Shown: positions 1 to 64,000 of the stretch, piece by piece
Numbering within the stretch: the first letter of the stretch is position 1
Layout of the letters: each line of letters starts with the position of its first letter
Source of the DNA: Desulfatitalea tepidiphila
Lineage (GTDB): Bacteria > Desulfobacterota > Desulfobacteria > Desulfobacterales > Desulfosarcinaceae
NCBI RefSeq assembly: GCF_001293685.1
Contig: NZ_BCAG01000003.1
Span: forward strand, 2,644,501 to 2,708,500
Direction: 5' to 3'
Length of the DNA: 64,000 nucleotides
Position numbers and translations under genes: made by a program
The notes under the pieces: generated by a model
Told to the model about the DNA's origin: nothing
Databases searched by the model: none
What the model saw: only the letters and a program-made list of their open reading frames with translations

Positions 1-2
1 AC

Positions 3-1253
3 ACGTGGAGTATTTTCAAACAGGCGATCAAGGATTCGGTGATGGCCCGGGACGGTGTGTTCAATTGGGATATCGCTTCGCTCAACGATCCCTTCGCGGT
101 CTGCTGCCTGATGTTCACGGTGGCCATGGTTTTTGCGGGTCGGCTCCAGGACAAACTCAGCCCGCGGTTGACCGCCGCCATCGGCGGTATCCTCACAGGT
201 GTCGGCCTCATCGTTATTTCCCAGTCCAACTCCCTGTTCGCCTGGATCCTGGGCTTCGGTATTTTAACCGGTCTGGGCCTCGGGTTTGGATACGCCTCGG
301 CCACACCTCCGGCCATCAAATGGTTTCCGGCCTCCAAAACAGGAATGATCGCGGGTCTGGTGGTGGCCGGATTCGGCTTGGCTTCGGTCTACATCGCACC
401 GTTGTCGAATTATCTCATTGCCGGCTTCGGCCTCAGCCGCGCCATGCTCATTTTCGGGGTATCGTTTCTGACCGTGGTCTGCCTGCTCTCCATGTTTCTG
501 GTAAATCCGCCCCAGGGGTATGTTCCTGCAGGTGCGGCAACAGTTGGCAAGGGGATTGACAAACCGGCCAAGCCGGCGGTCGATTTTTCGCCCACGGATA
601 TGCTCAAGACAGGTTCCTTCTATAAACTGTGGGTCATGTACTTCATCGGCGCAGGCGCCGCCCTGATCATCATCGGCGGCGTGGCCGGCATGGCCAAGGA
701 GAGCATGGGCGAACTGGCCTGGGTGGTGGTCGCGCTCATGGCCATCGGTAATGCCGGCGGGCGCATCGCCGCCGGCGTCATCTCCGACAAGATCGGTCGG
801 ACCAAAACCTTGTTGATCATGATGAGCCTTCAATCGGCCGTCATCCTGTCGCTACTCTTCATTGGAGAGTCCGAGGCCGTCCTCCTGGTTTCCGCCGCCA
901 CGCTGGTGGGATTCAACTACGGCACCAATCTCTCCTTGTTCCCGTCGGTGACCAAGGACTATTTCGGGTTGAAAAATTTCGGAATGAATTACGGCCTGCT
1001 CTTTTCGGCCTGGGGCATCGGCGGGTTTATTTTCCCCCGTGTCTCGCAAATGATCGTGGCACAAACCGGCACCCAGAAAACTGCCTACCTCCTGTGCAGT
1101 ATCCTGCTGGCGGCCAGTGCTCTGGTCTCGCTGATGACCAAGGCCCCCGAACCCGTGGAAGGCAGACTCGGCTTGTGGGCGCAACTCAAGGCGAAGATCG
1201 ATTTTGCCAGGGCGCAGCCGATCGATGTCTATCTCGGATCACGCTACATCTGA
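3..1253 (+). CDS. OFA-type MFS transporter, 5' end outside window
   Basis: Major facilitator protein of the oxalate/formate antiporter-like group, expected to move small carboxylates across the inner membrane. The frame is open to the window edge, so the N-terminus is missing; Met codons near position 39 are internal. Visible are many hydrophobic helices, the GRLQDKLSPR loop (an A-motif-like segment) near the start, a central cytoplasmic loop around 'VGKGIDKPAKP', and a second half with 'GRIAAGVISDKIGR', which repeats the loop 2-3 signature in the C-terminal bundle. A strong hairpin follows about 70 bp downstream, so this is probably the last gene of its unit. The family is secure; the substrate is not shown by the sequence. 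Confidence 0.85.
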   Translation, partial: TWSIFKQAIKDSVMARDGVFNWDIASLNDPFAVCCLMFTVAMVFAGRLQDKLSPRLTAAIGGILTGVGLIVISQSNSLFAWILGFGILTGLGLGFGYASATPPAIKWFPASKTGMIAGLVVAGFGLASVYIAPLSNYLIAGFGLSRAMLIFGVSFLTVVCLLSMFLVNPPQGYVPAGAATVGKGIDKPAKPAVDFSPTDMLKTGSFYKLWVMYFIGAGAALIIIGGVAGMAKESMGELAWVVVALMAIGNAGGRIAAGVISDKIGRTKTLLIMMSLQSAVILSLLFIGESEAVLLVSAATLVGFNYGTNLSLFPSVTKDYFGLKNFGMNYGLLFSAWGIGGFIFPRVSQMIVAQTGTQKTAYLLCSILLAASALVSLMTKAPEPVEGRLGLWAQLKAKIDFARAQPIDVYLGSRYI

Positions 1254-1321
1254 TGATCCATTGGCGGCCCTTTGGATCAGCTCTTTCCGAAGGACATCAT
1301 CAAAGCAGGGCGGGTGCGCAA

Positions 1322-1355
1322 GATCGCTCCGGCAAACGGCCCGGCCGGAGCGATC
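1322..1355 (+). terminator. Strong hairpin terminator after MFS gene
   Basis: A perfect 12-bp stem (GATCGCTCCGGC with GCCGGAGCGATC) encloses a 10-nt loop and is followed by CTTTCCTCC. It sits between the MFS stop and the radical SAM gene. The T-run is weak, but the stem strength supports transcription termination. Confidence 0.7.
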
Positions 1356-1511
1356 CTTTCCTCCTGCACCGCGTCTCTACCCCTTCCGAATCCCGTTCTG
1401 AACCTAAAATAATACGCAATCAGAATCGCTGTATCGCCATCAGGCCACTTGACCGGCTGCCAATTTCTGGTAATGCTGGCCTGCTGTTTTGGTTTGATGC
1501 CCCGGAAGGAA

Positions 1512-2819
1512 ATGATCATCGACATGACCAAGCCCCCAAGACTTGTCACGGCCGTAGTGGCCAATGACAAAGGAGAAATATTCGACCTGGCCGGCTACGC
1601 CGCCGTAGGTGCCGACGGGCCCCTGAAGCAGCCGCTGGATGTGTCGCAGACCCTTAATCTGCCCCCGGGCAGTGAACTGATGTATCTGCCGGACCGAACG
1701 CCATTGCTCTATGACTTGCAGCAGAAACGCCTGGTGTTGTTGCCCGAGGACCCGTACACTCCTGGAAACGCCATCTTCCCTGTGGCGGCCTTTAATTCAC
1801 CGGGATACATGATCACCCATACCGCAGCCTACGAGGAGCGACCCCAAGCCGGATTCCTGCCGCTTTTTTCATATGGCGCAGTGGGCTGGCACCGTGGAAA
1901 GTTCCGATCGGCCGCCGTCCAGGTCGATGCGGAACCGCGCCAGGATCTGCGGCGTATGCCCCTGGACAAGATAGAGGCGGGGGTGCGTCGCATGCGACGG
2001 GAGCTCTCCGATAACCGGTTGAGAGCGCATCTGGAAAAATGTGCCCTGACCTACGGCTGCCCGGCCGGCAAAAACTTTTTCCTGAGCCGCTACGAAGCCC
2101 CCCTGCCGACCTCCTCCACCTGCAATGCCCGCTGCCTGGGATGCATCTCCCTTCAGATGGACGGCGCCATGCCCAGCAGCCAGGATCGCATCGCCTTTAC
2201 ACCAACGGCCGAAGAGATCGCCGCCGTGGCCCTGACGCACATCATGCGGGTCGATCGGGCCGTCGTCAGTTTCGGCCAGGGGTGTGAGGGGGACCCCTTG
2301 ATGCAAACCGATGTCATCTGCGACGCCATCGGGCTGATCCGCTCTAAAACCGATCGAGGCACCATCAATATGAATACCAACGGCAGCATGCCCGAACGCA
2401 TCGGCCGGCTGCTGACGGCCGGTTTGGACAGCCTGCGGTTCAGCATCAACAGCGTTCGCAAATCTTGCTACGAGGCCTACTTCCGGCCCAGGGGATATGC
2501 TTTTGAAGATGTGCTCGACGGCATTGATGTGGCCTTGCGGCACGGCGCCCATGTGGCAATCAACTATTTGAATTGCCCGGGATTTTCAGATACGCCGGAA
2601 GAATGCGAAGCCTTGCTGAATTTCCTCAATGCTCATCCCATTCATATGATCCAGTGGCGCAACCTGAATTTCGATCCGGTCCGCTACCTGAACATCATGA
2701 ATGCAGTGACCGTTCATTCAGCACCGCTGGGCGTCCAAGCGGTTCTTAATTGCGTGCGCATGGCCCACCCGAAGCTGCAGTTCGGCTATTTCAACCCCCC
2801 CAAGGAGGCCTTTTATTGA
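1512..2819 (+). CDS. Radical SAM domain protein
   Basis: Radical S-adenosylmethionine enzyme of unknown substrate. It carries the cluster motif C-x3-C-x2-C (CNARCLGC), with cysteines at about residues 204, 208 and 211, so the catalytic barrel begins unusually late, after about 200 residues of N-terminal region. After the motif come 'FGQGCEGDPL' (a GGEP-like SAM contact) and 'TNGSMPERI', as in radical SAM barrels. The frame opens at 1449, but an ATG at 1512 or 1524 after GGAAGGA is the better start; the choice between them is open. It is a single gene on the + strand with no obvious partner. The long N-terminal region with the conserved-looking 'VVANDKGEIFDL' could be a substrate or peptide-binding part; no function is claimed. 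Confidence 0.8.
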   Translation: MIIDMTKPPRLVTAVVANDKGEIFDLAGYAAVGADGPLKQPLDVSQTLNLPPGSELMYLPDRTPLLYDLQQKRLVLLPEDPYTPGNAIFPVAAFNSPGYMITHTAAYEERPQAGFLPLFSYGAVGWHRGKFRSAAVQVDAEPRQDLRRMPLDKIEAGVRRMRRELSDNRLRAHLEKCALTYGCPAGKNFFLSRYEAPLPTSSTCNARCLGCISLQMDGAMPSSQDRIAFTPTAEEIAAVALTHIMRVDRAVVSFGQGCEGDPLMQTDVICDAIGLIRSKTDRGTINMNTNGSMPERIGRLLTAGLDSLRFSINSVRKSCYEAYFRPRGYAFEDVLDGIDVALRHGAHVAINYLNCPGFSDTPEECEALLNFLNAHPIHMIQWRNLNFDPVRYLNIMNAVTVHSAPLGVQAVLNCVRMAHPKLQFGYFNPPKEAFY

Positions 2820-3089
2820 ACTTTTTCAAACCCTTTTCGTGATCCGGACGCCATAGCACACGACAGGTCGAACAATTTTTGCCCTTGACCCGTTTGCGCG
2901 GGATGCCGTATTTTAACCGAGGCATTGTTTTTCCCGTATGCCAGAATGGAAAAACAGGCGCCCAACAGCGACTGGCGATGTGCAACGGATAGGGACCGAC
3001 TGGTGATGAAAAAGTGGTGAATCGAAAATGGCCATTGCGACAGAGTTGTGAATGCGACCATTGGACCTGACGGACATTGGAGGTGCCCC

Positions 3090-3485
3090 ATGATGATCAA
3101 AAGTCTGAAACTGATGCTCGTTCTGTTTGTCATCACCGCAGTTGCAGCACCCGTGAGCTGGGCCGCAGAGACGGCCTATGGATACATCATTTCGTACTCT
3201 TACCGGGACAAAGTCGTCTACCATACCCCGGTATTTTCGAACCAGGTGCCCGGCAAGAGTTATAACGACGAAGAGTTCGTTTCCGACACGAAAAGTCAGA
3301 TGACTTTAGAGTCCGCCTTTCAAAAACATCTCATCGCCAAGTATAAATTGAATCCCATGAATCTCACCACCAGCGCACGGGTGACGTATAAAACCGAACA
3401 GATCGCTAAAAACAAGCTGGATAACGAGTCTCGGGATTTCATGTTCAAGGGCCTTCAAATCAAACAGGAAGCCTTTACGCCCTGA
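3090..3485 (+). CDS. Small exported protein, unknown function
   Basis: A 131-aa protein beginning MMIKSLKLMLVLFVITAV, a typical Sec signal peptide with likely cleavage near 'SWAAETAYG'. The start at 3090 is chosen because GGAGGT (3079-3084) precedes it at good spacing; the frame also opens upstream at 3048 without a ribosome site. The mature part has repeated short polar stretches ('YGYIISYSYRDKVVYHTPVF') and a predicted alpha/beta composition. I do not recognise the family. It is a single gene followed by a GC-rich hairpin, so probably monocistronic and periplasmic. Confidence 0.7.
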   Translation: MMIKSLKLMLVLFVITAVAAPVSWAAETAYGYIISYSYRDKVVYHTPVFSNQVPGKSYNDEEFVSDTKSQMTLESAFQKHLIAKYKLNPMNLTTSARVTYKTEQIAKNKLDNESRDFMFKGLQIKQEAFTP

Positions 3486-3504
3486 TCCAATCATCGGATT
3501 AAAA

Positions 3505-3532
3505 CCCGCCCCTGCAATGAGACGGGGGCGGG
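3505..3532 (+). terminator. GC-rich hairpin after small exported protein
   Basis: CCCGCCCC and GGGGCGGG form an 8-bp stem with a 12-nt loop, 20 bp after the stop codon. No T-tract follows, so it may be a weak or bidirectional terminator. Confidence 0.5.
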
Positions 3533-3956
3533 GGCACTACCACAGCCATGGGCAAGACGGCTCGGGGATCAAACCCTAAGATACAGATCAACATTACGCT
3601 TGATTTTTAACGTCTTTTGCATTAGCGTCGCCGGCGATTATGAATGGATGCCCATGCACGAACCGGCAAATTTTTCATTCGTGGAAGGGCACGAGTTCGG
3701 AACCAAGTAAGGGCGGTGTGGCGGCATGGGGCCGTCGCATTGTTTTTGTCGATTCAATGAGGACCAAAATGGACGAAAAGGACTCTGGTAGTTGCGATTC
3801 GCAACCCCCTAGTCAGGACATAACGTTTCGCTTCAAAGCCACTCGGCCCCGGTACAGGACCGCCCTTTCACCGCGCGCACCCATGCGCTCCGCCTAAGGC
3901 GCCGCCCTGAACATTGTCGGGCCGATGGTCCGGCAAAAACGTTCAGGAGGCGCATC
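3533..3956 (+). promoter_or_regulatory. mgtE upstream region with SD-sequestering hairpin
   Basis: About 420 bp without a convincing gene; an 85-codon frame at 3640-3897 has no ribosome site and odd composition. At the 3' end CCTGAAC (3906-3912) pairs with GTTCAGG (3941-3947), enclosing a second stem (CGGGCC 3918-3923 with GGTCCG 3927-3932, one G-U pair). The outer arm overlaps the mgtE Shine-Dalgarno sequence CAGGAGG (3944-3950), so the fold would block ribosome access. Mg2+ transporter genes are often controlled by leader RNAs, but I see no M-box consensus, so the regulatory role is an inference. Confidence 0.45.
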
Positions 3957-5312
3957 ATGTCCCAAGCGCTCAATTTCATTCCGCTATGGATGGCCGACGA
4001 CCCAGCCGCCCGTCAAGAAGCGATCGTGGCACTTCGCAACGAACACCCCTCCGACATTGCCGAGGTGTTGGTCGAAAACGAGGTGGAACCCTCCAAGATC
4101 GTTGAAATTCTTTCCGATGTCGGCAATCACAAGGCCATAGAGGCATTTGCCCAACTGCCCATCGAAACCCAGGAGGACTGCCTGGAGGCGGCCAATGCCC
4201 AGACCATGCTTCGTTTCGTGGAGAACATGGAGCCGGATGACCGCGTGGATTTGCTCAAGGCCGTCGACGACGAGGTGCGCGAGGCCATCATGCCGCTCAT
4301 CGCCCAGGCCGAGCGCAATGCCATCCGCAAACTGTGGCACTATGAGGAGGGCCAGGCCGGCGCAGTCATGACCACCGAATACGCCATGCTCCCCAAATAC
4401 CTGACGGTGGCCACGGCACTGGAAAAACTGCGCCTGCAAGCTCCCAACAAAGAAACCATCTATTATGTTTACATTACCGATGAGGATCGCCATCTCATCG
4501 GCATCACCTCCCTTCGGGATCTGATCATGTCCAAACCGCGGGCCACCCTGGATACCATCATGGAAACCAATGCGATCAGCGTGCCCCACGATCTGGATAT
4601 CGAAGAGGTGGCCGCCGTCATCTCCAAATACGACCTGCTGGCCGTACCGGTGGTGGACAAGGACAACCGCTTGCTCGGCATCATTACCGTCGACGACGTC
4701 ATCGACATCATCGAGGCCGAAAGCACCGAAGACTTCCAGCGCATTTCGGCGGTGTTGCCGTTCGACGAGCAATATTTCAAAAGGCCGCTCCCCCGCTTGT
4801 TCTGGAGCCGTTTCTTGTGGCTGGCCGTATTGTTGTTCACCTCGTTGATCTCCACGACCATCATGGAGATGAATGCGGCGGTACTCAACCAGATGCTCGC
4901 GCTGGCTTTTTTCATTCCCATGGTCATGGGCACCTGCGGTAACGCCGGCACCCAATCGGCCACCATGATGGTGCGCAGCATGGCCCTGGGTGAAGTCTCT
5001 CCGACCGATTTCGGTCGCGTTTTTCGACGCGAACTGGTAATGGGCCTGCTGTTGGGCGGTGCCCTGGGACTGATGGCCTATTTCCGCGTTTTTTTGCAGG
5101 ATCATGACATGGTCCTGGGGATCATCGTGGCCACCGCCCTGCTGGCGACACTGTTGACCGCCAACCTGATCGGCGGGTTGATGCCCCTGGTGCTTAAAAA
5201 ATTGAAACTCGATCCGGCCCTGACCGCCGGGCCTTTCATCGCCACGATTATCGACGCATTAGGGATCGCCATCTATTTTTATATTGCCTTTATCTTGATG
5301 AAAGTTTTCTAA
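3957..5312 (+). CDS. mgtE: Magnesium transporter MgtE
   Basis: A 451-aa Mg2+ channel of the inner membrane, close to usual family length. In order: an N-terminal superhelical MgtE_N domain (about residues 1-125, 'HPSDIAEVLVENE'), two CBS domains (about 130-255; 'AVMTTEYAMLP', 'DDVIDIIEAE') that sense cytosolic Mg2+ in the family, a connecting helix, and five membrane helices (about 285-451) with the conserved pore-lining region 'PMVMGTCGNAGTQSATMMVRS'. The start is fixed by CAGGAGG six bases upstream. prmA follows closely on the same strand. Confidence 0.95.
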   Translation: MSQALNFIPLWMADDPAARQEAIVALRNEHPSDIAEVLVENEVEPSKIVEILSDVGNHKAIEAFAQLPIETQEDCLEAANAQTMLRFVENMEPDDRVDLLKAVDDEVREAIMPLIAQAERNAIRKLWHYEEGQAGAVMTTEYAMLPKYLTVATALEKLRLQAPNKETIYYVYITDEDRHLIGITSLRDLIMSKPRATLDTIMETNAISVPHDLDIEEVAAVISKYDLLAVPVVDKDNRLLGIITVDDVIDIIEAESTEDFQRISAVLPFDEQYFKRPLPRLFWSRFLWLAVLLFTSLISTTIMEMNAAVLNQMLALAFFIPMVMGTCGNAGTQSATMMVRSMALGEVSPTDFGRVFRRELVMGLLLGGALGLMAYFRVFLQDHDMVLGIIVATALLATLLTANLIGGLMPLVLKKLKLDPALTAGPFIATIIDALGIAIYFYIAFILMKVF

Positions 5313-5367
5313 CGGGTGCCCATCCATCTGGCGGATGACGGCAGACAACGATCAATTGGGGATATTC

Positions 5368-6291
5368 ATGCAATGGATGGCCGCTCGGGTGGCATTTCAC
5401 AGTGAAAACGAAGAATTGACGGCCGACCTGATCACATCCGCCTTCCAGGACCTGGGGGTGACCGGCGTGGTGGTGGACGACCCCCATCTGACACCGGCCG
5501 AGGGATGGGGCGACGATGCCGTACCCCTGCCCACCGAACCGGCCGTGTCGGGCTACCTGGCCATGGATGAGCGCCTGGAGCAGCGGCGTTTTGACCTGGA
5601 AAACGCCTTGGCCGATCTGGCCCGAAGGCATCCCATGAATTATTCGGTGCAATACAAGACCGTGGACGAACAGGATTGGGCCGAATCGTGGAAAGCTTTT
5701 TTCTACCCCGAGCAGATCACCCCCACCATGGTGGTCAAGCCCACCTGGCGCGACTACACGCCCACCTCTGGCCAACAGGTGATTGAAATCGACCCTGGCA
5801 TGGCCTTCGGCACCGGATCCCATCCCACCACCGCCCTCTGCGTGCAACTGCTCGAGACATATATGCGGCCCGGACAGGCCGTTCTCGATGTGGGCACCGG
5901 ATCGGGGATTCTGCTCATCGCGGCCGCCAAGTTGGGGGCCGGCCGCCTGACCGGCGTCGATTTGGATCCCGTGGCCGTAACCGTGGCGGAAGCCAATTTA
6001 CGTCAAAACCACATCCCGACAGACCGATACGAGCTGCGCTGCGGCGACCTGACCGACACCATAGACGCCACCTATGATGGGGTGGTGGCCAATATCCTGG
6101 CCGACGTGATTCTCGAATTGCTCGATCGACTGGTCCCCGTCCTCAAACCGGGCGGCTGGTTGATCTGCTCCGGCATCATCCAGTCGCAACGGGATTCGGT
6201 GGCCCGCAAAATGACGGCCCGCGGCTTTCGCGTGGAAACAATCCTCGAGCGCGGCGACTGGGTGGCCCTGGCCGGGCGGTTGCGCCCGTGA
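5368..6291 (+). CDS. prmA: Ribosomal protein L11 methyltransferase PrmA
   Basis: SAM-dependent methyltransferase that trimethylates ribosomal protein L11 at several lysine/amino positions. The N-terminal substrate-binding domain begins 'MQWMAARVAFHSENEEL', the usual PrmA opening, so the start is placed at 5368 (GGGG eight bases upstream) rather than the in-frame ATG at 5335. The catalytic domain shows 'DPGMAFGTGSHPTT' and 'LDVGTGSGILLIAAAKLGA' (SAM motif I), then 'GVDLDPVAV', and 'NILADVI' as the NPPY-like motif. Length and domain order are normal. It lies between mgtE and a DUF401 permease with short gaps, possibly one transcript. Confidence 0.93.
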   Translation: MQWMAARVAFHSENEELTADLITSAFQDLGVTGVVVDDPHLTPAEGWGDDAVPLPTEPAVSGYLAMDERLEQRRFDLENALADLARRHPMNYSVQYKTVDEQDWAESWKAFFYPEQITPTMVVKPTWRDYTPTSGQQVIEIDPGMAFGTGSHPTTALCVQLLETYMRPGQAVLDVGTGSGILLIAAAKLGAGRLTGVDLDPVAVTVAEANLRQNHIPTDRYELRCGDLTDTIDATYDGVVANILADVILELLDRLVPVLKPGGWLICSGIIQSQRDSVARKMTARGFRVETILERGDWVALAGRLRP

Positions 6292-6326
6292 TCCCGAAAC
6301 CCCAAGCCTGACGAAAAGGAACCGGA

Positions 6327-7628
6327 TTGGACGTTATTCTTACCTGGATCGACGCGATTCCCGCCATCGTGCGCATTCTGCTGATCTTCACCCTGGTGCT
6401 GATCGCTATCAAACGCCACTGGTCGCTGGGCAGCGCCTTTTTGACAGGGGCCATCGGCATGGGCATCGTTTTCGGCATGGGGCCGCTGGCCATCGCACGT
6501 TCGATGGGAGGGGCGCTGGCCCATCCCAAGACCCTCAGCCTGGCGCTGGTGGTGTCGTTGATCCTGGTCCTCAGCCACACCCTGGAAAAATCGGGCCAGA
6601 TGGCCCGGCTGCTCGATGCGTTCAAGGGGATGATTCAAAAGCCCAAAATAAACCTGGTGATCTTTCCGGCCCTGATCGGTCTGCTGCCCATGCCGGGTGG
6701 TGCCATTTTTTCGGCCCCCATGGTCAAGACCCTGGGCCAGGGCCATCGCCTGTCGGCAGCCCAGTTGAGCTATATCAACTACTGGTTTCGCCATATCTGG
6801 GAATATTGGTGGCCGCTCTACCCCGGGATCCTTTTGACCACGGCCCTGGCCAATATCGACCTCTGGCGTCTGGTGGTGTTATCGGCTCCGCTGACCCTGG
6901 TTGCGGTGCTTGCCGGATACTGGCCCCTGCGCGGTGCGGTGCCGGCCTTGGAAAAGCAGGTCCGGCGCAAGGCCATCCTCCCGTTTTTTAAAGAACTGGC
7001 GCCCATCGCCTTCGTCATCATCTTCGGCGTGACCATCGGATCGCTCTTTTCCGGCATTTTTCCAGCACCGATGCGGCCGATCGCCAAGGAGGCGGGACTC
7101 GTACTGGCGCTGTTCATCGCCTTGTTCTGGGTCTGGCAGGCCAATCGTATGGATTGGACCACGCGCCGCAACATCGTTCAAAATCCGGCCCTGCTCAAAA
7201 TGGTTTACATGGTGGCGGCCATATTGATTTTCGGAGGCATTCTGGAAGACAGCCACGCCGTGGACCAGGTCAGCGACGAGATGCTCCGCTGGCAGATCCC
7301 CTTGACGCCCATTACCATGCTCCTGCCGTTTCTGGTGGGAACGGTGGCCGGGATCACCATCGCCTTCGTGGGCACCACGTTTCCCATTCTGATCTCGCTG
7401 ATCGACACCATGGGGCACCACGGCCTGATGCTGCCCTACCTCATGCTTGCCCTGGCCAGCGGTTTCGCCGGCGTGCTCGTCTCCCCTCTGCACCTCTGTT
7501 TCCTCCTCTCCAACGAATACTTTCAAACGACCCTCGTTCCGGTGTACCGGCTCATGCGCTTGCCCTTGCTGGCCCTGTTGATCGGCGCCGTGGCCTATTT
7601 TCTGATGTTGTGCTATTGGATGGGTTGA
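6327..7628 (+). CDS. DUF401 family membrane protein
   Basis: A 433-aa integral membrane protein of the DUF401 family, related to anion/gluconate-type permeases; the substrate is unknown. About ten hydrophobic segments alternate with short loops, and the conserved 'LLPMPGGAIFSAPMVK' and 'YINYWFRHIWEYWWPLYPG' blocks are present. The start is a TTG with AAAGGA (6315-6320) at good spacing; no in-frame ATG is better placed. It follows prmA by 35 bp. Confidence 0.85.
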   Translation: MDVILTWIDAIPAIVRILLIFTLVLIAIKRHWSLGSAFLTGAIGMGIVFGMGPLAIARSMGGALAHPKTLSLALVVSLILVLSHTLEKSGQMARLLDAFKGMIQKPKINLVIFPALIGLLPMPGGAIFSAPMVKTLGQGHRLSAAQLSYINYWFRHIWEYWWPLYPGILLTTALANIDLWRLVVLSAPLTLVAVLAGYWPLRGAVPALEKQVRRKAILPFFKELAPIAFVIIFGVTIGSLFSGIFPAPMRPIAKEAGLVLALFIALFWVWQANRMDWTTRRNIVQNPALLKMVYMVAAILIFGGILEDSHAVDQVSDEMLRWQIPLTPITMLLPFLVGTVAGITIAFVGTTFPILISLIDTMGHHGLMLPYLMLALASGFAGVLVSPLHLCFLLSNEYFQTTLVPVYRLMRLPLLALLIGAVAYFLMLCYWMG

Positions 7629-7667
7629 AGCAGGCCGATACGATCAGGCCCGAATTTTTCGTATTCA

Positions 7668-7807
7668 GTGCTCGTCCACAAATAGGCAAATTGGGTCGAG
7701 ATCAAGGCGCGCGAAAAATTTAACCGCAGGCATATGGTCGATGTTCCGAGGATTAAATTTTGCGCGCAAGGCCGATATCGGGCCAATTGGCCATTTGTGG
7801 ATGGCAC
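7668..7807. repeat. Long imperfect inverted repeat (58-bp arms)
   Basis: Left arm 7668-7725 and right arm 7750-7807 are imperfect reverse complements over almost their whole length, with a 24-bp centre. Shared segments include GTCCACAAAT with ATTTGTGGAT, AAATTGG with CCAATTG, and GGCGCGCGAAAAATTTAA with its complement. It fills the gap between the DUF401 gene and the next small gene and ends about 10 bp before that gene's ribosome site. It could be a MITE-like or palindromic extragenic element, or a transcribed regulatory hairpin; no coding capacity is seen. Confidence 0.7.
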
Positions 7808-7826
7808 TATCTATCAGGAGGTTGAT

Positions 7827-8045
7827 ATGCAACGTTACAAGGTGACCCTTTTCGAACCCTACCCTTTCGAGGTCGGGCAGAAGATCCGCATCGAAGGCGG
7901 CAAACGCGGCGGCGATTGGGAAGTGATCGGCGTCAGTGAGGCCAAGGTCAAATTGCGCTGCCCGATCTCGGGGCGGGAATTCGACTGGGATCGCTTCTGC
8001 TACGTCACACAGGAGCGTGACAATGAGATCTGGCCGAAGGAATGA
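7827..8045 (+). CDS. 72-aa conserved-looking small protein
   Basis: Small basic/acidic mixed protein starting 'MQRYKVTLFEPYPFEVGQ' and containing 'IRIEGGKRGGDWEVIGV' and 'LRCPISGREFDWDRFCYV'. The start at 7827 is fixed by AGGAGGT (7816-7822); an upstream in-frame extension to 7734 would run through the inverted repeat. The pattern suggests a small beta-rich (SH3-like) fold, which is an inference. It is 19 bp upstream of the KaiC-like/XRE/cupin gene and probably co-transcribed, so it may act with that regulator. Function not recognised. Confidence 0.75.
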   Translation: MQRYKVTLFEPYPFEVGQKIRIEGGKRGGDWEVIGVSEAKVKLRCPISGREFDWDRFCYVTQERDNEIWPKE

Positions 8046-8064
8046 GCCGATAGGACGCAACCGT

Positions 8065-9360
8065 ATGCCTGACAAGAAACGGGTTTCCACGGGATTGAAG
8101 GCCCTTGACCAGCGCCTGGACGGCCTGTTTATCGGCGACAACGTCATCTGGTATGACGAGGCCGGCAGCCTGGCTTTTCCTTTCACACTCAACTTCATCC
8201 GCGAATCCCAGAAGCAACACAAGCCGATGGTCTACGTCTCCTTCGACCGTTCGCCCAAGAGCCTCATGGAGGAGCTGGGACCGTTGGCCGAGTACAACGA
8301 CCTGACCATCCTGGACTGTTTTACCCATGGCAAGGGCGACGGTTCGTCGGTCTTCGCCAACTTTTATGCACAGCGGGGCGTGCAATGGCCCTGCCGCATC
8401 GTCCGAACGGACGAACCATGGAAACCCGAGCTGGTGGCCAAGGCCATTTACGACATTCATCGGCAGCTGACGGGTGACGTGCGCTTTGTCTTCGAAAGCC
8501 TGACCGGAATGCAGGACTTGTGGGAGGGGGAAGAGAACATTTTAAAGTTCTACTCGCGATCCTGCCCGCGGCTTTACGAACTGCAGACCATCGCCTACTG
8601 GATCATCGAAAAGGGGGCCCACAGCCATCGTCTCAAAGCCCACATCAACCAGATCGCCCAGGTGGCCATCGAGCTGGGGGTGCGTCGAGGCAAGAGCGCC
8701 CTGACGATCCTCAAGGCCCACAAACGCCACCCTGACACCCTGAACAAACCGGAACTCTTCTGGGCCGACGGTATGGCCGTGGGTTTCGATGCCGACCGGT
8801 CCATGACCGAAAAAATCGACCTGGGCGGCCGCCTCAAGTCGATCCGCACCCGCCAGGGGCTCTCCCAGAAAGAGCTGGCCGTGCTGGTGGGCGTCACTCC
8901 CAGCACCATCTCCCAGATCGAAAGCAACCTGATCTATCCGTCTCTGCCCGCCCTGGTCAAAACCGCCCAGGTGCTCGGCGTGGAGGCGGCCTACTTTTTC
9001 AACAAGAACGGAGAAGAACGCAAGCCCACGATTTTCTCCGGTGAAGGCAAACGCGTTCAATTTTCCCAGATGCCCAAGGGCAGCATCGACGGCCGCCACT
9101 TGCTGCCGGCGGACCTGCCTGCCGGCGTGGAACCTTACATCATCGAAATCTCGGCCGGCCGGAAAATCCCCTCCCATTTCTTCACCCACAAGGGAGAAGA
9201 GTTCGGCTATCTGATCGATGGCGAGCTGGAGGTGACGATCAACAATACGGTGCGGCACATGGGACCCGGAGATGTGATCTTCCTGACCCACGACACGCCG
9301 ACGCAGTGGAGATGCGGGCCGGAGCGTATCGCTCGGTTGTTATGGTTGAAAATCCTCTAA
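8065..9360 (+). CDS. KaiC-like / XRE / cupin three-domain regulator
   Basis: A 431-aa protein with three parts. Residues about 1-230 resemble the RecA/KaiC fold ('STGLKALDQRLDGLFIGDN'), but the Walker A position reads 'DEAGSLAF', without GK[ST], so ATP hydrolysis is unlikely there. Residues about 250-315 are an XRE helix-turn-helix ('LSQKELAVLVGVTPSTISQI'). Residues about 355-430 are a cupin ('HKGEEFGYLIDGELEV', 'MGPGDVIFL'), as in XRE-cupin repressors that sense small ligands. ATG 8065 is chosen over upstream frame extension because AGGA precedes it and the preceding gene ends at 8045. The last codons overlap the AsmA-like gene. The architecture suggests a ligand-responsive DNA-binding regulator; targets unknown. 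Confidence 0.85.
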   Translation: MPDKKRVSTGLKALDQRLDGLFIGDNVIWYDEAGSLAFPFTLNFIRESQKQHKPMVYVSFDRSPKSLMEELGPLAEYNDLTILDCFTHGKGDGSSVFANFYAQRGVQWPCRIVRTDEPWKPELVAKAIYDIHRQLTGDVRFVFESLTGMQDLWEGEENILKFYSRSCPRLYELQTIAYWIIEKGAHSHRLKAHINQIAQVAIELGVRRGKSALTILKAHKRHPDTLNKPELFWADGMAVGFDADRSMTEKIDLGGRLKSIRTRQGLSQKELAVLVGVTPSTISQIESNLIYPSLPALVKTAQVLGVEAAYFFNKNGEERKPTIFSGEGKRVQFSQMPKGSIDGRHLLPADLPAGVEPYIIEISAGRKIPSHFFTHKGEEFGYLIDGELEVTINNTVRHMGPGDVIFLTHDTPTQWRCGPERIARLLWLKIL

Positions 9361-12300
9361 AACGGGCCGTGCGATGGGGCCTGTGGGGTGCCGGGGCGTT
9401 GGTGGCCCTTGTCCTGGGCCTTCATTTCCTGCTGCCCTCCCTGCTCAACATCGAAGCGGTGAAGACCAAGGTTTTGGCTCTGGCCGGCCAGACGATCCCC
9501 GGCCGAATCGATATCGACCGGCTGCGACCGGGTCTCTTTCCTCTGCCGCATCTCCTTCTTGTCGATGTTCATTATGCCCTGCCCGAAAGCCTCCAGCTCG
9601 ACGCCGCCGCGGTCATCGTTTATCCCCAAGTGATCCCGCTGTTGACCGGCCGCCTGCGTCCGGGGGCCGTGATCGTTCAAAGCCCGACGCTCTCGCTCAC
9701 GCTCCCCCGACGCCAAGACCAACCGCCGGATGCGATGGCGATGCTTGCACCGTCCGCCGACCCCCGCATGCTGAAGGCGGTCCTGGCCCGCATCCCGCAA
9801 GAATGCCGGGTGGACATCGACAACGCCCGGGTGACGCTGCGACACGGGCCGACGGCATCCGTGCGCCTCGATAGCATGTCGGCCGCCTTGATCGAGGAAG
9901 ATGACGCGGTCGTGTTGCGCATTGAAGGTCGTGGAGATCTGGCCGGCGAATTCGACATCGAAGCTGAACTGGATCGACAGACCCTTGACGGCAGCGGGCG
10001 CATCCGGCTGAAGCGGCTGGACACCGACGCCTTGGCTGCCGTAGTTCAATCGGGGCCGGCGGCCACGCGGCTTCAGGCCGAACCCGACCTCGATGTCAAG
10101 TTCGAAACCGAAGGATTCGAAACCTGGCGGACAAAATTTTCCTTCTCGTCGCCCAATGCCCGCCTGAAAAGAGACGAAGGCCGCATCGAGTTTAAAAGCA
10201 TTGCGATCGAAGGCTCCCTTCTGATGACGCCGGAACAGCTCGAGGTCGTCTTTACCCGGGTGAAAACAGCCACCCCCAAGGCCGAATTGAACGGCGAGTT
10301 GACCTGGCAAAGAGATCCAGCGGCCGATACAGCCGGTTGGCAGCTCTCGATGAAGGCCCGCGATACCGATGTCACCCGTCTGCGACGGGACATGCTCGCC
10401 TTTTTACCGGATTTGCAATTATGGACGCTGCTGAATGTCATTCGAGGCGGCACCCTCGATCACATGATGCTGACCAGCAGCGGCGGCTCCTGGGAAGAAC
10501 TCTGGCGGACGGGCCGCATGACGATCTCGGGCGAAGCCGGCGACACCCGACTCTTCATACCGGGCCCGGACCTGCACCTGACCGATGTCAGCGGCCAATG
10601 GCAGATGAAAAACGGCGTCCTGACCACCCGCAAGACCTCCGCCCGGATGGGCAAGACCCGGGGACAGGACGGCAATCTCGAGCTGGACCTCACGGAAGAT
10701 CCCCTGCGCCTGAAACTGGACATCAGGGTCGTCGCCGCGCTTTCGGAATGGCCGCCCATACTCGCCCGGGTGCTTTCAGGGCCCGGCGCACAGGCGGAAC
10801 TGGCAAGGCTCAAGGCGCTCGAGGGTACAGTTTCGGGCCGGCTCGGCCTATCGGGCGATGTGAACAACCTGGAGGTCCGGGTCACGGCCGATGACATCGC
10901 CCTGACGGCCGACCACGATCGCCTGCCCGCGCCGATCCGCATCGAAAGCGGCACCTGTGACGCCTGGCTGTCACGAGGACGCATGGGGCTGCGGGGGGAT
11001 TTCAAATTGCCCCAGGAACTGGCGATATCGGCCGAGTTCACCCTACCCATCGATGGCGCCGATCTTCAGCGCCTGAGCCTGACCGACGAGCAGTCGTCCG
11101 CAACCTTCACCGCGTCCCACGACCGTGCCCGGAAGCAATTGGACGTCCGTTTCAGCGGTCATCTGGCGCGCTCGACCCTGGCCAAAGTATGGCCCCAGGA
11201 CAACACCGGGGGGTGGATCAAAGGCGACGTGACGGCCCAGGTGGCGTATGCCCATCCCATGCAGATCACTGCCACCGGCCCTCTGGAAGCTTCCGAGGTG
11301 CGGCTGCCGCTGCCGTCGGCGCCCGCGGTCGACATCCACCGGGCTGCTCTGGACCTGCGCGGCGACACGTTGGCCATCGCTCTTCTGGATCTGTCCTACG
11401 CCGGACAGCGCTGCGTTCTCTCGGGAGATGCCCGCCTGGACGAAAACAGGATTGAACTGGCCCTGGCGCTCGACAGCGAATCCCTGGATTTGGATCCGCT
11501 CCTGGCCGCCTATCGACAGGTGAAGGAAAAGCCGGCCACCGACAGACCCGAGCCCCGCCAGACGCCCGTTTTCCGGGGCGTCATCGAGATGCGGATCGAC
11601 CGCATGACCGTTCAACAGCGGATCTTCGATTCGCTGCGGGCCACTGCCGAGCTGAAAGATAACCAGTCCACCGTCACCTTGAAGCAGGGACGGCTGTGCG
11701 GCATATCCGCCAGGGGGGAACTGCGCTGGACACCCGCGGGATGGACGATGGAGATCGAACCCTATGCCCGGCAGCAGGCGGTCCAATATTCCGGGGGTTG
11801 CCTGGTCGGCGGTGAGACCACGGAACGCGTCGAAGGGACCTTCGATGTCTCAGGGAGGCTCTCCTCATCCGGACAAAACCCGGAAGAGATCATGCGCCGC
11901 CTGCAGGGCGTCATCGACCTGAAGGCCTACGACGGAAAGATCGTCAATGTGGGCGGGGCGGGTATCTTCACCAATATCCTTACCTACCTGACAATCAACA
12001 AGCTCATCGCCGGCGACCTGCCCGATCTGCGCGAGCGTGATTTCAAATACAACCGCATCGATATGCAGCTGCAGATCAAAGACAACCGGATCGATCTCTA
12101 TCAGGCCGACCTGCTTGCGGATTCTCTGAACATGGTCGCTGCGGGAACCATCCACATGGACACCCGGCAGCTCGATCTGGACGTGCTCGTCTCGCCGCTC
12201 ACCACGGTGGATGCGCTGGTACGACACCTGCCGCTGGTGGGCCGAATCCTCAAAGGCACCCTGGTGGCCGTTCCGGTGGGGGTGACCGGTCCATTTCACA

Positions 12301-12485
12301 ACCCCCGCGTGATCCCGTTGTCTCCCAAGGCAATCGGGTCCCGGCTGGTCGGTATTCTGGAGGAAATCCTGAAGACACCTTTCCAATTGATCGAACCGAT
12401 ATTACCGTCATCCAATGACGATAACAAAGACCGGAGCAGGCCCCAGGAAAACGCTGAAGAGCCGCCGCAGACACCGGCGCCATAA
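9342..12485 (+). CDS. AsmA-like (YhdP/TamB-type) envelope protein
   Basis: About 1,047 aa with one N-terminal membrane helix ('WGLWGAGALVALVLGLHFLL') followed by a large periplasmic beta-rich region and a C-terminal AsmA-like domain ('GVIDLKAYDGKIVNVGGAG', 'ADSLNMVAAGTIHMDTRQLD', 'VPVGVTGPFHNPRV'). Family members form long lipid-transport bridges between inner and outer membranes in Gram-negative cells. ATG 9342 lies inside the end of the preceding regulator gene (19-bp overlap), implying translational coupling. The C-terminus after 'IEPILPSS' is a short charged tail. The family is firm; the exact paralogue is not. Confidence 0.85.
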   Translation: MVENPLKRAVRWGLWGAGALVALVLGLHFLLPSLLNIEAVKTKVLALAGQTIPGRIDIDRLRPGLFPLPHLLLVDVHYALPESLQLDAAAVIVYPQVIPLLTGRLRPGAVIVQSPTLSLTLPRRQDQPPDAMAMLAPSADPRMLKAVLARIPQECRVDIDNARVTLRHGPTASVRLDSMSAALIEEDDAVVLRIEGRGDLAGEFDIEAELDRQTLDGSGRIRLKRLDTDALAAVVQSGPAATRLQAEPDLDVKFETEGFETWRTKFSFSSPNARLKRDEGRIEFKSIAIEGSLLMTPEQLEVVFTRVKTATPKAELNGELTWQRDPAADTAGWQLSMKARDTDVTRLRRDMLAFLPDLQLWTLLNVIRGGTLDHMMLTSSGGSWEELWRTGRMTISGEAGDTRLFIPGPDLHLTDVSGQWQMKNGVLTTRKTSARMGKTRGQDGNLELDLTEDPLRLKLDIRVVAALSEWPPILARVLSGPGAQAELARLKALEGTVSGRLGLSGDVNNLEVRVTADDIALTADHDRLPAPIRIESGTCDAWLSRGRMGLRGDFKLPQELAISAEFTLPIDGADLQRLSLTDEQSSATFTASHDRARKQLDVRFSGHLARSTLAKVWPQDNTGGWIKGDVTAQVAYAHPMQITATGPLEASEVRLPLPSAPAVDIHRAALDLRGDTLAIALLDLSYAGQRCVLSGDARLDENRIELALALDSESLDLDPLLAAYRQVKEKPATDRPEPRQTPVFRGVIEMRIDRMTVQQRIFDSLRATAELKDNQSTVTLKQGRLCGISARGELRWTPAGWTMEIEPYARQQAVQYSGGCLVGGETTERVEGTFDVSGRLSSSGQNPEEIMRRLQGVIDLKAYDGKIVNVGGAGIFTNILTYLTINKLIAGDLPDLRERDFKYNRIDMQLQIKDNRIDLYQADLLADSLNMVAAGTIHMDTRQLDLDVLVSPLTTVDALVRHLPLVGRILKGTLVAVPVGVTGPFHNPRVIPLSPKAIGSRLVGILEEILKTPFQLIEPILPSSNDDNKDRSRPQENAEEPPQTPAP

Positions 12486-12574
12486 AAACAAACGGACGGA
12501 AAAGAGTTGATGAATTCGCAAACAGATGCTGTCGGACGGCAATGGCAAGCGCCCCAACCTGTAAAGCGGAGAAC

Positions 12575-13162
12575 ATGACGCCCATATTGGATAAACTCAC
12601 GGAGATCTACGACCTGCATGCGGCCCGGACAGCGCAATTCCGGCAAGCGGCCGCGTGTGCCAAAGGCTGCGCCTTCTGCTGCACGGACGCCGGCCGCATC
12701 GACATCACCACCTTGGAAGGACTGCGGATGCGGCAGCACCTCCGGCAGGTGCCGCGGCCCCAACGGGCCGCCCTGGAGAACGCCATCGACCGGGATGCCC
12801 GCAGGCGCGAAAAAGGCCGGCCGTCCCCCTGTCCTTTTCTCCTGAAGAATATGGCCTGCCGCATCTACGACATCCGGCCATTTGCCTGCCGCCGAATCTA
12901 CTCCATGAAACGATGCGGTCCCGAGCAACCGCCGTTGCTCCACCGGGAGGCGATGGCATGGGCCGACGAGGCCATCGCGTCGCTGCAAGCCCTCGATCCC
13001 AATGGATACACCGGCCACATCTCTTACATCCTGCACATGCTCGACACGCCGGCCTTTCTGACGACCTACCTTGCCGGGGCCTTCAAGCCCGAAGCCGTCA
13101 TGATGTACGGCAGGACGCATGGCATCGTCATCAACCGGATGATGGTCCCAGCCTCCACCTAA
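12575..13162 (+). CDS. YkgJ family cysteine-cluster protein
   Basis: About 195 aa with the YkgJ/CxxxCxxCC signature: 'CAKGCAFCC' near residue 30, then 'CPFLLKNMACRIYDIRPFAC' about 50 residues later. The cysteines are thought to bind zinc or an Fe-S cluster; the cellular role is unknown. Start 12575 (MTPILDKL) follows an AGCGGAG sequence; an ATG at 12542 is also in frame but less well placed. It is convergent with the zinc-ribbon membrane protein, with only 16 bp between their stops. Confidence 0.8.
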   Translation: MTPILDKLTEIYDLHAARTAQFRQAAACAKGCAFCCTDAGRIDITTLEGLRMRQHLRQVPRPQRAALENAIDRDARRREKGRPSPCPFLLKNMACRIYDIRPFACRRIYSMKRCGPEQPPLLHREAMAWADEAIASLQALDPNGYTGHISYILHMLDTPAFLTTYLAGAFKPEAVMMYGRTHGIVINRMMVPAST

Positions 13163-13178
13163 ACCGGTTAGTGCCTAT

Positions 13179-13943
13179 TTAGAATCGCTGCCAGCGGGTT
13201 GTTGTTGTGCGGCAGGCCTCGTACTGAATCCAGACGTTCAGCGCCATCCACACCAGAGCGGCGATCATCAGGACGATGCCGATGCCTTGGGACAGGCAGG
13301 CCAGCGCATGATCCATTTTGAGGAGCCCGGTGGTGCGCAGCAGATATTCCCAGTCATGGTAATCGGCCACCTCCTTGCCGGTCACCCCGCCGAGAAGCAC
13401 CAAGTCGAGGGCCCGCGCATCGTTAATATACGGCGCGATGTCCATGAAGCTCTCGGCCAGCCACCACTGGGCCGCTGCCGCGCCGAAGGCATCCCGGGTC
13501 TGCAGGAGCAACACCCCCATGCAAACCGCCGGCATGAGCAGCTGTCCGAGGGTGCCGCCCAGCACCTGTATGAATCGCCCGAAAGGGCTGAAAATAATGT
13601 GGCCCGCCTCGTGAAACGGCAGGTTGACCAGGTGCATGACACTGCGCCCCGCTGCATTGGACTCGATGGAAGCAAAGAGGAAAGAGAAACTCCAGATAAA
13701 CAGCAGTGCCAGCAACAGAGCCCTGCCCCCCACGACCAGCGGGTTGGGATTGACCGGCTGCGGCGGCAGCAGCAGTGTCTTCAGGGTGCCCTCAGGGGAT
13801 GCCTCGGAAGCGTTGTCCTCTGCTTCGGTCGGATAGGCCGCCTTCCGGTCCGCAGGCCGGCGGATCTTGGCAAAAATCACGCCGCAGGCAACGCACTCCG
13901 TTCCGCCGTCATCCTGTTCAAAATGGCACTTTGGACAAATCAT
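13179..13943 (-). CDS. Zinc-ribbon membrane protein with HExxH motif
   Basis: Begins with a zinc ribbon ('CPKCHFEQ', then 'CVAC'), continues through a charged linker to several membrane helices, and carries 'NLPFHEAGHIIFSPFGR', an HExxH metalloprotease-type motif placed next to a hydrophobic helix as in M50 (site-2) peptidases. Start 13943 puts the zinc ribbon at the N-terminus; a TTG at 13988, overlapping the stop of the upstream M42 gene, is the alternative. The M42 peptidase gene lies immediately upstream on the same strand, likely one operon. A role as an intramembrane or membrane-anchored peptidase is inferred from the motif only. Confidence 0.75.
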   Translation of the reverse strand: MICPKCHFEQDDGGTECVACGVIFAKIRRPADRKAAYPTEAEDNASEASPEGTLKTLLLPPQPVNPNPLVVGGRALLLALLFIWSFSFLFASIESNAAGRSVMHLVNLPFHEAGHIIFSPFGRFIQVLGGTLGQLLMPAVCMGVLLLQTRDAFGAAAAQWWLAESFMDIAPYINDARALDLVLLGGVTGKEVADYHDWEYLLRTTGLLKMDHALACLSQGIGIVLMIAALVWMALNVWIQYEACRTTTTRWQRF

Positions 13944-13984
13944 CGGGACAAATGAATTCGAACACTCTTTGCCGGACGGTGTCG

Positions 13985-15025
13985 TCAAAGGTTAATTGTT
14001 GAAACAGTTTCCAGAACCGCCACGACCAGATCGATGGTGCTTTGCACGTCCCTCTTCTGCACCACACTCATGGGTGAATGGATATAGCGCGTCGGTACGG
14101 ACAGGGCGCACACCTTGACGCCAGGCCCAGTGGTCTGACTGATGGCCGCATCGGTGGCCCCCGTGTTCTTGACGATGAGCTGGTGGGGAATGGCCGCGGC
14201 CTCCGCGGTCTCGACGAGAAAGTCCACCAATCGCCGATCGGAGATCATGCGCTGGTCCGAGATGCGGATCTCCGGGCCCTTTCCCTGGGTGGTCGCAAGG
14301 GTGTTGGGCGGCAGCTTCAATCCCGGTGTATCCGACGCCACCGTGCCCTCCAGGGCCAGAACGATCTCGGCCTGGGTCGCAAACACGGCCGGTCCGGCGC
14401 CCCGTAGTCCGTACTCCTCCTGAGTAGAGGCAATCAAAAACAGATCGCAATCCAATTTTTTGGCCTGCGCCACGGCGCTGAGCATGACGAAAAGGCCGAC
14501 ACGGTCATCGAGGGCCTTGGCGAAAAAGGCATGTTCGTTTTCCCAGCCGTCCGTGGCGAAGGTCACCGGATCGCCCACTCTGACCGACGCCAGGACCTGT
14601 TCGGCGGGAAGTCCCAAATCGATGAAGCTCTCTTCGATGGGCAAGGCGTTCTTTGCTTCCGGGCCGCTGGCCTTTTTCTGAAGATGGGGTGGTATGCTGC
14701 CGACGATGCCGGGCAGATCCCGGCGTCCATGCACCATGACCTTCTGGGCACCGAACACCCGCGCGTCGATCCCCCCCATGGGCATGACGCGGACAAATCC
14801 CTGGGGCTCGATCTTGCTCACCAGAAAACCGATTTCATCCATATGCGCGATCAAGGCCAGTCGCGGGCCTTTGCCGGGTATATGGGCAATCAGGCTGCCC
14901 ATGGCATCGGTGGAAATCTGCCCGCCGAAGGCCGAAAACTTTTCCGCAACGAGTTCCCGGACGCGCTCCTCACGTCCCGGGACGCCGGGCGTTTCGACCA
15001 ACTGCCTCAAAAGATCATACGCCAT
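13985..15025 (-). CDS. M42 family metallopeptidase (aminopeptidase/glucanase family)
   Basis: A 346-aa cytosolic di-metal aminopeptidase of family M42 (TET-like). Metal and catalytic signatures are present: 'LIAHMDEIGFLV' (His-x-Asp), 'KALDDRVGLF', 'STQEEYGLRGAGP' (Glu-Glu), and 'YIHSPMSVV' near the C-terminus. Length is typical. GAGGAG precedes the ATG. The stop overlaps a possible TTG start of the HExxH membrane protein downstream, so the two are probably translated from one message. Confidence 0.92.
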   Translation of the reverse strand: MAYDLLRQLVETPGVPGREERVRELVAEKFSAFGGQISTDAMGSLIAHIPGKGPRLALIAHMDEIGFLVSKIEPQGFVRVMPMGGIDARVFGAQKVMVHGRRDLPGIVGSIPPHLQKKASGPEAKNALPIEESFIDLGLPAEQVLASVRVGDPVTFATDGWENEHAFFAKALDDRVGLFVMLSAVAQAKKLDCDLFLIASTQEEYGLRGAGPAVFATQAEIVLALEGTVASDTPGLKLPPNTLATTQGKGPEIRISDQRMISDRRLVDFLVETAEAAAIPHQLIVKNTGATDAAISQTTGPGVKVCALSVPTRYIHSPMSVVQKRDVQSTIDLVVAVLETVSTINL

Positions 15026-15313
15026 AGGTCAACTCCTCGAGCAAAATGAAAGGGTGTTCGAACCTATCCCAAACCCGCTTAATCATCAAGTTGAAAAGCC
15101 CCAGTAAGGTGGGTGGGTTAGCGGCAGTGCCGCCTGCTCGATAGCGATGCGCAACGCGCGGTCCCTTTTTCAGCGGGATACATTGGCCTGCATGCGGCGA
15201 TGTTCTATGGAATGGGTTGTAAACAAATTTTCGGCTATCTGAGTCTTTTGTATTATCAAGGCACATGTTCTTACAGATCGTTTTCAACCCAAATTCCAGG
15301 AAAGGGAACCCAG

Positions 15314-15898
15314 ATGAAAAAGGTGATCGCGTTTGCCATTCTTTCCTTGTTGGCCATTGCGCTATTTCCCGTTCACAGTGCGATGGCACAAGGCGTCGGC
15401 GGGGCTTTCAAAATCGGATATGATTTCGAAGGGGACCATCAGGTCTCGGGCTATGGGTTCAGTGGATCGGAGGATGTCGAAACTGGAATTTCGTTGTCCG
15501 GCGAACTTCTTTTTCATCTGAACAGCCACCTCGATATGGGATTTGGACTGACCTATCAGATTCCCCGGTCCCAGGATGACTTTGAAGGGGATTTCAATTT
15601 CGTGCCGGTATATGGCCTGTTGCGGGCCAAGCTGAACGATTCGAACGTGGCCCCCTATTTTACAGGTCATCTCGGATACAATTTTTTCGATGGTGATTCG
15701 GATTATAAAGGAACGGGTATCTACGAGGCTGACTTGGAAGGTGGCTTGTATTGGGGGCTCGGCGGAGGCATCATCATCAATAAACATTTTCTGATCGAAA
15801 TGATGTACTCAGTCAACAATGGCACCGCCGAGGAGTTGGGTCATGAATTCGATATCGAATATTCCAAATTGACCCTGTCTGTCGGATATACTTTCTAA
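15314..15898 (+). CDS. Outer-membrane beta-barrel protein (Opacity/OmpW-like)
   Basis: A 194-aa protein with a signal peptide (MKKVIAFAILSLLAIALF, cleavage after 'AMA') followed by alternating amphipathic strands and aromatic girdles ('MGFGLTYQIP', 'VPVYGLLRAKL', 'YFTGHLGYNFF', 'YWGLGGGIIINKHFLIEM') and ending 'LTLSVGYTF', with the terminal Phe expected for BAM-dependent barrels. AGGAAAGGG precedes ATG 15314. It is single-gene and followed by a strong terminator. Likely a small 8-stranded barrel; no substrate is assigned. Confidence 0.85.
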   Translation: MKKVIAFAILSLLAIALFPVHSAMAQGVGGAFKIGYDFEGDHQVSGYGFSGSEDVETGISLSGELLFHLNSHLDMGFGLTYQIPRSQDDFEGDFNFVPVYGLLRAKLNDSNVAPYFTGHLGYNFFDGDSDYKGTGIYEADLEGGLYWGLGGGIIINKHFLIEMMYSVNNGTAEELGHEFDIEYSKLTLSVGYTF

Positions 15899-15920
15899 CC
15901 ATTGAAACGCATTAAAAACA

Positions 15921-15948
15921 AAAGCCTACTGCCGAAACAGTAGGCTTT
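15921..15948. terminator. Hairpin terminator identical to the one beside tRNA-Met
   Basis: AAAGCCTACTG and CAGTAGGCTTT form an 11-bp stem around the loop CCGAAA, 22 bp after the barrel gene. The same stem-loop occurs at 61936-61963 next to tRNA-Met, and a damaged version lies near 21345. It functions plausibly in both directions. Confidence 0.85.
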
Positions 15949-16082
15949 AAACATTGCCATGAAGAATGCGCTAATGGTCCCAAAGACGTTAAAAACTGTC
16001 CAAAGCTGAATTGTTCCCTTCATTCATTTCGCATGGGTAGATGATTCAAAATGCGATTGAAAAATGCCACAAGACTTAAAAA

Positions 16083-16955
16083 TCAGTCGAAAGGAAAAGC
16101 CTTTCCCGTATCTTTTGCTCTTGCCTGCATGAGGTCGAAATCGTCATCGTAAATATGAGATAAGTAACCCGGTTGTTTATGAACCATGGAGATAGATCCC
16201 GTTGGGCAGGTGGACACACACAAACCACATCCAATACATCTTTCACGTTTTACTGCTGCAATTTCGTCTATCATTTCTATTGCATTAACTTGACACCGAT
16301 CAATACAGGTTGTGCAGCCATCGCAGGTGGCTGCATCTACCAATGCATAATAGTTTGACTGTGAAATAAGGCCGGGCATATTATGTTTAGTTAAAAAAGC
16401 CAATGCCTTACAATGGCATCCACAACAGTTGCAAATGAAGATTTTATTTCCCTTGTGATTTGATGAGCAATGAACCAATCCATCTTCCTCAGCCTTATAA
16501 AGAATCTGCTTGGCTTCCTCTTTTGAAATTTCCCGTGCCATTCCATTTTCGATGTAATAGTCTGCAGCAACGCCGAATGTCATGCAAGCTTCTAATAGTT
16601 TGTCACATTTATCGCCCAGTATTTCAGATTCCTTGCGACATATACAATCAGCGACGGCGAACTTTGAGTTTGTTTCTATGATTTCCGAAACTTTCTCATA
16701 CGGCTGTATTTCTCTATCATCCTTTATTTCCCTTTCGACCGGTATAACCCGAAAACCTCCGACGCGTCTACCTTTAGCAGAAGCAACGATTCCCTCCTGG
16801 TGGAATTTTTCATACAGTTGAATGTTTTCTTTGTTTAAACGATTCAATTGAAATTCCCATATCCCAACCATCCAAGGGGCTAAGAAATAATACCTGAATT
16901 TTGCACGCATACGGCCGTAACGGCTCATGCCCGCTAAATTCTCGAGATGGATCAA
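16083..16955 (-). pseudogene. [4Fe-4S] protein, C-terminal fragment
   Basis: C-terminal portion of a ferredoxin-type protein. It carries 'ADCICRKES', a cysteine-rich 'ICNCCGCHC', and two [4Fe-4S] motifs ('CDGCTTCIDRC', 'CIGCGLCVSTCP'). The homologous block starts around 'APWMVGIWEFQLN'; the preceding frame ('TSAVDLIHLENLAGMSRYG'), open further upstream, does not resemble the family start. The expected N-terminal helix-turn-helix-like part is found separately at 18648-18944, on the other side of an IS1380-type transposase. It probably acted in electron transfer; the fragment retains all its cluster ligands and might still be translated. Confidence 0.7.
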
Positions 16956-18674
16956 ATCTACCGCGCTCGTCCTCAGGCCGCCGTCAGTACCAATAAAGAG
17001 AGCGACCTGAAGTAGAACTGCCCGACAGAATGCGTCGTATGTATTTATAATGAATCATCATATTTCCATGCAAGAAATTTTGTGCATTAACAACAGATCT
17101 ACCCGCCAGGTGCCTGGAGTATACCGCCAGCCCATGGCCTGGGCTTGAACCTTTTTTCGTCAATGTATTTCAGGAAAGACATCAATGCCGGCGTTCGGCT
17201 GTCATGGATAGAATAACGAACCTTATCTCTATTTGAAGCCGTAACCACCTTGGCCGCGATCATTAACAGGCGCAACCGCGCAATGCGCACCGTGTTGGTT
17301 TGGATGCCTTCAAATCCATGGCCTCCGGCCGCTTGTCTGGGGTATGCGCTCTGCTCGGCCAATATCTTCAAATAGCGCCAGATATTGTAGGCCAGCATGA
17401 CGATTTGGAAATAGGCATAGTTGTTTTTAAAGCGAGACGAGGGGATGGCATCCAGACCTTCGCGCTTGGCTTCTCCCACAAGATTTTCGACGTCGGCCCG
17501 CTTGTCATACTCGGCGATGACCTTGTGAGCCGCACGGCGTAAATCCGTGCAAAAGATGCGGTACTCATAACGATCAGCCTCAAACAGTTCGTATTGCACG
17601 CATCGATCTTTGGCAACATTTTTATCTTTGGGGATTCGCATGGCCACGAATCGAACCGGCATCTGCCATCCCATTGGCTGGTAAACACAGCTGTTGAACT
17701 CATAGGCGTTGCGCTTGTGCGGGCGGTACCAGCGCCGTGGATCAAATGGCGGTTCGCACCCTTTGTTGGCGATGATGAAATTGTAACCGGCCTTGATGCA
17801 TTCATGGATGCTTTCCCAGCTTTGAAACTCGGCATCCGCGCGGATCAACACCTGCCTCACACAGCCGGGAAGGTATTGTTTGATTTTGGCGATAAACGAG
17901 GCGGTTTGCTCGCCGCTGATGGTTTCGCCCTTGCGAAGTTTGCCCAGCAGGTACTCACGGCTTTGTTCGATGAAGCATAACACCGGGCGGTATCCCTTTT
18001 TGCCCCGATTTCTTGGATTGTGGCCTTTTTTCGCCCCCTGCTGGTTGCCGAAAACCGTTTCCACGGTCGTATCGATATCCAGGCAGATGCGGTAGTACGA
18101 TAGATCGCAAAGCCGCCAGACCCGCTCACGTAAATGGGCCATCACAGCCAGCAGTGAATTGGCTTGGTTGATACCCAGGCTGTTGACATAGCGCCAAAAT
18201 GTGCTGGCCACCGGAAGCCGCGTCAGGTTGAAAAATCCGCACAGCATCGCATCCAGCCGCAGGTAGGAAAAATGCCAAATTCGGTTGAACCCTATAAACA
18301 GTAGCATCAGCAAGCCTGTCATCATCGAATAATGGCCCAGTTTGGGTTCACGGGCCGGCGCTTTATAGGCGAAGTCAAAAATTTCTCGAAAACCAACCAG
18401 ATCAAAAAATTTGATCAGCGGCAAAACACCGCCAAATGCGCTCAGCTGCTCGCTGCACGTATCATAAGCGGTTGACGCATTGATTTTCTTGGCCTTCGCG
18501 CCATTTGGGCTAAATCCTTTAGGGTTGCGGTTTTTGCTGAAATCTGATTTCTTGGATTTTACCATCTGGGTACCTCCCTGCTTTTATGGGTTGGCTTCGT
18601 AACCCCCATTGTAGCAAGGGTTCCCAGATGGTTTCTACCCTTTCTCGCTATTCAGGTGCAAAATTCAGGTAATA
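16888..18674. repeat. 19-bp inverted repeats bracketing the IS1380 segment
   Basis: TAATACCTGAATTTTGCAC at 16888-16906 and GTGCAAAATTCAGGTAATA at 18656-18674 are reverse complements with one mismatch. They lie inside the two halves of the split [4Fe-4S] protein gene and bracket the transposase. They are not simple target-site duplications, so the disruption may have involved an inversion or two related gene copies. Confidence 0.5.
17099..18565 (-). mobile_element. IS1380-type transposase
   Basis: A 488-aa DDE transposase of the IS1380 family at full length. The catalytic region shows 'ICLDIDTTVETVFGNQQGAK', 'VLIRADAEFQS' and 'YDKRADVENLVGEAKREG', giving the D-D-E triad in the usual spacing. 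The gene starts at ATG 18565 inside an inverted repeat (18561-18570 with 18623-18632, ACCATCTGGG/CCCAGATGGT) that could fold over the start. It separates the N- and C-terminal portions of a [4Fe-4S] protein. Exact IS ends could not be fixed; the conserved terminal repeats are not obvious by eye. Confidence 0.85.
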
Positions 18675-18944
18675 AATTACCTGCTCTGACTCTTTGTAAC
18701 GAAGGATCAACCCTTTTTTTGACATCTCATATAATATTGGCCCCAATTGCTGTGCATCCCGATTTGTCCTTTCAGCAATTGCAGCAACAGGTTCAGGGTA
18801 TGGTTTCAAACGGGTGGCAATCTCTGCCTCCTCCTCTGAAAATAGACTTTCCAACACACAAATTTCCACCCCGCTTTTCGTTTTTGGGAATCCTTGAGGA
18901 AACATATCAAGTCGTTCTTGAAGTTTTCTATACACTTCTGCCAT
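18648..18944 (-). pseudogene. [4Fe-4S] protein, N-terminal fragment
   Basis: A 98-aa N-terminal piece (MAEVYRKLQERLDMFPQGFP) with 'LFSEEEAEIATRLKPYPEP' and a winged-helix-like 'AAIAERTNRDAQQLGPILYE', the usual opening of a family of Desulfobacterota ferredoxin-like proteins whose C-terminal part appears at 16083-16955. Translation stops just after 'YYLNFAP', at the IS side. GGGAGG precedes ATG 18944; the in-frame extension to 19022 lacks a ribosome site. Confidence 0.7.
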
Positions 18945-19108
18945 TTGTACCTCCCGACTGATGATATTGTGAATAATCTTATTCATGCTGGAAGACAAAG
19001 GCTTACATAGGTTCTGATGCATTGAGACAGAGCTGTTAAGCCTTATACTGCAACATGCCGTTTAACCTTGTTCTTAGGTTTTTCAAATTCGTTTTAAATT
19101 TGTACAAA

Positions 19109-19549
19109 TTACCTTCTCCTAATAGCAGGTGGGAAATATGGCATACGCCTGCCTGAAGGAGATGGTGCATCTCCTTTGCCAGACACAGTGCCACCAGAGG
19201 TTCTATAAGTACTAAGGACCCTGCTTCTTCCTTCATTCATTGAATCTGTTACCAATTTATCTAATATTGATAATTCTATCGAAAAGTTGTCCAAGAATCC
19301 CTTATCAATTTCCGGTCTACAATAAGATCCGATGTACCAAACATAGAAATTCTTGCTTGCATTAAGGTAGTCACCTTGATTGTATTGCTGAACTGCTATG
19401 TTGTAGTAGTGGTCAATGTCAGAAATACAGACCGCGCCTTCAGCTCTAGCAAAAGTTGGCGAAAGACAAATTAGATGAATTATTAAGAATATTAAAGAGA
19501 ACGCGCAGGGGATCTTCATCCCTATACTTTCTGGTATTATTTTTTTCAT
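19109..19549 (-). CDS. Exported hypothetical protein
   Basis: About 146 aa with an N-terminal hydrophobic stretch ('IPCAFSLIFLIIHLICLSP') and probable signal cleavage near 'FARAEG'. The mature part has 'HYYNIAVQQYNQGDYLNASK', a TPR-like helix, and two cysteines. Start 19549 (MKKIIPES) is eight bases after AAGGAG; ATG 19555 overlaps the upstream stop as ATGA. It is probably co-transcribed with the membrane protein 19552-19920. Family not recognised. Confidence 0.65.
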   Translation of the reverse strand: MKKIIPESIGMKIPCAFSLIFLIIHLICLSPTFARAEGAVCISDIDHYYNIAVQQYNQGDYLNASKNFYVWYIGSYCRPEIDKGFLDNFSIELSILDKLVTDSMNEGRSRVLSTYRTSGGTVSGKGDAPSPSGRRMPYFPPAIRRR

Positions 19550-19551
19550 AC

Positions 19552-19920
19552 TCATTCTCCTTTTCGCTTATCCGGTTGCAATGGCAGTGGCTTAAAATCT
19601 GGATATTGTTGCTCGATAACTTTATCTTGCTTATTGATGATTTTAGGCAATTCTGTTTCTAATGAGAAGCCTTTATAGAGCGTAATTCCAACGATAATTG
19701 TGCCCATCAAGATGAAAAATAGCCCAGGTGAAGCACTTACAAGATCCGCTTTAACGCCTTTGAATTCTCCTTTAAATTTGAATTCTCCAGAGACACCTTT
19801 TATAAACAAATCATAACCCAACTTTGCGAACAAATATCCTATAAGGAGTGAGAATACTTTATATGACCATATTGAAAACGAAGTAATAATTAGATACCAA
19901 ATATTTTGATCCATCATCAA
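19552..19920 (-). CDS. Small membrane protein, two helices
   Basis: A 122-aa protein with hydrophobic segments near residues 7-35 ('IWYLIITSFSIWSYKVFSLL') and 68-88 ('LFFILMGTIIVGITLY'), with a 'GEFKFKGEFKGVKADL' stretch between them. The stop overlaps the start region of the next gene (ATGA), indicating coupling. Function not recognised; the two genes may encode a membrane-periplasm pair. Confidence 0.6.
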   Translation of the reverse strand: MMMDQNIWYLIITSFSIWSYKVFSLLIGYLFAKLGYDLFIKGVSGEFKFKGEFKGVKADLVSASPGLFFILMGTIIVGITLYKGFSLETELPKIINKQDKVIEQQYPDFKPLPLQPDKRKGE

Positions 19921-19963
19921 GACACCATGAATAATGAATTATGTCATATGCTTGATAAGGCAT

Positions 19964-20581
19964 CTACTCAGAAAAAGTCAGATAGCCTATTACAGCAGGA
20001 ACCAAAGGAGGTGTGTGAATAAGCAAACCGTAAATAGAAGCGAATTGAACAGCTCTGAAGGCAGATCCGAAAGTTCCAAGCCATTGTTTCTTGAGAACAA
20101 TAGGCTCTACTGCGGCGATAAGGGATTCTTCAGGATTTCCTATGGTACACTCTTCAAGGTCATCGATTCTTATCGGGGTATCGTCATTCCAGCAAAAGCC
20201 TCCAAAAGGACAGTTGGGATCGTCATATGACCAATCAGCTATAGCTGAAGGCTGATACATAACCAGCACGAGCCTGCCGATATTTGTTAAACTCAGAACT
20301 AGTTTAAATCGAAATATTTCTGTTTGCTGGCCGCACTCTTCAATGCCGTTACCATCATGATCAATTGTCACGCTAAAATATCCCTTGGATTGATAGGATG
20401 AATCCAAAACCTCACCGATAAATACCGCGCCTTTCGTAACTCCATCCTGTTCAATGCCTGGAAAAATTTCTCGACCTGCGAGGGTAAATTCATCAGACAA
20501 TCCGTTACCGGCAGAAGTCGCAGGAAACGCAATGAGAATAAGAATAAGAACAATCATAAAATTACATGCAATTTTTTTCAT
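19964..20581 (-). CDS. Exported hypothetical protein
   Basis: A 205-aa protein with a clear signal peptide (MKKIACNFMIVLILILIAFP, cleavage near 'ATSAGN'). The mature part is acidic with four cysteines ('GIEECGQQ', 'DDPNCPFGGFCW', 'LEECTIG'), suggesting disulfides in the periplasm. AGGAGG precedes the ATG. It is 43 bp upstream of the two small genes on the same strand, so the three may form an operon. Family not recognised. Confidence 0.65.
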   Translation of the reverse strand: MKKIACNFMIVLILILIAFPATSAGNGLSDEFTLAGREIFPGIEQDGVTKGAVFIGEVLDSSYQSKGYFSVTIDHDGNGIEECGQQTEIFRFKLVLSLTNIGRLVLVMYQPSAIADWSYDDPNCPFGGFCWNDDTPIRIDDLEECTIGNPEESLIAAVEPIVLKKQWLGTFGSAFRAVQFASIYGLLIHTPPLVPAVIGYLTFSE

Positions 20582-21083
20582 GTCACGATCCTCCTGTCAT
20601 TCATAATGTTCCTTGCGGCTATGGCACTTAGGTGGATAAGTAAACTCTTTTGAAAAGATACGGTCCTGCCTAAAGTTAGCAGTTCAAAAAAGCCAAAAGC
20701 CTCCGAAGGGGAAATTTCCCCTGGAGGCAATCTATTGGCATTTTCAACGGTTCCATTGCCGTTGCCTTTTGCCGAGCGGTAATATTTCTAAACTGGATTT
20801 GTGCGCTGTCCACTGATAATGTGATCACAGCTTTTGAATCAAGGCGAACGCGAGCTGCATTCGATATTTGCTGCTGGATTATGAGGACAGTCGAGTCGCG
20901 GGAATAAATATAAAATATCCTAAACTCACATAGAAATATTGGTCAACTATAATATTGTGATTGTTTTGACAGCTAACAGATTCCTTAGAATGGATCACAC
21001 AGCGGCAAAAACAGAAAAGGGCATACTTACATAGAGCCATGTTCTTAAACCTCAAATTCCTGATGTGACCAAATAGGTTCCAA
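20582..21083. other. Non-coding stretch with hairpin
   Basis: No convincing gene. A hairpin lies at 20699-20728 (GCCTCC and GGAGGC with inner AGGGG/CCCCT pairing). On the minus strand it is followed by CTTTTGGCTTTTTTG, so it could terminate leftward transcription before the exported-protein genes. The remainder is AT-rich with short random frames. Confidence 0.5.
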
Positions 21084-21377
21084 AACAAACCAGCACAGAG
21101 AGAAGCCTTCTTTTTGCAAGGCCAAGATATCCAGATTTCAGTGAATATCGAACTTCCTTTTTGCCGATTACTCGCTGTGAGTCAATCGGTACGCTTAACC
21201 TGAAACAATATCGGTATAGATTTCTTACAAGGTGGCTTGATGCCTTGCCAATCGGTTGAAAATCACAGCCTCCTTCCTTCCAAAGTGTAAGGAAGGTGTA
21301 TAAGCAGCAGGGCATGGCTTTTGGCTGAAAATATAACAAAAACAAAACCCTACTGCCGAAACAGTCCGCGATGCAGA
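21084..21377. repeat. Left copy of the tRNA-Met-adjacent ~290-bp repeat (degraded)
   Basis: From AACAAACCAGCACAGAGAGA onward this matches 61671-61960 with scattered substitutions (shared blocks include GATTTCAGTGAATATCGAAC, TCAATCGGTACGCTTAACCT and CTACTGCCGAAACAGT). After CAGT the left copy lacks about 18 bp (half of the terminator stem and the spacer), then resumes with GCGATGCAG, which equals part of the 3' end of tRNA-Met. This suggests an old duplication or a decayed attachment region. Confidence 0.8.
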
Positions 21378-21583
21378 CCATTCAATCCTTTAAACAAATT
21401 ATTGTTATTATTTATTATTTATAATTTCATGCATTTTAGTTACCCCTATGGTTACCCCTATTCTGAATTTTAAGCCCCTCATCCAAAAAACATGTATACC
21501 AATTTAACCGTATCATTTGTTAAATTGGAAACCTGCGATACAAGAATAAGCGTGCATTAATACCTGCTGACAAGCGCGACAAA

Positions 21584-22108
21584 TTACAGATACTCGCTCC
21601 TTATGTGACCCAAATGACTTCTCTCGTGTATGCCTTCGAAATAAAACCACTCATAGCAGTTCAACAGCCCGATAAAAGGGTGTTTAGCCGTCATAGCGCT
21701 GCAATCATGCGTTTTACATACCTCGAAATACCCGTCCATCTCGGTACACACCGCTTCCATCATTGTCATGAGTAGCACTTTTGAAAGGTCGCTGTCGGGC
21801 TCCGTTCCCGGCGCTGGCAAATCCGGCATCTGATCGTATGTAATTTCCCCAAAAATTTCTCGAACCGGGACTTCCGTTACCGAGGTGTCCCCGGTATTCT
21901 GAAGGTCTTGGGTAAAACCTTTGACGAGCTCGGTTATCCGCTTTTTTGCCAAATAGATATGGTGAAATTGCGCCGCAGCAGGCCAGGCGTCCTCCTTTGG
22001 TGCCTTCCGGAAACCATCCTCACCCATCAGGTTCAGCAATTCATTAAAAGTTTTTCGATTTTCAGATCGCAATTTTTCAATGATATCGATGTTCATGGTT
22101 TGTCCCAT
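21584..22108 (-). CDS. DinB-like protein
   Basis: A 174-aa four-helix-bundle protein of the DinB/YfiT-like superfamily, which binds a metal through three histidines. Visible candidates are 'AQFHHIYLAKKR' and 'IHERSHLGHIR', in the expected order and near the C-terminus. Members include thiol-dependent transferases, but no activity can be assigned. Start at 22108 or at ATG 22096 (MNIDIIEK). Monocistronic as far as seen; located between the degraded left repeat and the first hairpin repeat. Confidence 0.7.
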   Translation of the reverse strand: MGQTMNIDIIEKLRSENRKTFNELLNLMGEDGFRKAPKEDAWPAAAQFHHIYLAKKRITELVKGFTQDLQNTGDTSVTEVPVREIFGEITYDQMPDLPAPGTEPDSDLSKVLLMTMMEAVCTEMDGYFEVCKTHDCSAMTAKHPFIGLLNCYEWFYFEGIHERSHLGHIRSEYL

Positions 22109-22558
22109 CCCTTCCTTGGTCTATACATCGTGTGATCAATTCCCGCTTGGCACTGCTGTGCACAAATATAGCGGCTAAAATGGGCACTATTTTCAGGTTT
22201 TCAACTCTAAGAGACCTTCATTGGTGGGGATGCTTACAGTGTGGGTAAAAATGTTTGTGGGGTGGATCGTCCATTATTTCTGGCGGCTATGCAGCCCTAA
22301 TCTCCTGCGGCAGATAGATCATGGTTGAGGCCGGGGATATCGACAATTTGGACAGTGACCGGGCATTGATGATTGCTGATATGACTCAACCCATTGCGGC
22401 GTATTGCAGTGGTGATCAATGTCCGGTTCATTGCTCGCTTCAAAGCTCTTGGCACCTCCACTACATCTGGTGGTGGCGGCATTTTATCTAAAAGAACCAA
22501 AAGCCGGAAAACCAATAACCACAGATTGCCAGATGAACCGAAACTGCGATATTCAAGC
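22109..22558. other. Gap without recognisable gene
   Basis: About 450 bp between the DinB-like gene and the first hairpin repeat. Frames at 22297-22566 (minus) and 22394-22597 (plus) lack ribosome sites and family resemblance. I see no RNA gene or strong promoter. Confidence 0.5.
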
Positions 22559-22596
22559 GATATCACAGGCCCGCCAAAACCTGTGATAAGAGAATA
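22559..22596 (+). repeat. Hairpin repeat copy 1 (GAGAATA element)
   Basis: GATATCACAGG (22559-22569) pairs with CCTGTGAT (22580-22587), loop about 10 nt, followed by AAGAGAATA. First of ten copies on the + strand. It marks the left edge of the array. Confidence 0.85.
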
Positions 22597-22988
22597 AAAT
22601 GAGGTGCAGAAACAACAGCGCCGTCACGTAAACTCAAGATTCAGTGCTGGTTCCCTTAAAAGATGTGGTAGCTGGACATTCGTTATAACGTTCCTAAGTG
22701 GTTTATCCTGCACTGGGAATATGAATGCCACACTCGATATCATTTGCATCATTTTCGATCTGTACAGGTGTAATTAATAAGCAGATTTCATTGATTGTAC
22801 CCGCAAAAAATACTCTGCCTTTAAATGGGGGGCTGGCAATTCAATAATGAAGTGGCTCCTATCAACAATTGCAAGTCAATGTTGATACCCAAGTAAAGTT
22901 AGGGAATATCAGATTTGGTCCTCGTTTTTGATTTTTTGCAGATCCACAATATCTGGTAGTCGGCCTGATGTTATTCATGACCATCAAT
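22597..22988. other. Gap without recognisable gene
   Basis: About 390 AT-rich bases between the first hairpin repeat and the recombinase fragment. No ORF with a ribosome site and no strong inverted repeat was seen. Confidence 0.45.
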
Positions 22989-23396
22989 CTACCAAGCCTT
23001 CTTGGCGGACCATGGCATGTGCAAGGTTCCGTTTATTATTTCCATGGCTTCTCCATCACTGACCTTGCCAAGGTACCTCTGGGTAGTAGCCAGGTTTGCA
23101 TGACTGAGAATTGCCTTGCTGAAGATCTCCAGCGGGACATCGGATCTTGATGCATAAGGGGCGGCATGTCGTCTCAGATCGTGAGGGCGGATTTCGATGC
23201 CGATGTTTTTACCGGCTCTATTAACAATCATGCTTGCGCCAGTGTACCATAGAGAGAAGATCCTATGCTCAGGCTTCAAACCTTTTCTCTGAATATAGTC
23301 TTTCAATCGATACACCCTGATCTTCAAACCACCCAGATGCTTAGTAGTAATCCGAAGATATCTTCCTATAAAAAACTTGACAGCAGCATGGTTCAT
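22989..23396 (-). pseudogene. Tyrosine recombinase, C-terminal fragment
   Basis: A 135-aa remnant of a phage-integrase-type recombinase. It keeps 'RPHDLRRHAAPYASR' (the H-x-x-R box), 'LSHANLATTQRYLGKVSD' (second His and the nucleophilic Tyr), and the upstream 'LKDYIQRKGLKPEHRIF'. The N-terminal DNA-binding part and the first catalytic Arg region are missing, so it should be inactive. It lies on the minus strand just inside the first hairpin repeat, opposite in direction to the array, but it lacks the extra IntI motif and its 'LGKVSD' ending is unlike integron integrases. Confidence 0.8.
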
Positions 23397-23768
23397 GGAA
23401 TATTCGGATTCTTTTAACCCGAAAACGCGAAAACGGCGTAAATGAGGTTTTTTTGTTCAGAAAATTAATGGATATTGCGTCAATCGTTGCCGACAAGGGG
23501 ACCAACCCCACGGTGGCTGATTGATTGTAGCTCTGCAATAGGCAAAGCACGCTTTTCAGTTTAAGACAGGTCTGTTTCACCGGACCTGCTCCGCAGCAGA
23601 CTCCTTTCCGAGACTCCGCCGATAGGACTGTACCCTTCGTCAGTAACGCTTCTAACGTTTTTAACTCAATCGGTCATACACTTTGCCACCGGCAGACTGT
23701 GTATCGTCGTTGGCATCTTGGATCCGGCACTGATGGTATGGCATTTGACCATAAAACGGAGTCAGACA
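23397..23768. other. Gap upstream of rsgA, no complete gene
   Basis: About 370 bp. A minus frame (23341-23580) precedes the recombinase fragment but shows no recognisable recombinase sequence. Near 23640-23690 there are short repeats of TAACG/CGTT type. No clear promoter for rsgA is visible. Confidence 0.4.
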
Positions 23769-24887
23769 ATGTTCACAGAAGAAGAAGATAGAGATAGATT
23801 ATTTAACGAAAACTACCGGCATCTTTTACACTTGGGATGGTCTGCCCATTTCCAGGCCCAGCTGACAGACCGTTGTGATGAGGAAGTGATTCCGGCCAGG
23901 GTGGTCGGGGTTCGGAAAAACAACTTTCGTATCAGTGACGGGAAAAAAGAGAGGCTCGCCACCGTGTCCGGCAGGCTCAGGCATAATGCCGATGGCGTCT
24001 ATCCGGTGGCCGGGGATTGGGTCTTGGTGACCGACACGGTGATTTTGACCGTGTTGCCTCGAATCAATACCCTGTCCCGGGGAGCGGCCGGCAAGCGCGG
24101 CAAACAGGATGAACTGCCACAGAAAGAACAGGTCATCGCGGCAAACCTCGACCGAGTGTTTGTGGTGTGCGGTCTGGACCGAGACTTCAACCTGCGGCGC
24201 ATCGAACGCTACCTGACGCTGATCTACACCTGCGGCCTCAATCCGGCCATCATCCTGACAAAGGCCGATCTGCACGAAAATCCGGAGCAGTTCCGCGCCG
24301 AGGTGGAAGCGATCGCTTTCGGGGTTCCGACACACCTGGTGTCTGCCCTGGACGAGACAGGGCTGGTTGAGATTGAAGCGTATCTGTCTCCGGGTCAGAC
24401 CACCACCATGGTGGGGTCTTCCGGCGCCGGCAAATCTACCCTGGTGAACCGGCTCAGCGGCAGGGCCTTACAAGTCACCGGCGCTATAAGCGATAGTGTG
24501 GGGAAGGGCAAGCACACCACCACCACCCGTGACCTGATTGTGATGCCCCAGGGCGGGATGGTGATCGACAATCCCGGTATCCGTGAAATCGCTTTCTGGA
24601 ACGACAATGACGGGATCGGTGACGCATTCCCGGAGATTGAAAGCCTGGCCGCGGGGTGCCGGTTTTCCGATTGCAGCCACAGCCACGAACCCAGTTGCCG
24701 GGTCCTTCAGGCGGTGGCGGACGGAGAGCTTTTGCAAAGCAGGCTGGCAAGCTACAACAAGATGAAACGAGAGCTGACCTATCTGTCCGATCGGCAGCAC
24801 AAGAGTGCGGATCACCTGGAGAAAGAGCGCTGGAAAGGGGTGGCGCTGAAGGTCAAGGAACTCAAGAAGCGTAATCGAAACAAGTGA
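23769..24887 (+). CDS. rsgA: Small ribosomal subunit GTPase RsgA
   Basis: A 372-aa circularly permuted GTPase acting in late 30S subunit maturation. After an OB-fold domain ('ARVVGVRKNNFRISDGKKE'), the G motifs appear in permuted order: G4 'ILTKADL', then P-loop 'GSSGAGKSTLVN', then G3 'DNPGIREI'. A C-terminal zinc site follows ('CRFSDCSHSHEPSC'). ATG 23769 has GGAGTCAG upstream; extension to 23718 is less likely. It lies in the first array unit together with the GNAT gene 20 bp downstream. The host probably has another rsgA in its core genome (inference). Confidence 0.93.
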   Translation: MFTEEEDRDRLFNENYRHLLHLGWSAHFQAQLTDRCDEEVIPARVVGVRKNNFRISDGKKERLATVSGRLRHNADGVYPVAGDWVLVTDTVILTVLPRINTLSRGAAGKRGKQDELPQKEQVIAANLDRVFVVCGLDRDFNLRRIERYLTLIYTCGLNPAIILTKADLHENPEQFRAEVEAIAFGVPTHLVSALDETGLVEIEAYLSPGQTTTMVGSSGAGKSTLVNRLSGRALQVTGAISDSVGKGKHTTTTRDLIVMPQGGMVIDNPGIREIAFWNDNDGIGDAFPEIESLAAGCRFSDCSHSHEPSCRVLQAVADGELLQSRLASYNKMKRELTYLSDRQHKSADHLEKERWKGVALKVKELKKRNRNK

Positions 24888-24907
24888 TATTCCATCTCAA
24901 ACATTAA

Positions 24908-25459
24908 ATGGGGAGTAAAAAATTGAAAATAAGAAAAGCACTGGAAACGGATTTGAACGACGTACTGGAAGTGGAACGTCTGGCATTTGGTTATGATAAA
25001 GAGGCGGAGCTGGTGCGGGCGCTTCTTCAGGATCCGACCGCAGAGCCGCTGTTGTCTTTGCTTGCTTTTAATGATCATCGGGCTGTGGGGCACATTCTTT
25101 TTACGGCGGCACAGCTGTCGGAAGCCGGGGATAAGGTGTCAATTAGACTGCTCGCGCCCCTGGCGATCGTGCCCGATGCCAAGAAACAGGGCATCGGCGG
25201 CAAACTAGTCGAACAGGGGCTATCGATGCTGGGCAGGTCGGGTGTCGATCTCGTGTTCGTGCTGGGGCATCCGGATTACTACCCCCGTTTGGGATTCACA
25301 CCCGCCGAGAGTCTCGGATTCGAGGCGCCCTATCCCATACCGGATGAACATTCCGGCGCCTGGATGGTTCAGGCGCTCCGGCCGGGGGTGATCGGCACGG
25401 TCAGCGGAAAGCTCATCTGCGCAGATGCCCTGAACAGGCCTGAACACTGGCGGGAATAG
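24908..25459 (+). CDS. GNAT family N-acetyltransferase
   Basis: A 183-aa acetyl-CoA-dependent acyltransferase. 'LAPLAIVPDAKKQGIGGKLV' is the acetyl-CoA binding motif A (Q-x-x-G-x-G/A), followed by 'VFVLGHPDYYPRLGFTPAE', typical of YhbS-like members. The ATG at 24908 has no clear ribosome site; a TTG at 24923 has GGGGAG six bases upstream and may be the true start. Probably co-transcribed with rsgA. After its stop, GGAGGG and an ATG open a frame of only ten codons (25469-25501), which may be the stub of a lost gene. Confidence 0.88.
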   Translation: MGSKKLKIRKALETDLNDVLEVERLAFGYDKEAELVRALLQDPTAEPLLSLLAFNDHRAVGHILFTAAQLSEAGDKVSIRLLAPLAIVPDAKKQGIGGKLVEQGLSMLGRSGVDLVFVLGHPDYYPRLGFTPAESLGFEAPYPIPDEHSGAWMVQALRPGVIGTVSGKLICADALNRPEHWRE

Positions 25460-25583
25460 GAGGGTTTTATGTCAACCGTCGTACCCGTGGGGATGCAATA
25501 GACCATAAACCACCGGCAATTCCATCGTTAATAGAGGTCTCATACCTGAGGCGGAAATCGGCGGTCAACAGCTTTGATATTAA

Positions 25584-25624
25584 ATTCATATCAAAGGCCG
25601 AACAAAACCTTTGATATGAGAATA
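25584..25624 (+). repeat. Hairpin repeat copy 2
   Basis: ATTCATATCAAAGG (25584-25597) pairs with CCTTTGATATGAGAAT (25608-25623) with one bulged G, ending GAGAATA at 25618-25624. The compensatory change CAAAGG/CCTTTG, compared with CACAGG/CCTGTG in other copies, shows that pairing is conserved. It marks the left end of amidase unit copy A. Confidence 0.9.
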
Positions 25625-25680
25625 GTCGCATATGGACAATTTGCCTCGAGATCGCCCGCGTGGTAGACACACAACGTTTC

Positions 25681-25744
25681 CGGGGCGGAAATGCCGATAA
25701 GCCCCGCGTGGTTAAACCACATTTTCCAAAAACAGGAGATCTCC
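25681..25744 (+). promoter_or_regulatory. Amidase leader hairpins over the ribosome site
   Basis: Three consecutive palindromes: CGGGGC/GCCCCG (25681-25706), GTGGTTAAACCAC (25708-25720), and GGAGATCTCC (25735-25744), which contains the Shine-Dalgarno sequence of the amidase. The last would hide the ribosome site. The same arrangement exists in copy B (48306-48369). A regulatory role is inferred. Confidence 0.5.
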
Positions 25745-25745
25745 C

Positions 25746-27194
25746 ATGTCGGACATCCCGTTTTGCTCTGCAAAGCAGCTGGCTTCCATGATTCGTACAA
25801 AGAAGATCGGAGCCCTCGAACTGCTGGATCTCTATCTGCAGCGGGTAGAATGCTATTCCGAGATCAACGCCATCATCTTTATGGATGTGGACGCCGCCCG
25901 GAAGCGCGCCCGCCAGGCGGACCGGGCCCTTGCACGGGGAAACCTCTGGGGCCCTCTTCACGGGGTGCCCATGACCATTAAGGAATCCTTCGATGTAGTC
26001 GGCATGCCGACCACATGGGGCGTCCCGAGATATAAGGAAAATTATCCTTCGAGCAATGCTCTGGTGGTTGACCGCTTTCTCCAAGCCGGTGCCGTGATCT
26101 TCGGCAAGACCAACGTTCCCATGTACCTCGCGGACTGGCAGACCTTCAATGACATTTACGGGACCACGAACAACCCTTGGGACCGGAACCGTGTACCCGG
26201 CGGCTCCTCGGGGGGATCGGCGGCCGCGCTGGCGGCGGGGTTGACCGGCCTCGAAGCCGGGAGCGATATCGGGGCCTCCATTCGCAATCCCGCCCATTAC
26301 TGCGGCGTGTACGGGCATAAACCCACTTATGGGATCATATCTCCTCTCGGCCAAGCCTTGCCGGGGACGTTTGGCCTGACGGACATCGCGGTGGTCGGGC
26401 CCCTCGCACGGAGCGCCGAGGACCTGGCTTTGGCCATGGATGTCATGGCGGGTCCGGACGATATTGACGGTTCCGGGTGGAAACTGAGCCTGCCGAAGCC
26501 GAAGAGGAAGGAGCTCAGGGAATTCAAGGTGGCGGTTGTCTACGATGACCCCGAAGCGGAGGTGGATGAGGAAGTACAGCAAGTACTTCGCGACCTGACC
26601 ACCTTCTTGAAAAAGATGAAGTTGAAGGTGCGGGTAGACGCGCGACCCAAAATCGATTCTCGCGAAGCCCACCGGAACTACATTCGGCTCCTTCGGGGGG
26701 CCACATGCGGACGTCTGACCCCCGAAGATTTCGAGAAGAATTTGGCGGACTATAAATCTTTGAGAGCGGACGACGAAAGCTACCGGGCCCAGATGATCCG
26801 GGCGCAGGCCATGTCCCACAAGGAGTGGCTCGCATACGATAATTTGCGGCACCGTATGCGACTTGCCTGGGCAGCGTTTTTTAGCGACTTCGATCTCTTC
26901 CTCTGTCCGGCTGCCACCACGACGGCTTTCGAGCATAATCAGAAGGGTGAGCGGTGGGAGCGCATGATCTCCGTTAACGGAAAACCCCAACCATCCACCA
27001 CCCAGATGTTCTGGGCCGGATATTCCTGTAACTTCTTCCTACCGGCGACTGTTGCACCCATCGGGCTGTCAAGGAAAGGGCTACCGGTAGGTGTCCAGGT
27101 CGTGGGCCCGCAATACGGTGATCGCGCCTGTATCCAATTTGCACGGCTCCTGGAACGTGAGTACCATCATTTCATTCCACCAACTGGCTACTAG
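25746..27194 (+). CDS. Amidase (amidase-signature family), copy A
   Basis: A 482-aa amide hydrolase of the amidase-signature family. The Ser-cisSer-Lys triad is visible: Lys79 in 'PMTIKESFD', Ser154 in 'PGGSSGGS', and Ser178 in 'GSDIGASIR'. Length and order match soluble family members that cleave small amides; the substrate is unknown. AGGAG precedes ATG 25746 within a palindrome. The encoded protein is identical to copy B (48371-49819), whose whole unit is duplicated. It is the only gene of its unit. Confidence 0.93.
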   Translation: MSDIPFCSAKQLASMIRTKKIGALELLDLYLQRVECYSEINAIIFMDVDAARKRARQADRALARGNLWGPLHGVPMTIKESFDVVGMPTTWGVPRYKENYPSSNALVVDRFLQAGAVIFGKTNVPMYLADWQTFNDIYGTTNNPWDRNRVPGGSSGGSAAALAAGLTGLEAGSDIGASIRNPAHYCGVYGHKPTYGIISPLGQALPGTFGLTDIAVVGPLARSAEDLALAMDVMAGPDDIDGSGWKLSLPKPKRKELREFKVAVVYDDPEAEVDEEVQQVLRDLTTFLKKMKLKVRVDARPKIDSREAHRNYIRLLRGATCGRLTPEDFEKNLADYKSLRADDESYRAQMIRAQAMSHKEWLAYDNLRHRMRLAWAAFFSDFDLFLCPAATTTAFEHNQKGERWERMISVNGKPQPSTTQMFWAGYSCNFFLPATVAPIGLSRKGLPVGVQVVGPQYGDRACIQFARLLEREYHHFIPPTGY

Positions 27195-27289
27195 GGTCAA
27201 AAATGAAGAAAAGGATCTTTCTAAAGGCTCCTCGACGACCTGGCGCTGATTTCAGAATTGCCGGGGCTAACTGGAAGCTGCTATTTTTA

Positions 27290-27330
27290 TTGGATATTAA
27301 AGGGTCCACCAAACCTGCTATATGAGAATA
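27290..27330 (+). repeat. Hairpin repeat copy 3
   Basis: TTGGATATTAAAGG (27290-27303) and CCTGCTATATGAGAATA (27314-27330), loop about 10 nt with CCACC. Pairing is imperfect in this copy. It travels with amidase unit A and is identical to copy 8 at 49915-49955, after which the two sequences diverge abruptly. Confidence 0.88.
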
Positions 27331-27446
27331 CCAGATGCAAAAAACAACGAGATCGTTTTGAGAGCGCAATGTGTGATTGCGTAATCTTCAAATCAAGGGC
27401 AATAATGGCGGGCAACTTCACTCCGTTTCGCTTTAAGAGGTAAAAG

Positions 27447-28271
27447 ATGACATTGATTAAAATTAATGAAATCAAGTGCAAGAAAGATGGGTTATGCGTC
27501 ATGGACTGTCCGGCTGGCATTATCAAACAGGCGGACAAGGATAGTGTGCCGGTGATGATTCCCCAGGGGGATAAAATCTGCCTGCGGTGCGGACATTGTG
27601 TGGCTGTGTGCCCCCATGGTGCCTTGGATCATGTCAATGTGCCTCTGGATAGCAGCCCTGAAATTAAAAAAGAGCTGGCATTGGATACTGTCCAGGCTTC
27701 CCAGTTCCTCAGGACTAGGCGATCCATCCGGCATTTCAAGGATAAGCCTGTGACTCGTGAGACGATACAGGCCCTGATCGACACAGCCCGTTTTGCCCCC
27801 ACCGGTGGCAATTCGCAACTGCTCGCCTGGACGGTTCAAACGGATAAGGCCAAATTGAAAGAGATGTCGGATCTGACGGTGGCGTGGATGAAAATGATGC
27901 TGGAATCGGAGACCGCCAAGAAGCTGCCGCCTTATTTTCCGAGAATTGTGCAGGCGTATGAAGCCGGCATCAATTCCATTACCCGGGATGCGCCTTGTCT
28001 GTTGGTGGCTTCCGCCCCTGGCTATTACGACAATGGTATGGTGGATCTGTCCATTGCCTTGTCTTACCTTGAACTGATGGCCACTGCCAAAGGACTCGGC
28101 ACGTTATGGCTCGGGTTGATAACCCGCGCTTTGAAATTTTTCGAACCGCTCAAAGCATTGGTGGGCCTGCCGGAGAACCATACGCACTTTTATGCCATGG
28201 TGCTGGGGCATCCCAAGTTTAAATACTACCGCCTGCCAGAGAGAAAAGCGGCAAATATTATCTGGAAATAG
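27447..28271 (+). CDS. Ferredoxin-nitroreductase fusion protein
   Basis: A 274-aa protein with two N-terminal [4Fe-4S] motifs ('CKKDGLCVMDCP', 'CLRCGHCVAVCPHGAL') followed by an FMN nitroreductase domain (from about residue 85: 'RRSIRHFKDKPVTRETI', 'ARFAPTGGNSQLL', 'GLGTLWLGL'). Such fusions are common in strict anaerobes and pass electrons from ferredoxin to FMN; the acceptor is unknown. A ribosome site AAGAGG lies just upstream of ATG 27447. Sole gene of its unit, on the array strand. Confidence 0.92.
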   Translation: MTLIKINEIKCKKDGLCVMDCPAGIIKQADKDSVPVMIPQGDKICLRCGHCVAVCPHGALDHVNVPLDSSPEIKKELALDTVQASQFLRTRRSIRHFKDKPVTRETIQALIDTARFAPTGGNSQLLAWTVQTDKAKLKEMSDLTVAWMKMMLESETAKKLPPYFPRIVQAYEAGINSITRDAPCLLVASAPGYYDNGMVDLSIALSYLELMATAKGLGTLWLGLITRALKFFEPLKALVGLPENHTHFYAMVLGHPKFKYYRLPERKAANIIWK

Positions 28272-28376
28272 AGATAGGGCGCCTATTATTTCATGCTATC
28301 CTTTCCAAGGGGATGTGCACTTGACCGATAGATCCAGACCAAGCCAAAATCATGAGATCTTCAACGCACATCCCCT

Positions 28377-28395
28377 AACCTGCGATATGAAAATA
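28377..28395 (+). repeat. Hairpin repeat copy 4 (right half clear)
   Basis: AACCTGCGATATGAAAATA: right half as in other copies with GAAAATA in place of GAGAATA. The left pairing arm is decayed. It lies 27 bp before the start of the GGCT-like gene. Confidence 0.65.
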
Positions 28396-28421
28396 CGGAT
28401 GGTTGATGGTGAGGAGGATTC

Positions 28422-28910
28422 GTGCTCTGCTTCTCGTATGGTTCTAATATGTCGTCCGCGCGTTTAAGAGATCGTGTGCCATCAGCACGTTTTGTCGCAG
28501 TCGCGATTTTGCCAGCTTATAGGCTTCGATTCCACAAAGTCAGTAGCGATGGTTCCGGGAAATGCGACGCTCTGGAAACAGGAAACTACAATGATCGAGT
28601 TTTTGGTGTGGTGTACGAGCTTGCTGATGATGAAAAGCTATCCCTTGATAGCATGGAAGGGCTGGGGTTTGGATATGATGAAAAAGTGGTCGAGGTAATT
28701 ACGGAACAAGGAAAGTTGAACATCTTGATGTATTTCGCCACAAGAGTAAATTCGTCGCTAAAACCTTACTGCTGGTACAAAGAGCACGTCTTGATTGGGG
28801 CCCGTGAGCACGGGTTGCCCCCCGAATACATTGCTCAGATTGAGGCGATTGCGGCTGTCGAAGATCCGGACGTTACCAGGGGCGAGCGAGAACTGGCAAT
28901 ATACTGCTAA
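28422..28910 (+). CDS. Gamma-glutamylcyclotransferase-like protein
   Basis: A 162-aa protein of the GGCT/AIG2-like fold, which cyclises gamma-glutamyl groups to 5-oxoproline. It has the substrate loop 'FSYGSNM' at the N-terminus and the acidic site in 'LDSMEGLGFGYDEKVVEV' (Glu of LDxxEG). Translation begins at GTG 28422, supported by GAGGAGG (28411-28417). Its start lies close to hairpin copy 4, so the unit has almost no leader. It is the only gene in its unit. Confidence 0.85.
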   Translation: MLCFSYGSNMSSARLRDRVPSARFVAVAILPAYRLRFHKVSSDGSGKCDALETGNYNDRVFGVVYELADDEKLSLDSMEGLGFGYDEKVVEVITEQGKLNILMYFATRVNSSLKPYCWYKEHVLIGAREHGLPPEYIAQIEAIAAVEDPDVTRGERELAIYC

Positions 28911-29020
28911 CAAAAAAATCCAGGCGCAGCTCCTTACCCGACGATTGATTCGCCGCTTTGTGGCTGATCAAAAAAGTCCTATGTACAGGAAAATTGCCAG
29001 TAAACACCTCCGATATTCAA

Positions 29021-29060
29021 ATCAGATCAGTGGCTCAGCCAACCTCTCGATATGAGAATA
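29021..29060 (+). repeat. Hairpin repeat copy 5
   Basis: Right half CCTCTCGATATGAGAATA ends at 29060; the left arm is poorly paired. Same orientation as the others, between the GGCT-like and DsrE-like units. Confidence 0.7.
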
Positions 29061-29138
29061 AAGATAACAAATGCGAGGGCAGCAATCCATTCAAGATCTA
29101 TCCATCCAATAACCAAATTTCATTTAAAGGAGAGGGTA

Positions 29139-29477
29139 ATGCAAGACAGACTGTTGGTGCTCTGGACTAATGGAGATAAAACAGTGGCAATGAACATGGT
29201 GTGTATGTACGCCCACAATTCAAAAATCAGAGGATGGTGGGACAATGTTACACTTCTTATTTGGGGTGCCTCCGGGGATCTTCTGGTCAATGATGCAGAA
29301 GTCATGGAAAAAATATCAGAGATGAAAAATGCAGGTGTTGAAGTGATTGCCTGTAAACGATGTGCCGAGAATATGGGCATTTTAGAAAGACTGGAAGCGA
29401 TCGGCGTAAAGGTCTTCTATACAGGGGAATTTTTAACAGATTGGCTGAAGTCAGGAGATCGGGTAATCACAATTTAA
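29139..29477 (+). CDS. DsrE-family protein
   Basis: A 112-aa small alpha/beta protein of the DsrE/DsrF-like family, whose members include sulfur-relay and peroxiredoxin-like proteins. 'LLVLWTNGDKTVAMNMVCMY' at the start and 'GVEVIACKRCAENMGI' in the middle match the family; the cysteines could be reactive, but the role is unknown. AAAGGAGAGGG precedes ATG 29139. An in-frame extension up to 29052 runs into hairpin copy 5 and is rejected. Sole gene of its unit. Confidence 0.85.
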   Translation: MQDRLLVLWTNGDKTVAMNMVCMYAHNSKIRGWWDNVTLLIWGASGDLLVNDAEVMEKISEMKNAGVEVIACKRCAENMGILERLEAIGVKVFYTGEFLTDWLKSGDRVITI

Positions 29478-29658
29478 AGTTTTGCATTTTTTCGGAATGT
29501 ATATTCCATCCGGAGTCTTGGCATGCTAAAGTTCCGGATCTGGAAAATGGATTTGACATTACAAAGGTCCGCCCGGTATCGGACTATTGCTGGTCCATAG
29601 CAGTAGTCCTTATTTTTAAAAAAGGAATTGCAGTGTCTAATGAAAGCCGGAATTTCGA

Positions 29659-29699
29659 TTGGATATTGCAGGCCCGGCCCAACCTGCGATATGAGAATA
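29659..29699 (+). repeat. Hairpin repeat copy 6
   Basis: TTGGATATTGCAGG (29659-29672) pairs with CCTGCGATAT (29683-29692; one mismatch), loop CCCGGCCCAA, then GAGAATA (29693-29699). Its CTGCG/TGCAG arms differ from other copies in a paired way. Last copy before the catabolic cluster. Confidence 0.9.
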
Positions 29700-30088
29700 G
29701 TAGCGATGAACTTTACTTTGAACTCTTAAGAGGGCGATCTTCAAATGGATTGGCTTCAAGAAATTCGAAAGAGCACTCCGCGGATAAAACAATTTACAAA
29801 TACATTATTCGCCAACTTTCAAGCCAATATGTTTATTTTACAATCGCTGGGAATAAATTGGAGAAATAGTTTAAAAAATAAAGCGGTTATCCACGAAGCC
29901 CAATTGATATATTGAGGTGGTTGATCTCGATACCCAAGGTTGCGCGTCTCGCTTCCATTTTTTCAAGTGGGTAGCAGCTTTCGATAATATGCATGGTTTC
30001 AATCATAGAGTGTGGCTCTCGCGTGTGTTCCGGAATTGGGCTTTGTGGGTAACCCCAATATATTTAAAAGCAATTTAATGGAGAGATT
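29700..30088. other. Gap without recognisable gene
   Basis: About 390 AT-rich bases between hairpin copy 6 and the QueG-like gene. Frames are short and lack ribosome sites. No hairpin of note was seen. Confidence 0.45.
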
Positions 30089-30952
30089 ATGATATCCAAA
30101 GTAGATGCCCAACACGTTGAGACTATGATTAAAAGTTTTATCGCTATAGATCACTCCAACACGCTCAGAAACAAAGCTAATGATAAAGCCTTTGGGATCC
30201 CCTTGGTGGGGTTTGCAAGTGGAGATGATCTGCTCTTCGAGCAATACAAAGATCATGTAGGGCCTTTTTACATGACCCCTTGGGAAGTCTTTGCAGTCAC
30301 GTTTCGAGACACTACCATCAAGGCGGAGCAACTGACTGTAATCAGTTATATTCTGCCACAAACCGAAGCCACAAAAAACGACAACCGAAAAGAAAAATTC
30401 TACCCTTCCGAACGGTGGGCCAGGGCCCGAATTTTTGGCGAAGAGGTTAATGTAGCACTGCGTCGACACATAGTCCAATCCTTGAAGGATAGAAATATTC
30501 GTGCTGTGGCGCCAGCCCTTGCCCCTCAGTTCAGTGTGCGCATTTCGCCCAAATACGGCTTTTCTTCCACCTGGTCCGAACGTCATGCAGCTTATGCCGC
30601 AGGGTTGGGTACCTTTGGACTATGCGACGGATTGATAACACCAGTGGGTAAAGCTATGCGCACTGGATCGGTCGTGGCCCAGATGAATATCCCCGCTACG
30701 CAACGGCCCTACACCGATCATCGGGCCTATTGTCTCTATTTTTCAAAAGGAACCTGTAAGAAATGTATTTCCCGCTGTCCGGTAGGCGCCATTAGCGAAT
30801 CTGGAAAAAACAAGTTGACCTGCTTAAACCATTTGTTTCCCGTTACCAGCAATTATGTCAAAGAAAGTTTCGGAATAGACGGCTATGGTTGCGGCCTTTG
30901 TCAGACCGGCGTTCCATGTGAATCGCGCATACCTCACAGCACGGACGGGTAG
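30089..30952 (+). CDS. QueG-like 4Fe-4S protein
   Basis: A 287-aa protein with the C-terminal pair of [4Fe-4S] motifs seen in epoxyqueuosine reductase-like proteins ('YCLYFSKGTCKKCISRCP', then 'CLNHLF' and 'GCGLCQTGVPCESRIP'). The N-terminal region includes 'WSERHAAYAAGLGTFGLCDG', the usual family landmark. True QueG carries cobalamin-binding sequence that I cannot confirm, so this is a relative of unknown substrate. GGAGAG lies before ATG 30089. It is the last + strand gene before the minus-strand cluster. Confidence 0.85.
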   Translation: MISKVDAQHVETMIKSFIAIDHSNTLRNKANDKAFGIPLVGFASGDDLLFEQYKDHVGPFYMTPWEVFAVTFRDTTIKAEQLTVISYILPQTEATKNDNRKEKFYPSERWARARIFGEEVNVALRRHIVQSLKDRNIRAVAPALAPQFSVRISPKYGFSSTWSERHAAYAAGLGTFGLCDGLITPVGKAMRTGSVVAQMNIPATQRPYTDHRAYCLYFSKGTCKKCISRCPVGAISESGKNKLTCLNHLFPVTSNYVKESFGIDGYGCGLCQTGVPCESRIPHSTDG

Positions 30953-30972
30953 GGTCCACAGGGGTGGGAATG

Positions 30973-31404
30973 TTACCCGACAGGTGATTCACTGCTCAAG
31001 ACCGTTTTTAGAACCTTCTGCATTGCGTTCTTAGGAAGCGCGTCACGAAACTCCACTATGGTCGGTTTTTTATAGCTGGCCAAGCTCTCGCGGCAATATT
31101 CTATGATCTCTTCCTCGGTGGCCTTTTCCCCTTTGCGTAGCACCACCACAGCCTTGACGATCTCCCCCCAGTATGCATCGGGAACCCCGATCACAGCGGC
31201 CTCCTCAATCTTGGGGTTCTTGTGCAGAACATATTCAATTTCAACAGGATAGATGTTTTCTCCCCCGCGGATGATCATGTCCTTCTTCCTGCCGGCAAGA
31301 TATAAGTAGCCGTCCTCGTCCATCCTTGCTAAATCGCCCGTATGAAGCCATCCCCCCCGCAAGGCTTCCTCCGTCGCTTCCGCATTGTTCCAATACCCCC
31401 TCAC
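30973..31404 (-). pseudogene. Acyl-CoA ligase, C-terminal fragment
   Basis: The last ~140 residues of an adenylate-forming acyl-CoA ligase: 'GGWLHTGDLARMDEDGYLYL', 'GRKKDMIIRGGENIYPVEIE', and the C-terminal lysine region 'LPKNAMQKVLK'. The N-terminal two thirds, with the AMP-binding core, are absent. Upstream it is joined, out of frame, to a broken LivH-like permease gene at about 31400, indicating a deletion fusion. It should not be active alone. Confidence 0.85.
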
Positions 31405-32161
31405 CGATCACCAAGGATGACAGCAAGGCCCCACCCAGACTCCCCAAGCCGCCAACCACGACCACCACGAAAGCGTCCATCCCTATCTGGTCCGCCATGC
31501 CTGGAAAAACACTAAGAAGGGGCGCTGCCGCCACACCGGCCACTCAGGCTAGCCAAGTTCCGAAACCAAAGACCAGCATAAAAACCAGCGGAGTGTTTAT
31601 ACCTAAAGCACTGACCATGCTGGCGTTGGACACTGTTGCCTGCACAACCTTTCCCAGACGGGTCTTGAACAGGACTAAAATCATGATGCCCAACACGACC
31701 AGAGAAAGAAGAATAATGAATAAACGATAAAGCGGGAAGCGAATAGCCCCGAAATAAACCAGTCCGCTCAAGGAAGGAGGTATGGAAATAACCAAAACTT
31801 CCCTACCCCAGAAGGATTTAACGGTCTCCAGAATAACAAGCATGATCCCCATTGTAAGAAGGAGTTCACCAATATGCCCCTGTAGGTGTACTCTGCGTAG
31901 TAAAAACCGCTCTACGAGAATTCCGAGCAAGGCTGTGACAATGGGCGCTATGATCAGAGCCATCCAAAAGTTGCCGGTTACCAATAGAACTGTATAGCAA
32001 AAATAGGCAGACAGCATAAAAAGGGAGGCGTGAGCCAAATTCAGGATGCCCATCATCCCGAAAACCAAGGTCAAACCGGAGGCCACCAAAAATAGCAACA
32101 TTCCGTATGCAAGTCCATGAAGGCCCTGCGTAATATACATTACCACTACAGGACTCATCAT
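31402..32161 (-). pseudogene. LivH-type branched-chain amino acid permease, broken
   Basis: An inner-membrane ABC permease of the LivH family. The first 205 residues read well ('YITQGLHGLAYGMLLFLVASG', 'GLTLVFGMMGILNLAHAS') up to 'FGFGTWLA', where an in-frame TGA (31544-31546) stands where a Gly codon is expected. Beyond it the frame continues with 'AGVAAAPLLSVFPGM' and 'VVVVVGGLGSLGGALLSSLVIG', then ends at the junction with the acyl-CoA ligase fragment. Nonsense mutation plus deletion make it a pseudogene; no Liv partners are seen nearby. Confidence 0.85.
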
Positions 32162-32464
32162 GCACCTTACTTTGGGCCTGCTTTAATAAAAGTATAGAAT
32201 GTCCAATGATAAAATCAGGTTAAAACCTGATGGACATGCCCTTCCCTGCTCTGACAATTTCTGCTTCCAACTAATGTTGAAAACAGGGACGACTTCTATT
32301 TTGCAATATTAGATGGGATCATATAATTTGAGCAAATTAAATTGTTCACCGATAGCGTCGTTTCCGTCACCACCCGGCGAACGGTTTCAAGTCGTTGCAA
32401 TCGCAATATACGGACAACAAGATAATTCAGAGCAAGCATTTTTTCACACTCGAACAGCAGCCAC
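32162..32464. other. Gap with perfect small hairpin
   Basis: About 300 bp between the stress protein gene and the permease remnant. ATCAGGTT and AACCTGAT (32214-32231) form an 8-bp stem with a 2-nt loop, flanked by GTCCA/TGGAC that extends pairing. No U-run follows on either strand. It could be a terminator or processing site. Confidence 0.5.
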
Positions 32465-32959
32465 TTACTCGGGAAGCCTGCAGTGTTGTGGACCGCGGAC
32501 CGATACCACTGCACATGGGGAGTGTCGGAAAACTTTTTCCGCTGTCGAACCAAAAAGTACACCAGCCAGATCGGTACGCCCCTTGGTGCCCATGACCACC
32601 ATGTCCGCTTTTTCTTTACGCAAAATCCTTATTATTTCCTCAAAAGGGACACCAACCCTTAGCTCAATTTTTGCCGCAACACCTTCCGTTCGGGATAGAT
32701 ACGTTTCTTTGAAGATCCGAATGCGTTCCCGGTTAGTTTTTTGGATGTAGTCTTCCTTGCTGACCGGAAATCCCTGGCTAGCAACAAGATCGAGGGATTG
32801 AAGGCCTGAAATGTTTATGATGTTCAAGATGATGAGCTCTGCCTGCAGCGATCTGGCCAATGCAAGCGCGTGCATGAACGTTGTTTCAGCGTATGCGGAA
32901 AGATCCAGAGCTGCGACAATTTTTTTTAGATTCACTTCACAATCTTCCATTATTTCCAT
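32465..32959 (-). CDS. Universal stress protein (UspA family)
   Basis: A 164-aa UspA-type nucleotide-binding protein. It begins 'KKIVAALDLSAYAETTFMHA', and the C-terminal ATP-binding motif G-x2-G-x9-G-[ST] is present in 'GTKGRTDLAGVLFGSTAEKV'. It overlaps nothing but follows the M20 gene by four bases, so it is at the end of the catabolic operon. USP genes are often attached to transporter operons; a regulatory or stress role is presumed. Confidence 0.9.
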   Translation of the reverse strand: MEIMEDCEVNLKKIVAALDLSAYAETTFMHALALARSLQAELIILNIINISGLQSLDLVASQGFPVSKEDYIQKTNRERIRIFKETYLSRTEGVAAKIELRVGVPFEEIIRILRKEKADMVVMGTKGRTDLAGVLFGSTAEKVFRHSPCAVVSVRGPQHCRLPE

Positions 32960-32963
32960 CCTT

Positions 32964-34163
32964 TCACTCCAGATCCAAGAAATCAGCAGTGATCAAAGCG
33001 AAAATCAAAGCCGAACGGCGCAACTGATCGACTTCCACATATTCGTCGGTTGTATGGGCCTGATTCATATTCCCCGGGCCTAACAGAATGGCCGGTGTTC
33101 CTGCCTGCCGCATGTAATACCTGGCATCTGTGAATCCGCTAATTCCAAATATTTCTGGCCGGTTGCCAATGACCCGTTCGATGTTGCTCAGTGATATCGT
33201 CACAATTTTTTCGTTAGCGGCTATCTCGCTGGGTTCAGCATACATGAGGCGTTCTTTATATAATTTGATCTCTTCGTTCTTACCAAAATCAGCCAGAATA
33301 TCTTCCAGCCGCTGTTCGATGACCTCCGTTTGCTCATTAGGAAGGCATCGCCGGTCCACTTCGATAAAACAGCTGTCTGCAACGGTATTGATTTTGCTTC
33401 CGCCGCTGATTACTCCGATACTCAATGTGGGCTCACCCAATATTGGATGTCTGGTCTCTCCTATCATATCCTTCAACCGCGGCAGCAATTTTCCCATTTT
33501 CTCAATGGCATTGACGCCAAGGTGCGGCACGGCAGCATGTGCCGCCACACCTTTGATCGTGATCCGGTACCACAAGGTACCTTTCTCCGCGGTGGCGATC
33601 TTCATTCCGGTAGGCTCAACGACGACCGCTGCGTCTGCCTTGGCCAAACCTTTCGAGGCGAGAAACCCAGTCCCATGACTGCCACCTGATTCTTCATCCG
33701 AGACCAGGTGCAGCACCAACTCGGAATGACCAAGATTTAAACCCGCCTGCTTAATAAGCCAGGCACCGTAAATAAAAGCCGCCGTTCCACCCTTTGTATC
33801 AGCGGCCCCCCTGCCGTAAAGACGCCCTGATCGAATTTCTGGGGCGTAAGGAGGACTGGTCCACACTCCGGGATCTCCAGCCGGGACAACATCCATGTGG
33901 CCGTTGTAAATTAGTCGTTTGCCGCCTCCTTTCGCTCGGAGGGTGGCCACCAGGTTGGGCCGCCCCTGCGGGCTGAGGACCCGGGACACTTCAAATTCTT
34001 CAGCCGAAAGCCATTTTTCCAAATACTCGGAAATTTCAGCCTCCATGCCTGGCGGGTTTTCGCTCTGAAAAGCGATCAGTCGTTTAGCCATTTCCAAAGG
34101 TTCTTCCGGGGGCAGAAGATCTTCAAATCGACGATAGAGATCATTGAATCGTTTTGTCTCCAA
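32964..34163 (-). CDS. M20 family amidohydrolase (ArgE/DapE/ACY1-like)
   Basis: A 399-aa zinc-dependent deacylase or peptidase. Metal ligands are in 'YNGHMDVVPAG', 'GRGAADTKGGTAAF', 'SDEESGGSHGTG' and the C-terminal 'QAHTTDEYV'; the lid/dimer domain lies between. Such enzymes remove acyl groups from amino acids or cleave carbamoyl/amide bonds; with the nitrilase gene in the same cluster, an amide-containing substrate is plausible. Genes on either side are close and co-directional. Confidence 0.9.
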   Translation of the reverse strand: METKRFNDLYRRFEDLLPPEEPLEMAKRLIAFQSENPPGMEAEISEYLEKWLSAEEFEVSRVLSPQGRPNLVATLRAKGGGKRLIYNGHMDVVPAGDPGVWTSPPYAPEIRSGRLYGRGAADTKGGTAAFIYGAWLIKQAGLNLGHSELVLHLVSDEESGGSHGTGFLASKGLAKADAAVVVEPTGMKIATAEKGTLWYRITIKGVAAHAAVPHLGVNAIEKMGKLLPRLKDMIGETRHPILGEPTLSIGVISGGSKINTVADSCFIEVDRRCLPNEQTEVIEQRLEDILADFGKNEEIKLYKERLMYAEPSEIAANEKIVTISLSNIERVIGNRPEIFGISGFTDARYYMRQAGTPAILLGPGNMNQAHTTDEYVEVDQLRRSALIFALITADFLDLE

Positions 34164-34195
34164 TGGGGTCCTTCCTTTCGACAGTGCAGGTTTCT

Positions 34196-34705
34196 TCAGC
34201 TCTTTGCCTCCATCTGTTCGAGCAGCATCTGCACCACGATTCGGGTGGCCGTTCCCACCACATCGGGGCAGTGCGTGTCGTGACCTCCTGCATCCTCGAA
34301 AGTGTCCCAGTCATTTTGGTTCAAAAGATTAAAACTTCTCCCCATCTTCTTTTTCTGAATGTCACCACAGATCAAGGATCCGGTCTGTTCAATAAATCTG
34401 GACGCGAATTCTTGGCCGAGTCGGTAGGCCAAGAACCTTTTCTTTTCGGGATCGGCAATGTCGCCCAAAGAACGCCCGTAAAGTTGACTGATGATCATTC
34501 CCGCACCGACCGCAGCTCCGCATTGCCCGATAGAAGTGAGCCCCATGCCGCCGCCCTGCGCGTTGGCGGCCCGGAATATATCCTCGCTAAGCATTTGCGG
34601 GAAAATTTGGTACACCGCACCGATCACGCATTGAGCACAGCCGTGATAGGTGCGCTCGAACTCGTATCCGAGGTCATAGGCCTTTTTTAAAATGGATTCG
34701 TCCAT
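34196..34705 (-). CDS. C_GCAxxG_C_C family redox-type protein
   Basis: A 169-aa protein with the C_GCAxxG_C_C pattern: 'YHGCAQCVIGAVYQ', 'GQCGAAVGAGMI', 'GSLICGDIQ' and 'HCPDVVGTA'. Members occur in anaerobes near redox enzymes; function unknown. It sits between the M20 gene (33 bp downstream) and the nitrilase gene, in the same direction. Confidence 0.85.
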   Translation of the reverse strand: MDESILKKAYDLGYEFERTYHGCAQCVIGAVYQIFPQMLSEDIFRAANAQGGGMGLTSIGQCGAAVGAGMIISQLYGRSLGDIADPEKKRFLAYRLGQEFASRFIEQTGSLICGDIQKKKMGRSFNLLNQNDWDTFEDAGGHDTHCPDVVGTATRIVVQMLLEQMEAKS

Positions 34706-34917
34706 ATTCGCTCCCTTGAAGGCATGTTATCGGCTACGCCGACAAACAGCCGTCTCCAACGATTAGTAAAGATCAGGGTGGAGGCGGAATTCAAACGATG
34801 GCAACTATAGTGTTTCAGGCATTTAAATTCCGACTTCGATAAACATTTCGGGTCAACAGGTTTTCAGAATGCTTGTGATGCGATCAGGCGACGCATGCCG
34901 TTTCTTCCCGATCGGAA

Positions 34918-35814
34918 CTAAAACAGCCGGTAGTGGTGCTTGTAAGTGTCTGGGCGACGGTCTTTCAAAATAGTGGCTTCGGACTTTTCTCTTGACTTGG
35001 AAAGCAACTCAAGATCCACATCTGCGATGACAATGCACTCTCGGTTTCCGGAGGGCGCTTCCGCCACAACACCATTGTCAATACCTGTTTGGTCATCTAT
35101 GGGGCACAGAACTGCAGATTTTCCGTAAGCTGTTAAAGGTTTGTCCACCGGAACCGGTATGGCCCCGACCTGATGGGACTCGATAACATATAGCTGGTTT
35201 TCAACCGCTCGCGCCGCACAGCATCGACGAACTCTGTAATACCCGCGTTCTGTGTAGGTCGCAGATGGGCAAAGAAGTAGTTGTGCCCCCTCCAGCATTA
35301 GATGCCGTCCTACCTCCGGAAACTCGGAGTCATAACAAGTCATAAATCCAATTTTTGCCCATCCAACATCATATATCCCAAGACCATCGAAGGTAGCGGT
35401 GCCCCAATCGGTTTCGCCAGGGAAAAGGTGGTTCTTTTTCTGCCTCTCGATCCGACCGTCCGGAAAAAAAACATGAGCGGCGTTGAATCCGGGCGCATGG
35501 TCGTTTTCAGTGATCCAGTGGCTGCCTCCTGCGATAACCAGGCCCGATTTACCGGCTTCCTCGGTAAAAACTTGTTCGTAAATGGGAGTGAAAGGAGCTA
35601 TAATTTCACGTATGGCATGTTCCATATCGGCATAGGAGAGGCTCTCACCCGCCATTGATAATAGGCCGAAGGTGGTAAACTCGGGGAAAACAACCAGGTG
35701 CGGTTTATTTTTAATCGCCAGTCTGCATTGCTCCCTTAAATGTGCTGCCATTTGATCGTAGGATTGGGTTTCGCGAAGGCCAAATTGGCAAATCGCAATT
35801 CGTATAAAGGCCAT
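34918..35814 (-). CDS. Carbon-nitrogen hydrolase (nitrilase superfamily)
   Basis: A 298-aa amidohydrolase of the nitrilase superfamily with the Glu-Lys-Cys triad: Glu45 in 'VVFPEFTTFG', Lys127 in 'QKKNHLFPGE', and Cys160 in 'GFMTCYDSEFPE'. It would hydrolyse an amide, carbamoyl or nitrile to acid and ammonia. Its position next to a TRAP substrate-binding protein suggests it handles the imported compound or a derivative. The gap to the next gene downstream (about 210 bp) has no gene. Confidence 0.92.
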   Translation of the reverse strand: MAFIRIAICQFGLRETQSYDQMAAHLREQCRLAIKNKPHLVVFPEFTTFGLLSMAGESLSYADMEHAIREIIAPFTPIYEQVFTEEAGKSGLVIAGGSHWITENDHAPGFNAAHVFFPDGRIERQKKNHLFPGETDWGTATFDGLGIYDVGWAKIGFMTCYDSEFPEVGRHLMLEGAQLLLCPSATYTERGYYRVRRCCAARAVENQLYVIESHQVGAIPVPVDKPLTAYGKSAVLCPIDDQTGIDNGVVAEAPSGNRECIVIADVDLELLSKSREKSEATILKDRRPDTYKHHYRLF

Positions 35815-35912
35815 GCCAATAAACCTTTCCCTTCCGAACCAGTTTGGTTCAGGAAAAGCGGGAAAGCGGCATCAAACAAATATATGGCCGCATTCCCGCC
35901 AACCTCTCCTGT

Positions 35913-36962
35913 TTACACCTTGCCAGTCATTTTGAGGAACTTATGCATTAGTTCACCAACCCTGCCGCAATATTTTGGATCCTTCTTGGAGTATTCATCT
36001 ATGACCTCTACAGAGTACTTTCTCATGAGCGCTACGGTTTCGGGTTCCATTTGAACAATTTTGCCATTAAACTTGGTCTTGAATTCCTCCATATCTTGGT
36101 AGTCGCGGTAAGCGAACCAAGCATTCGAATCCGCATTAGCTGCGAGACAGCAGTCCGTCAAGACACGTTTGTGATCGGCCGGGAGTGCATCCCAGACTTT
36201 TTTATTGACGAACACCTCGCCCAAGGTCTGCTGGGCCAGAAAAGGCGTAATGATGTAATTGGTGACCTCCTGGAGCTTCATCTCCCAACCGGCTGCCACT
36301 CCGCCCCAATGCGCACCTTCGCAGACGCCGGTTTGCAGGGACTGATACAGCTCTTCTCCGGGAAAAAAGACCGGTGTGGCGCCCATTTTCTGGAAGACCG
36401 CCGCAGGTATTCCGGTACTGCGGACTTTGAATCCTTTAAAATCCTCCGGTTTAATCAGCGACCTTTTCGAATACAAGGCCAGCGGTCCACAGCTTATCGG
36501 GCCGACGACGTGGACGCCATGCTCTGCATATGCTTCCCTGATGATATCAAGGGCCCCCATTTCGGTCATGAAAAACCACATTTCTTCGAAACTGTCCCAG
36601 GTGAAAAGTTGACCATTAAGATGTCCGGCAACTGGAATTTTGCCGATCCAATAGGCCGGCCAGATCAGTGCGATTTCAAAAATACCGCGACCGACGGCTT
36701 GAAGGACTTCCCCGGTGGGCACCATCGACCCTGACGGCATGGGGGTTATCTTTATTTCTCCGTTGCTTGCCTCTTTGACCCGTTTGGCATAGCCTTCATA
36801 AACCGGCTTGTAATAACCAACGCCTGTGGGCCAGTGCGTCTGCATGCGCCAGGACACTTTGTCTCCGGCTCTAGCCTGTCCTGGAACCATCGCGGCAGCG
36901 CCAATGGCGGCTGCCGAAACGCCGGTCTTGATCATTTCTCTGCGGGTTAAACCATTTTTCAT
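35913..36962 (-). CDS. TRAP transporter substrate-binding protein (DctP type)
   Basis: A 349-aa periplasmic binding protein of a TRAP system. It starts with a twin-arginine-like leader ('LTRREMIKTGVSAAAIGAAA') and continues with family blocks 'GFKVRSTGIPAAVFQKMGAT' and 'YQSLQTGVCEGAHWGG', the latter next to the ligand-binding arginine region. It supplies the DctQM permease encoded at 38103-39910; an epimerase gene lies between them. Ligand unknown, probably an organic acid. Confidence 0.92.
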   Translation of the reverse strand: MKNGLTRREMIKTGVSAAAIGAAAMVPGQARAGDKVSWRMQTHWPTGVGYYKPVYEGYAKRVKEASNGEIKITPMPSGSMVPTGEVLQAVGRGIFEIALIWPAYWIGKIPVAGHLNGQLFTWDSFEEMWFFMTEMGALDIIREAYAEHGVHVVGPISCGPLALYSKRSLIKPEDFKGFKVRSTGIPAAVFQKMGATPVFFPGEELYQSLQTGVCEGAHWGGVAAGWEMKLQEVTNYIITPFLAQQTLGEVFVNKKVWDALPADHKRVLTDCCLAANADSNAWFAYRDYQDMEEFKTKFNGKIVQMEPETVALMRKYSVEVIDEYSKKDPKYCGRVGELMHKFLKMTGKV

Positions 36963-37090
36963 TTTTCGCCTCCTTGTGTCCTTTTCCTAATGGAAATGTT
37001 TTTTCCGAGCGGCATTCGATCCCGCGATGTGCCTAAAGCCGCCGTTCTGGGGCATCCCGTCCAATACAAGGCCGGGGAGAAAACATTGCA

Positions 37091-38056
37091 TCAAGAACTT
37101 TGGGGAGCGGCCATTTTTTGGAAAAGTTTCTTTCCTCTGGCGGCCTGTTCCTGATTGAGCTGCTCAAAAAGACCATCTTCAGGAGGGCGTACCTGGAAAC
37201 CGATTTCGTTTTCCAGCCGGCCTCCGTCGACCAGATGGGGATAGGGCCATCTGTTCGCCTCCTCGTTGAAGCTTATCCGAGCATCTGGAACGTAGTTTTT
37301 GATGATTTGGGCAAAATCTGCGGGCGTTGCGGTTGTCCCTCCGGAATTGTAGACCCTATGCTCTAGCTTTTCTTTGGTCGCTAACCGCAAGAGCTGCTCG
37401 GCCACATCGTCGACATAGATGAAATTGGCCAATTGATCCGAACGCAGTCCGATTTTGACCGGTTCACCTTTAACTGCCGCTGCCACCATCTGGCTGGTCC
37501 ATGCCGTCACGCCTCTGGCTTCCCGGCCGCTACCGTAAACTGCAGAAATACGAACACTGGGAATCTCCAAACCGTATTTGGCTTCGAATTTAGCTGCCAT
37601 AAACTCGTTCAGATATTTGGTGGATCCATATATGGATCCGCTTCGCATAAGCAACTCATCCTCTGTCACCGGCCTTTCTCCGTACATGTCAGCTGTGGCG
37701 TATGCGGCGATGGAGCTGCAAAATATCAACCTTTTCACTCCATTCAAACGGGCCGCCTCATAAAGATTGTTCGTGCCGAGAACGTTTACCTGGATGGCCC
37801 AATGCGGGTTTGCCTCTCCCTCGGCCGTAAGGGCATAAGCCACGTGTACAATGACAGGTGCTCGTGCTTGATGAACGGCTCTGGCTGCATCTGAAAAATC
37901 GCGCAAATCGCCTGCAATGGACTCGATTTGACCGTCCAACTCGCTATCGAGCCTTGGCCGCCTCGATAGCACTACGGGCTGATGGCCGGCCTGCAGCAAT
38001 TTCTGAACCAATCGCGCGCCTATGAAACCAGCCCCCCCGGTAACGAGTACTCTCAT
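37091..38056 (-). CDS. NAD-dependent epimerase/dehydratase (extended SDR)
   Basis: A 321-aa extended short-chain dehydrogenase. The dinucleotide motif 'TGGAGFIGARL' opens the protein; 'YGSTKYLNEF' gives the Tyr-x3-Lys pair, and Ser residues in 'IFCSSIAAY' complete the triad. Members act on sugar nucleotides or on small acyl/alcohol substrates. Placement between the two parts of a TRAP system ties it to catabolism of the imported compound rather than to cell-wall sugars (inference). Confidence 0.88.
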   Translation of the reverse strand: MRVLVTGGAGFIGARLVQKLLQAGHQPVVLSRRPRLDSELDGQIESIAGDLRDFSDAARAVHQARAPVIVHVAYALTAEGEANPHWAIQVNVLGTNNLYEAARLNGVKRLIFCSSIAAYATADMYGERPVTEDELLMRSGSIYGSTKYLNEFMAAKFEAKYGLEIPSVRISAVYGSGREARGVTAWTSQMVAAAVKGEPVKIGLRSDQLANFIYVDDVAEQLLRLATKEKLEHRVYNSGGTTATPADFAQIIKNYVPDARISFNEEANRWPYPHLVDGGRLENEIGFQVRPPEDGLFEQLNQEQAARGKKLFQKMAAPQSS

Positions 38057-38102
38057 GCGAATGCTCCTTTCATTTCACCCTCTATCTTTCCTGATTGTGA
38101 AT

Positions 38103-39413
38103 CTAATTGGTTACTAGAATCTTCGGCAGGAAAAGTATGATATCCGGAAAAAGAATCATAATAATCGTACACACAAGCATGATTGCGATAAATGGCAATA
38201 CACTTTTATAGATCAACTTCATTTCGGCTTCAGGCGCCAGAGATTTGATGTAGAAAAGATTATATCCAAATGGCGGCGTAAGGTAACCCATGCATAAATT
38301 GATTTGGAAAATGACGCCGAACCAAATGGGGTCGAATTTTAGCTCAAGGATGATCGGATAAAAAATGGGAAGGCAGAGTAAAATGATTCCCATCGGGTCG
38401 AGGAACATGCCCAGAATGAAGACAAAAAGGTTCATCATAATGAAAAGCATCCATGGATTCATTTCCGTGCCGGAAAGAAGATCCTGGACGAAATATACAC
38501 CACCACCTCCACTGTAAACGGCTACAAATCCGCTTGCGCCGAACATGATCCAAAGAACCATTCCTGTGATTGTCGCGGTCGAATAACTGACTTCCTTTAT
38601 AAACTTCCAGTTGAATTCCCCTCGTATAATAACAGCAAGCACCACAGCGATTGCCCCCACTGAGGCTGCTTCGGTTGGGGTTGCGATTCCCAGAAATATG
38701 GTACCAAGGATGGCTATCATAATCAAAATTGGAAGTATGACCGCGGCCAGCGACCTGATCTTGCGTCGGAAACTTACCGCCTCATCAAGGGCGGGACAGG
38801 CTTCTGGCTTTATCCATGCGAGTACCAAAATATACAAGATAAAGCCCAGTAGAATAAACAAGCCGGCAGTCAAACCTCCAGCAAACAACTTGCCGATGCT
38901 CTGCCCTGTCATCATTCCGATCACGATGAGTGTGATACTTGGCGGAATCAAAATGCCCAACGTGCCGGCAGAGCCTATCGTTCCGAATATGATGCTGTCT
39001 TGGTAACCTTTTTGGCGCATCGGAGGTATGCCCACAAGTCCCGTAGTCACGGTTGAAGCCGAGCAGTTGCCGGTCATGGCGGAAAGAGCGGCAGCAAATC
39101 CACAAGAACCAACCGCCAGGCCACCTCGCAGGGACCCCGACCAGAGATAGAACGTCTCGTACATATCTTCCGCTATTTTGGATTTTGATAAGGCGACCCC
39201 GATGAAAATAAACAAAGGCACCGCCGCCAGAAGCAGCATCCACATGTAATTAAAAACGCCAGCTACGATCGGCATTAAGCCTCCGGGCCCCCACATGATA
39301 AGCGCCGATATCACTGCGATGCCACCCATGGCAAATCCTAAAGAAACCCCCAACATGATGGCCAAAACCAAGCCGCCGAACATTCCAATCGTCAGTAAGA
39401 CTTCATGGCTCAT
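38103..39413 (-). CDS. dctM: TRAP transporter large permease (DctM)
   Basis: A 436-aa inner-membrane protein with about 12 hydrophobic segments, typical for the large TRAP subunit that carries the Na+ and substrate paths. Characteristic stretches include 'GNCSASTVTTGLVGIPPMRQ', 'GTLGILIPPSITLIVIGMMT' and 'LDPMGIILLCLPIFYPI'. Its start overlaps the stop of dctQ by four bases (ATGA), so the two are translationally coupled. Confidence 0.94.
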   Translation of the reverse strand: MSHEVLLTIGMFGGLVLAIMLGVSLGFAMGGIAVISALIMWGPGGLMPIVAGVFNYMWMLLLAAVPLFIFIGVALSKSKIAEDMYETFYLWSGSLRGGLAVGSCGFAAALSAMTGNCSASTVTTGLVGIPPMRQKGYQDSIIFGTIGSAGTLGILIPPSITLIVIGMMTGQSIGKLFAGGLTAGLFILLGFILYILVLAWIKPEACPALDEAVSFRRKIRSLAAVILPILIMIAILGTIFLGIATPTEAASVGAIAVVLAVIIRGEFNWKFIKEVSYSTATITGMVLWIMFGASGFVAVYSGGGGVYFVQDLLSGTEMNPWMLFIMMNLFVFILGMFLDPMGIILLCLPIFYPIILELKFDPIWFGVIFQINLCMGYLTPPFGYNLFYIKSLAPEAEMKLIYKSVLPFIAIMLVCTIIMILFPDIILFLPKILVTN

Positions 39414-39910
39414 TCCTGTTCCCCCCTCCTAAACTCGGCAACTGTTTGAATTGCAGATCCGATAGCCTGAAGAAAAATGAGGATGGCGCCAAAAAGAAGC
39501 ATAAATTTGATCGGATAAACCGGATGGGCCAACACCATTTCATCAACCTCGCGCACGCTCCAGGAATCGAGAAAAAAAAGCCATCCTTCCCTGATTAGGA
39601 CCCCGGCCCAGAGAATCAGAAAGCTGTAGTTGACCAGATCGAAAACTTTTCGCACCCTGAAGGAAAACTGGCTGGTAATCAAATCCACACGCACATGACC
39701 GCCGCGCAGAAGAGTGAAAGCACCAACCATTATAAAATAGGTTCCGAAAATACGCTGAGAATATCCATGCGCCCATACGGTGGGTGCGTTGAACCAATAC
39801 CGTGCCACGACTTCCCACGACAACATGATCGCGCCTATCCAAACAAGGTAGGAAACAATTTTGCCCGACCATTCGCTGATGCTTTCGATCACATTGAGCA
39901 AATTTCTCAT
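39410..39910 (-). CDS. dctQ: TRAP transporter small permease (DctQ)
   Basis: A 166-aa membrane protein with four helices and family landmarks 'MLSWEVVARYWFNAPTVWAH' and 'LRGGHVRVDLI'. It forms the permease with DctM and works with the DctP-type protein at 35913-36962. The gene is 67 bp downstream of the acyl-CoA ligase gene, consistent with one long operon read from the TetR-SDR gene leftward. Confidence 0.93.
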   Translation of the reverse strand: MRNLLNVIESISEWSGKIVSYLVWIGAIMLSWEVVARYWFNAPTVWAHGYSQRIFGTYFIMVGAFTLLRGGHVRVDLITSQFSFRVRKVFDLVNYSFLILWAGVLIREGWLFFLDSWSVREVDEMVLAHPVYPIKFMLLFGAILIFLQAIGSAIQTVAEFRRGEQE

Positions 39911-39977
39911 CTGATGATTCCATTCAAGGTAAAATGTTTTATTATTATTTTTGTTCTCCGTCCGCCATCAGTTTCAT

Positions 39978-41516
39978 TCAACTTCTGGGAGGATCGCCCG
40001 GTGGAACAAGTTCCCTTAGCCGAGCCTTGATTACCTTTCCGCCTGGATTACGGGGCAATTCCTTTACAAAAGAAACAGAAGCAGGCACTTTGTAGTCGGC
40101 TATAAGATTCCGGCATGTTCGGATAATTTCTTCCTGTGTGGGATTTCTGCCGGGGGCTGGCACGACGAACGCATGCACTACCTCTCCGAAAATGCTGTGA
40201 CTTCGTGGAACCACCGCCGTTTCCAAAACGTCAGGATTAGCTAAAATCGCGCTTTCCACTTCTATTGAGTATACGTTTTCGCCTCCCCGGTTAATCATGT
40301 CCTTTTTTCGGTCAGCTATGTAAACAAATCCCTCATCATCAATTCTTGCGAAGTCACCGGTGCGCAACCATCCATCGGCCAAATTGGCGGCGGTCGCCTC
40401 GGGTTTGTTCCAATAACTGCGAACAACATTGGGACCTTTGATCCAGAGTTCTCCAATTGAACCGCAGGGAAGATCGTTTCCCGAAAAATCAACCACACGA
40501 AGCTGAATCCCGCTGACTGGCAACCCTACTGAAGCCCCTTTACGGTCAGTGTCACATGCAGGCATGCAGGTAGCCAGTGAACTGGTTTCTGTAAGGCCAT
40601 AGGCATTGAACAGATCAACCCCCAGCTTCTTTCGCAGCGCGTTGATTGTTTCCGTATCCATGGGAGCCCCGCCGTAACTCAGATCGCGAAGAGCTGAAAG
40701 GTCAGCTTTTTCCACACTTGGATGAACAAGCATGAGTTTATAAACGGTCGGAACCGTGATCATGGTGGTAACTTTGTGACGGGCGAGTAGTTCAATCATT
40801 CCGCCGGTATCGTAGGCCCTCATGATTACGGTTGTCCCGCCGGTATAAAAGAAGGCGACCAATTGCGTATTTAAACCAGTGACATGGAATAGAGGAACTA
40901 CAATCAAAGTGGTATCCCGTTCCCTGTACCCCATGTGTGCCCCAGCATTGCGTGCATTGGTAAAAACGTTGCGATGGCTCATGACCGCGCCTTTGGGAAG
41001 ACCAGTGGTGCCAGAAGTGTACATGATGCAGGCCGGTTCGTCGGAGCCGAATCGGATCGACTCGGCAGAACTTGCGAGCGGTGCTTCGACAATCTCGGCA
41101 AAGAAAAGTGCCCCTTCTTTGGGAGCTTCACCGGCGTAAATGAGATCGGGCGTGATTTTAAGCTCATTTTTAAACTGACGAAAGGTTTCCCAGAACTGAT
41201 AACCTAGGATTATTGCCCGGGGGGCCGCATCGTTGACAATGTAGACGAACTCTTTAGGAGAAAGACGATTGTTCAAAGGAACCACAATTGCCCCTAACCG
41301 GAGAATTGCAAAATAGGCGACGCAAAATTCGATACAGTTGGGTAACAATAGGGCGACTCGGTCGCCACGGTCGATTCCCATTTCGGAGAGCCTGGTGGAT
41401 AGGTTCGTTACCTGGGACAGGACATGCCCAAAACTCATCTCCTGGTCACCTTCTATGAGCGCTGTCTTATCTGGCAGACGGGCCGCCGTATATTCGAGAA
41501 TTTCGTGTACCAGCAT
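39978..41516 (-). CDS. AMP-dependent acyl-CoA ligase
   Basis: A 512-aa class I adenylate-forming enzyme: ATP + acid + CoA to acyl-CoA + AMP + PPi. The P-loop 'YTSGTTGLPKGAVMSH', 'NAYGLTETSS', 'GWLRTGDFARIDDEGF' hinge and C-terminal 'RNPGGKVIKARL' catalytic lysine are all present, and length is normal. Lying next to a 4-hydroxybutyryl-CoA dehydratase-like gene and a TRAP transporter, it probably activates the imported acid. The exact acid is unknown. Confidence 0.93.
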   Translation of the reverse strand: MLVHEILEYTAARLPDKTALIEGDQEMSFGHVLSQVTNLSTRLSEMGIDRGDRVALLLPNCIEFCVAYFAILRLGAIVVPLNNRLSPKEFVYIVNDAAPRAIILGYQFWETFRQFKNELKITPDLIYAGEAPKEGALFFAEIVEAPLASSAESIRFGSDEPACIMYTSGTTGLPKGAVMSHRNVFTNARNAGAHMGYRERDTTLIVVPLFHVTGLNTQLVAFFYTGGTTVIMRAYDTGGMIELLARHKVTTMITVPTVYKLMLVHPSVEKADLSALRDLSYGGAPMDTETINALRKKLGVDLFNAYGLTETSSLATCMPACDTDRKGASVGLPVSGIQLRVVDFSGNDLPCGSIGELWIKGPNVVRSYWNKPEATAANLADGWLRTGDFARIDDEGFVYIADRKKDMINRGGENVYSIEVESAILANPDVLETAVVPRSHSIFGEVVHAFVVPAPGRNPTQEEIIRTCRNLIADYKVPASVSFVKELPRNPGGKVIKARLRELVPPGDPPRS

Positions 41517-41633
41517 CGAATATGCCTCCCGATTGTTTGATCCAGATGGGTTTTTTACCTATCTGAAAAACTCGAACTATCAGAATTTTTGTATTTTTTT
41601 AAAAACTTCTCTGCATTGGAGAAGGGGCAGAGA

Positions 41634-43124
41634 TTACACAAGGCTCAACCCCATCGTGGGTTCGGCGGACCGAAGTTTGGAATCATTCAAGTGTTCATCG
41701 ATACCTGCAAGATAACGCGCTAGGTTTTTTTTGTCCTCGAAATCGTAATCCATACCAAGGGAGATGGTTTCCATAATCGGACTGCCGCCACCGTGAACAC
41801 CGGCGATTTTATACCAGGCCGACATACTGGATGCCCCCAGATCTTCTACAAATTTCCATACCTTAAGGGATTCTTCCGGTGTGAGTTTAGCATTGCGGAC
41901 AATGAATTTCTTCAATTCATCAACATTTTCACCCCTTTTGAAATCATCGTGGAAAGGCATCGTAACCGAAATGCCTCCGGCAATTTCTGTCAGGATGTTG
42001 TATTCATGGTAAATCAGTTCTCCTGTCAGGCGCCTTCCGACATTGGCATAAACTTCGTTAGGGAAAAAAACTCCACTTGCTGTAAGGGTTCCATACAAGG
42101 CTGCGGCAATGCCGGCGGAATAGGCCAAAGCCGCTGCACTGGCGAATTCCGTCAATTTTTCCTTTACATGCGAGGCTTTCGCGATGTTGTTGGCCTCGGC
42201 CGCCAGCATAGTGGCCCCACAGAGAATGTCGGATACGGCCGGCTTGCATCCACAGTAGCTGTGTCTATGGGAATTCGCAAAGAGCAGGGCCATCCGTCGG
42301 CCGAATTCCCACTCTCCGCACATGAAGACTCTCTCCTTCGGTACGAAGACATCATCGAAAATGATGACCGAATCTGAAACACCCAGTCGGCAGAAGGGAG
42401 AAGCATCCTGATCGTTGTTGTCCCGAAGCCAAACCGGGCGTGTGATGATCCTAACCCCCTCGGTGTCAGGCGGAATGACGAAAGCTACGGCATAGTCGCG
42501 GTCTTCCTCGGTCAAGGCACGTGTTGGGACCACCGCCATCTCTTCAGCATAAGCAACGGTCGTGATCGACATTTTATAGCCACGAACCACGATGCCATCA
42601 TTTCGTCGTTCCACAACATGCACGTAGTGATCGGGATTATCCTGCTGAGAGGGCCGCTTCAGCCGATCTCCCTTACTATCTGTCTGGGCACAGCAGCCTG
42701 CGACATCGTTTTTCTGGTAGTGACGCAGAAATTCTAAAAATCGGGTATGGTAATCGGTTCCTTTGGCTGCATCAATTTCCTTGGTGCAAACCGCCAGGGC
42801 GGTGATGCCGTCCTGACCCATGCACCTTTGGATACAGCCCCCGGCCCTTCTCGCGGCCAGGTGAATCAATTTCTGCTTCTGCATCAGCTCATAGGGATTC
42901 GACGGGAGCAGGCTGAACCGGTTTACCTCCTCATTGATCAGAGGGGAATGGGCTGTCGCCAGTCCCTTCCACTCCGGGTTCTGCGCCAGGTCGAAGACAA
43001 GATCATAAACCCGAACGCCGGGGCGAATCCTCGGATCTTCACGCCCAACTTTTTCGCCGCCTATATAAATATTGGGGCGCATTGCCGATAGTTTTTCATG
43101 GTACTGCTCTTTGGTTCTCAGCAT
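41634..43124 (-). CDS. 4-hydroxybutyryl-CoA dehydratase-like flavo-Fe-S enzyme
   Basis: A 496-aa member of the 4-hydroxyphenylacetate 3-hydroxylase/4-hydroxybutyryl-CoA dehydratase superfamily. The [4Fe-4S] ligands that mark the radical dehydratase branch appear conserved: Cys97 and Cys101 in 'GGCIQRCMGQD', His286 and Cys293 in 'NSHRHSYCGCKP' (C-x3-C and H-x6-C, as in AbfD). FAD-contact blocks include 'YKMSITTVAYAEEM'. It likely dehydrates a hydroxyacyl-CoA by ketyl-radical chemistry and is oxygen sensitive. Its start overlaps the TetR-SDR gene by seven bases. Confidence 0.88.
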   Translation of the reverse strand: MLRTKEQYHEKLSAMRPNIYIGGEKVGREDPRIRPGVRVYDLVFDLAQNPEWKGLATAHSPLINEEVNRFSLLPSNPYELMQKQKLIHLAARRAGGCIQRCMGQDGITALAVCTKEIDAAKGTDYHTRFLEFLRHYQKNDVAGCCAQTDSKGDRLKRPSQQDNPDHYVHVVERRNDGIVVRGYKMSITTVAYAEEMAVVPTRALTEEDRDYAVAFVIPPDTEGVRIITRPVWLRDNNDQDASPFCRLGVSDSVIIFDDVFVPKERVFMCGEWEFGRRMALLFANSHRHSYCGCKPAVSDILCGATMLAAEANNIAKASHVKEKLTEFASAAALAYSAGIAAALYGTLTASGVFFPNEVYANVGRRLTGELIYHEYNILTEIAGGISVTMPFHDDFKRGENVDELKKFIVRNAKLTPEESLKVWKFVEDLGASSMSAWYKIAGVHGGGSPIMETISLGMDYDFEDKKNLARYLAGIDEHLNDSKLRSAEPTMGLSLV

Positions 43125-44518
43125 AATTCCAAAACTCCTTGTAATGGTTGAATATTTCCGCAGGCGACTTTTATCACTTGATTGGTAAGATTCCTCGATT
43201 TGTCTCCGAGCAGGAAAAGAATCGAATTGGTGACATCTGAAAGTTCCCCATAGCTTTCAGGATTGACCTCAGTGTGGTTTGAATTCCACCAATCAAATGG
43301 GCGTGGTGCCTTAATGTACCCTGGAATGATACAATTCACGTTCACGCGACTTGAATAAAGTTTTCTGGAAAGACTCCCAGCAAGAGCCACTGTTCCGGCC
43401 AAAGCGGAGTAGAAACCTATCTCATTCAGGCTCACATCCCATGCCCAAGGTGCAATATAAATCAAACGGCTCCAAGGCCGTTGAGGCATTAATTTAATCA
43501 AATGTTGAGCGATGTCGTGCGCTGATTGGAGGTTCTCTTCAAGGATCCGGAATTTGTTATCGACCTCAGAATCCTTTTCTACCAAGACGGGTTCATGAGG
43601 AACTCCTGCCCCTAAATCGTGGATATAGATGTCGAACGGTCCAGACTCTTTCTCTATTCTGGAAAAGAGCGTCTGGCCTAATGGTCCGTATTCACTAGAT
43701 TTAAAGCACTTTACGTTTCCACCCCAATTTAAATCATGGTGTGGGTCCATGTAACCTTTGTCATTTACAACTGCGAATACCGATGCTCCCGCTGCCGTCA
43801 CTGCCTGAATCGAGGCTGCACCGATCGCTTTTTCGCCTCCGACTACCAGCGCCCTTTTACCAGAAAGTGGATTCATTTCACTTATGAAGGCGCTCCGCCT
43901 ATCGAGCTTTTTTGGTAAGAGACCGAAAAGAATCATATCCAGAATGAATTTTTCAGCCTCTTGACTACTGGCGCTTCCACGCAAATCCCATCTTTTCAGC
44001 ACCCAGCCATCGACTGTAGTTTTGATCAGGTTGGCTGCCAATTTCGGGTTGCACCCTCGCAGGAATCCTTTTTGAACGCATTCGCTAATCACCCTTTCGA
44101 ACATGGCGATGTGTTCGTGTTCCTTTTTGAGAAAATTTTGCAAAAAAGGTGGACTAAGAATGTGGCCTTCCTGATAAAGGAGAAGAATACCGTCTGACCA
44201 CCGATCCATAACGTTGAATTCGGCCCGGACCATGCGGCGTAACTTCTCAAGAGGGTCGTCGATGTTTTCCGTAGCTCTTTGGAGTTCCTCGAACACCAAG
44301 TCACACAAGTAATTATGGATAAGATAGAAGATGTCTTCTTTTGAACCGACATAGTCGTATATATTGCCGTAACTGAATCCAGCTTCCTCGGAAAGGTCCC
44401 TCAGGGTCGTTTTGTGAAAACCGTTGCGGGAAAACAGTTTGATTGCGGAAAGCACAATCTGAACCCGTCTTTTTTCGACCAGTTCTTTGTTTTTGACGGT
44501 GGTGGGAATTTCGTCCAT
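43118..44518 (-). CDS. TetR regulator fused to degenerate SDR domain
   Basis: A 466-aa two-part protein. Residues about 15-200 are a TetR repressor ('AIKLFSRNGFHKTTLRDLSE', helix-turn-helix 'AGFSYGNIYDYVGSK') with its ligand-binding helices. Residues about 220-466 are a short-chain dehydrogenase fold beginning 'GKRALVVGGEKAIGAAS', a distorted TGxxxGIG motif. The catalytic Tyr-x3-Lys place reads 'FYSALAGTVALAGSL', lacking the Lys, so activity is doubtful. The SDR part may sense NAD(H) or an acyl-CoA. It heads the catabolic operon and probably controls it. There is no stop codon or frame change between the parts. Confidence 0.85.
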   Translation of the reverse strand: MDEIPTTVKNKELVEKRRVQIVLSAIKLFSRNGFHKTTLRDLSEEAGFSYGNIYDYVGSKEDIFYLIHNYLCDLVFEELQRATENIDDPLEKLRRMVRAEFNVMDRWSDGILLLYQEGHILSPPFLQNFLKKEHEHIAMFERVISECVQKGFLRGCNPKLAANLIKTTVDGWVLKRWDLRGSASSQEAEKFILDMILFGLLPKKLDRRSAFISEMNPLSGKRALVVGGEKAIGAASIQAVTAAGASVFAVVNDKGYMDPHHDLNWGGNVKCFKSSEYGPLGQTLFSRIEKESGPFDIYIHDLGAGVPHEPVLVEKDSEVDNKFRILEENLQSAHDIAQHLIKLMPQRPWSRLIYIAPWAWDVSLNEIGFYSALAGTVALAGSLSRKLYSSRVNVNCIIPGYIKAPRPFDWWNSNHTEVNPESYGELSDVTNSILFLLGDKSRNLTNQVIKVACGNIQPLQGVLELC

Positions 44519-44810
44519 CAGGCCTCCGACCGATCAGTCAGAATCTGATTGAGCTATCATGAAAACTACGCTATCTTAGCCAAAATGTGAATGTCAATCA
44601 TTTTTTAGTTTAAATTTTAAAAATGACGCCATTTAGAAATACATATTATATAGGCAGGTCATGGGAAGGGAGTCAGCAGGGGACTCGACTTCAGCATCAG
44701 CGACGGGCAGGATTCAAGCTTGGACACAACTTCTAAACAAGTGTGTTCAGCTTCGGCTGGTTTCAATATACTCAAAAAATCACAAGAACCTAAATTGAAA
44801 GGGTAAAACA
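44519..44810. promoter_or_regulatory. Divergent control region
   Basis: About 290 bp between the TetR-SDR gene (leftward) and the alpha/beta hydrolase gene (rightward). It is AT-rich and contains TGAATGTCAATCA and similar partly symmetrical TetR-size sites near 44590. Promoters for both directions are expected here; none is clear enough to name. Confidence 0.4.
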
Positions 44811-45506
44811 ATGGCAAATCCGATTTTGCTGATTCCAGGCCTTCTATGCTCAGCTAGATTGTATGCCCCCCAGGTTCCGGAATTATGGAGGTGCGGCGCC
44901 GTTATGGTTGCAGAGCACACCCGCGATGACACCATGTCGGGTATTGCCAGCCGTATCCTTCGTAATGCACCTCCGCAGTTCATCTTGGTCGGATTGTCGA
45001 TGGGCGGCTACATTGCATTTGAAATCATGCGAGAAGCCCCGGAACGTGTTATAAAATTAATTTTGATGGATACATCGGCCCGCAGCGACACGTCCGAACA
45101 AAGTGAACGCCGCAGCACGCTTATTTCCCGCGCCCAAAACGGTCAATTGGAACAGATCGCAGATCAACTCTTCCCAGTTCTGGTTCACCCTTTACGTAAA
45201 AACGACCCTAAGCTTAAAAACTTGGTGCGACTTATGGCTGCGGAGGTCGGGCCCAATGCATTCGTCCGTCAGCAAAACGCTATAATTTCACGCCCGGACT
45301 CGCGTTCCGGACTCGGCGCAATCAAGTGCCCAACCCTGATTGTCGTCGGTGACCATGATGAACTTACACCACCGGAGCTATCTGAAGAAATTGCTGATGG
45401 CCTTTCCGGCGCACACTTAATTAAGATTCCCGAGTGTGGTCATTTATCCACCCTCGAAAAGCCCGATAAAGTATCGCAAGCTATAGTCAATTGGATCCAG
45501 AGTTGA
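44811..45506 (+). CDS. Alpha/beta hydrolase
   Basis: A 231-aa serine hydrolase with the nucleophile elbow 'VGLSMGGYIAF' (Ser63), acid residue in 'VVGDHDELTPP', and His in 'PECGHLSTLEKP'. It resembles short esterase/thioesterase-like members. It is divergent from the TetR-SDR/dehydratase operon and may belong to the same pathway, for example by hydrolysing an ester or thioester. AAAGGG precedes the ATG. Confidence 0.88.
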   Translation: MANPILLIPGLLCSARLYAPQVPELWRCGAVMVAEHTRDDTMSGIASRILRNAPPQFILVGLSMGGYIAFEIMREAPERVIKLILMDTSARSDTSEQSERRSTLISRAQNGQLEQIADQLFPVLVHPLRKNDPKLKNLVRLMAAEVGPNAFVRQQNAIISRPDSRSGLGAIKCPTLIVVGDHDELTPPELSEEIADGLSGAHLIKIPECGHLSTLEKPDKVSQAIVNWIQS

Positions 45507-45949
45507 GGATGGATTAAAAACGAATAGAGCGAAGTATTTTGGGAAACTCACTCAGGATGTTGGTTCGGGCAAGCCGATAGGATGACTAAAAACCACGCTC
45601 CTAATGGCAAGATTCCCCAACTTACCGGAAATAAAGACGATAAACCCCATTAACACCGGACCAAATCCCTCCGATCTCAAGATCGCTTTCCCGCACTTCA
45701 GAGATCAGGAAAGGCGATGGAGCTTCAGGCTTTGAGTGAGTTGGTGTAGATAGGAATGGAAAACCAATGATATCATTTGCATATAGCGATGGTCACCATG
45801 CATCTTGCCAAGGGGCTTGAATTCAGGGCTGTGGCGGTCATAGTTTACGACGATGAGGTAATCCCTTCCCAGCAGCGCATTGAAAGAGTCACCAATGATT
45901 CGGACCTGGAGGAGGTCTATAACATCGAACGCCACCTTCTTTATTTTAA

Positions 45950-47479
45950 CTCAACTTTCGGGAATGGATTGAGGGAACGAAAACATGGTCTATGATGTTG
46001 ATTTCATAAAGAAATAACTTGAAGAGCCCTATCTTTTGATTTATGGTGGATTTGCGACAATTCACAATAAATTCAAAGAGAAAGGGCTCAAATGGACCAT
46101 ACCAGCATCGTCTCCCAATCGCAAGACCCTGTTCATGTACAAAGCAAAATAGATGACTTCTTTGGCCATTTTAAAATCGCAACGCTCATGCATCAATGTG
46201 GGATGCGTAAACATCACGGTCATAGTGTTCGCTCTTTGACAAAAGCCATATTCACACTGCCCTTTGTTGGCAAGAACTTCTTCCGCGGCATCGTACTCAA
46301 CAGCGAATTGCCTTTCGGCAAAGACGCCGCCTATGAATTACTCAAGGGCCGGACCTACAATTGGCGTCGGCTGCTGCTTTGTCTGGGCCTGCGACTGTTT
46401 GGTGTTTTCAACCGGCTGACCAGCGATGAACGCGAATCGGTGCTCATTATTGACGACAGCACGTATGACCGTTCCCGCTCCAAATGGGTGGAACTGCTCG
46501 CGAGAATCTGGGATCATAGCACCGGCCGTTTCTTGAAAGGCTTTCGGATGCTCACCATGTGCTGGTCGGATGGAACCAGCTGTCTTCCGATGGATTTTGC
46601 CCTGTTGTCTTCTACGGACGCCGAAAAGCGTTTGTGCGACAGTCAAAAGATCCTGGATAAACGTTGCTGTGCATATCAGCGCCGCAGGGAAGCTACCGAA
46701 AAGGCAACCGCGCATCTTGAGATCATGATAAAGCGAATTCTTTCAGCGGATGTTTCCGCCAAATACCTGCTGATGGACAGCTGGTTTACCATGCCGGCAA
46801 CCGTTGCCAACTTGGCCCAGCACATCAAGATCATCGGAATGGTGAAAAAGTCGTCCCGTATTCACTACGCCTTCAACGGCCAGTCCTTGGATCTGATGGC
46901 CATCCACCGAAGGCTTGCAAAGCGCCGTGGTCGCGCCAAGATCCAGGCCAGCACTGTTGTCATGCTCAACAATGAGGTCTCAGCCAAGCTGGTGTTCGTA
47001 CGCGACAGACGAAAAAAGGACTGGCTGGCGCTGCTTTCAACCGACACTGATTTGGCCGATGAGGATGTCGTGCGCATCTACGGCAAACGCTGGGACATCG
47101 AAGTATTTTTCAAAATGTCCAAACAGCACTTGAAACTGGCAAAGGAAATCCAGTGCCGGGACTTTGATGCCTTGATCGCTCATACCACCATCGTCTTTAT
47201 GCGCTACATGTTCCTGGCATACCAATGCCGCATGGAGACTGATCATCGCACCTTTGGCGAATTGTTTTACGCCTGCTGCGATGAGGTGGCGGATATCTCC
47301 TTTTTGGAGGCGCTTTGCCGCATTCTGACGCTGGCTACCGATCGGCTCAAGCAGTTAGGTACTTTCTGCGAAAAAACGGCGGCTTCCTTCTTCGATGCAA
47401 TCATGAACACCGCGCTGCAGTGTGTTGGCTTTTCAAAGAACAAATTGACGATCGGTTAAACCCGATCCCGAAAGTTGAA
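45950..47479 (+). mobile_element. IS4-like insertion sequence, full copy
   Basis: 1,530 bp bounded by near-perfect inverted ends ([C/T]TCAACTTTCGGGA) and a 7-bp target duplication ATTTTAA (45943-45949 and 47480-47486). It carries one transposase gene and is inserted in the helicase remnant. A shortened relative lies 92 bp further right. Confidence 0.88.
46092..47459 (+). CDS. IS4-like DDE transposase
   Basis: A 455-aa transposase. Catalytic candidates are 'LIIDDSTYDRSRSK' (first Asp), 'YLLMDSWFTMPATV' (second Asp), and 'GKRWDIEVFFKMSKQHLKL' (Glu in the Y/W-[RD]-x3-E box), as in IS4-type enzymes. The reading frame is intact, so the element may still move and could mobilise the deleted derivative at 47571-48071. 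Confidence 0.88.
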   Translation: MDHTSIVSQSQDPVHVQSKIDDFFGHFKIATLMHQCGMRKHHGHSVRSLTKAIFTLPFVGKNFFRGIVLNSELPFGKDAAYELLKGRTYNWRRLLLCLGLRLFGVFNRLTSDERESVLIIDDSTYDRSRSKWVELLARIWDHSTGRFLKGFRMLTMCWSDGTSCLPMDFALLSSTDAEKRLCDSQKILDKRCCAYQRRREATEKATAHLEIMIKRILSADVSAKYLLMDSWFTMPATVANLAQHIKIIGMVKKSSRIHYAFNGQSLDLMAIHRRLAKRRGRAKIQASTVVMLNNEVSAKLVFVRDRRKKDWLALLSTDTDLADEDVVRIYGKRWDIEVFFKMSKQHLKLAKEIQCRDFDALIAHTTIVFMRYMFLAYQCRMETDHRTFGELFYACCDEVADISFLEALCRILTLATDRLKQLGTFCEKTAASFFDAIMNTALQCVGFSKNKLTIG

Positions 47480-47570
47480 ATTTTAACCTGTACCAGGGCC
47501 CGGGATTACCTTATTGTTACCGGCTTAGAACCGGCTTCTGAGTTCCTTGATGATTTAAATAGGTAGGAAG

Positions 47571-48071
47571 CTCAACTTTCGGGAATGGATTGAGAGGATG
47601 AAAATATAATCTATGCTGTTGATATCATGAAGAATTAACTTGAAGAGCCCCATCTTTTAATTTATAGTGGATTTGCGAATATACACAATAAATTCAAAGA
47701 GAAAGGGCTCAAATGAATCATATCAGCATAGCCTCCCAATCGCAAGACCCTGTTCATGTTCAAAACAAAATCGATGACTTCTTTGGTCGTTTTAAAGTCG
47801 CCACCCTCATGAATCAATGTGGGGTGGAGACAGATCATCGCACCTTCGGTGACTTGTTTTATGCGTGCTGCGATGAGGTGGCGGACATCACCTTCTTGGA
47901 AGCGCTATGCCGTATTCTGACGTTGGCGACCGATCGGCTGAAACAGTTAGGTACCTTCTGCGAAAAGACAGCGGCTGCCTTCTTCGATGCAACCATGAAC
48001 GCCGCGTTGCAGTGTGTTGGCTTGTCAAAGAACAAATTGGCGATCGCTTAAACCCGATCCCGAAAGTTGAA
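47571..48071 (+). mobile_element. Internally deleted IS4-like derivative (MITE-like)
   Basis: 501 bp with the same inverted ends and its own 7-bp target duplication TAGGAAG (47564-47570 and 48072-48078). It carries a 112-codon frame (47713-48051) that joins the transposase N-terminus ('FKVATLMNQCG') in frame to its C-terminus ('VETDHRTFGDLFY'), about 1.03 kb of the middle being lost at a short CAATG homology. Sequence differences from the full copy show an independent, older history. It should be non-autonomous. Confidence 0.88.
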
Positions 48072-48081
48072 TAGGAAGTTA

Positions 48082-48213
48082 ATGAATAGAATAGACATTA
48101 AACTTGAAGCTGAAGCGGCTGAATTCATAGTCCTGACCCACCTGTTCCACAATAGGACCGCCGCATTTAGCAAGGTGTTCTTAGTAGTTCCTAACCCTGC
48201 AATAGACAATTGA
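48082..48213 (+). pseudogene. Short ORF, probable gene stub
   Basis: A 43-codon frame starting MNRIDIKLEAEAAEFIVL after AGGAAGTT. The opening resembles starts of small nuclease-fold hypothetical proteins, but the frame ends inside hairpin copy 7. It may be a truncated gene left at a unit edge. Low certainty. Confidence 0.35.
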
Positions 48214-48249
48214 TAACACAGGTGCTGCTAATCCTGTGATACGAGAATA
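48210..48249 (+). repeat. Hairpin repeat copy 7
   Basis: TTGATAACACAGG (48210-48222) pairs with CCTGTGATAC (48233-48242; partial), loop TGCTGCTAAT, then GAGAATA (48243-48249). It marks the left end of amidase unit copy B. Confidence 0.9.
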
Positions 48250-48370
48250 GTCACATATGGACAATTTGCCTTGAGATCGCCCGCGTGGTAGACACACAAC
48301 GTTTCCGGGGCGGAAATGCCGATAAGCCCCGCGTGGTTAAACCACATTTTCCAAAAACAGGAGATCTCCC

Positions 48371-49819
48371 ATGTCGGACATCCCGTTTTGCTCTGCAAAG
48401 CAGCTGGCTTCCATGATTCGTACAAAGAAGATCGGAGCCCTCGAACTGCTGGATCTCTATCTGCAGCGGGTAGAATGCTATTCCGAGATCAACGCCATCA
48501 TCTTTATGGATGTGGACGCCGCCCGGAAGCGCGCCCGCCAGGCGGACCGGGCCCTTGCACGGGGAAACCTCTGGGGCCCTCTTCACGGGGTGCCCATGAC
48601 CATTAAGGAATCCTTCGATGTAGTCGGCATGCCGACCACATGGGGCGTCCCGAGATATAAGGAAAATTATCCTTCGAGCAATGCTCTGGTGGTTGACCGC
48701 TTTCTCCAAGCCGGTGCCGTGATCTTCGGCAAGACCAACGTTCCCATGTACCTCGCGGACTGGCAGACCTTCAATGACATTTACGGGACCACGAACAACC
48801 CTTGGGACCGGAACCGTGTACCCGGCGGCTCCTCGGGGGGATCGGCGGCCGCGCTGGCGGCGGGGTTGACCGGCCTCGAAGCCGGGAGCGATATCGGGGC
48901 CTCCATTCGCAATCCCGCCCATTACTGCGGCGTGTACGGGCATAAACCCACTTATGGGATCATATCTCCTCTCGGCCAAGCCTTGCCGGGGACGTTTGGC
49001 CTGACGGACATCGCGGTGGTCGGGCCCCTCGCACGGAGCGCCGAGGACCTGGCTTTGGCCATGGATGTCATGGCGGGTCCGGACGATATTGACGGTTCCG
49101 GGTGGAAACTGAGCCTGCCGAAGCCGAAGAGGAAGGAGCTCAGGGAATTCAAGGTGGCGGTTGTCTACGATGACCCCGAAGCGGAGGTGGATGAGGAAGT
49201 ACAGCAAGTACTTCGCGACCTGACCACCTTCTTGAAAAAGATGAAGTTGAAGGTGCGGGTAGACGCGCGACCCAAAATCGATTCTCGCGAAGCCCACCGG
49301 AACTACATTCGGCTCCTTCGGGGGGCCACATGCGGACGTCTGACCCCCGAAGATTTCGAGAAGAATTTGGCGGACTATAAATCTTTGAGAGCGGACGACG
49401 AAAGCTACCGGGCCCAGATGATCCGGGCGCAGGCCATGTCCCACAAGGAGTGGCTCGCATACGATAATTTGCGGCACCGTATGCGACTTGCCTGGGCAGC
49501 GTTTTTTAGCGACTTCGATCTCTTCCTCTGTCCGGCTGCCACCACGACGGCTTTCGAGCATAATCAGAAGGGTGAGCGGTGGGAGCGCATGATCTCCGTT
49601 AACGGAAAACCCCAACCATCCACCACCCAGATGTTCTGGGCCGGATATTCCTGTAACTTCTTCCTACCGGCGACTGTTGCACCCATCGGGCTGTCAAGGA
49701 AAGGGCTACCGGTAGGTGTCCAGGTCGTGGGCCCGCAATACGGTGATCGCGCCTGTATCCAATTTGCACGGCTCCTGGAACGTGAGTACCATCATTTCAT
49801 TCCACCAACTGGCTACTAG
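48371..49819 (+). CDS. Amidase (amidase-signature family), copy B
   Basis: Encodes the same 482-aa sequence as copy A, with the triad Lys79, Ser154 and Ser178 intact, and with the same leader palindromes and ribosome site. Since both copies are complete, dosage or simply recent mobility may explain retention. Downstream, an IS256-type element begins only 38 bp after the unit's terminal hairpin. Confidence 0.93.
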   Translation: MSDIPFCSAKQLASMIRTKKIGALELLDLYLQRVECYSEINAIIFMDVDAARKRARQADRALARGNLWGPLHGVPMTIKESFDVVGMPTTWGVPRYKENYPSSNALVVDRFLQAGAVIFGKTNVPMYLADWQTFNDIYGTTNNPWDRNRVPGGSSGGSAAALAAGLTGLEAGSDIGASIRNPAHYCGVYGHKPTYGIISPLGQALPGTFGLTDIAVVGPLARSAEDLALAMDVMAGPDDIDGSGWKLSLPKPKRKELREFKVAVVYDDPEAEVDEEVQQVLRDLTTFLKKMKLKVRVDARPKIDSREAHRNYIRLLRGATCGRLTPEDFEKNLADYKSLRADDESYRAQMIRAQAMSHKEWLAYDNLRHRMRLAWAAFFSDFDLFLCPAATTTAFEHNQKGERWERMISVNGKPQPSTTQMFWAGYSCNFFLPATVAPIGLSRKGLPVGVQVVGPQYGDRACIQFARLLEREYHHFIPPTGY

Positions 49820-49914
49820 GGTCAAAAATGAAGAAAAGGATCTTTCTAAAGGCTCCTCGACGACCTGGCGCTGATTTCAGAATTGCCGGGGCTAACTGGA
49901 AGCTGCTATTTTTA

Positions 49915-49955
49915 TTGGATATTAAAGGGTCCACCAAACCTGCTATATGAGAATA
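49915..49955 (+). repeat. Hairpin repeat copy 8
   Basis: Identical to copy 3 (TTGGATATTAAAGG ... CCTGCTATATGAGAATA). Sequence right of GAGAATA differs completely from that following copy 3, fixing the unit boundary. Confidence 0.88.
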
Positions 49956-49993
49956 AACACATTGAATGCGCATGTCGGATGACCACAACATTT

Positions 49994-51418
49994 GGTAGTG
50001 TCCAGAGTTTTTCGCACTTTTTCTTTTAGCTGCCCATCAACCTGATGGTTCGGGGAAGATCCCCGCCTCAGGGGGCATGCCCCCTGAGGCGGGGGGCGAC
50101 TAAGCTATCGAACACTTTATTTCTTTGAGTCGGTCCATATTCATATATCTTCGTGTGCCCCACTTGGTACCGGCTACATGCCTCAACCTGGCGGCCACCA
50201 GCATCAACGCTGACTTACCATCTGGAAAGGCACCCACTACGCGGGTTCTTCGCCTGATCTCGCGCATGAGCCTCTCGAGTGGGTTGTTGGTGCGAATCGA
50301 TCGCCAATGCTGACTCGGAAAGGCATAATATGACAATGTCTCTGCAGCTCCCTTTTCAACCAGTTGAGCCGCTTCAGATAATTTCATACTTCTTAGCTTT
50401 TTCGTTACCGCAATGACTTTCTCTTCGGCTGCCGCTCGATCCTCTTGCGCATGGATTGCTTTGAGCATGGCCGCCACATTCTTAACTTTCGACTTGGGCA
50501 CCACCGTAAAGACATTGCGGTAAAAATGAACCGTGCAGCGTTGCCATTTTGCTTTAGGATAAAAATCAGCCAATGAATCGACAAGCCCCAGGCATTTATC
50601 ACTGACAAAAAGCTCCACACCTGTCAGGCCGCGCTCTTTTAAATAACGCATGAAGGCAATCCAGCTCTCTTGATCCTCTTTGGCGCCTTCTTTGATGCCC
50701 AGCACCTGACGGTATCCGTATTGATCCACACCGATGGCCACCAATACACTGACATTTTTGACTTCGCCGGCCCAGCAGCGCTTGAGCCAGATACCGTCTA
50801 AGAATACATATACGAATTTGCCCTCAATCGGTGCCTTGAGCCATTTATCGATGCGGCCATACACCTTCTTGTTCAAATTGCTCACCGTCGACGGGCTGAC
50901 CCGAGTGCCCCATAAGGCTTCGGTGATGTCTTCGACACGTCGGACCGATATGCCCGCAAGATACATCTCGATCAGTGCTTCTTCGACCGAACTCTCGCGC
51001 CGACGGTATCGTTCGATAATGGCCGTCTCAAAGGTCAAGGTGCGTAGCTTTGGAACCCTGAGTTTGACCGTGCCGGCCTTGGTCTCCAAATTGCGGGTAT
51101 AATGCCCTGCGCGTGTGTCTTTGCGGGCTTCGGTGCGCTCATAGCGCCCAGCTTGACATAGCCTGTCCGCTTCGGCGTCCAATAGGGAATTTAGGGTGCG
51201 TTCCACCGTTCCTCTAACGACCTTGTCCAGGTGCTTGTTCAACTGGTCCTGTTCGATACGGATAATTTGGCCGGCTTTTGCCTCTTTGTTTGAACGCGCG
51301 GGTTTGCTATTGTGCATTTGTAGCCCTCCTGATGGTATACGTTTGAGTTGTGGTGACCCAAACCATACCAGATTGAGGGCTACTCTTTCAAAATGTGCGA
51401 AAAATATTATACGTTATC
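49994..51418 (-). mobile_element. IS256-type insertion sequence
   Basis: About 1,425 bp with imperfect inverted ends sharing TTTTTCGCAC 15-24 bp in from each edge. An 8-bp direct repeat CAACATTT (49986-49993 and 51419-51426) is the likely target duplication, the size usual for IS256. One transposase gene reads leftward. Confidence 0.8.
50100..51317 (-). CDS. IS256-family transposase
   Basis: A 405-aa mutator-type transposase, normal length. Landmarks: 'YLAGISVRRVEDITEALWG', 'VYVFLDGIWLKR' (first Asp), 'ELFVSDKCLGLVDSLADFYP' (second Asp), 'WQRCTVHFYRNV' (the C-x2-H motif), and 'RTNNPLERLMREIRRRTRV' (Glu). GGAGGG lies before ATG 51317. The frame is intact. Confidence 0.94.
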   Translation of the reverse strand: MHNSKPARSNKEAKAGQIIRIEQDQLNKHLDKVVRGTVERTLNSLLDAEADRLCQAGRYERTEARKDTRAGHYTRNLETKAGTVKLRVPKLRTLTFETAIIERYRRRESSVEEALIEMYLAGISVRRVEDITEALWGTRVSPSTVSNLNKKVYGRIDKWLKAPIEGKFVYVFLDGIWLKRCWAGEVKNVSVLVAIGVDQYGYRQVLGIKEGAKEDQESWIAFMRYLKERGLTGVELFVSDKCLGLVDSLADFYPKAKWQRCTVHFYRNVFTVVPKSKVKNVAAMLKAIHAQEDRAAAEEKVIAVTKKLRSMKLSEAAQLVEKGAAETLSYYAFPSQHWRSIRTNNPLERLMREIRRRTRVVGAFPDGKSALMLVAARLRHVAGTKWGTRRYMNMDRLKEIKCSIA

Positions 51419-51595
51419 CAACATTTAGACGTTGCCGGTGCTTGATTGAAATTTCTAATAATGGGAAGTAATCTGCCGGTTTGGCACTGCATGATATATT
51501 GGAATCACGAATTTATTCTCAACCGATCGATCTGAAATTGATTTCTTCCCTGCCGTGGATGTAGGTAGCGCTGCATGCACTGGCGGCCCTGCTAA

Positions 51596-52450
51596 TCAGT
51601 TGCTTTCTACCAATAATGGCCTCAAAGCCAGATCGATTATAAATTCAATGATTTTGTTCACATTATATTTCTTATCGAAAGACACTCGCAATGCCATGAT
51701 CTCAATTAAGCCAGTAAGTGCATAGGCCAGAAGATCGGAATCGATCCTGTGAATGGTTCCTTTTTCAACCTCATTTTCAATATCCTTTATTACTGGACTT
51801 GCCAAGCCTTCGTATATTTTTCGGATTTTTCTTTCCGGCCAATTTTCATCACTTGAAAGTTCTGCCCTTAACTGGTTTATTATTTCACTGCATTTGGTGT
51901 ATTCTTTGTAAAAAACTCTGCCTCTGATTTTCATTCGATCAAGAAAATCAGCCTCTTCTTTAATTGCCTCTGTTGCCTCATTGACTATTTTATTGAATAC
52001 TTCATCTAAAACAGCCATAAAAAGGTCTCGTTTATTCGCAAAGTACAGGTAAAAAGTACCGGTAGAAATCCCCAAGGGCGCGGTAATGTCTTCTATTTTC
52101 GTATGATGATAACCTCTGCGACTGAAGACTCTAATTGCGCTTTTGATAATTTCCTGGCGTTTTTTTTTCTTTTGCTTGGTAGTGATAGCTGACCCTTTAT
52201 CGTTTGACTCGCTGTTCGCAATTGAAACAGAGTTTTCTGGCAGAGCTAATTGTCCCTTTATAAAGGCGATAGGAAGACGGGAACCCTTCTTGATTTTTGT
52301 AATTTGCCGTAAGCGGTTCAGATGGCTTTCATCGTAGTACCCCATTGTTCGGCCAGTTTTATGAGGAGGGTGAAGTAGCCCGCATCGAATGTAAAAGTGA
52401 ATAGTAGTTCGCGAAACACCTGATCGGTCAACCAAATCCTTTATTCTCAT
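51596..52450 (-). CDS. MerR-TetR fusion regulator
   Basis: About 284 aa with two DNA-binding domains. Residues 1-70 are a MerR winged helix ('RIKDLVDRSGVSRTTIHFYI', 'GYYDESHLNRLRQI'); after a Lys-rich linker ('TTKQKKKKRQEI') residues from about 98 form a TetR domain ('RVFSRRGYHHTKIEDITAPL', 'ISTGTFYLYFANKRDLF') and its ligand-binding helices. The start at 52450 (MRIKDL) is preferred over 52465. It is divergent from the region leading to the sulfatase. Two heads suggest binding of composite operators; ligand unknown. Confidence 0.88.
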   Translation of the reverse strand: MRIKDLVDRSGVSRTTIHFYIRCGLLHPPHKTGRTMGYYDESHLNRLRQITKIKKGSRLPIAFIKGQLALPENSVSIANSESNDKGSAITTKQKKKKRQEIIKSAIRVFSRRGYHHTKIEDITAPLGISTGTFYLYFANKRDLFMAVLDEVFNKIVNEATEAIKEEADFLDRMKIRGRVFYKEYTKCSEIINQLRAELSSDENWPERKIRKIYEGLASPVIKDIENEVEKGTIHRIDSDLLAYALTGLIEIMALRVSFDKKYNVNKIIEFIIDLALRPLLVESN

Positions 52451-52465
52451 AGTTCGGAGCCCCAA

Positions 52466-52903
52466 ATTCTATAGATTGTTAGTCTATAGATCATATAAGC
52501 TAAAGTTGAGGTTAATAAACTATTTTTTTCTGAATGTGATTCGCATGCCAGAAAACATTCAGTTATTGTGGATGGTTAGCATGGTTCACCCATAATTATC
52601 AAGCCGATAGATTATTTGTTGACACTCCATTTTCAATGACTTAGTGCCAATAGTAATGGTTATTAGTTTAATGCAGCAGAGCCTGTTTATTGCTGAATTG
52701 AAAATGCCAGGGCTATGAAAAGCATTCTCATTTTTTGCCATTGTCTAAGCCGTTTGCGCATGTTCCGCCGTGCATGTCCCCGCAGGGTGTCCTGACCACT
52801 GCGTCAGCAATGTGCTCAATGGGATCGGTATAATAGGAAATAAAACAATTCACCTGATCCGGGGCCGTTCCGAATCTCGGCCGCCCCCGGATCAGCCGCC
52901 AGT
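52466..52903. other. Regulator upstream region, no gene
   Basis: About 430 bp, AT-rich at the left. It includes the repeated, partly symmetric CTATAGATTGTTAGTCTATAG (52470-52492 region), a plausible operator for the adjacent MerR-TetR protein. The rest holds only shadow frames. Confidence 0.45.
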
Positions 52904-53089
52904 GTGGCCACGGAGATAACCCAAAAGCCGGTATGCGGCGATCTGAATGGTAACGGTCGAAAGGACGCTGCCTTGCTGCTCGCGCACCACCCGGGCGGAA
53001 GTGGAACAACTTATTATGCGGCCGCGGCACTGTCCCACAAAGGATCTCACCAAAATACCAATACAGTTTTTCTGGGGGGATCGTATTAA
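52904..53089 (+). pseudogene. Fragment of exported FG-GAP-like protein
   Basis: A 61-codon frame (GTG start) reading 'CGDLNGNGRKDAALLLAHHP' and 'TNTVFLGGSY', the conserved calcium-loop-like core of small exported proteins common in Desulfobacterota. Signal peptide and C-terminus are missing, so it is a remnant. Confidence 0.5.
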
Positions 53090-53153
53090 CCCCCAGGCGC
53101 TTTGCATTCAGAATCGTTGATTCTTATTAAATATATTGCAAAGGAAATAAAAA

Positions 53154-54974
53154 ATGGAACACGATAATCTGCCGGCCAGTTCGATTTCTCGAAGAGACTT
53201 TTTACGCCTAACAGGTTTAGGCGTCACGGCCCTGGGCCTTGGCGCCAGTGACGCTCTGGCCGGCCAGGCTTTCGCTTCAGGCAATGTGACGAGCCCTGCC
53301 AGCGATGGATTAGGGGGCACGGGCCCCTACAACATTGTGTTCATTCTCACCGACCAGGAGCGCTTTTTCCGGCCCGGTGAACTGCCCGCGGACTTTCGCC
53401 TGCCCGCGCATGAACGGCTGATGAAGCAGGGGACGACCTTTTTGAACCACCGGATCAATTCCTGCGTGTGCACGCCGTCACGCTCAGTGCTCTATACCGG
53501 TCGCCACATCCAGCACACCAAAATGTTCGACAATACGAATTTCCCTTGGATTGACAGCATGTCGACCGATCTGCGTACGATTGGAGACATGCTTCGGGAG
53601 GCGGGCTACTACACGGCCTACAAGGGTAAGTGGCATCTTACCAAGGAGTTTGAGACCGTCAACGAACTCGGGTCGCCGACCAAGATTTTCACCAAAGAGA
53701 TGGAGGCCTACGGCTTTTCCGACTACATCGGCGTAGGCGACATTATCGCGCACGAGCAGGGCGGCTACCGACACGATGGCATCATTTCCGCCATGAGCGT
53801 CAGCTGGCTGCGCAGCCGCGCCATGGATCTTTCCGCTCGGGGCAAACCATGGTTTCTGGCCGTGAACCTTGTCAATCCGCATGACGTCATGTTCATCGAT
53901 ACCGACCGGCCGGGCGAGCCCGTTCAGGCTCGGAACATACTCGGTCACGTCATGCCGGAGCCGGCCCACCCATTGTACGCCAAACAATGGGCCTTCGATC
54001 TGCCCGCGACATACAATCAAGCAATCGACGCTCCCGGGCGGCCAATGGCGCATGCGGACTACCTCAAATCGCACGACGCGCTGGTCGGCAACATAGCGAA
54101 CGAGGATTGGCGCTGGCGCAAACGGCACAACTACTATCTGAACTGCATGCGCGATGTCGATAGCCACATTGTTTCGTTGCTCGATGAACTCGACGCGCTC
54201 GGACTCGCCTCCAAAACGATCGTCATCCTGACCGCCGACCACGGCGATCTTGATGGCGCGCATCGCCTGCACTCCAAGGGTGCGACATCCTACCGTGAGC
54301 AAAATAACGTGCCTCTGATCATTCGGCACCCTGCATATCCGGGAGGTAAAAGCTGCAAGGCGGTGACGTCGCACCTCGACATCGCACCTACCCTGGTGGG
54401 CCTGACGAGCTCGGATGCCAACAAGAAAGCCGCCATAACGAAAGGCCTCCCCGGAAAAGATTTTTCATCTCTGCTTGCCGCGCCGGAGAAGGCTGGCCAG
54501 GCGGCCATCCGCGACGGGCTGCTTTTCTGCTATAATATGTTCGCTTATGTCGACGGTGAATTTCTCCAAAGGGCTGTTGGTATTCTTCTGCAGCCCGATG
54601 GGAAAGAAAAGCTCAAAAAAGCAGTTAGTTCCGGCGCCATGCGGCCCGACCTTTCAAAGCGCGGCGCGATCCGTAGTGTTTTCGACGGCCGCTACCAGTT
54701 CAATCGGTATTTCTCTCCCAAACAACACAACCGCCCGCAGACACTTGATGAGCTGTTTAAATTGAACGACGTCGAGCTGTTCGATCTCGAAAACGATCCG
54801 CTGGAACTTGACAATCTGGCGCTTGACCGGAAGAAATATCAGAACCTGCTCGAATCGATGAATTCCAAACTGAATGCATTGATTGACAAGGAGGTCGGCG
54901 AGGACATCGGTCAGATGCTGCCAGGAGGAATTGACGGCGGGTGGGTGGTCACGCCCGCTGTTTACGATATGTAA
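53154..54974 (+). CDS. Tat-exported sulfatase (formylglycine type)
   Basis: A 606-aa sulfatase. The leader 'ISRRDFLRLTGLGVTALGLG' is a twin-arginine signal. The signature 'CVCTPSRSVLYTGRH' contains C-x-P-S-R, with Cys106 expected to become formylglycine; 'ILTDQE', 'YYTAYKGKWHL' and 'ILTADHGDLDGAHRL' supply metal and sulfate contacts. It would remove sulfate from an organic ester in the periplasm. A lipoprotein-like gene and a truncated maturase lie downstream, so conversion of Cys106 must rely on another maturase elsewhere. AAGGAAA precedes the ATG. Confidence 0.92.
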   Translation: MEHDNLPASSISRRDFLRLTGLGVTALGLGASDALAGQAFASGNVTSPASDGLGGTGPYNIVFILTDQERFFRPGELPADFRLPAHERLMKQGTTFLNHRINSCVCTPSRSVLYTGRHIQHTKMFDNTNFPWIDSMSTDLRTIGDMLREAGYYTAYKGKWHLTKEFETVNELGSPTKIFTKEMEAYGFSDYIGVGDIIAHEQGGYRHDGIISAMSVSWLRSRAMDLSARGKPWFLAVNLVNPHDVMFIDTDRPGEPVQARNILGHVMPEPAHPLYAKQWAFDLPATYNQAIDAPGRPMAHADYLKSHDALVGNIANEDWRWRKRHNYYLNCMRDVDSHIVSLLDELDALGLASKTIVILTADHGDLDGAHRLHSKGATSYREQNNVPLIIRHPAYPGGKSCKAVTSHLDIAPTLVGLTSSDANKKAAITKGLPGKDFSSLLAAPEKAGQAAIRDGLLFCYNMFAYVDGEFLQRAVGILLQPDGKEKLKKAVSSGAMRPDLSKRGAIRSVFDGRYQFNRYFSPKQHNRPQTLDELFKLNDVELFDLENDPLELDNLALDRKKYQNLLESMNSKLNALIDKEVGEDIGQMLPGGIDGGWVVTPAVYDM

Positions 54975-55151
54975 ACCTTATAGACCAAAAGGAAGAAAAT
55001 AACGTAGAAAAAATAGGAGGTCGGCGCCCAGGGGACCTTGCGGCTGCAGCTGCGGTTTTTGTTTTCCAAGTAATGCGCCGAAACCAACACACCTCGCTGC
55101 GATAAGAGGTGCAACTCGGCCCAGTCGACGCGGAGAATACGAGATAATGAT

Positions 55152-55380
55152 GTGAAACGATTCGCATTCACTGTCATTGTTTCGGTTATGTTCTCAGTCG
55201 GTCACCAAGCCCGGGCCGCGGGTGTCTGGCTATACCAGGCGGGAACTGCCGGTTTTGGGTACGGTCCCGGACGGCCGTGTCGAAATGGCTGCAGATGCCT
55301 CCACGGCCGGCGCTAATCCGGCGGGAATGACCCGGATCGAACGTTCCCAGATGTTTCTGAATTGCATTGAAAAGAATTAA
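55152..55380 (+). pseudogene. FadL/OmpP1-type porin, frameshifted fragment
   Basis: Opens with a signal-peptide-like 'KRFAFTVIVSVMFSVGHQA' and 'AAGVWLYQAGT', the usual mature N-terminus of FadL-like hydrophobe channels; the match then moves to another frame as 'EMAADASTAGANPAGMTRIE' and ends at 55380. A small deletion explains the frame change. The barrel itself is missing. The stretch 54975-55151 before it holds no gene. Confidence 0.65.
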
Positions 55381-55543
55381 GCGAAGGTCAGTGATCCCTG
55401 TAAACAGGCAATCAAACAAGTGCGCACAAAAATAGATTGCATAGCAACTCCTTGAATGATTAGTTTTTTATCTGTTAATCAGGCTGGTGGTCAGGAATAC
55501 GGCAAATTGGCTTGCCATACCAACACTTCATTTGAGTAAAATT

Positions 55544-56077
55544 ATGAAAAAAATAGCTTGGGCAATCCTCGCCGCGGCTGTATTGACGTGGTCGTGCGCT
55601 CATTCCAACCGGGCCACATGGACCAGCATACCAGTGGTTCAATATGTTTCACGACCAGCGTACACTATTCAGGTCGAACCTTTGAAGCGCGACATGCTAT
55701 TTTTCGTTTCGTTTCGACTCGACATTCAGAATCGCGGCAGCGGTCCTCTGGAGGTGGATTGGAATGATACGCGCTATATCCATAACGGCAAAAATTTGGG
55801 CGTTCTGGTATTCAGGGGCATTGATCCCGGCACCATCCGGGGTTCGATTCAACCCGATACTGTACCGGCCGGCGCCAATTTCTCCAAAGAGATTTTTCCG
55901 CTCAAAACCATAGCATTTCTTCCGCGCACCCAAGTACCAGAACCCGGCCGGCTCGGTTTTGAGCCGGGGATTCTACCCGGCGGTGAGAACAGCATACGGT
56001 TGGCGCTGCGTCAAAATGGGCAAAAGCGGCAGGAAATCCTGACCGTGAGACTTGTCTCAAAACCTGACACGCCGTAA
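55544..56077 (+). CDS. Putative lipoprotein, unknown function
   Basis: A 177-aa protein with an N-terminal hydrophobic helix ending in Cys ('AILAAAVLTWSCAHSN'), a weak lipobox. The rest is beta-rich ('FVSFRLDIQNRGSGPLEVDW', an Ig-like/DUF-type strand pattern). ATG 55544 is chosen over the upstream frame (55487) because it starts the signal sequence. It lies between the sulfatase and the maturase fragment; role unknown. Confidence 0.6.
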   Translation: MKKIAWAILAAAVLTWSCAHSNRATWTSIPVVQYVSRPAYTIQVEPLKRDMLFFVSFRLDIQNRGSGPLEVDWNDTRYIHNGKNLGVLVFRGIDPGTIRGSIQPDTVPAGANFSKEIFPLKTIAFLPRTQVPEPGRLGFEPGILPGGENSIRLALRQNGQKRQEILTVRLVSKPDTP

Positions 56078-56123
56078 GGGCATTCAGAAACATGTGGCGT
56101 CCAATAGCCAGTAGGGATAATCC

Positions 56124-56321
56124 GTGTCCTTAAAGCATCCCCCCCGCGCCTTTTACGTCATGGCAAAACCTTCGGGTTCTGCCTGCAATCTAGCCTGCTC
56201 GTATTGTTTTTTTCGGAAAAAGAGCAGGCTCTACCCCGGAAGCAGCTTTCGGATGTCGGACGGGATCTATGAGTCTTACATCAGACCGCAATCGCAAACC
56301 AGCAAATATAGGAGATTTTAA
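56124..56321 (+). pseudogene. Anaerobic sulfatase-maturating enzyme, N-terminal stub
   Basis: A 65-codon piece with 'FYVMAKPSGSACNLACSYCF', the radical SAM C-x3-C-x2-C opening of anSME enzymes, and 'SDGIYESYIR'. The remaining ~330 residues, including the SPASM clusters, are missing. It ends 26 bp before hairpin copy 9. An anSME next to a sulfatase is the expected pairing, so this is a broken partner gene. Confidence 0.8.
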
Positions 56322-56346
56322 GGCCCATTAAAAAATGTGATTCCGA

Positions 56347-56388
56347 TTGAATATCACAGGCCCTGACGAATCTGTGATATGAGGACTA
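56347..56388 (+). repeat. Hairpin repeat copy 9
   Basis: TTGAATATCACAGG (56347-56360) pairs with TCTGTGATAT (56371-56380), loop CCCTGACGAA, then GAGGACTA, a diverged form of GAGAATA. The stem is 9-10 bp. It follows the truncated maturase gene. Confidence 0.85.
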
Positions 56389-56569
56389 CAAACTCAAATT
56401 TAAGGCCAGCCTTTGATTAAAGATCCTGCTGAATTAGTGGGGCCAGATTAACCTAATCAGTATTTCCCTATAAGATGCCGGAAATCACCGCGTGAACAAT
56501 GGGCAAATAGAAAGCCTGTGAAAAGTTCAATCCAGATCCAGGGCGGCTGTGCCAGCGAATTATTTTTTG
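56389..56569. other. Leader region before marR, no gene
   Basis: About 180 bp after hairpin copy 9 with no ORF of note; the marR promoter follows. Confidence 0.4.
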
Positions 56570-56600
56570 TTGACAGTGAACTAACTACGTGTATATTCAC
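56570..56600 (+). promoter_or_regulatory. marR promoter with overlapping operator
   Basis: TTGACA (56570-56575) and TATATT (56592-56597) separated by 16 bp form a near-consensus sigma-70 promoter. The near-palindrome GTGTATATTCAC (56589-56600) covers the -10 box; the related perfect palindrome GTGTATATACAC recurs before the MATE gene. This is typical of MarR autorepression. Confidence 0.8.
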
Positions 56601-56605
56601 CTATC

Positions 56606-57061
56606 ATGGAACTCAAAGACAAAGACCTTAACCTTAAATGCTGGGAAGTCGCCGGTACATGTGTGGCAGGCAATTTACGTAGAGTATCGCGGGCGATTGC
56701 CAAGGTTTATGATGAGGCGTTGAGGCCCTCTGGGCTGCGGGGGACCCAGTTCAATTTAATGACGGCCATCATTTTAATGGGTCCGGTGACCATTTCAAAG
56801 CTGGCCGAGGCGCTGGTGATGGACAGAACCACTCTTACCCGCAACCTTGGGCCTCTCCAGAAACAGGGGCTGGTTGATATCTCCACGGGTGATGATCAGC
56901 GCATCCGTATAGTGGCGGTGAGCCGTGAAGGCAAGCATGTATACCAGAGCGCACTGTCTTTATGGGATAAAGTGCAAAACGAAATTGCAGGCAAACTGGG
57001 GAAAGATCGAATTAGGTCACTGCTGGCGGATCTGAAAGCTGCAGCTAAGGTTGTTGGGTAA
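56606..57061 (+). CDS. MarR family transcriptional regulator
   Basis: A 151-aa winged-helix repressor. The DNA-binding region reads 'MGPVTISKLAEALVMDRTTL', 'TRNLGPLQKQGLVDI', with the wing 'DDQRIRIVAVSREG', and N/C-terminal helices form the dimer. It is followed after a short gap by a MATE transporter and preceded by a promoter with a matching palindrome. Ligand unknown, probably a toxic compound exported by the MATE pump. Confidence 0.92.
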   Translation: MELKDKDLNLKCWEVAGTCVAGNLRRVSRAIAKVYDEALRPSGLRGTQFNLMTAIILMGPVTISKLAEALVMDRTTLTRNLGPLQKQGLVDISTGDDQRIRIVAVSREGKHVYQSALSLWDKVQNEIAGKLGKDRIRSLLADLKAAAKVVG

Positions 57062-57078
57062 AAATTTTCATTTGAAAT

Positions 57079-57090
57079 GTGTATATACAC
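57079..57090. promoter_or_regulatory. Second MarR-type operator
   Basis: GTGTATATACAC, a perfect 12-bp palindrome between marR and the MATE gene, matching 11 of 12 bases of the site on the marR promoter. It could allow separate control of the pump or act as an auxiliary site. Confidence 0.65.
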
Positions 57091-57163
57091 TTTTATCCGG
57101 GTTCATCAGGAAAAATTTCCATTGAATCATCAACTCGATTTTTCAACTCTGAAGGGGCCGTCG

Positions 57164-58585
57164 ATGGGTGAGCAGGCATCAGCATTACAGAAAAATCTTT
57201 ACGTAGATTCGGTTCCCGCCCGAGAGCGGCCGGATAGGACCTTGACCGAAGATCTTCTTGAAGGGCCGATTCTACCAATGTTGATCCGCCTGGCAAGTCC
57301 AAATGTGTTGGCTTTTTTCATCCAATCCATGGTTAGCATCGCCGAAGTCTGGTACGTTGGGCATTTAGGCACCCTCTCTCTAGCGAGTTTGGCCCTTGTG
57401 TTTCCCTTGTTGATGCTGATGCAGATGTTATCTGGTGGCGCGCTCGGTGGAGCAGTGGCATCCTCGGTTGCTCGATCCATCGGGTCTGGGCACATCGATC
57501 GGGCGCAAACACTCGTCTGGCATGCCCTGGTGCTGGCATTGGCGGGTGCCGGTCTTTGCAGCGCACTCTATTTTTTATTTGGGCAAAGCTTCCTAAAACT
57601 GCTGGGAGGCCGCGGCGAAATTTTGATTGGGGCCCAAGCGTACGCGGTCGTCCTATTTTCAGGTTGCGTTCTGATTTGGACCACCAACATCCTTGCCAGT
57701 ATATACCGCGGCATGGGAGACATGAAATCCCCCTCCGCAGCCCTGGTGCTGGGCGTCTTTATTCAGATCCCGTTATCCGGCGCACTGATCCTCGGGTGGG
57801 GGCCTTTCCCACGCCTGGGCGTTCCTGGCGCGGCGGTATCAGCTGTCTGTTCGGCCGCAATCATGACCACGATCTTGCTTTGGCCTCTGATCTTCCGAAA
57901 TCTCGTGGTTAATATTCGTTTGTCAGGCCTTCACCTGAAAAAGGATCTATTCAGGGATATCCTGCGAGTCGGCCTTCCGGCATCCGTCTCTCCTTTGCTT
58001 TCGGTATTGACCATTGTGTGCATCACCAGTCTGGTCAGCCGTTTTGGTCCGGCCGCCCTGGCCGGCTACGGAATCGGTGCCCGCCTGGAATTCTTATTAA
58101 TTCCGTTGATTTTCGGAATCGGGGCTGCACTGACCGCCATGGTTGGTGTGAACATGGGCGCAGGGAAACTAAATCGGGCGTTGCGCATTGGATGGACCGG
58201 AGCGGCCGCGGCCGGATTGTTGGCAGGCGGCATCGGTCTGGTCGTTGCAGTGCGGCCGGAATGGTGGGTGGGGTTGTATACCGCAGACCCGGAGGTGGTC
58301 GCATCCGGCTCACTGTATCTCAGAGTCGTAGGCGGCATGTATGTGTTCCAAGGGGTCGGGCTCTCTCTTTACTTCGCCTCTCAGGGCGCCGGAACAGTGT
58401 TCTGGCCGGTTGCGGCCGGTGTCCTGCGTGTGATTGTCGCCGTGGGTGGCGCAATGGTGGCTGTTTTGCTGCTGGACATGGGTTTGAAGACACTCTTGTT
58501 TCTGACTGCCGCGGGAATGCTCATTTTCGGCTCTGTTACCGCGCTGTCGATCCTTTGCGGCGCATGGGGAAAGCTCCGTTCGTAA
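57164..58585 (+). CDS. MATE family efflux transporter
   Basis: About 473 aa with twelve hydrophobic segments in two bundles, the MATE pattern. 'SIAEVWYVGHLGTLSLASLA' and 'GGALGGAVASSVARSIGSGH' belong to the first repeat, and 'MVGVNMGAGKLNRALRIGW' to the second. It would export cationic drugs or metabolites using H+ or Na+. ATG 57164 is chosen over the frame opening at 57077 because the latter runs through the operator. The QueG-like gene follows by 38 bp. Confidence 0.92.
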   Translation: MGEQASALQKNLYVDSVPARERPDRTLTEDLLEGPILPMLIRLASPNVLAFFIQSMVSIAEVWYVGHLGTLSLASLALVFPLLMLMQMLSGGALGGAVASSVARSIGSGHIDRAQTLVWHALVLALAGAGLCSALYFLFGQSFLKLLGGRGEILIGAQAYAVVLFSGCVLIWTTNILASIYRGMGDMKSPSAALVLGVFIQIPLSGALILGWGPFPRLGVPGAAVSAVCSAAIMTTILLWPLIFRNLVVNIRLSGLHLKKDLFRDILRVGLPASVSPLLSVLTIVCITSLVSRFGPAALAGYGIGARLEFLLIPLIFGIGAALTAMVGVNMGAGKLNRALRIGWTGAAAAGLLAGGIGLVVAVRPEWWVGLYTADPEVVASGSLYLRVVGGMYVFQGVGLSLYFASQGAGTVFWPVAAGVLRVIVAVGGAMVAVLLLDMGLKTLLFLTAAGMLIFGSVTALSILCGAWGKLRS

Positions 58586-58623
58586 TTGTGCGCAACAAGC
58601 TCTCTTTATCGGAGGAAAATAGA

Positions 58624-59589
58624 ATGAATCGCAATGTCATATCCAGCAATGAAGTGAAGAATATATGCCTGGAAGCAGGTGCGGATGCCGTTGGGCTTGT
58701 TGAAATCGAACGCAAAGCAATCGATGCAGAACGAGCCGGAATTCAGCGGGTGTATTCAAAGACGAAAAGTATCATTTCATTTATGCGCGCTGCCAATCGA
58801 GAAAACGTTCGAAGTCAAGCGCGGTACGTTGCCAATGACGAGCTTCACCGAACGGGTGATGAGGTTACGGAGATTTCGCGGCGTGTCATTCGACAGTTGA
58901 ACCGACTGGGGGTACGCGGCGCATATGTCAATGAATCCTGGCCTATGGATATGAACAGGTGGCCGGGAAAATTGTGGGATGTAGGCCATAAGACCATGGC
59001 TGTTGAGGCGGGTCTGGGTCACATGGGTTTGAACCGCTTGGTTCTTCATCCCATTTATGGCGCCTGTGTTTCCCTGAATACCCTTTTGATCGACACCGAA
59101 GCAGATGAGTATGATCAAGCGCTTGAAAAGAGCCCTTGCATCGACTGCAAGCTCTGTGCAGCCATTTGTCCGACCGGGGCCATAAGCATCAACAAACCAT
59201 TTGATGCAATGGCTTGTATGACGCACTGCTACAGGGAGAACATGGTTGGCTTTCAAGACTGGATCGATGCAATGATTTCTTCGAACAGCCTTGATGAATA
59301 CCTAAAGCGATTCAGGCAAGACGAGACCGGGAGCATGTGGCAGTCCCTGGCATTCAAAATTCAATGGAAATGTGGATACTGCATGGCTGTCTGTCCCGCA
59401 GGCAACGAGGTTGTGGATTACTTCATGAAAGACCGCAAAGGTTACCTGCAAGAGGTATTTAATCCCCTGAAGGAACGCAAGGAGCCTGTCTATGTGCTGC
59501 AGGGCAGTCAAGCCGAAAAAACGGCTGCAAAGCATAGCGCAAAAGAAGTGCGGATCGTTAAATCCGTTATAAAGAGACCCCTTCCATGA
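58624..59589 (+). CDS. QueG/reductive-dehalogenase-like 4Fe-4S protein
   Basis: A 321-aa protein. The N-terminal part has 'EAGLGHMGLNRLVLHPIYGA', the landmark of the epoxyqueuosine-reductase-like group, followed by 'CIDCKLCAAICPTGAI' and 'CGYCMAVCPAGN' [4Fe-4S] motifs and a basic tail. TCGGAGGAAAATAG precedes ATG 58624; the longer frame from 58018 lies in the MATE gene's shadow. Cobalamin binding is not shown. It may act with the MarR-MATE module as a detoxifying reductase (inference). Confidence 0.85.
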   Translation: MNRNVISSNEVKNICLEAGADAVGLVEIERKAIDAERAGIQRVYSKTKSIISFMRAANRENVRSQARYVANDELHRTGDEVTEISRRVIRQLNRLGVRGAYVNESWPMDMNRWPGKLWDVGHKTMAVEAGLGHMGLNRLVLHPIYGACVSLNTLLIDTEADEYDQALEKSPCIDCKLCAAICPTGAISINKPFDAMACMTHCYRENMVGFQDWIDAMISSNSLDEYLKRFRQDETGSMWQSLAFKIQWKCGYCMAVCPAGNEVVDYFMKDRKGYLQEVFNPLKERKEPVYVLQGSQAEKTAAKHSAKEVRIVKSVIKRPLP

Positions 59590-59721
59590 AGAAAAATCCG
59601 GTATCTCGGTTTTCCTTTGGAGGCAATAGGGGTGTGTGGGTAGTGGTTATAAGACCCTGATTGAATGCCAATAGCCAGCATCCCATGCGATTTTGAATAA
59701 AGCCCATCCCTTGATTTAGGC

Positions 59722-59759
59722 TATATCACAGGCTGACCAATACCTGTGCTATGAGAACA
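59722..59759 (+). repeat. Hairpin repeat copy 10
   Basis: TATATCACAGG (59722-59732) pairs with CCTGTGCTAT (59743-59752; one mismatch), loop CTGACCAATA, then GAGAACA. Last copy of the series; it lies after the + strand module and before the minus-strand SDR gene. Confidence 0.85.
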
Positions 59760-59812
59760 ATATTGCCAAAAATCCTCCTTCGACCCATCTCCTGTCGTAG
59801 CAAGTCAAAAAG

Positions 59813-60601
59813 TTAGACCGCCTTGATAAGGCCGCCGTCCACCAGGATGGACTGTCCGGTAGTGTATGTGTTCGCCTGGGAACAAAGAAATACTGCTACC
59901 TTCCCATACTCTTCCGGTCTTCCGTAGCGCCCCAGGGGAATGGTCTTAAAGGTGTTTTGCTGTAATTCTTCCTTGGAAACCCCTGTTCTGTCAGCCCGGA
60001 TTTTATCGAGCTGCTCGATACGCGGTGTATCGATGCGTCCTGGGCCAATCACATTGACCAGAATGCCATCCTTTCCCAGTTCCTGGGAAAGGGTTTTGGC
60101 CAGACCGGCCACGCCGCTTCTAAAGGTATTTGACAAAATCAGGTTGTCCAGAACCGCCTTGATGGAAGAGGAGGTCGAGCACAGGATGCGGCCGCCTCCG
60201 GCAGCCCGCATATGGGGCAATACCTCACGGACGGCACGGATGTAGGAAAGCAGGGTCAGCTCATAGGCCCGCTGCCAGTCATCATCGTCAAAAGTATCGA
60301 ACGTACCGGCTGGAGGGCCGCCGGTATTGTTCACCAGGACATAGACCCCGCCGAATTTCTCGACAGCGGCCGCTACCATCTGCTTGATGTCCCGGGCTTT
60401 GGTAATGTCTCCGACACAATATTCCGGTTTGTTGCCGGTTTCGGCCTCTATATCGGCTCGGGACTTTCTCAGTTTTTCCTCTGATGAACTGAAAAGCATT
60501 ACCCTGGCCTGCTCACGGGCAAATTCACATGCAATCGCCTTCCCGAGACCTGAACTTGCGGCCATGACGATCACGCCTTTGTGCTTTAATCCTAAATCCA
60601 C
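59813..60601 (-). CDS. Short-chain dehydrogenase, atypical active site
   Basis: A 262-aa classical-size SDR. The cofactor motif reads 'VMAASSGLGKAIA', the NNAG-like motif 'VLVNNTGGPPAG', and 'VNVIGPGRIDTPRI' follows. The usual Tyr-x3-Lys is replaced by 'LSNTFRSGVAGLAKTL', as in the SDR subgroup that has Asn or Leu at the Tyr position, so the chemistry may be non-standard. It is 15 bp downstream of the FAH-type gene on the same strand. Confidence 0.85.
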   Translation of the reverse strand: MDLGLKHKGVIVMAASSGLGKAIACEFAREQARVMLFSSSEEKLRKSRADIEAETGNKPEYCVGDITKARDIKQMVAAAVEKFGGVYVLVNNTGGPPAGTFDTFDDDDWQRAYELTLLSYIRAVREVLPHMRAAGGGRILCSTSSSIKAVLDNLILSNTFRSGVAGLAKTLSQELGKDGILVNVIGPGRIDTPRIEQLDKIRADRTGVSKEELQQNTFKTIPLGRYGRPEEYGKVAVFLCSQANTYTTGQSILVDGGLIKAV

Positions 60602-60616
60602 GGGTTGTTCTCCATT

Positions 60617-61501
60617 TCATTGATGGTTTTCTTTTTTGTCTACCACCGGGCACTCCAGAGGCGCAAATCCGTCTATCCGGCAGGCAACCCTGTCTCCGTG
60701 CCTGATGCGCACCGCCCGGGGAGTACCGGTGGAGATGATGTCGCCTGGATACATTTTCATGACCTGCGAGTGGAAGGATACCAGGAAATCCGGGCGAAAG
60801 GTCATGTTGGCCACCACATTTTCCCCATGGACGTCACCGTTATGGATCGTAGCGACCTTAAGCGCCATGACGTCCTCGATCTCGTCCGGTGTGACCAGTT
60901 GGGGGCCGAAGCAGAAAAAAGTTTCGAAACTCTTGGACAAGGTCAGGTACCGTGGATTTCTGGCGAGGATATCCTCAGCGGTCATATCGAGGATGGTGGT
61001 AAATCCTGCGACAACTTCCAGCCAGTTCTCAAGCGGGACATCCCGGCACTCCTTTCCGAAAATGATCCCCAATTCCGCTTCCGCGGTGGTCCGTTTGGAC
61101 TGCAGAGGGATCCTTATCTCGTCTCCGGCGCCGATGATGGTGGTGTCCGGCTTAAAGAAACTGGCCGGTTCCGTGCTCGGTGCCTTTTCGTTCAGATCGG
61201 CGGCATGATCCACGTAATTCAGGCCGATACCGAAGATTTTTCTGGGATTCCGGTAAAGCGGCGCGAACCTGGCCTGGGCAAGGGGAATCGCCGCCTCGTA
61301 GAGGGAGTCAATCCGGGTCATGCCGCCGTCCCTGTACCATGTGTTGAGCAACCGGATTTGATCATGCCGTAGAATGGAGAGAAGATCAGTCTGCCAGTTC
61401 ATTCCCAGGGCCTCGTTGATGGCGGCAATGACGAAAGCGTGACTGTTCTGGACAATGGCGGCCGTCTCCAACCCCTTGATGTTTATGGTTGCCAATCTCA
61501 T
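60617..61501 (-). CDS. Fumarylacetoacetate hydrolase family protein
   Basis: A 294-aa FAH-fold enzyme, a group that hydrolyses or isomerises beta-diketone-type acids in catabolic routes. 'IFGIGLNYVDHAADLNEKAP', the metal Glu pair in 'TTAEAELGIIFGK', and 'GFTTILDMTAEDI' (Asp) are present, followed by 'MKMYPGDIISTGTPRAV'. It is paired with the SDR gene, probably one operon for a ring-cleavage or keto-acid pathway; the substrate is unknown. Confidence 0.9.
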   Translation of the reverse strand: MRLATINIKGLETAAIVQNSHAFVIAAINEALGMNWQTDLLSILRHDQIRLLNTWYRDGGMTRIDSLYEAAIPLAQARFAPLYRNPRKIFGIGLNYVDHAADLNEKAPSTEPASFFKPDTTIIGAGDEIRIPLQSKRTTAEAELGIIFGKECRDVPLENWLEVVAGFTTILDMTAEDILARNPRYLTLSKSFETFFCFGPQLVTPDEIEDVMALKVATIHNGDVHGENVVANMTFRPDFLVSFHSQVMKMYPGDIISTGTPRAVRIRHGDRVACRIDGFAPLECPVVDKKENHQ

Positions 61502-61670
61502 GATGGCTCCTTCGGTTTAAAGATGCCGGACGGCTTTCACAAGTTTCATGAATGCCCTTCCCGTCTGGTCAACTGTTGTCTCAAAGCTCTTATAGGAACA
61601 GGCAAAGCTAATAGTCAGGCATCCTTCCTGGCTACGGCTGAAGTCTGAGATAGGGACAACACCCATCCAG

Positions 61671-61986
61671 AACAAACCAGCACAGAGAGAAGCCTTCCTT
61701 TTCGCAGGGCCAAAATATCAAGATTTCAGTGAATATCGAACTTCCTTTTTGCCGATTACCCGCTGTAAGTCAATCGGTACGCTTAACCTGAAACAATATG
61801 GGTATGGATTTCTCGCAAGGTGGCTTGATGCCCTGCCAATCGGTTGCAATTTGCAGCCTCATTCCGTCCAAAGTGTGTATGGAAGGTGTGTCAGTGGCAG
61901 GGCATGGCGTTTTGGTTGAAAATCTAACAAAAACAAAAGCCTACTGCCGAAACAGTAGGCTTTATTTCAAATGGTGGCGATGCAGG
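61671..61986. repeat. Right copy of the tRNA-Met-adjacent ~290-bp repeat
   Basis: Matches the degraded copy at 21084-21377, from AACAAACCAGCACAGAGAGA to the terminator and into the tRNA 3' end (GCGATGCAG, 61978-61986). This copy keeps the complete terminator hairpin and spacer, so it is probably the native tRNA flank. No gene is encoded; frames here are short. Confidence 0.8.
61936..61963. terminator. tRNA-Met terminator
   Basis: AAAGCCTACTG/CAGTAGGCTTT with loop CCGAAA, 8 bp beyond the tRNA 3' end. On the minus strand it is followed by TTTGTTTTTG, a good U-rich tail, so it terminates the tRNA transcript. Confidence 0.88.
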
Positions 61987-62048
61987 GACTTGAACCCCGG
62001 ACACTGCGGATATGAGCCGCATGCTCTAACCAGCTGAGCTACATCGCC
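61972..62048 (-). tRNA. tRNA-Met (CAU), elongator type
   Basis: 77 nt with an encoded CCA end. Acceptor GGCGATG pairs with CATCGCC, the discriminator is A, the D-arm is GCTCAGCTGGTTAGAGC, the anticodon loop CTCATAT sits on a TGCGG/CCGCA stem, and the T-loop is GGTTCAAGTCC. G1-C72 pairing and the overall form fit elongator methionine rather than initiator tRNA; an Ile2 (lysidine) identity is less likely but cannot be ruled out from the gene alone. Confidence 0.94.
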
Positions 62049-62141
62049 ATATGGATTTGCCGCATATCGGTACCGGCATTGCCGAATGACAAGCGGCTCA
62101 TATAGCAGCTCGAATCCGGCGAGTCAACTCCAAATGGCCGG

Positions 62142-64000
62142 TTATTGCGCTTGCACCGAGCTGAGCAATTCGATGGCAAATTCATCCAGTTGCTCGGCAG
62201 GCGGCAGCTCCGAAAACACGACCATGAAGGGCAGATTCTGGCCCGGCCGTAGCACCGTGGCGGCGGTTTGCGCCTGGGAAACGGCGGTAAGACGCTGTTT
62301 GATCTGTTCTACGGGCAATGTGGCCAATTCCTGATCGTCGAGTTGGATGCCGGCGTAGCTGTACTCGGTTTTCACCAGGACTTTACCCTTGGTGAACAAC
62401 TTGCCTTGCAAGCGGATTTTTTCACGATTGGCACTGTAACCGCTGCGCACCTTGCCCGTAATGACGAACAGCCTGCCGGAAACTCCGTTTTCGATGAATT
62501 TGCTGTTGATCTCCAGGGTGGAAAGGTTGAGTGTGCCGGCCGGATCCTGCGGCTTGGGCTTGATGTACTCGCTGAGATAGGGAATTTCGATACCCAGTTG
62601 GGTCACCGCGTAATAGGCGCCATAACCAATGCCGCCCAGCAAGATCAAAATGAGCAACACAACCAGTGACTTGCTTGTTTTCTTTTTCGGTTTCTTCGGT
62701 TTGGCCGGTTTGGCCGGCTTTTCGACCCTTTCCGCTTCTTCGTCAACCAGCGGCACCGCGAGCGCCTCTTCTATTGAGATTTCCTCTGTGCGTTTTTCCG
62801 GTTGGATGGTCTTCTTTTCGACGGAGACCGGCTCCTCGGGCTCTTCTTCGACCTCGAATTCCAATTCGATATCACCGGTGTTGATGGTTTCGGATTTCTT
62901 CTTGGGCTCTTCCATCAGGCCGCTCAAATCCGAAAGGTCGAGTTCGCTGTCATCCACTTGGACGGCCTGGTCTTTATCAACGGCGCCTTCACCTTCGAGT
63001 TCCAGGTCCAGATCCAGGTCGAGGTCGTCTTTGGTCGTATCATCCTCTTCGATGGATAGATCAAGGCCCAGATCATCGGACACCGCCGCCACTTGCGGTT
63101 TGTCATCCAAGTCGAGATCGAGTTCCAGCTCCTCATCGTCCGCTTCCTGGTCGGCCGTATTCCCCGCAGTGGTGCTTTCCGCGGCGTCGATGGCCGATTC
63201 GATCTCGGTCAGATCGATTTCGCCGCTATCGTCGCCCAGATCCAGATCCAGATCACTTTCAAAGGCCTCGGCCGGCTTGGGTTTCCGGTCCGATATCTGG
63301 TCGCCTTCGAGCATCTGTTCAATATCGGAGAGATCGATTTCATCATCCTCCTCGACCGCCTCATCTGCTTCACTCACCGCAGCCGCTGCAGTCTCCGGCG
63401 TGTCGGTAAACTCCTTGTCGAGTTCAAATTCGAGATCTTCCAGTTCTTCTTCGACCGGCGCTTCCGCAGCAGCTTGGGGCCCGGTGGCATCGTCCAGATC
63501 CAACTCCAGCTCAAGATCTTCGGAAGCGTCCGCTTTCGCAGGCTTGCCTTCGTCGCCGCCCAGAAGCGAATCCAGGTCTGACAAGTCGAGATCGTCACCA
63601 GACGGTTCGCCCGTTTTTTCCGGCTCCAACGCCAGTTCCAATTCCGGTTCCTTGCTTTCTGCGCCCTGCCCGGTTTCCGATTCGAGTGCATCGCCAAAAT
63701 CAATATCCAGATCGAGATCCTGATCTTCGCCTGCCTCCGCCGCAGCGGATACAGGGGTTTCCAAGGCAGGTTCCAACTCATCCAAGGACGGCTCGGAATC
63801 TTCTTCGGCCAGGGTCAATTCGGGCTCTTCGCCGGCCATTTCCTTTTCGGGAGGGAGGTCGCCGAGATCGAAATCGAGGTTCTCCAGGTCCAGATCATCG
63901 CCTGCGCTTCCGGTGGCTTCCACCGTTTCCGTGGCCTGGACTTCTGGCGCCGCATCCTCGATATCCCCTTCCAAATCGAGATCCAGCTGCAGGTCCGATT
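62142..64000 (-). CDS. DUF3426 protein with long acidic region, 5' end outside window
   Basis: The frame is open to the window edge. The first ~400 visible residues are extremely acidic with repeated DLDLD/ELELD-type strings and 'LSDLDSLLGG', 'LDLSDIEQML'-like units, interrupted by Pro/Ala linkers; this should be disordered and cytoplasmic. Then come a Lys-rich patch ('KPAKPKKPKKKTSKS'), one membrane helix ('LVVLLILILLGGIGYGAYYA') and a C-terminal DUF3426 domain ('LEINSKFIENGVSGRLFVIT'). An N-terminal zinc ribbon is usual for such proteins and may lie outside. Role unknown. Confidence 0.88.
   Translation of the reverse strand, partial: SDLQLDLDLEGDIEDAAPEVQATETVEATGSAGDDLDLENLDFDLGDLPPEKEMAGEEPELTLAEEDSEPSLDELEPALETPVSAAAEAGEDQDLDLDIDFGDALESETGQGAESKEPELELALEPEKTGEPSGDDLDLSDLDSLLGGDEGKPAKADASEDLELELDLDDATGPQAAAEAPVEEELEDLEFELDKEFTDTPETAAAAVSEADEAVEEDDEIDLSDIEQMLEGDQISDRKPKPAEAFESDLDLDLGDDSGEIDLTEIESAIDAAESTTAGNTADQEADDEELELDLDLDDKPQVAAVSDDLGLDLSIEEDDTTKDDLDLDLDLELEGEGAVDKDQAVQVDDSELDLSDLSGLMEEPKKKSETINTGDIELEFEVEEEPEEPVSVEKKTIQPEKRTEEISIEEALAVPLVDEEAERVEKPAKPAKPKKPKKKTSKSLVVLLILILLGGIGYGAYYAVTQLGIEIPYLSEYIKPKPQDPAGTLNLSTLEINSKFIENGVSGRLFVITGKVRSGYSANREKIRLQGKLFTKGKVLVKTEYSYAGIQLDDQELATLPVEQIKQRLTAVSQAQTAATVLRPGQNLPFMVVFSELPPAEQLDEFAIELLSSVQAQ

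Follow-up and report, generated by a model that had tools for sequence, protein, structure and literature searches.

A unit carrying an amidase gene is present twice in a stretch of 64,000 nucleotides (the window) from the genome of Desulfatitalea tepidiphila, a relative of sulfate-reducing bacteria, and both copies of the unit begin and end at the heptamer GAGAATA. What kind of process gives a unit such ends, and does it act on other genes as well?

The amidase pair and its neighbours

Window positions 25618-27330 and 48243-49955 are each 1,713 bp long when GAGAATA is counted at both ends, the amidase unit proper being 1,706 bp. The near identity claimed in the preliminary description was borne out, as offsets +10 (G/A) and +29 (C/T) are the only positions at which the copies disagree. 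In a base-by-base alignment the homology terminates at GAGAATA on either side; in the 60 bp outside the copies, 30/60 positions are identical upstream and 10/60 downstream. The upstream figure arises because each copy is preceded by a different copy of a 53-bp site, these two being 66% identical to each other, and the 400 bp ahead of them gave no blastn match. Each unit consists of a single gene followed by a terminal 53-bp site. The gene matches PF01425 and scores over the cut-off of NCBIfam NF004816 (copy 1 tested). The units and sites of the window are as follows.

21530-21548, plus strand: possible site remnant, AACCTGCGATACAAGAATA
22544-22596, plus strand: 53-bp site; the preceding stretch holds a reversed DinB-like gene (21584-22108)
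22597-25624, plus strand: RsgA/GNAT unit, with a tyrosine-recombinase fragment (22989-23396, minus strand), an RsgA-like GTPase (23718-24887), a GNAT acetyltransferase (24908-25459) and a terminal site
25572-25624, plus strand: 53-bp site preceding amidase copy 1, the 3' end of the RsgA/GNAT unit
25618-27330, plus strand: amidase unit copy 1, gene 25746-27194, GAGAATA at both ends (Pfam, NCBIfam, pairwise alignment)
27278-27330, plus strand: 53-bp site closing amidase copy 1
27331-28395, plus strand: ferredoxin-nitroreductase unit, gene 27447-28271; its 3' site appears decayed, with AACCTGCGATATGAAAATA remaining
28396-29060, plus strand: AIG2/GGACT-like unit, gene 28422-28910, site 29008-29060
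29061-29699, plus strand: DsrE-like unit, frame 29052-29477 (Pfam match inside 29136-29474), site 29647-29699
48197-48249, plus strand: 53-bp site preceding amidase copy 2; the site and about 50 bp upstream resemble two loci of genome G006, which diverge past the tail
48243-49955, plus strand: amidase unit copy 2, gene 48371-49819 (pairwise alignment)
49903-49955, plus strand: 53-bp site closing amidase copy 2
56335-56388, plus strand: diverged site with tail GAGGACTA, then element X
59707-59759, plus strand: diverged site with tail GAGAACA

The window contains 14 occurrences of GAGAATA, compared to a mean of 6.1 in shuffled sequence and with none of 100 shuffles reaching 14, and only some of these occurrences are tails of a full 53-bp site. 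The genome holds 10 clear 53-bp sites in two clusters. Single-gene units run exactly from site to site; the RsgA/GNAT unit comprises two genes and a fragment. The AIG2-like unit also has a second copy, about 264 kb off on the same contig (locus L023, 13422-12746, 84.8%), and it ends at tails. Element X comes after sites in genome G009 as well, where a serine recombinase remnant lies close to it; the remnant is found at few sites. Rfam at gathering thresholds gave no match in window positions 15000-62000 or in four G009 loci.

The 53-bp site and the breaks at its tail

In the site, CTGYGATAT is followed by the same motif in inverted orientation and then by CCTKTGATAWGAGAATA, with GAGAATA as the tail of the site. 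All 53 columns aligned gap-free across 31 sites, which thus have a single length, and the tail is exactly GAGAATA in 79 of 102 sites. Past the tail, T, A, T and C are favoured at positions +2 to +5 (37, 47, 40 and 35 of 65 flanks; p 7e-6 to 6e-11), the 65 flanks being a non-redundant set from the 102 sites that is not independent by descent. The first 10 bases past the tail match the inverted left arm at a mean of 4.3 positions, against 2.6 in control windows, in a site search that used no sequence downstream of the tail. A weak inverted right arm, TATC, thus lies 3' of GAGAATA. The GATA and TATC arms are separated by 9 nt around the 7-bp GAGAATA.

The core site of a tyrosine recombinase has inverted arms flanking an overlap of 6-8 bp, where the crossover falls. 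A strong left arm, a weak TATC right arm and breaks at GAGAATA correspond to this general layout, and in appearance the sites are closer to core sites of tyrosine recombinases that have additional binding arms than to hairpins. The preliminary description had assigned one gene and a 3' hairpin to each unit; the gene, the 3' site and the inverted arms stand, but the hairpin fared less well. When eight site copies were folded, the amidase's own site gave a z of +1.69, and 198/200 shuffles folded at least as well. Stem covariation was 0.080 versus 0.070 (reached by 55/500 shuffles), and three stem pairs were changed on both sides versus 2.1 expected (167/500 shuffles reach three). Compared with slid controls the inverted arms are much better paired, yet they show no clear covariation, which weakens the case for attC-style folding without thereby proving duplex recognition. 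An outer pairing, TATTC/GAATA, was discarded, with 67% of its cells paired and no double changes.

A site model built from 31 sites (eight of them from D. tepidiphila) and used with rough E-values and strict filters matched 46 of 389 genomes sampled across the order Desulfobacterales; five same-genus relatives (73-99% complete) gave no match to it. Homology blocks were counted around 102 fetched sites when they touched the tail and extended at least 40 bp past the site on one side. Among 132 such blocks, 71 end at the tail, 55 begin there or inside the site and six cross the tail or are intermediate. The blocks are not independent, so that the 17 upstream and eight downstream families into which they group are the fairer count, and because the search that located the sites relied on a site matrix or site model, there is a bias toward the tail. 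Longer shared flanks or breakpoints off the repeat in relatives would have spoken for ordinary segmental duplication, and the opposite was found. Since 126/132 blocks break at the tail, unit ends meet different partners, which is cassette-like and supports the earlier proposal of a mobile cassette with a 3' recombination site and movement at or near GAGAATA. For instance, one site end in the window resembles two in G006, and each of the three leads into a different downstream sequence. In a unit pair of genome G070, homology begins at the tail of a site in the one contig; in the other contig the tail where it begins has decayed. Site orientation is uniform in all 15 clusters with at least two sites, overlapping reverse matches of the palindromes being excluded. 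Some families are less regular: in a family of 285-bp units the left end carries an overlap-like sequence other than GAGAATA, and in some unit pairs at least one copy lacks a 3' site that can be recognised, or the two copies start at differing distances from the site. Of 64 sites, 3, 10 and 15 lay within 150, 300 and 600 bp of a contig end (1.7, 3.4 and 6.9 expected), a count that covers only sites chosen for fetching. In viral contigs, nine stretches carried the short tail and two a second pattern, with no full site.

Proposed recombination at GAGAATA and its alternatives

We favour a cassette system in which double-stranded DNA undergoes site-specific recombination of the tyrosine type, and to this we assign a probability of roughly 0.7. 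This reading draws on the exact boundaries, the gap-free common site, its direct orientation, the same ends with varied neighbours, the right arm and a GAGAATA-bounded unit of two recombinase genes described below; movement itself we infer from sequence comparison. A unit would be one or a few genes plus a 3' 53-bp site, and crossover would fall inside the 7-bp GAGAATA. This heptamer would form the overlap, with the strong arm CCTKTGATAW on its left and, on its right, the weak inverted arm nTATC, contributed by the first bases of the following unit. The arm motif recurs twice farther upstream, once inverted and once direct, and these copies would be accessory binding sites. A unit flanked by direct-repeat sites would leave as a circle with one site and insert again at a different GAGAATA site; if a replicated copy were captured, two copies would result, as with the amidase. 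The strand chemistry would be of the tyrosine type, and the enzyme would act in trans in D. tepidiphila, possibly being the host Xer.

The last possibility defines a narrower variant, in which the 53-bp sites are Xer sites of an unusual kind and host XerC/XerD move the units, as proposed for Acinetobacter plasmid dif modules. We consider it unlikely, though it is the best of the alternatives. A linked recombinase would then be unneeded, and indeed most examined sites have no adjoining recombinase, site-bearing genomes hold several short tyrosine recombinases, and GATA...TATC, the inner inverted repeat, is arranged like an Xer core site. As in the Acinetobacter modules, recombination sites bound gene modules and a module needs no recombinase. 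Sites of dif modules alternate in orientation, whereas the sites within our clusters are all direct repeats. The site model was unmatched in the five same-genus relatives, although Xer is presumably universal. Moreover, the dif-module site described in PMC6449649 spans 28 bp, with 11-bp arms on both sides of a 6-bp centre, while here the centre is 7 bp, 53 bp are conserved ahead of the cut through GAGAATA, extra arms are present and the sites lie on a 2.8-Mb contig.

A divergent integron, in which an integron integrase acts on folded, single-stranded attC-like sites, seems to us quite improbable. Integron cassettes likewise are one-gene units with a 3' recombination site, direct repeats, arrays and scattered clusters, and tyrosine-type chemistry (as proposed here). 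In its favour are also the imperfect palindrome at the 3' end with a cut at its outer 3' edge, integron integrases in 16/21 genomes searched, D. tepidiphila included, and a stem pairing of 76.1% of cells (versus 75.0%) that only 13/500 shuffles match. At locus L294, a gene 49% identical to an integron integrase lies 309 bp from a site. This is an exception; the window's array has no integrase beside it: integron integrases of D. tepidiphila exceed the cut-off on contigs C6, C5 and C1, with a below-cut-off remnant on C7, and C3 near 2.41 and 2.67 Mb gave weak matches only, to other recombinases. The R boxes of attC read RYYYAAC and GTTRRRY at the outer ends, but GTT is in the tail of none of the 102 sites, whose core is GAGAATA. 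The 31 aligned sites have one length and arms that lack clear covariation, and a right arm lies past the cut. A strict canonical attC scan had no match anywhere, integrase loci included. With a loosened scan and one shuffle each, ten site loci gave 9 matches versus 4 and seven integrase loci 9 versus 7. With 20 surrogates, the site loci fell within expectation (9 versus a mean of 10.9, range 4-16; none overlapping the site), and the integrase loci stood at 9 versus a mean of 4.5, reached by 1/20 surrogates. Beside the G006 integrase (L167), three attC-like matches on one strand look like a real array; given this canonical-looking attC, the normal integron system is separate. A literature search on Desulfatitalea with integrons listed one paper, on a marine-sediment metagenome.

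Movement of units as single strands by an HUH (Y1) transposase or rolling-circle nickase cutting 3' of the hairpin is less probable still. Recognition mainly on one side of the cut, the accumulation of copies and Y1 proteins in 9/12 genomes tested would fit, but a right arm is present past the cut, the GAGAATA-flanked enzyme unit encodes tyrosine recombinases, and the four Y1 matches in D. tepidiphila are either over 400 kb away from the sites or carried by a different contig. We rejected Y1 as the mover, since it is present in these genomes but unlinked to the sites. Segmental copying or IS-mediated movement with a coincidental boundary is scarcely credible, being largely contradicted by the breaks at the tail in 17 upstream and eight downstream families: an identical IS256-type element does start 39 bp past amidase copy 2 and 127 bp past the AIG2-like unit in L023, which tells of heavy IS traffic here, but the IS borders lie outside the units.

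Cassette capture is commonly equated with integrons, and integron searches target attC and IntI. A system with a different site, such as the favoured duplex tyrosine recombination would entail, would be missed by them. The GAGAATA-ended packages point to a gene-shuffling system that is integron-like with a different kind of recombination site. Tentatively, and at somewhat less than even odds, it may be a third kind of bacterial gene cassette beside integrons and dif modules: order-wide duplex tyrosine recombination, with GAGAATA as the overlap in a three-armed 53-bp site, would shuffle metabolic genes that are unrelated to one another, and the system's own recombinase pair would travel as one of its units. 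If so, environmental anaerobes would gain a second route to collect and rearrange genes.

Recombinase genes near the sites

The window's array holds no intact recombinase gene. At loci L277 and L282, in two genomes, a unit extends 2,125 bp to its GAGAATA (homology 2,138 bp, 86%), starting with CTATACGTAACAA and ending with TTGTTACGTACAGGAGAATA. Two overlapping tyrosine recombinase genes (292 and 363 aa in L282) take up its length, and the unit's ends, once joined, would give 13-bp inverted arms (12/13) flanking GAGAATA. The unit is found at 2/102 sites, and one more site has a 38-bp remnant of it. The closest of 26 recombinase loci in D. tepidiphila is about 32% identical. Relatives of the 292-aa recombinase were neither confirmed in viral contigs nor found in plasmids at E 1e-40. 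Overlapping tyrosine recombinase genes and inverted end arms recall RIT, Tn554, GInt and SE elements. RIT, as described in PMC8138268 and PMC10214605, stands for recombinase in trio, with three recombinase genes, whereas this unit has two and the window's units have no intact one. The compact 53-bp site makes the cassette idea directly testable, with the two-recombinase unit as the first enzyme candidate.

A single recombinase family, the L024-type tyrosine recombinase, is close to both D. tepidiphila clusters. It was set aside as the enzyme: it was not found in the site-rich genomes G006 and G009, and the site was at none of 13 other loci carrying it (9-20 kb fetched, some ended by contig ends). 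The window's array contains a fragment of this type with 60% identity over 94 aa; an intact gene lies about 17 kb from the second cluster, and a relative 1.4 kb from a site in locus L319.

Unit boundaries and the GAGAATA tail

The duplication of the amidase unit proved real: the two copies, 1,713 bp each, differ by only two mismatches, both hold a single amidase gene, as had been claimed, and GAGAATA is the limit of homology on both sides of the pair. An AIG2-like unit is a second such case in the same genome (G000; 5.6 Mb, 7 contigs), shared by the window and a second site cluster on the same contig (L023). Its copies are 84.8% identical over 678 bp, and the homology ends at the tail and starts inside the last 12 bases of the preceding site tails.

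25618-27330, window: amidase unit, copy 1
48243-49955, window: amidase unit, copy 2
28384-29060, window: AIG2-like unit
13422-12746, L023: AIG2-like unit

The copies of the site in the window have more in common than GAGAATA alone. A first model, built from 9 copies and applied to the whole G000 genome, returned 10 sites that are clear (E ≤ 2.1e-8) and one that is weak, as well as a palindrome matched in reverse; every clear site is on contig C3, either at 2.409 Mb or between 2.667 and 2.704 Mb. Across G000, its relatives and three other records, 31 sites give a gap-free alignment of 53 columns, whose consensus is CTGYGATAT, 7 nt, ATATCACAGG, 10 nt, CCTGTGATAT, GAGAATA, that is, one 9-bp motif three times with the middle copy inverted. 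The 10 invariant columns all fall within the right arm and tail, in sites picked by a matrix score that favours the tail. All 15 clusters holding two or more sites have them oriented the same way. Two Desulfatitalea sp. BRH_c12 records contain this site too.

The preliminary description had placed movement at or next to GAGAATA, and in relatives the breakpoints do lie at the repeat, not away from it. Across 102 sites, we counted homology blocks touching the tail and extending at least 40 bp beyond the site: 126 of the 132 break at the tail (71 stop, 55 start), the other 6 being crossing or intermediate. They group into families, 17 of them upstream and 8 downstream. A ~285-bp unit of related genomes makes up one of the upstream families and recurs at 11 loci with differing downstream sequences; the site end preceding copy 2 resembles two G006 loci, whose sequences diverge past the tail; and in G070, where a pair lies on two contigs, homology sets in at a site tail on the one and at a decayed tail on the other. 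Against a cassette reading, a 3' site cannot be recognised in one or both members of some unit pairs, and the nitroreductase stretch shared with G005 sets in 60 bp past the tail in the window but ~7 bp past it in L098.

The first model matched 8 of 60 genomes, G000 included; across the order, a second model had matches in 46 of 389 genomes, from 22 of 150 genera. The second model found no site in five same-genus relatives, which also argues against cassettes. Fetched sites are in excess over expectation within 300 and 600 bp of contig ends, though not within 150 bp, as repeated or variable junctions would give.

Hairpin or binding arms

The proposed 3' hairpin stood in part. Inner-stem cells are paired in 80.6% of cases, far above slid controls, and the count of paired stem cells was reached by 13 of 500 shuffles; the covariation score (0.080 vs 0.070 for shuffles) was reached by 55 of 500 and is not distinct from them. 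We read the site arms as putative protein-binding half sites, although this test, taken alone, may also be compatible with a folded site. TATC is favoured at +2 to +5 past the tail (65 non-redundant flanks from the 102 sites). Together with the left GATA it gives inverted arms flanking GAGAATA, as in a tyrosine-recombinase core whose overlap measures 7 bp.

Candidate recombinases and known systems

No intact recombinase was found in the array of the window, and the G000 integron integrases sit on other contigs. An L024-type recombinase, initially promising, was rejected as it does not track the sites; a fragment and an intact relative occur in G000.

22989-23396, window, reversed: L024-type tyrosine recombinase, C-terminal fragment, lying within a unit ~396 bp past a site
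2426859-2427692, C3: intact relative of this fragment

In two genomes, G210 and G245 (loci L277 and L282), a site is followed by a unit of 2,125 bp up to its own GAGAATA, 86% identical between them. A pair of overlapping genes for tyrosine recombinases fills it. The L282 products (292 and 363 aa, mutual identity 33%) both match XerC-like NCBIfam models, yet below every cut-off. Because the unit starts CTATACGTAACAA and finishes TTGTTACGTACAGGAGAATA, its joined ends would form an inverted-arm core around GAGAATA; bounded by this heptamer, a tyrosine-recombinase element would thus use the same overlap. Its enzymes may be candidate movers of the other units. A third genome retains its first 38 bp. 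The rarity of this unit counts against the cassette reading.

The site-bearing units would work like integron cassettes, but their core sequence differs and the window's array has no linked integrase. They also differ from dif modules, which have a 6-bp centre, and from RIT elements, which have three recombinases. Related G006 has canonical-looking attC sites near an integrase, and both systems therefore seem to coexist in the genus. On the bolder reading, the units would be a separate cassette system, with movement predicted from sequence. In L294, a gene 49% identical to integron integrase (1254-2285) lies 309 bp before a site (2591-2643) in the same direction; read by eye, its frame is apparently interrupted further upstream.

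Neighbouring elements and repeats

Several other elements and repeats occur as well. The IS256-type copies are identical (1,426 bp), one in each G000 cluster and each just downstream of a site-bearing unit.

45950-48071, window: just upstream of copy 2, DDE transposase gene (46092-47459) and truncated second copy (47571-48071; 87-89% identical, in two pieces)
49994-51419, window, and 11194-12619, L023: IS256-type (Mutator family) element
21079-21365 and 61666-61956, window: ~290-bp repeat, 89.7% identity

Element X (~40-135 bp) is conserved immediately past site tails at L088 12587, L088 17897, L089 963, L102 9519, L097 9701 and window 56388; G009, a relative of the same genus, has it in seven places, five directly behind a tail. 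By eye, a site tail in L093 seems to be separated from element X by the insertion of a small element (18474-18600) whose ends are inverted. Element Y, beginning gtatcatgaaaaccccggcaaaggagccattgagaata, occupies the first 40-90 bp past the tail at 11 loci behind different sites (L135, L261, L283, L285, L301, L306, L309, L312, L313, L314 and L317). It is possibly a platform or end site, and contains a second GAGAATA in 7 of the 11.
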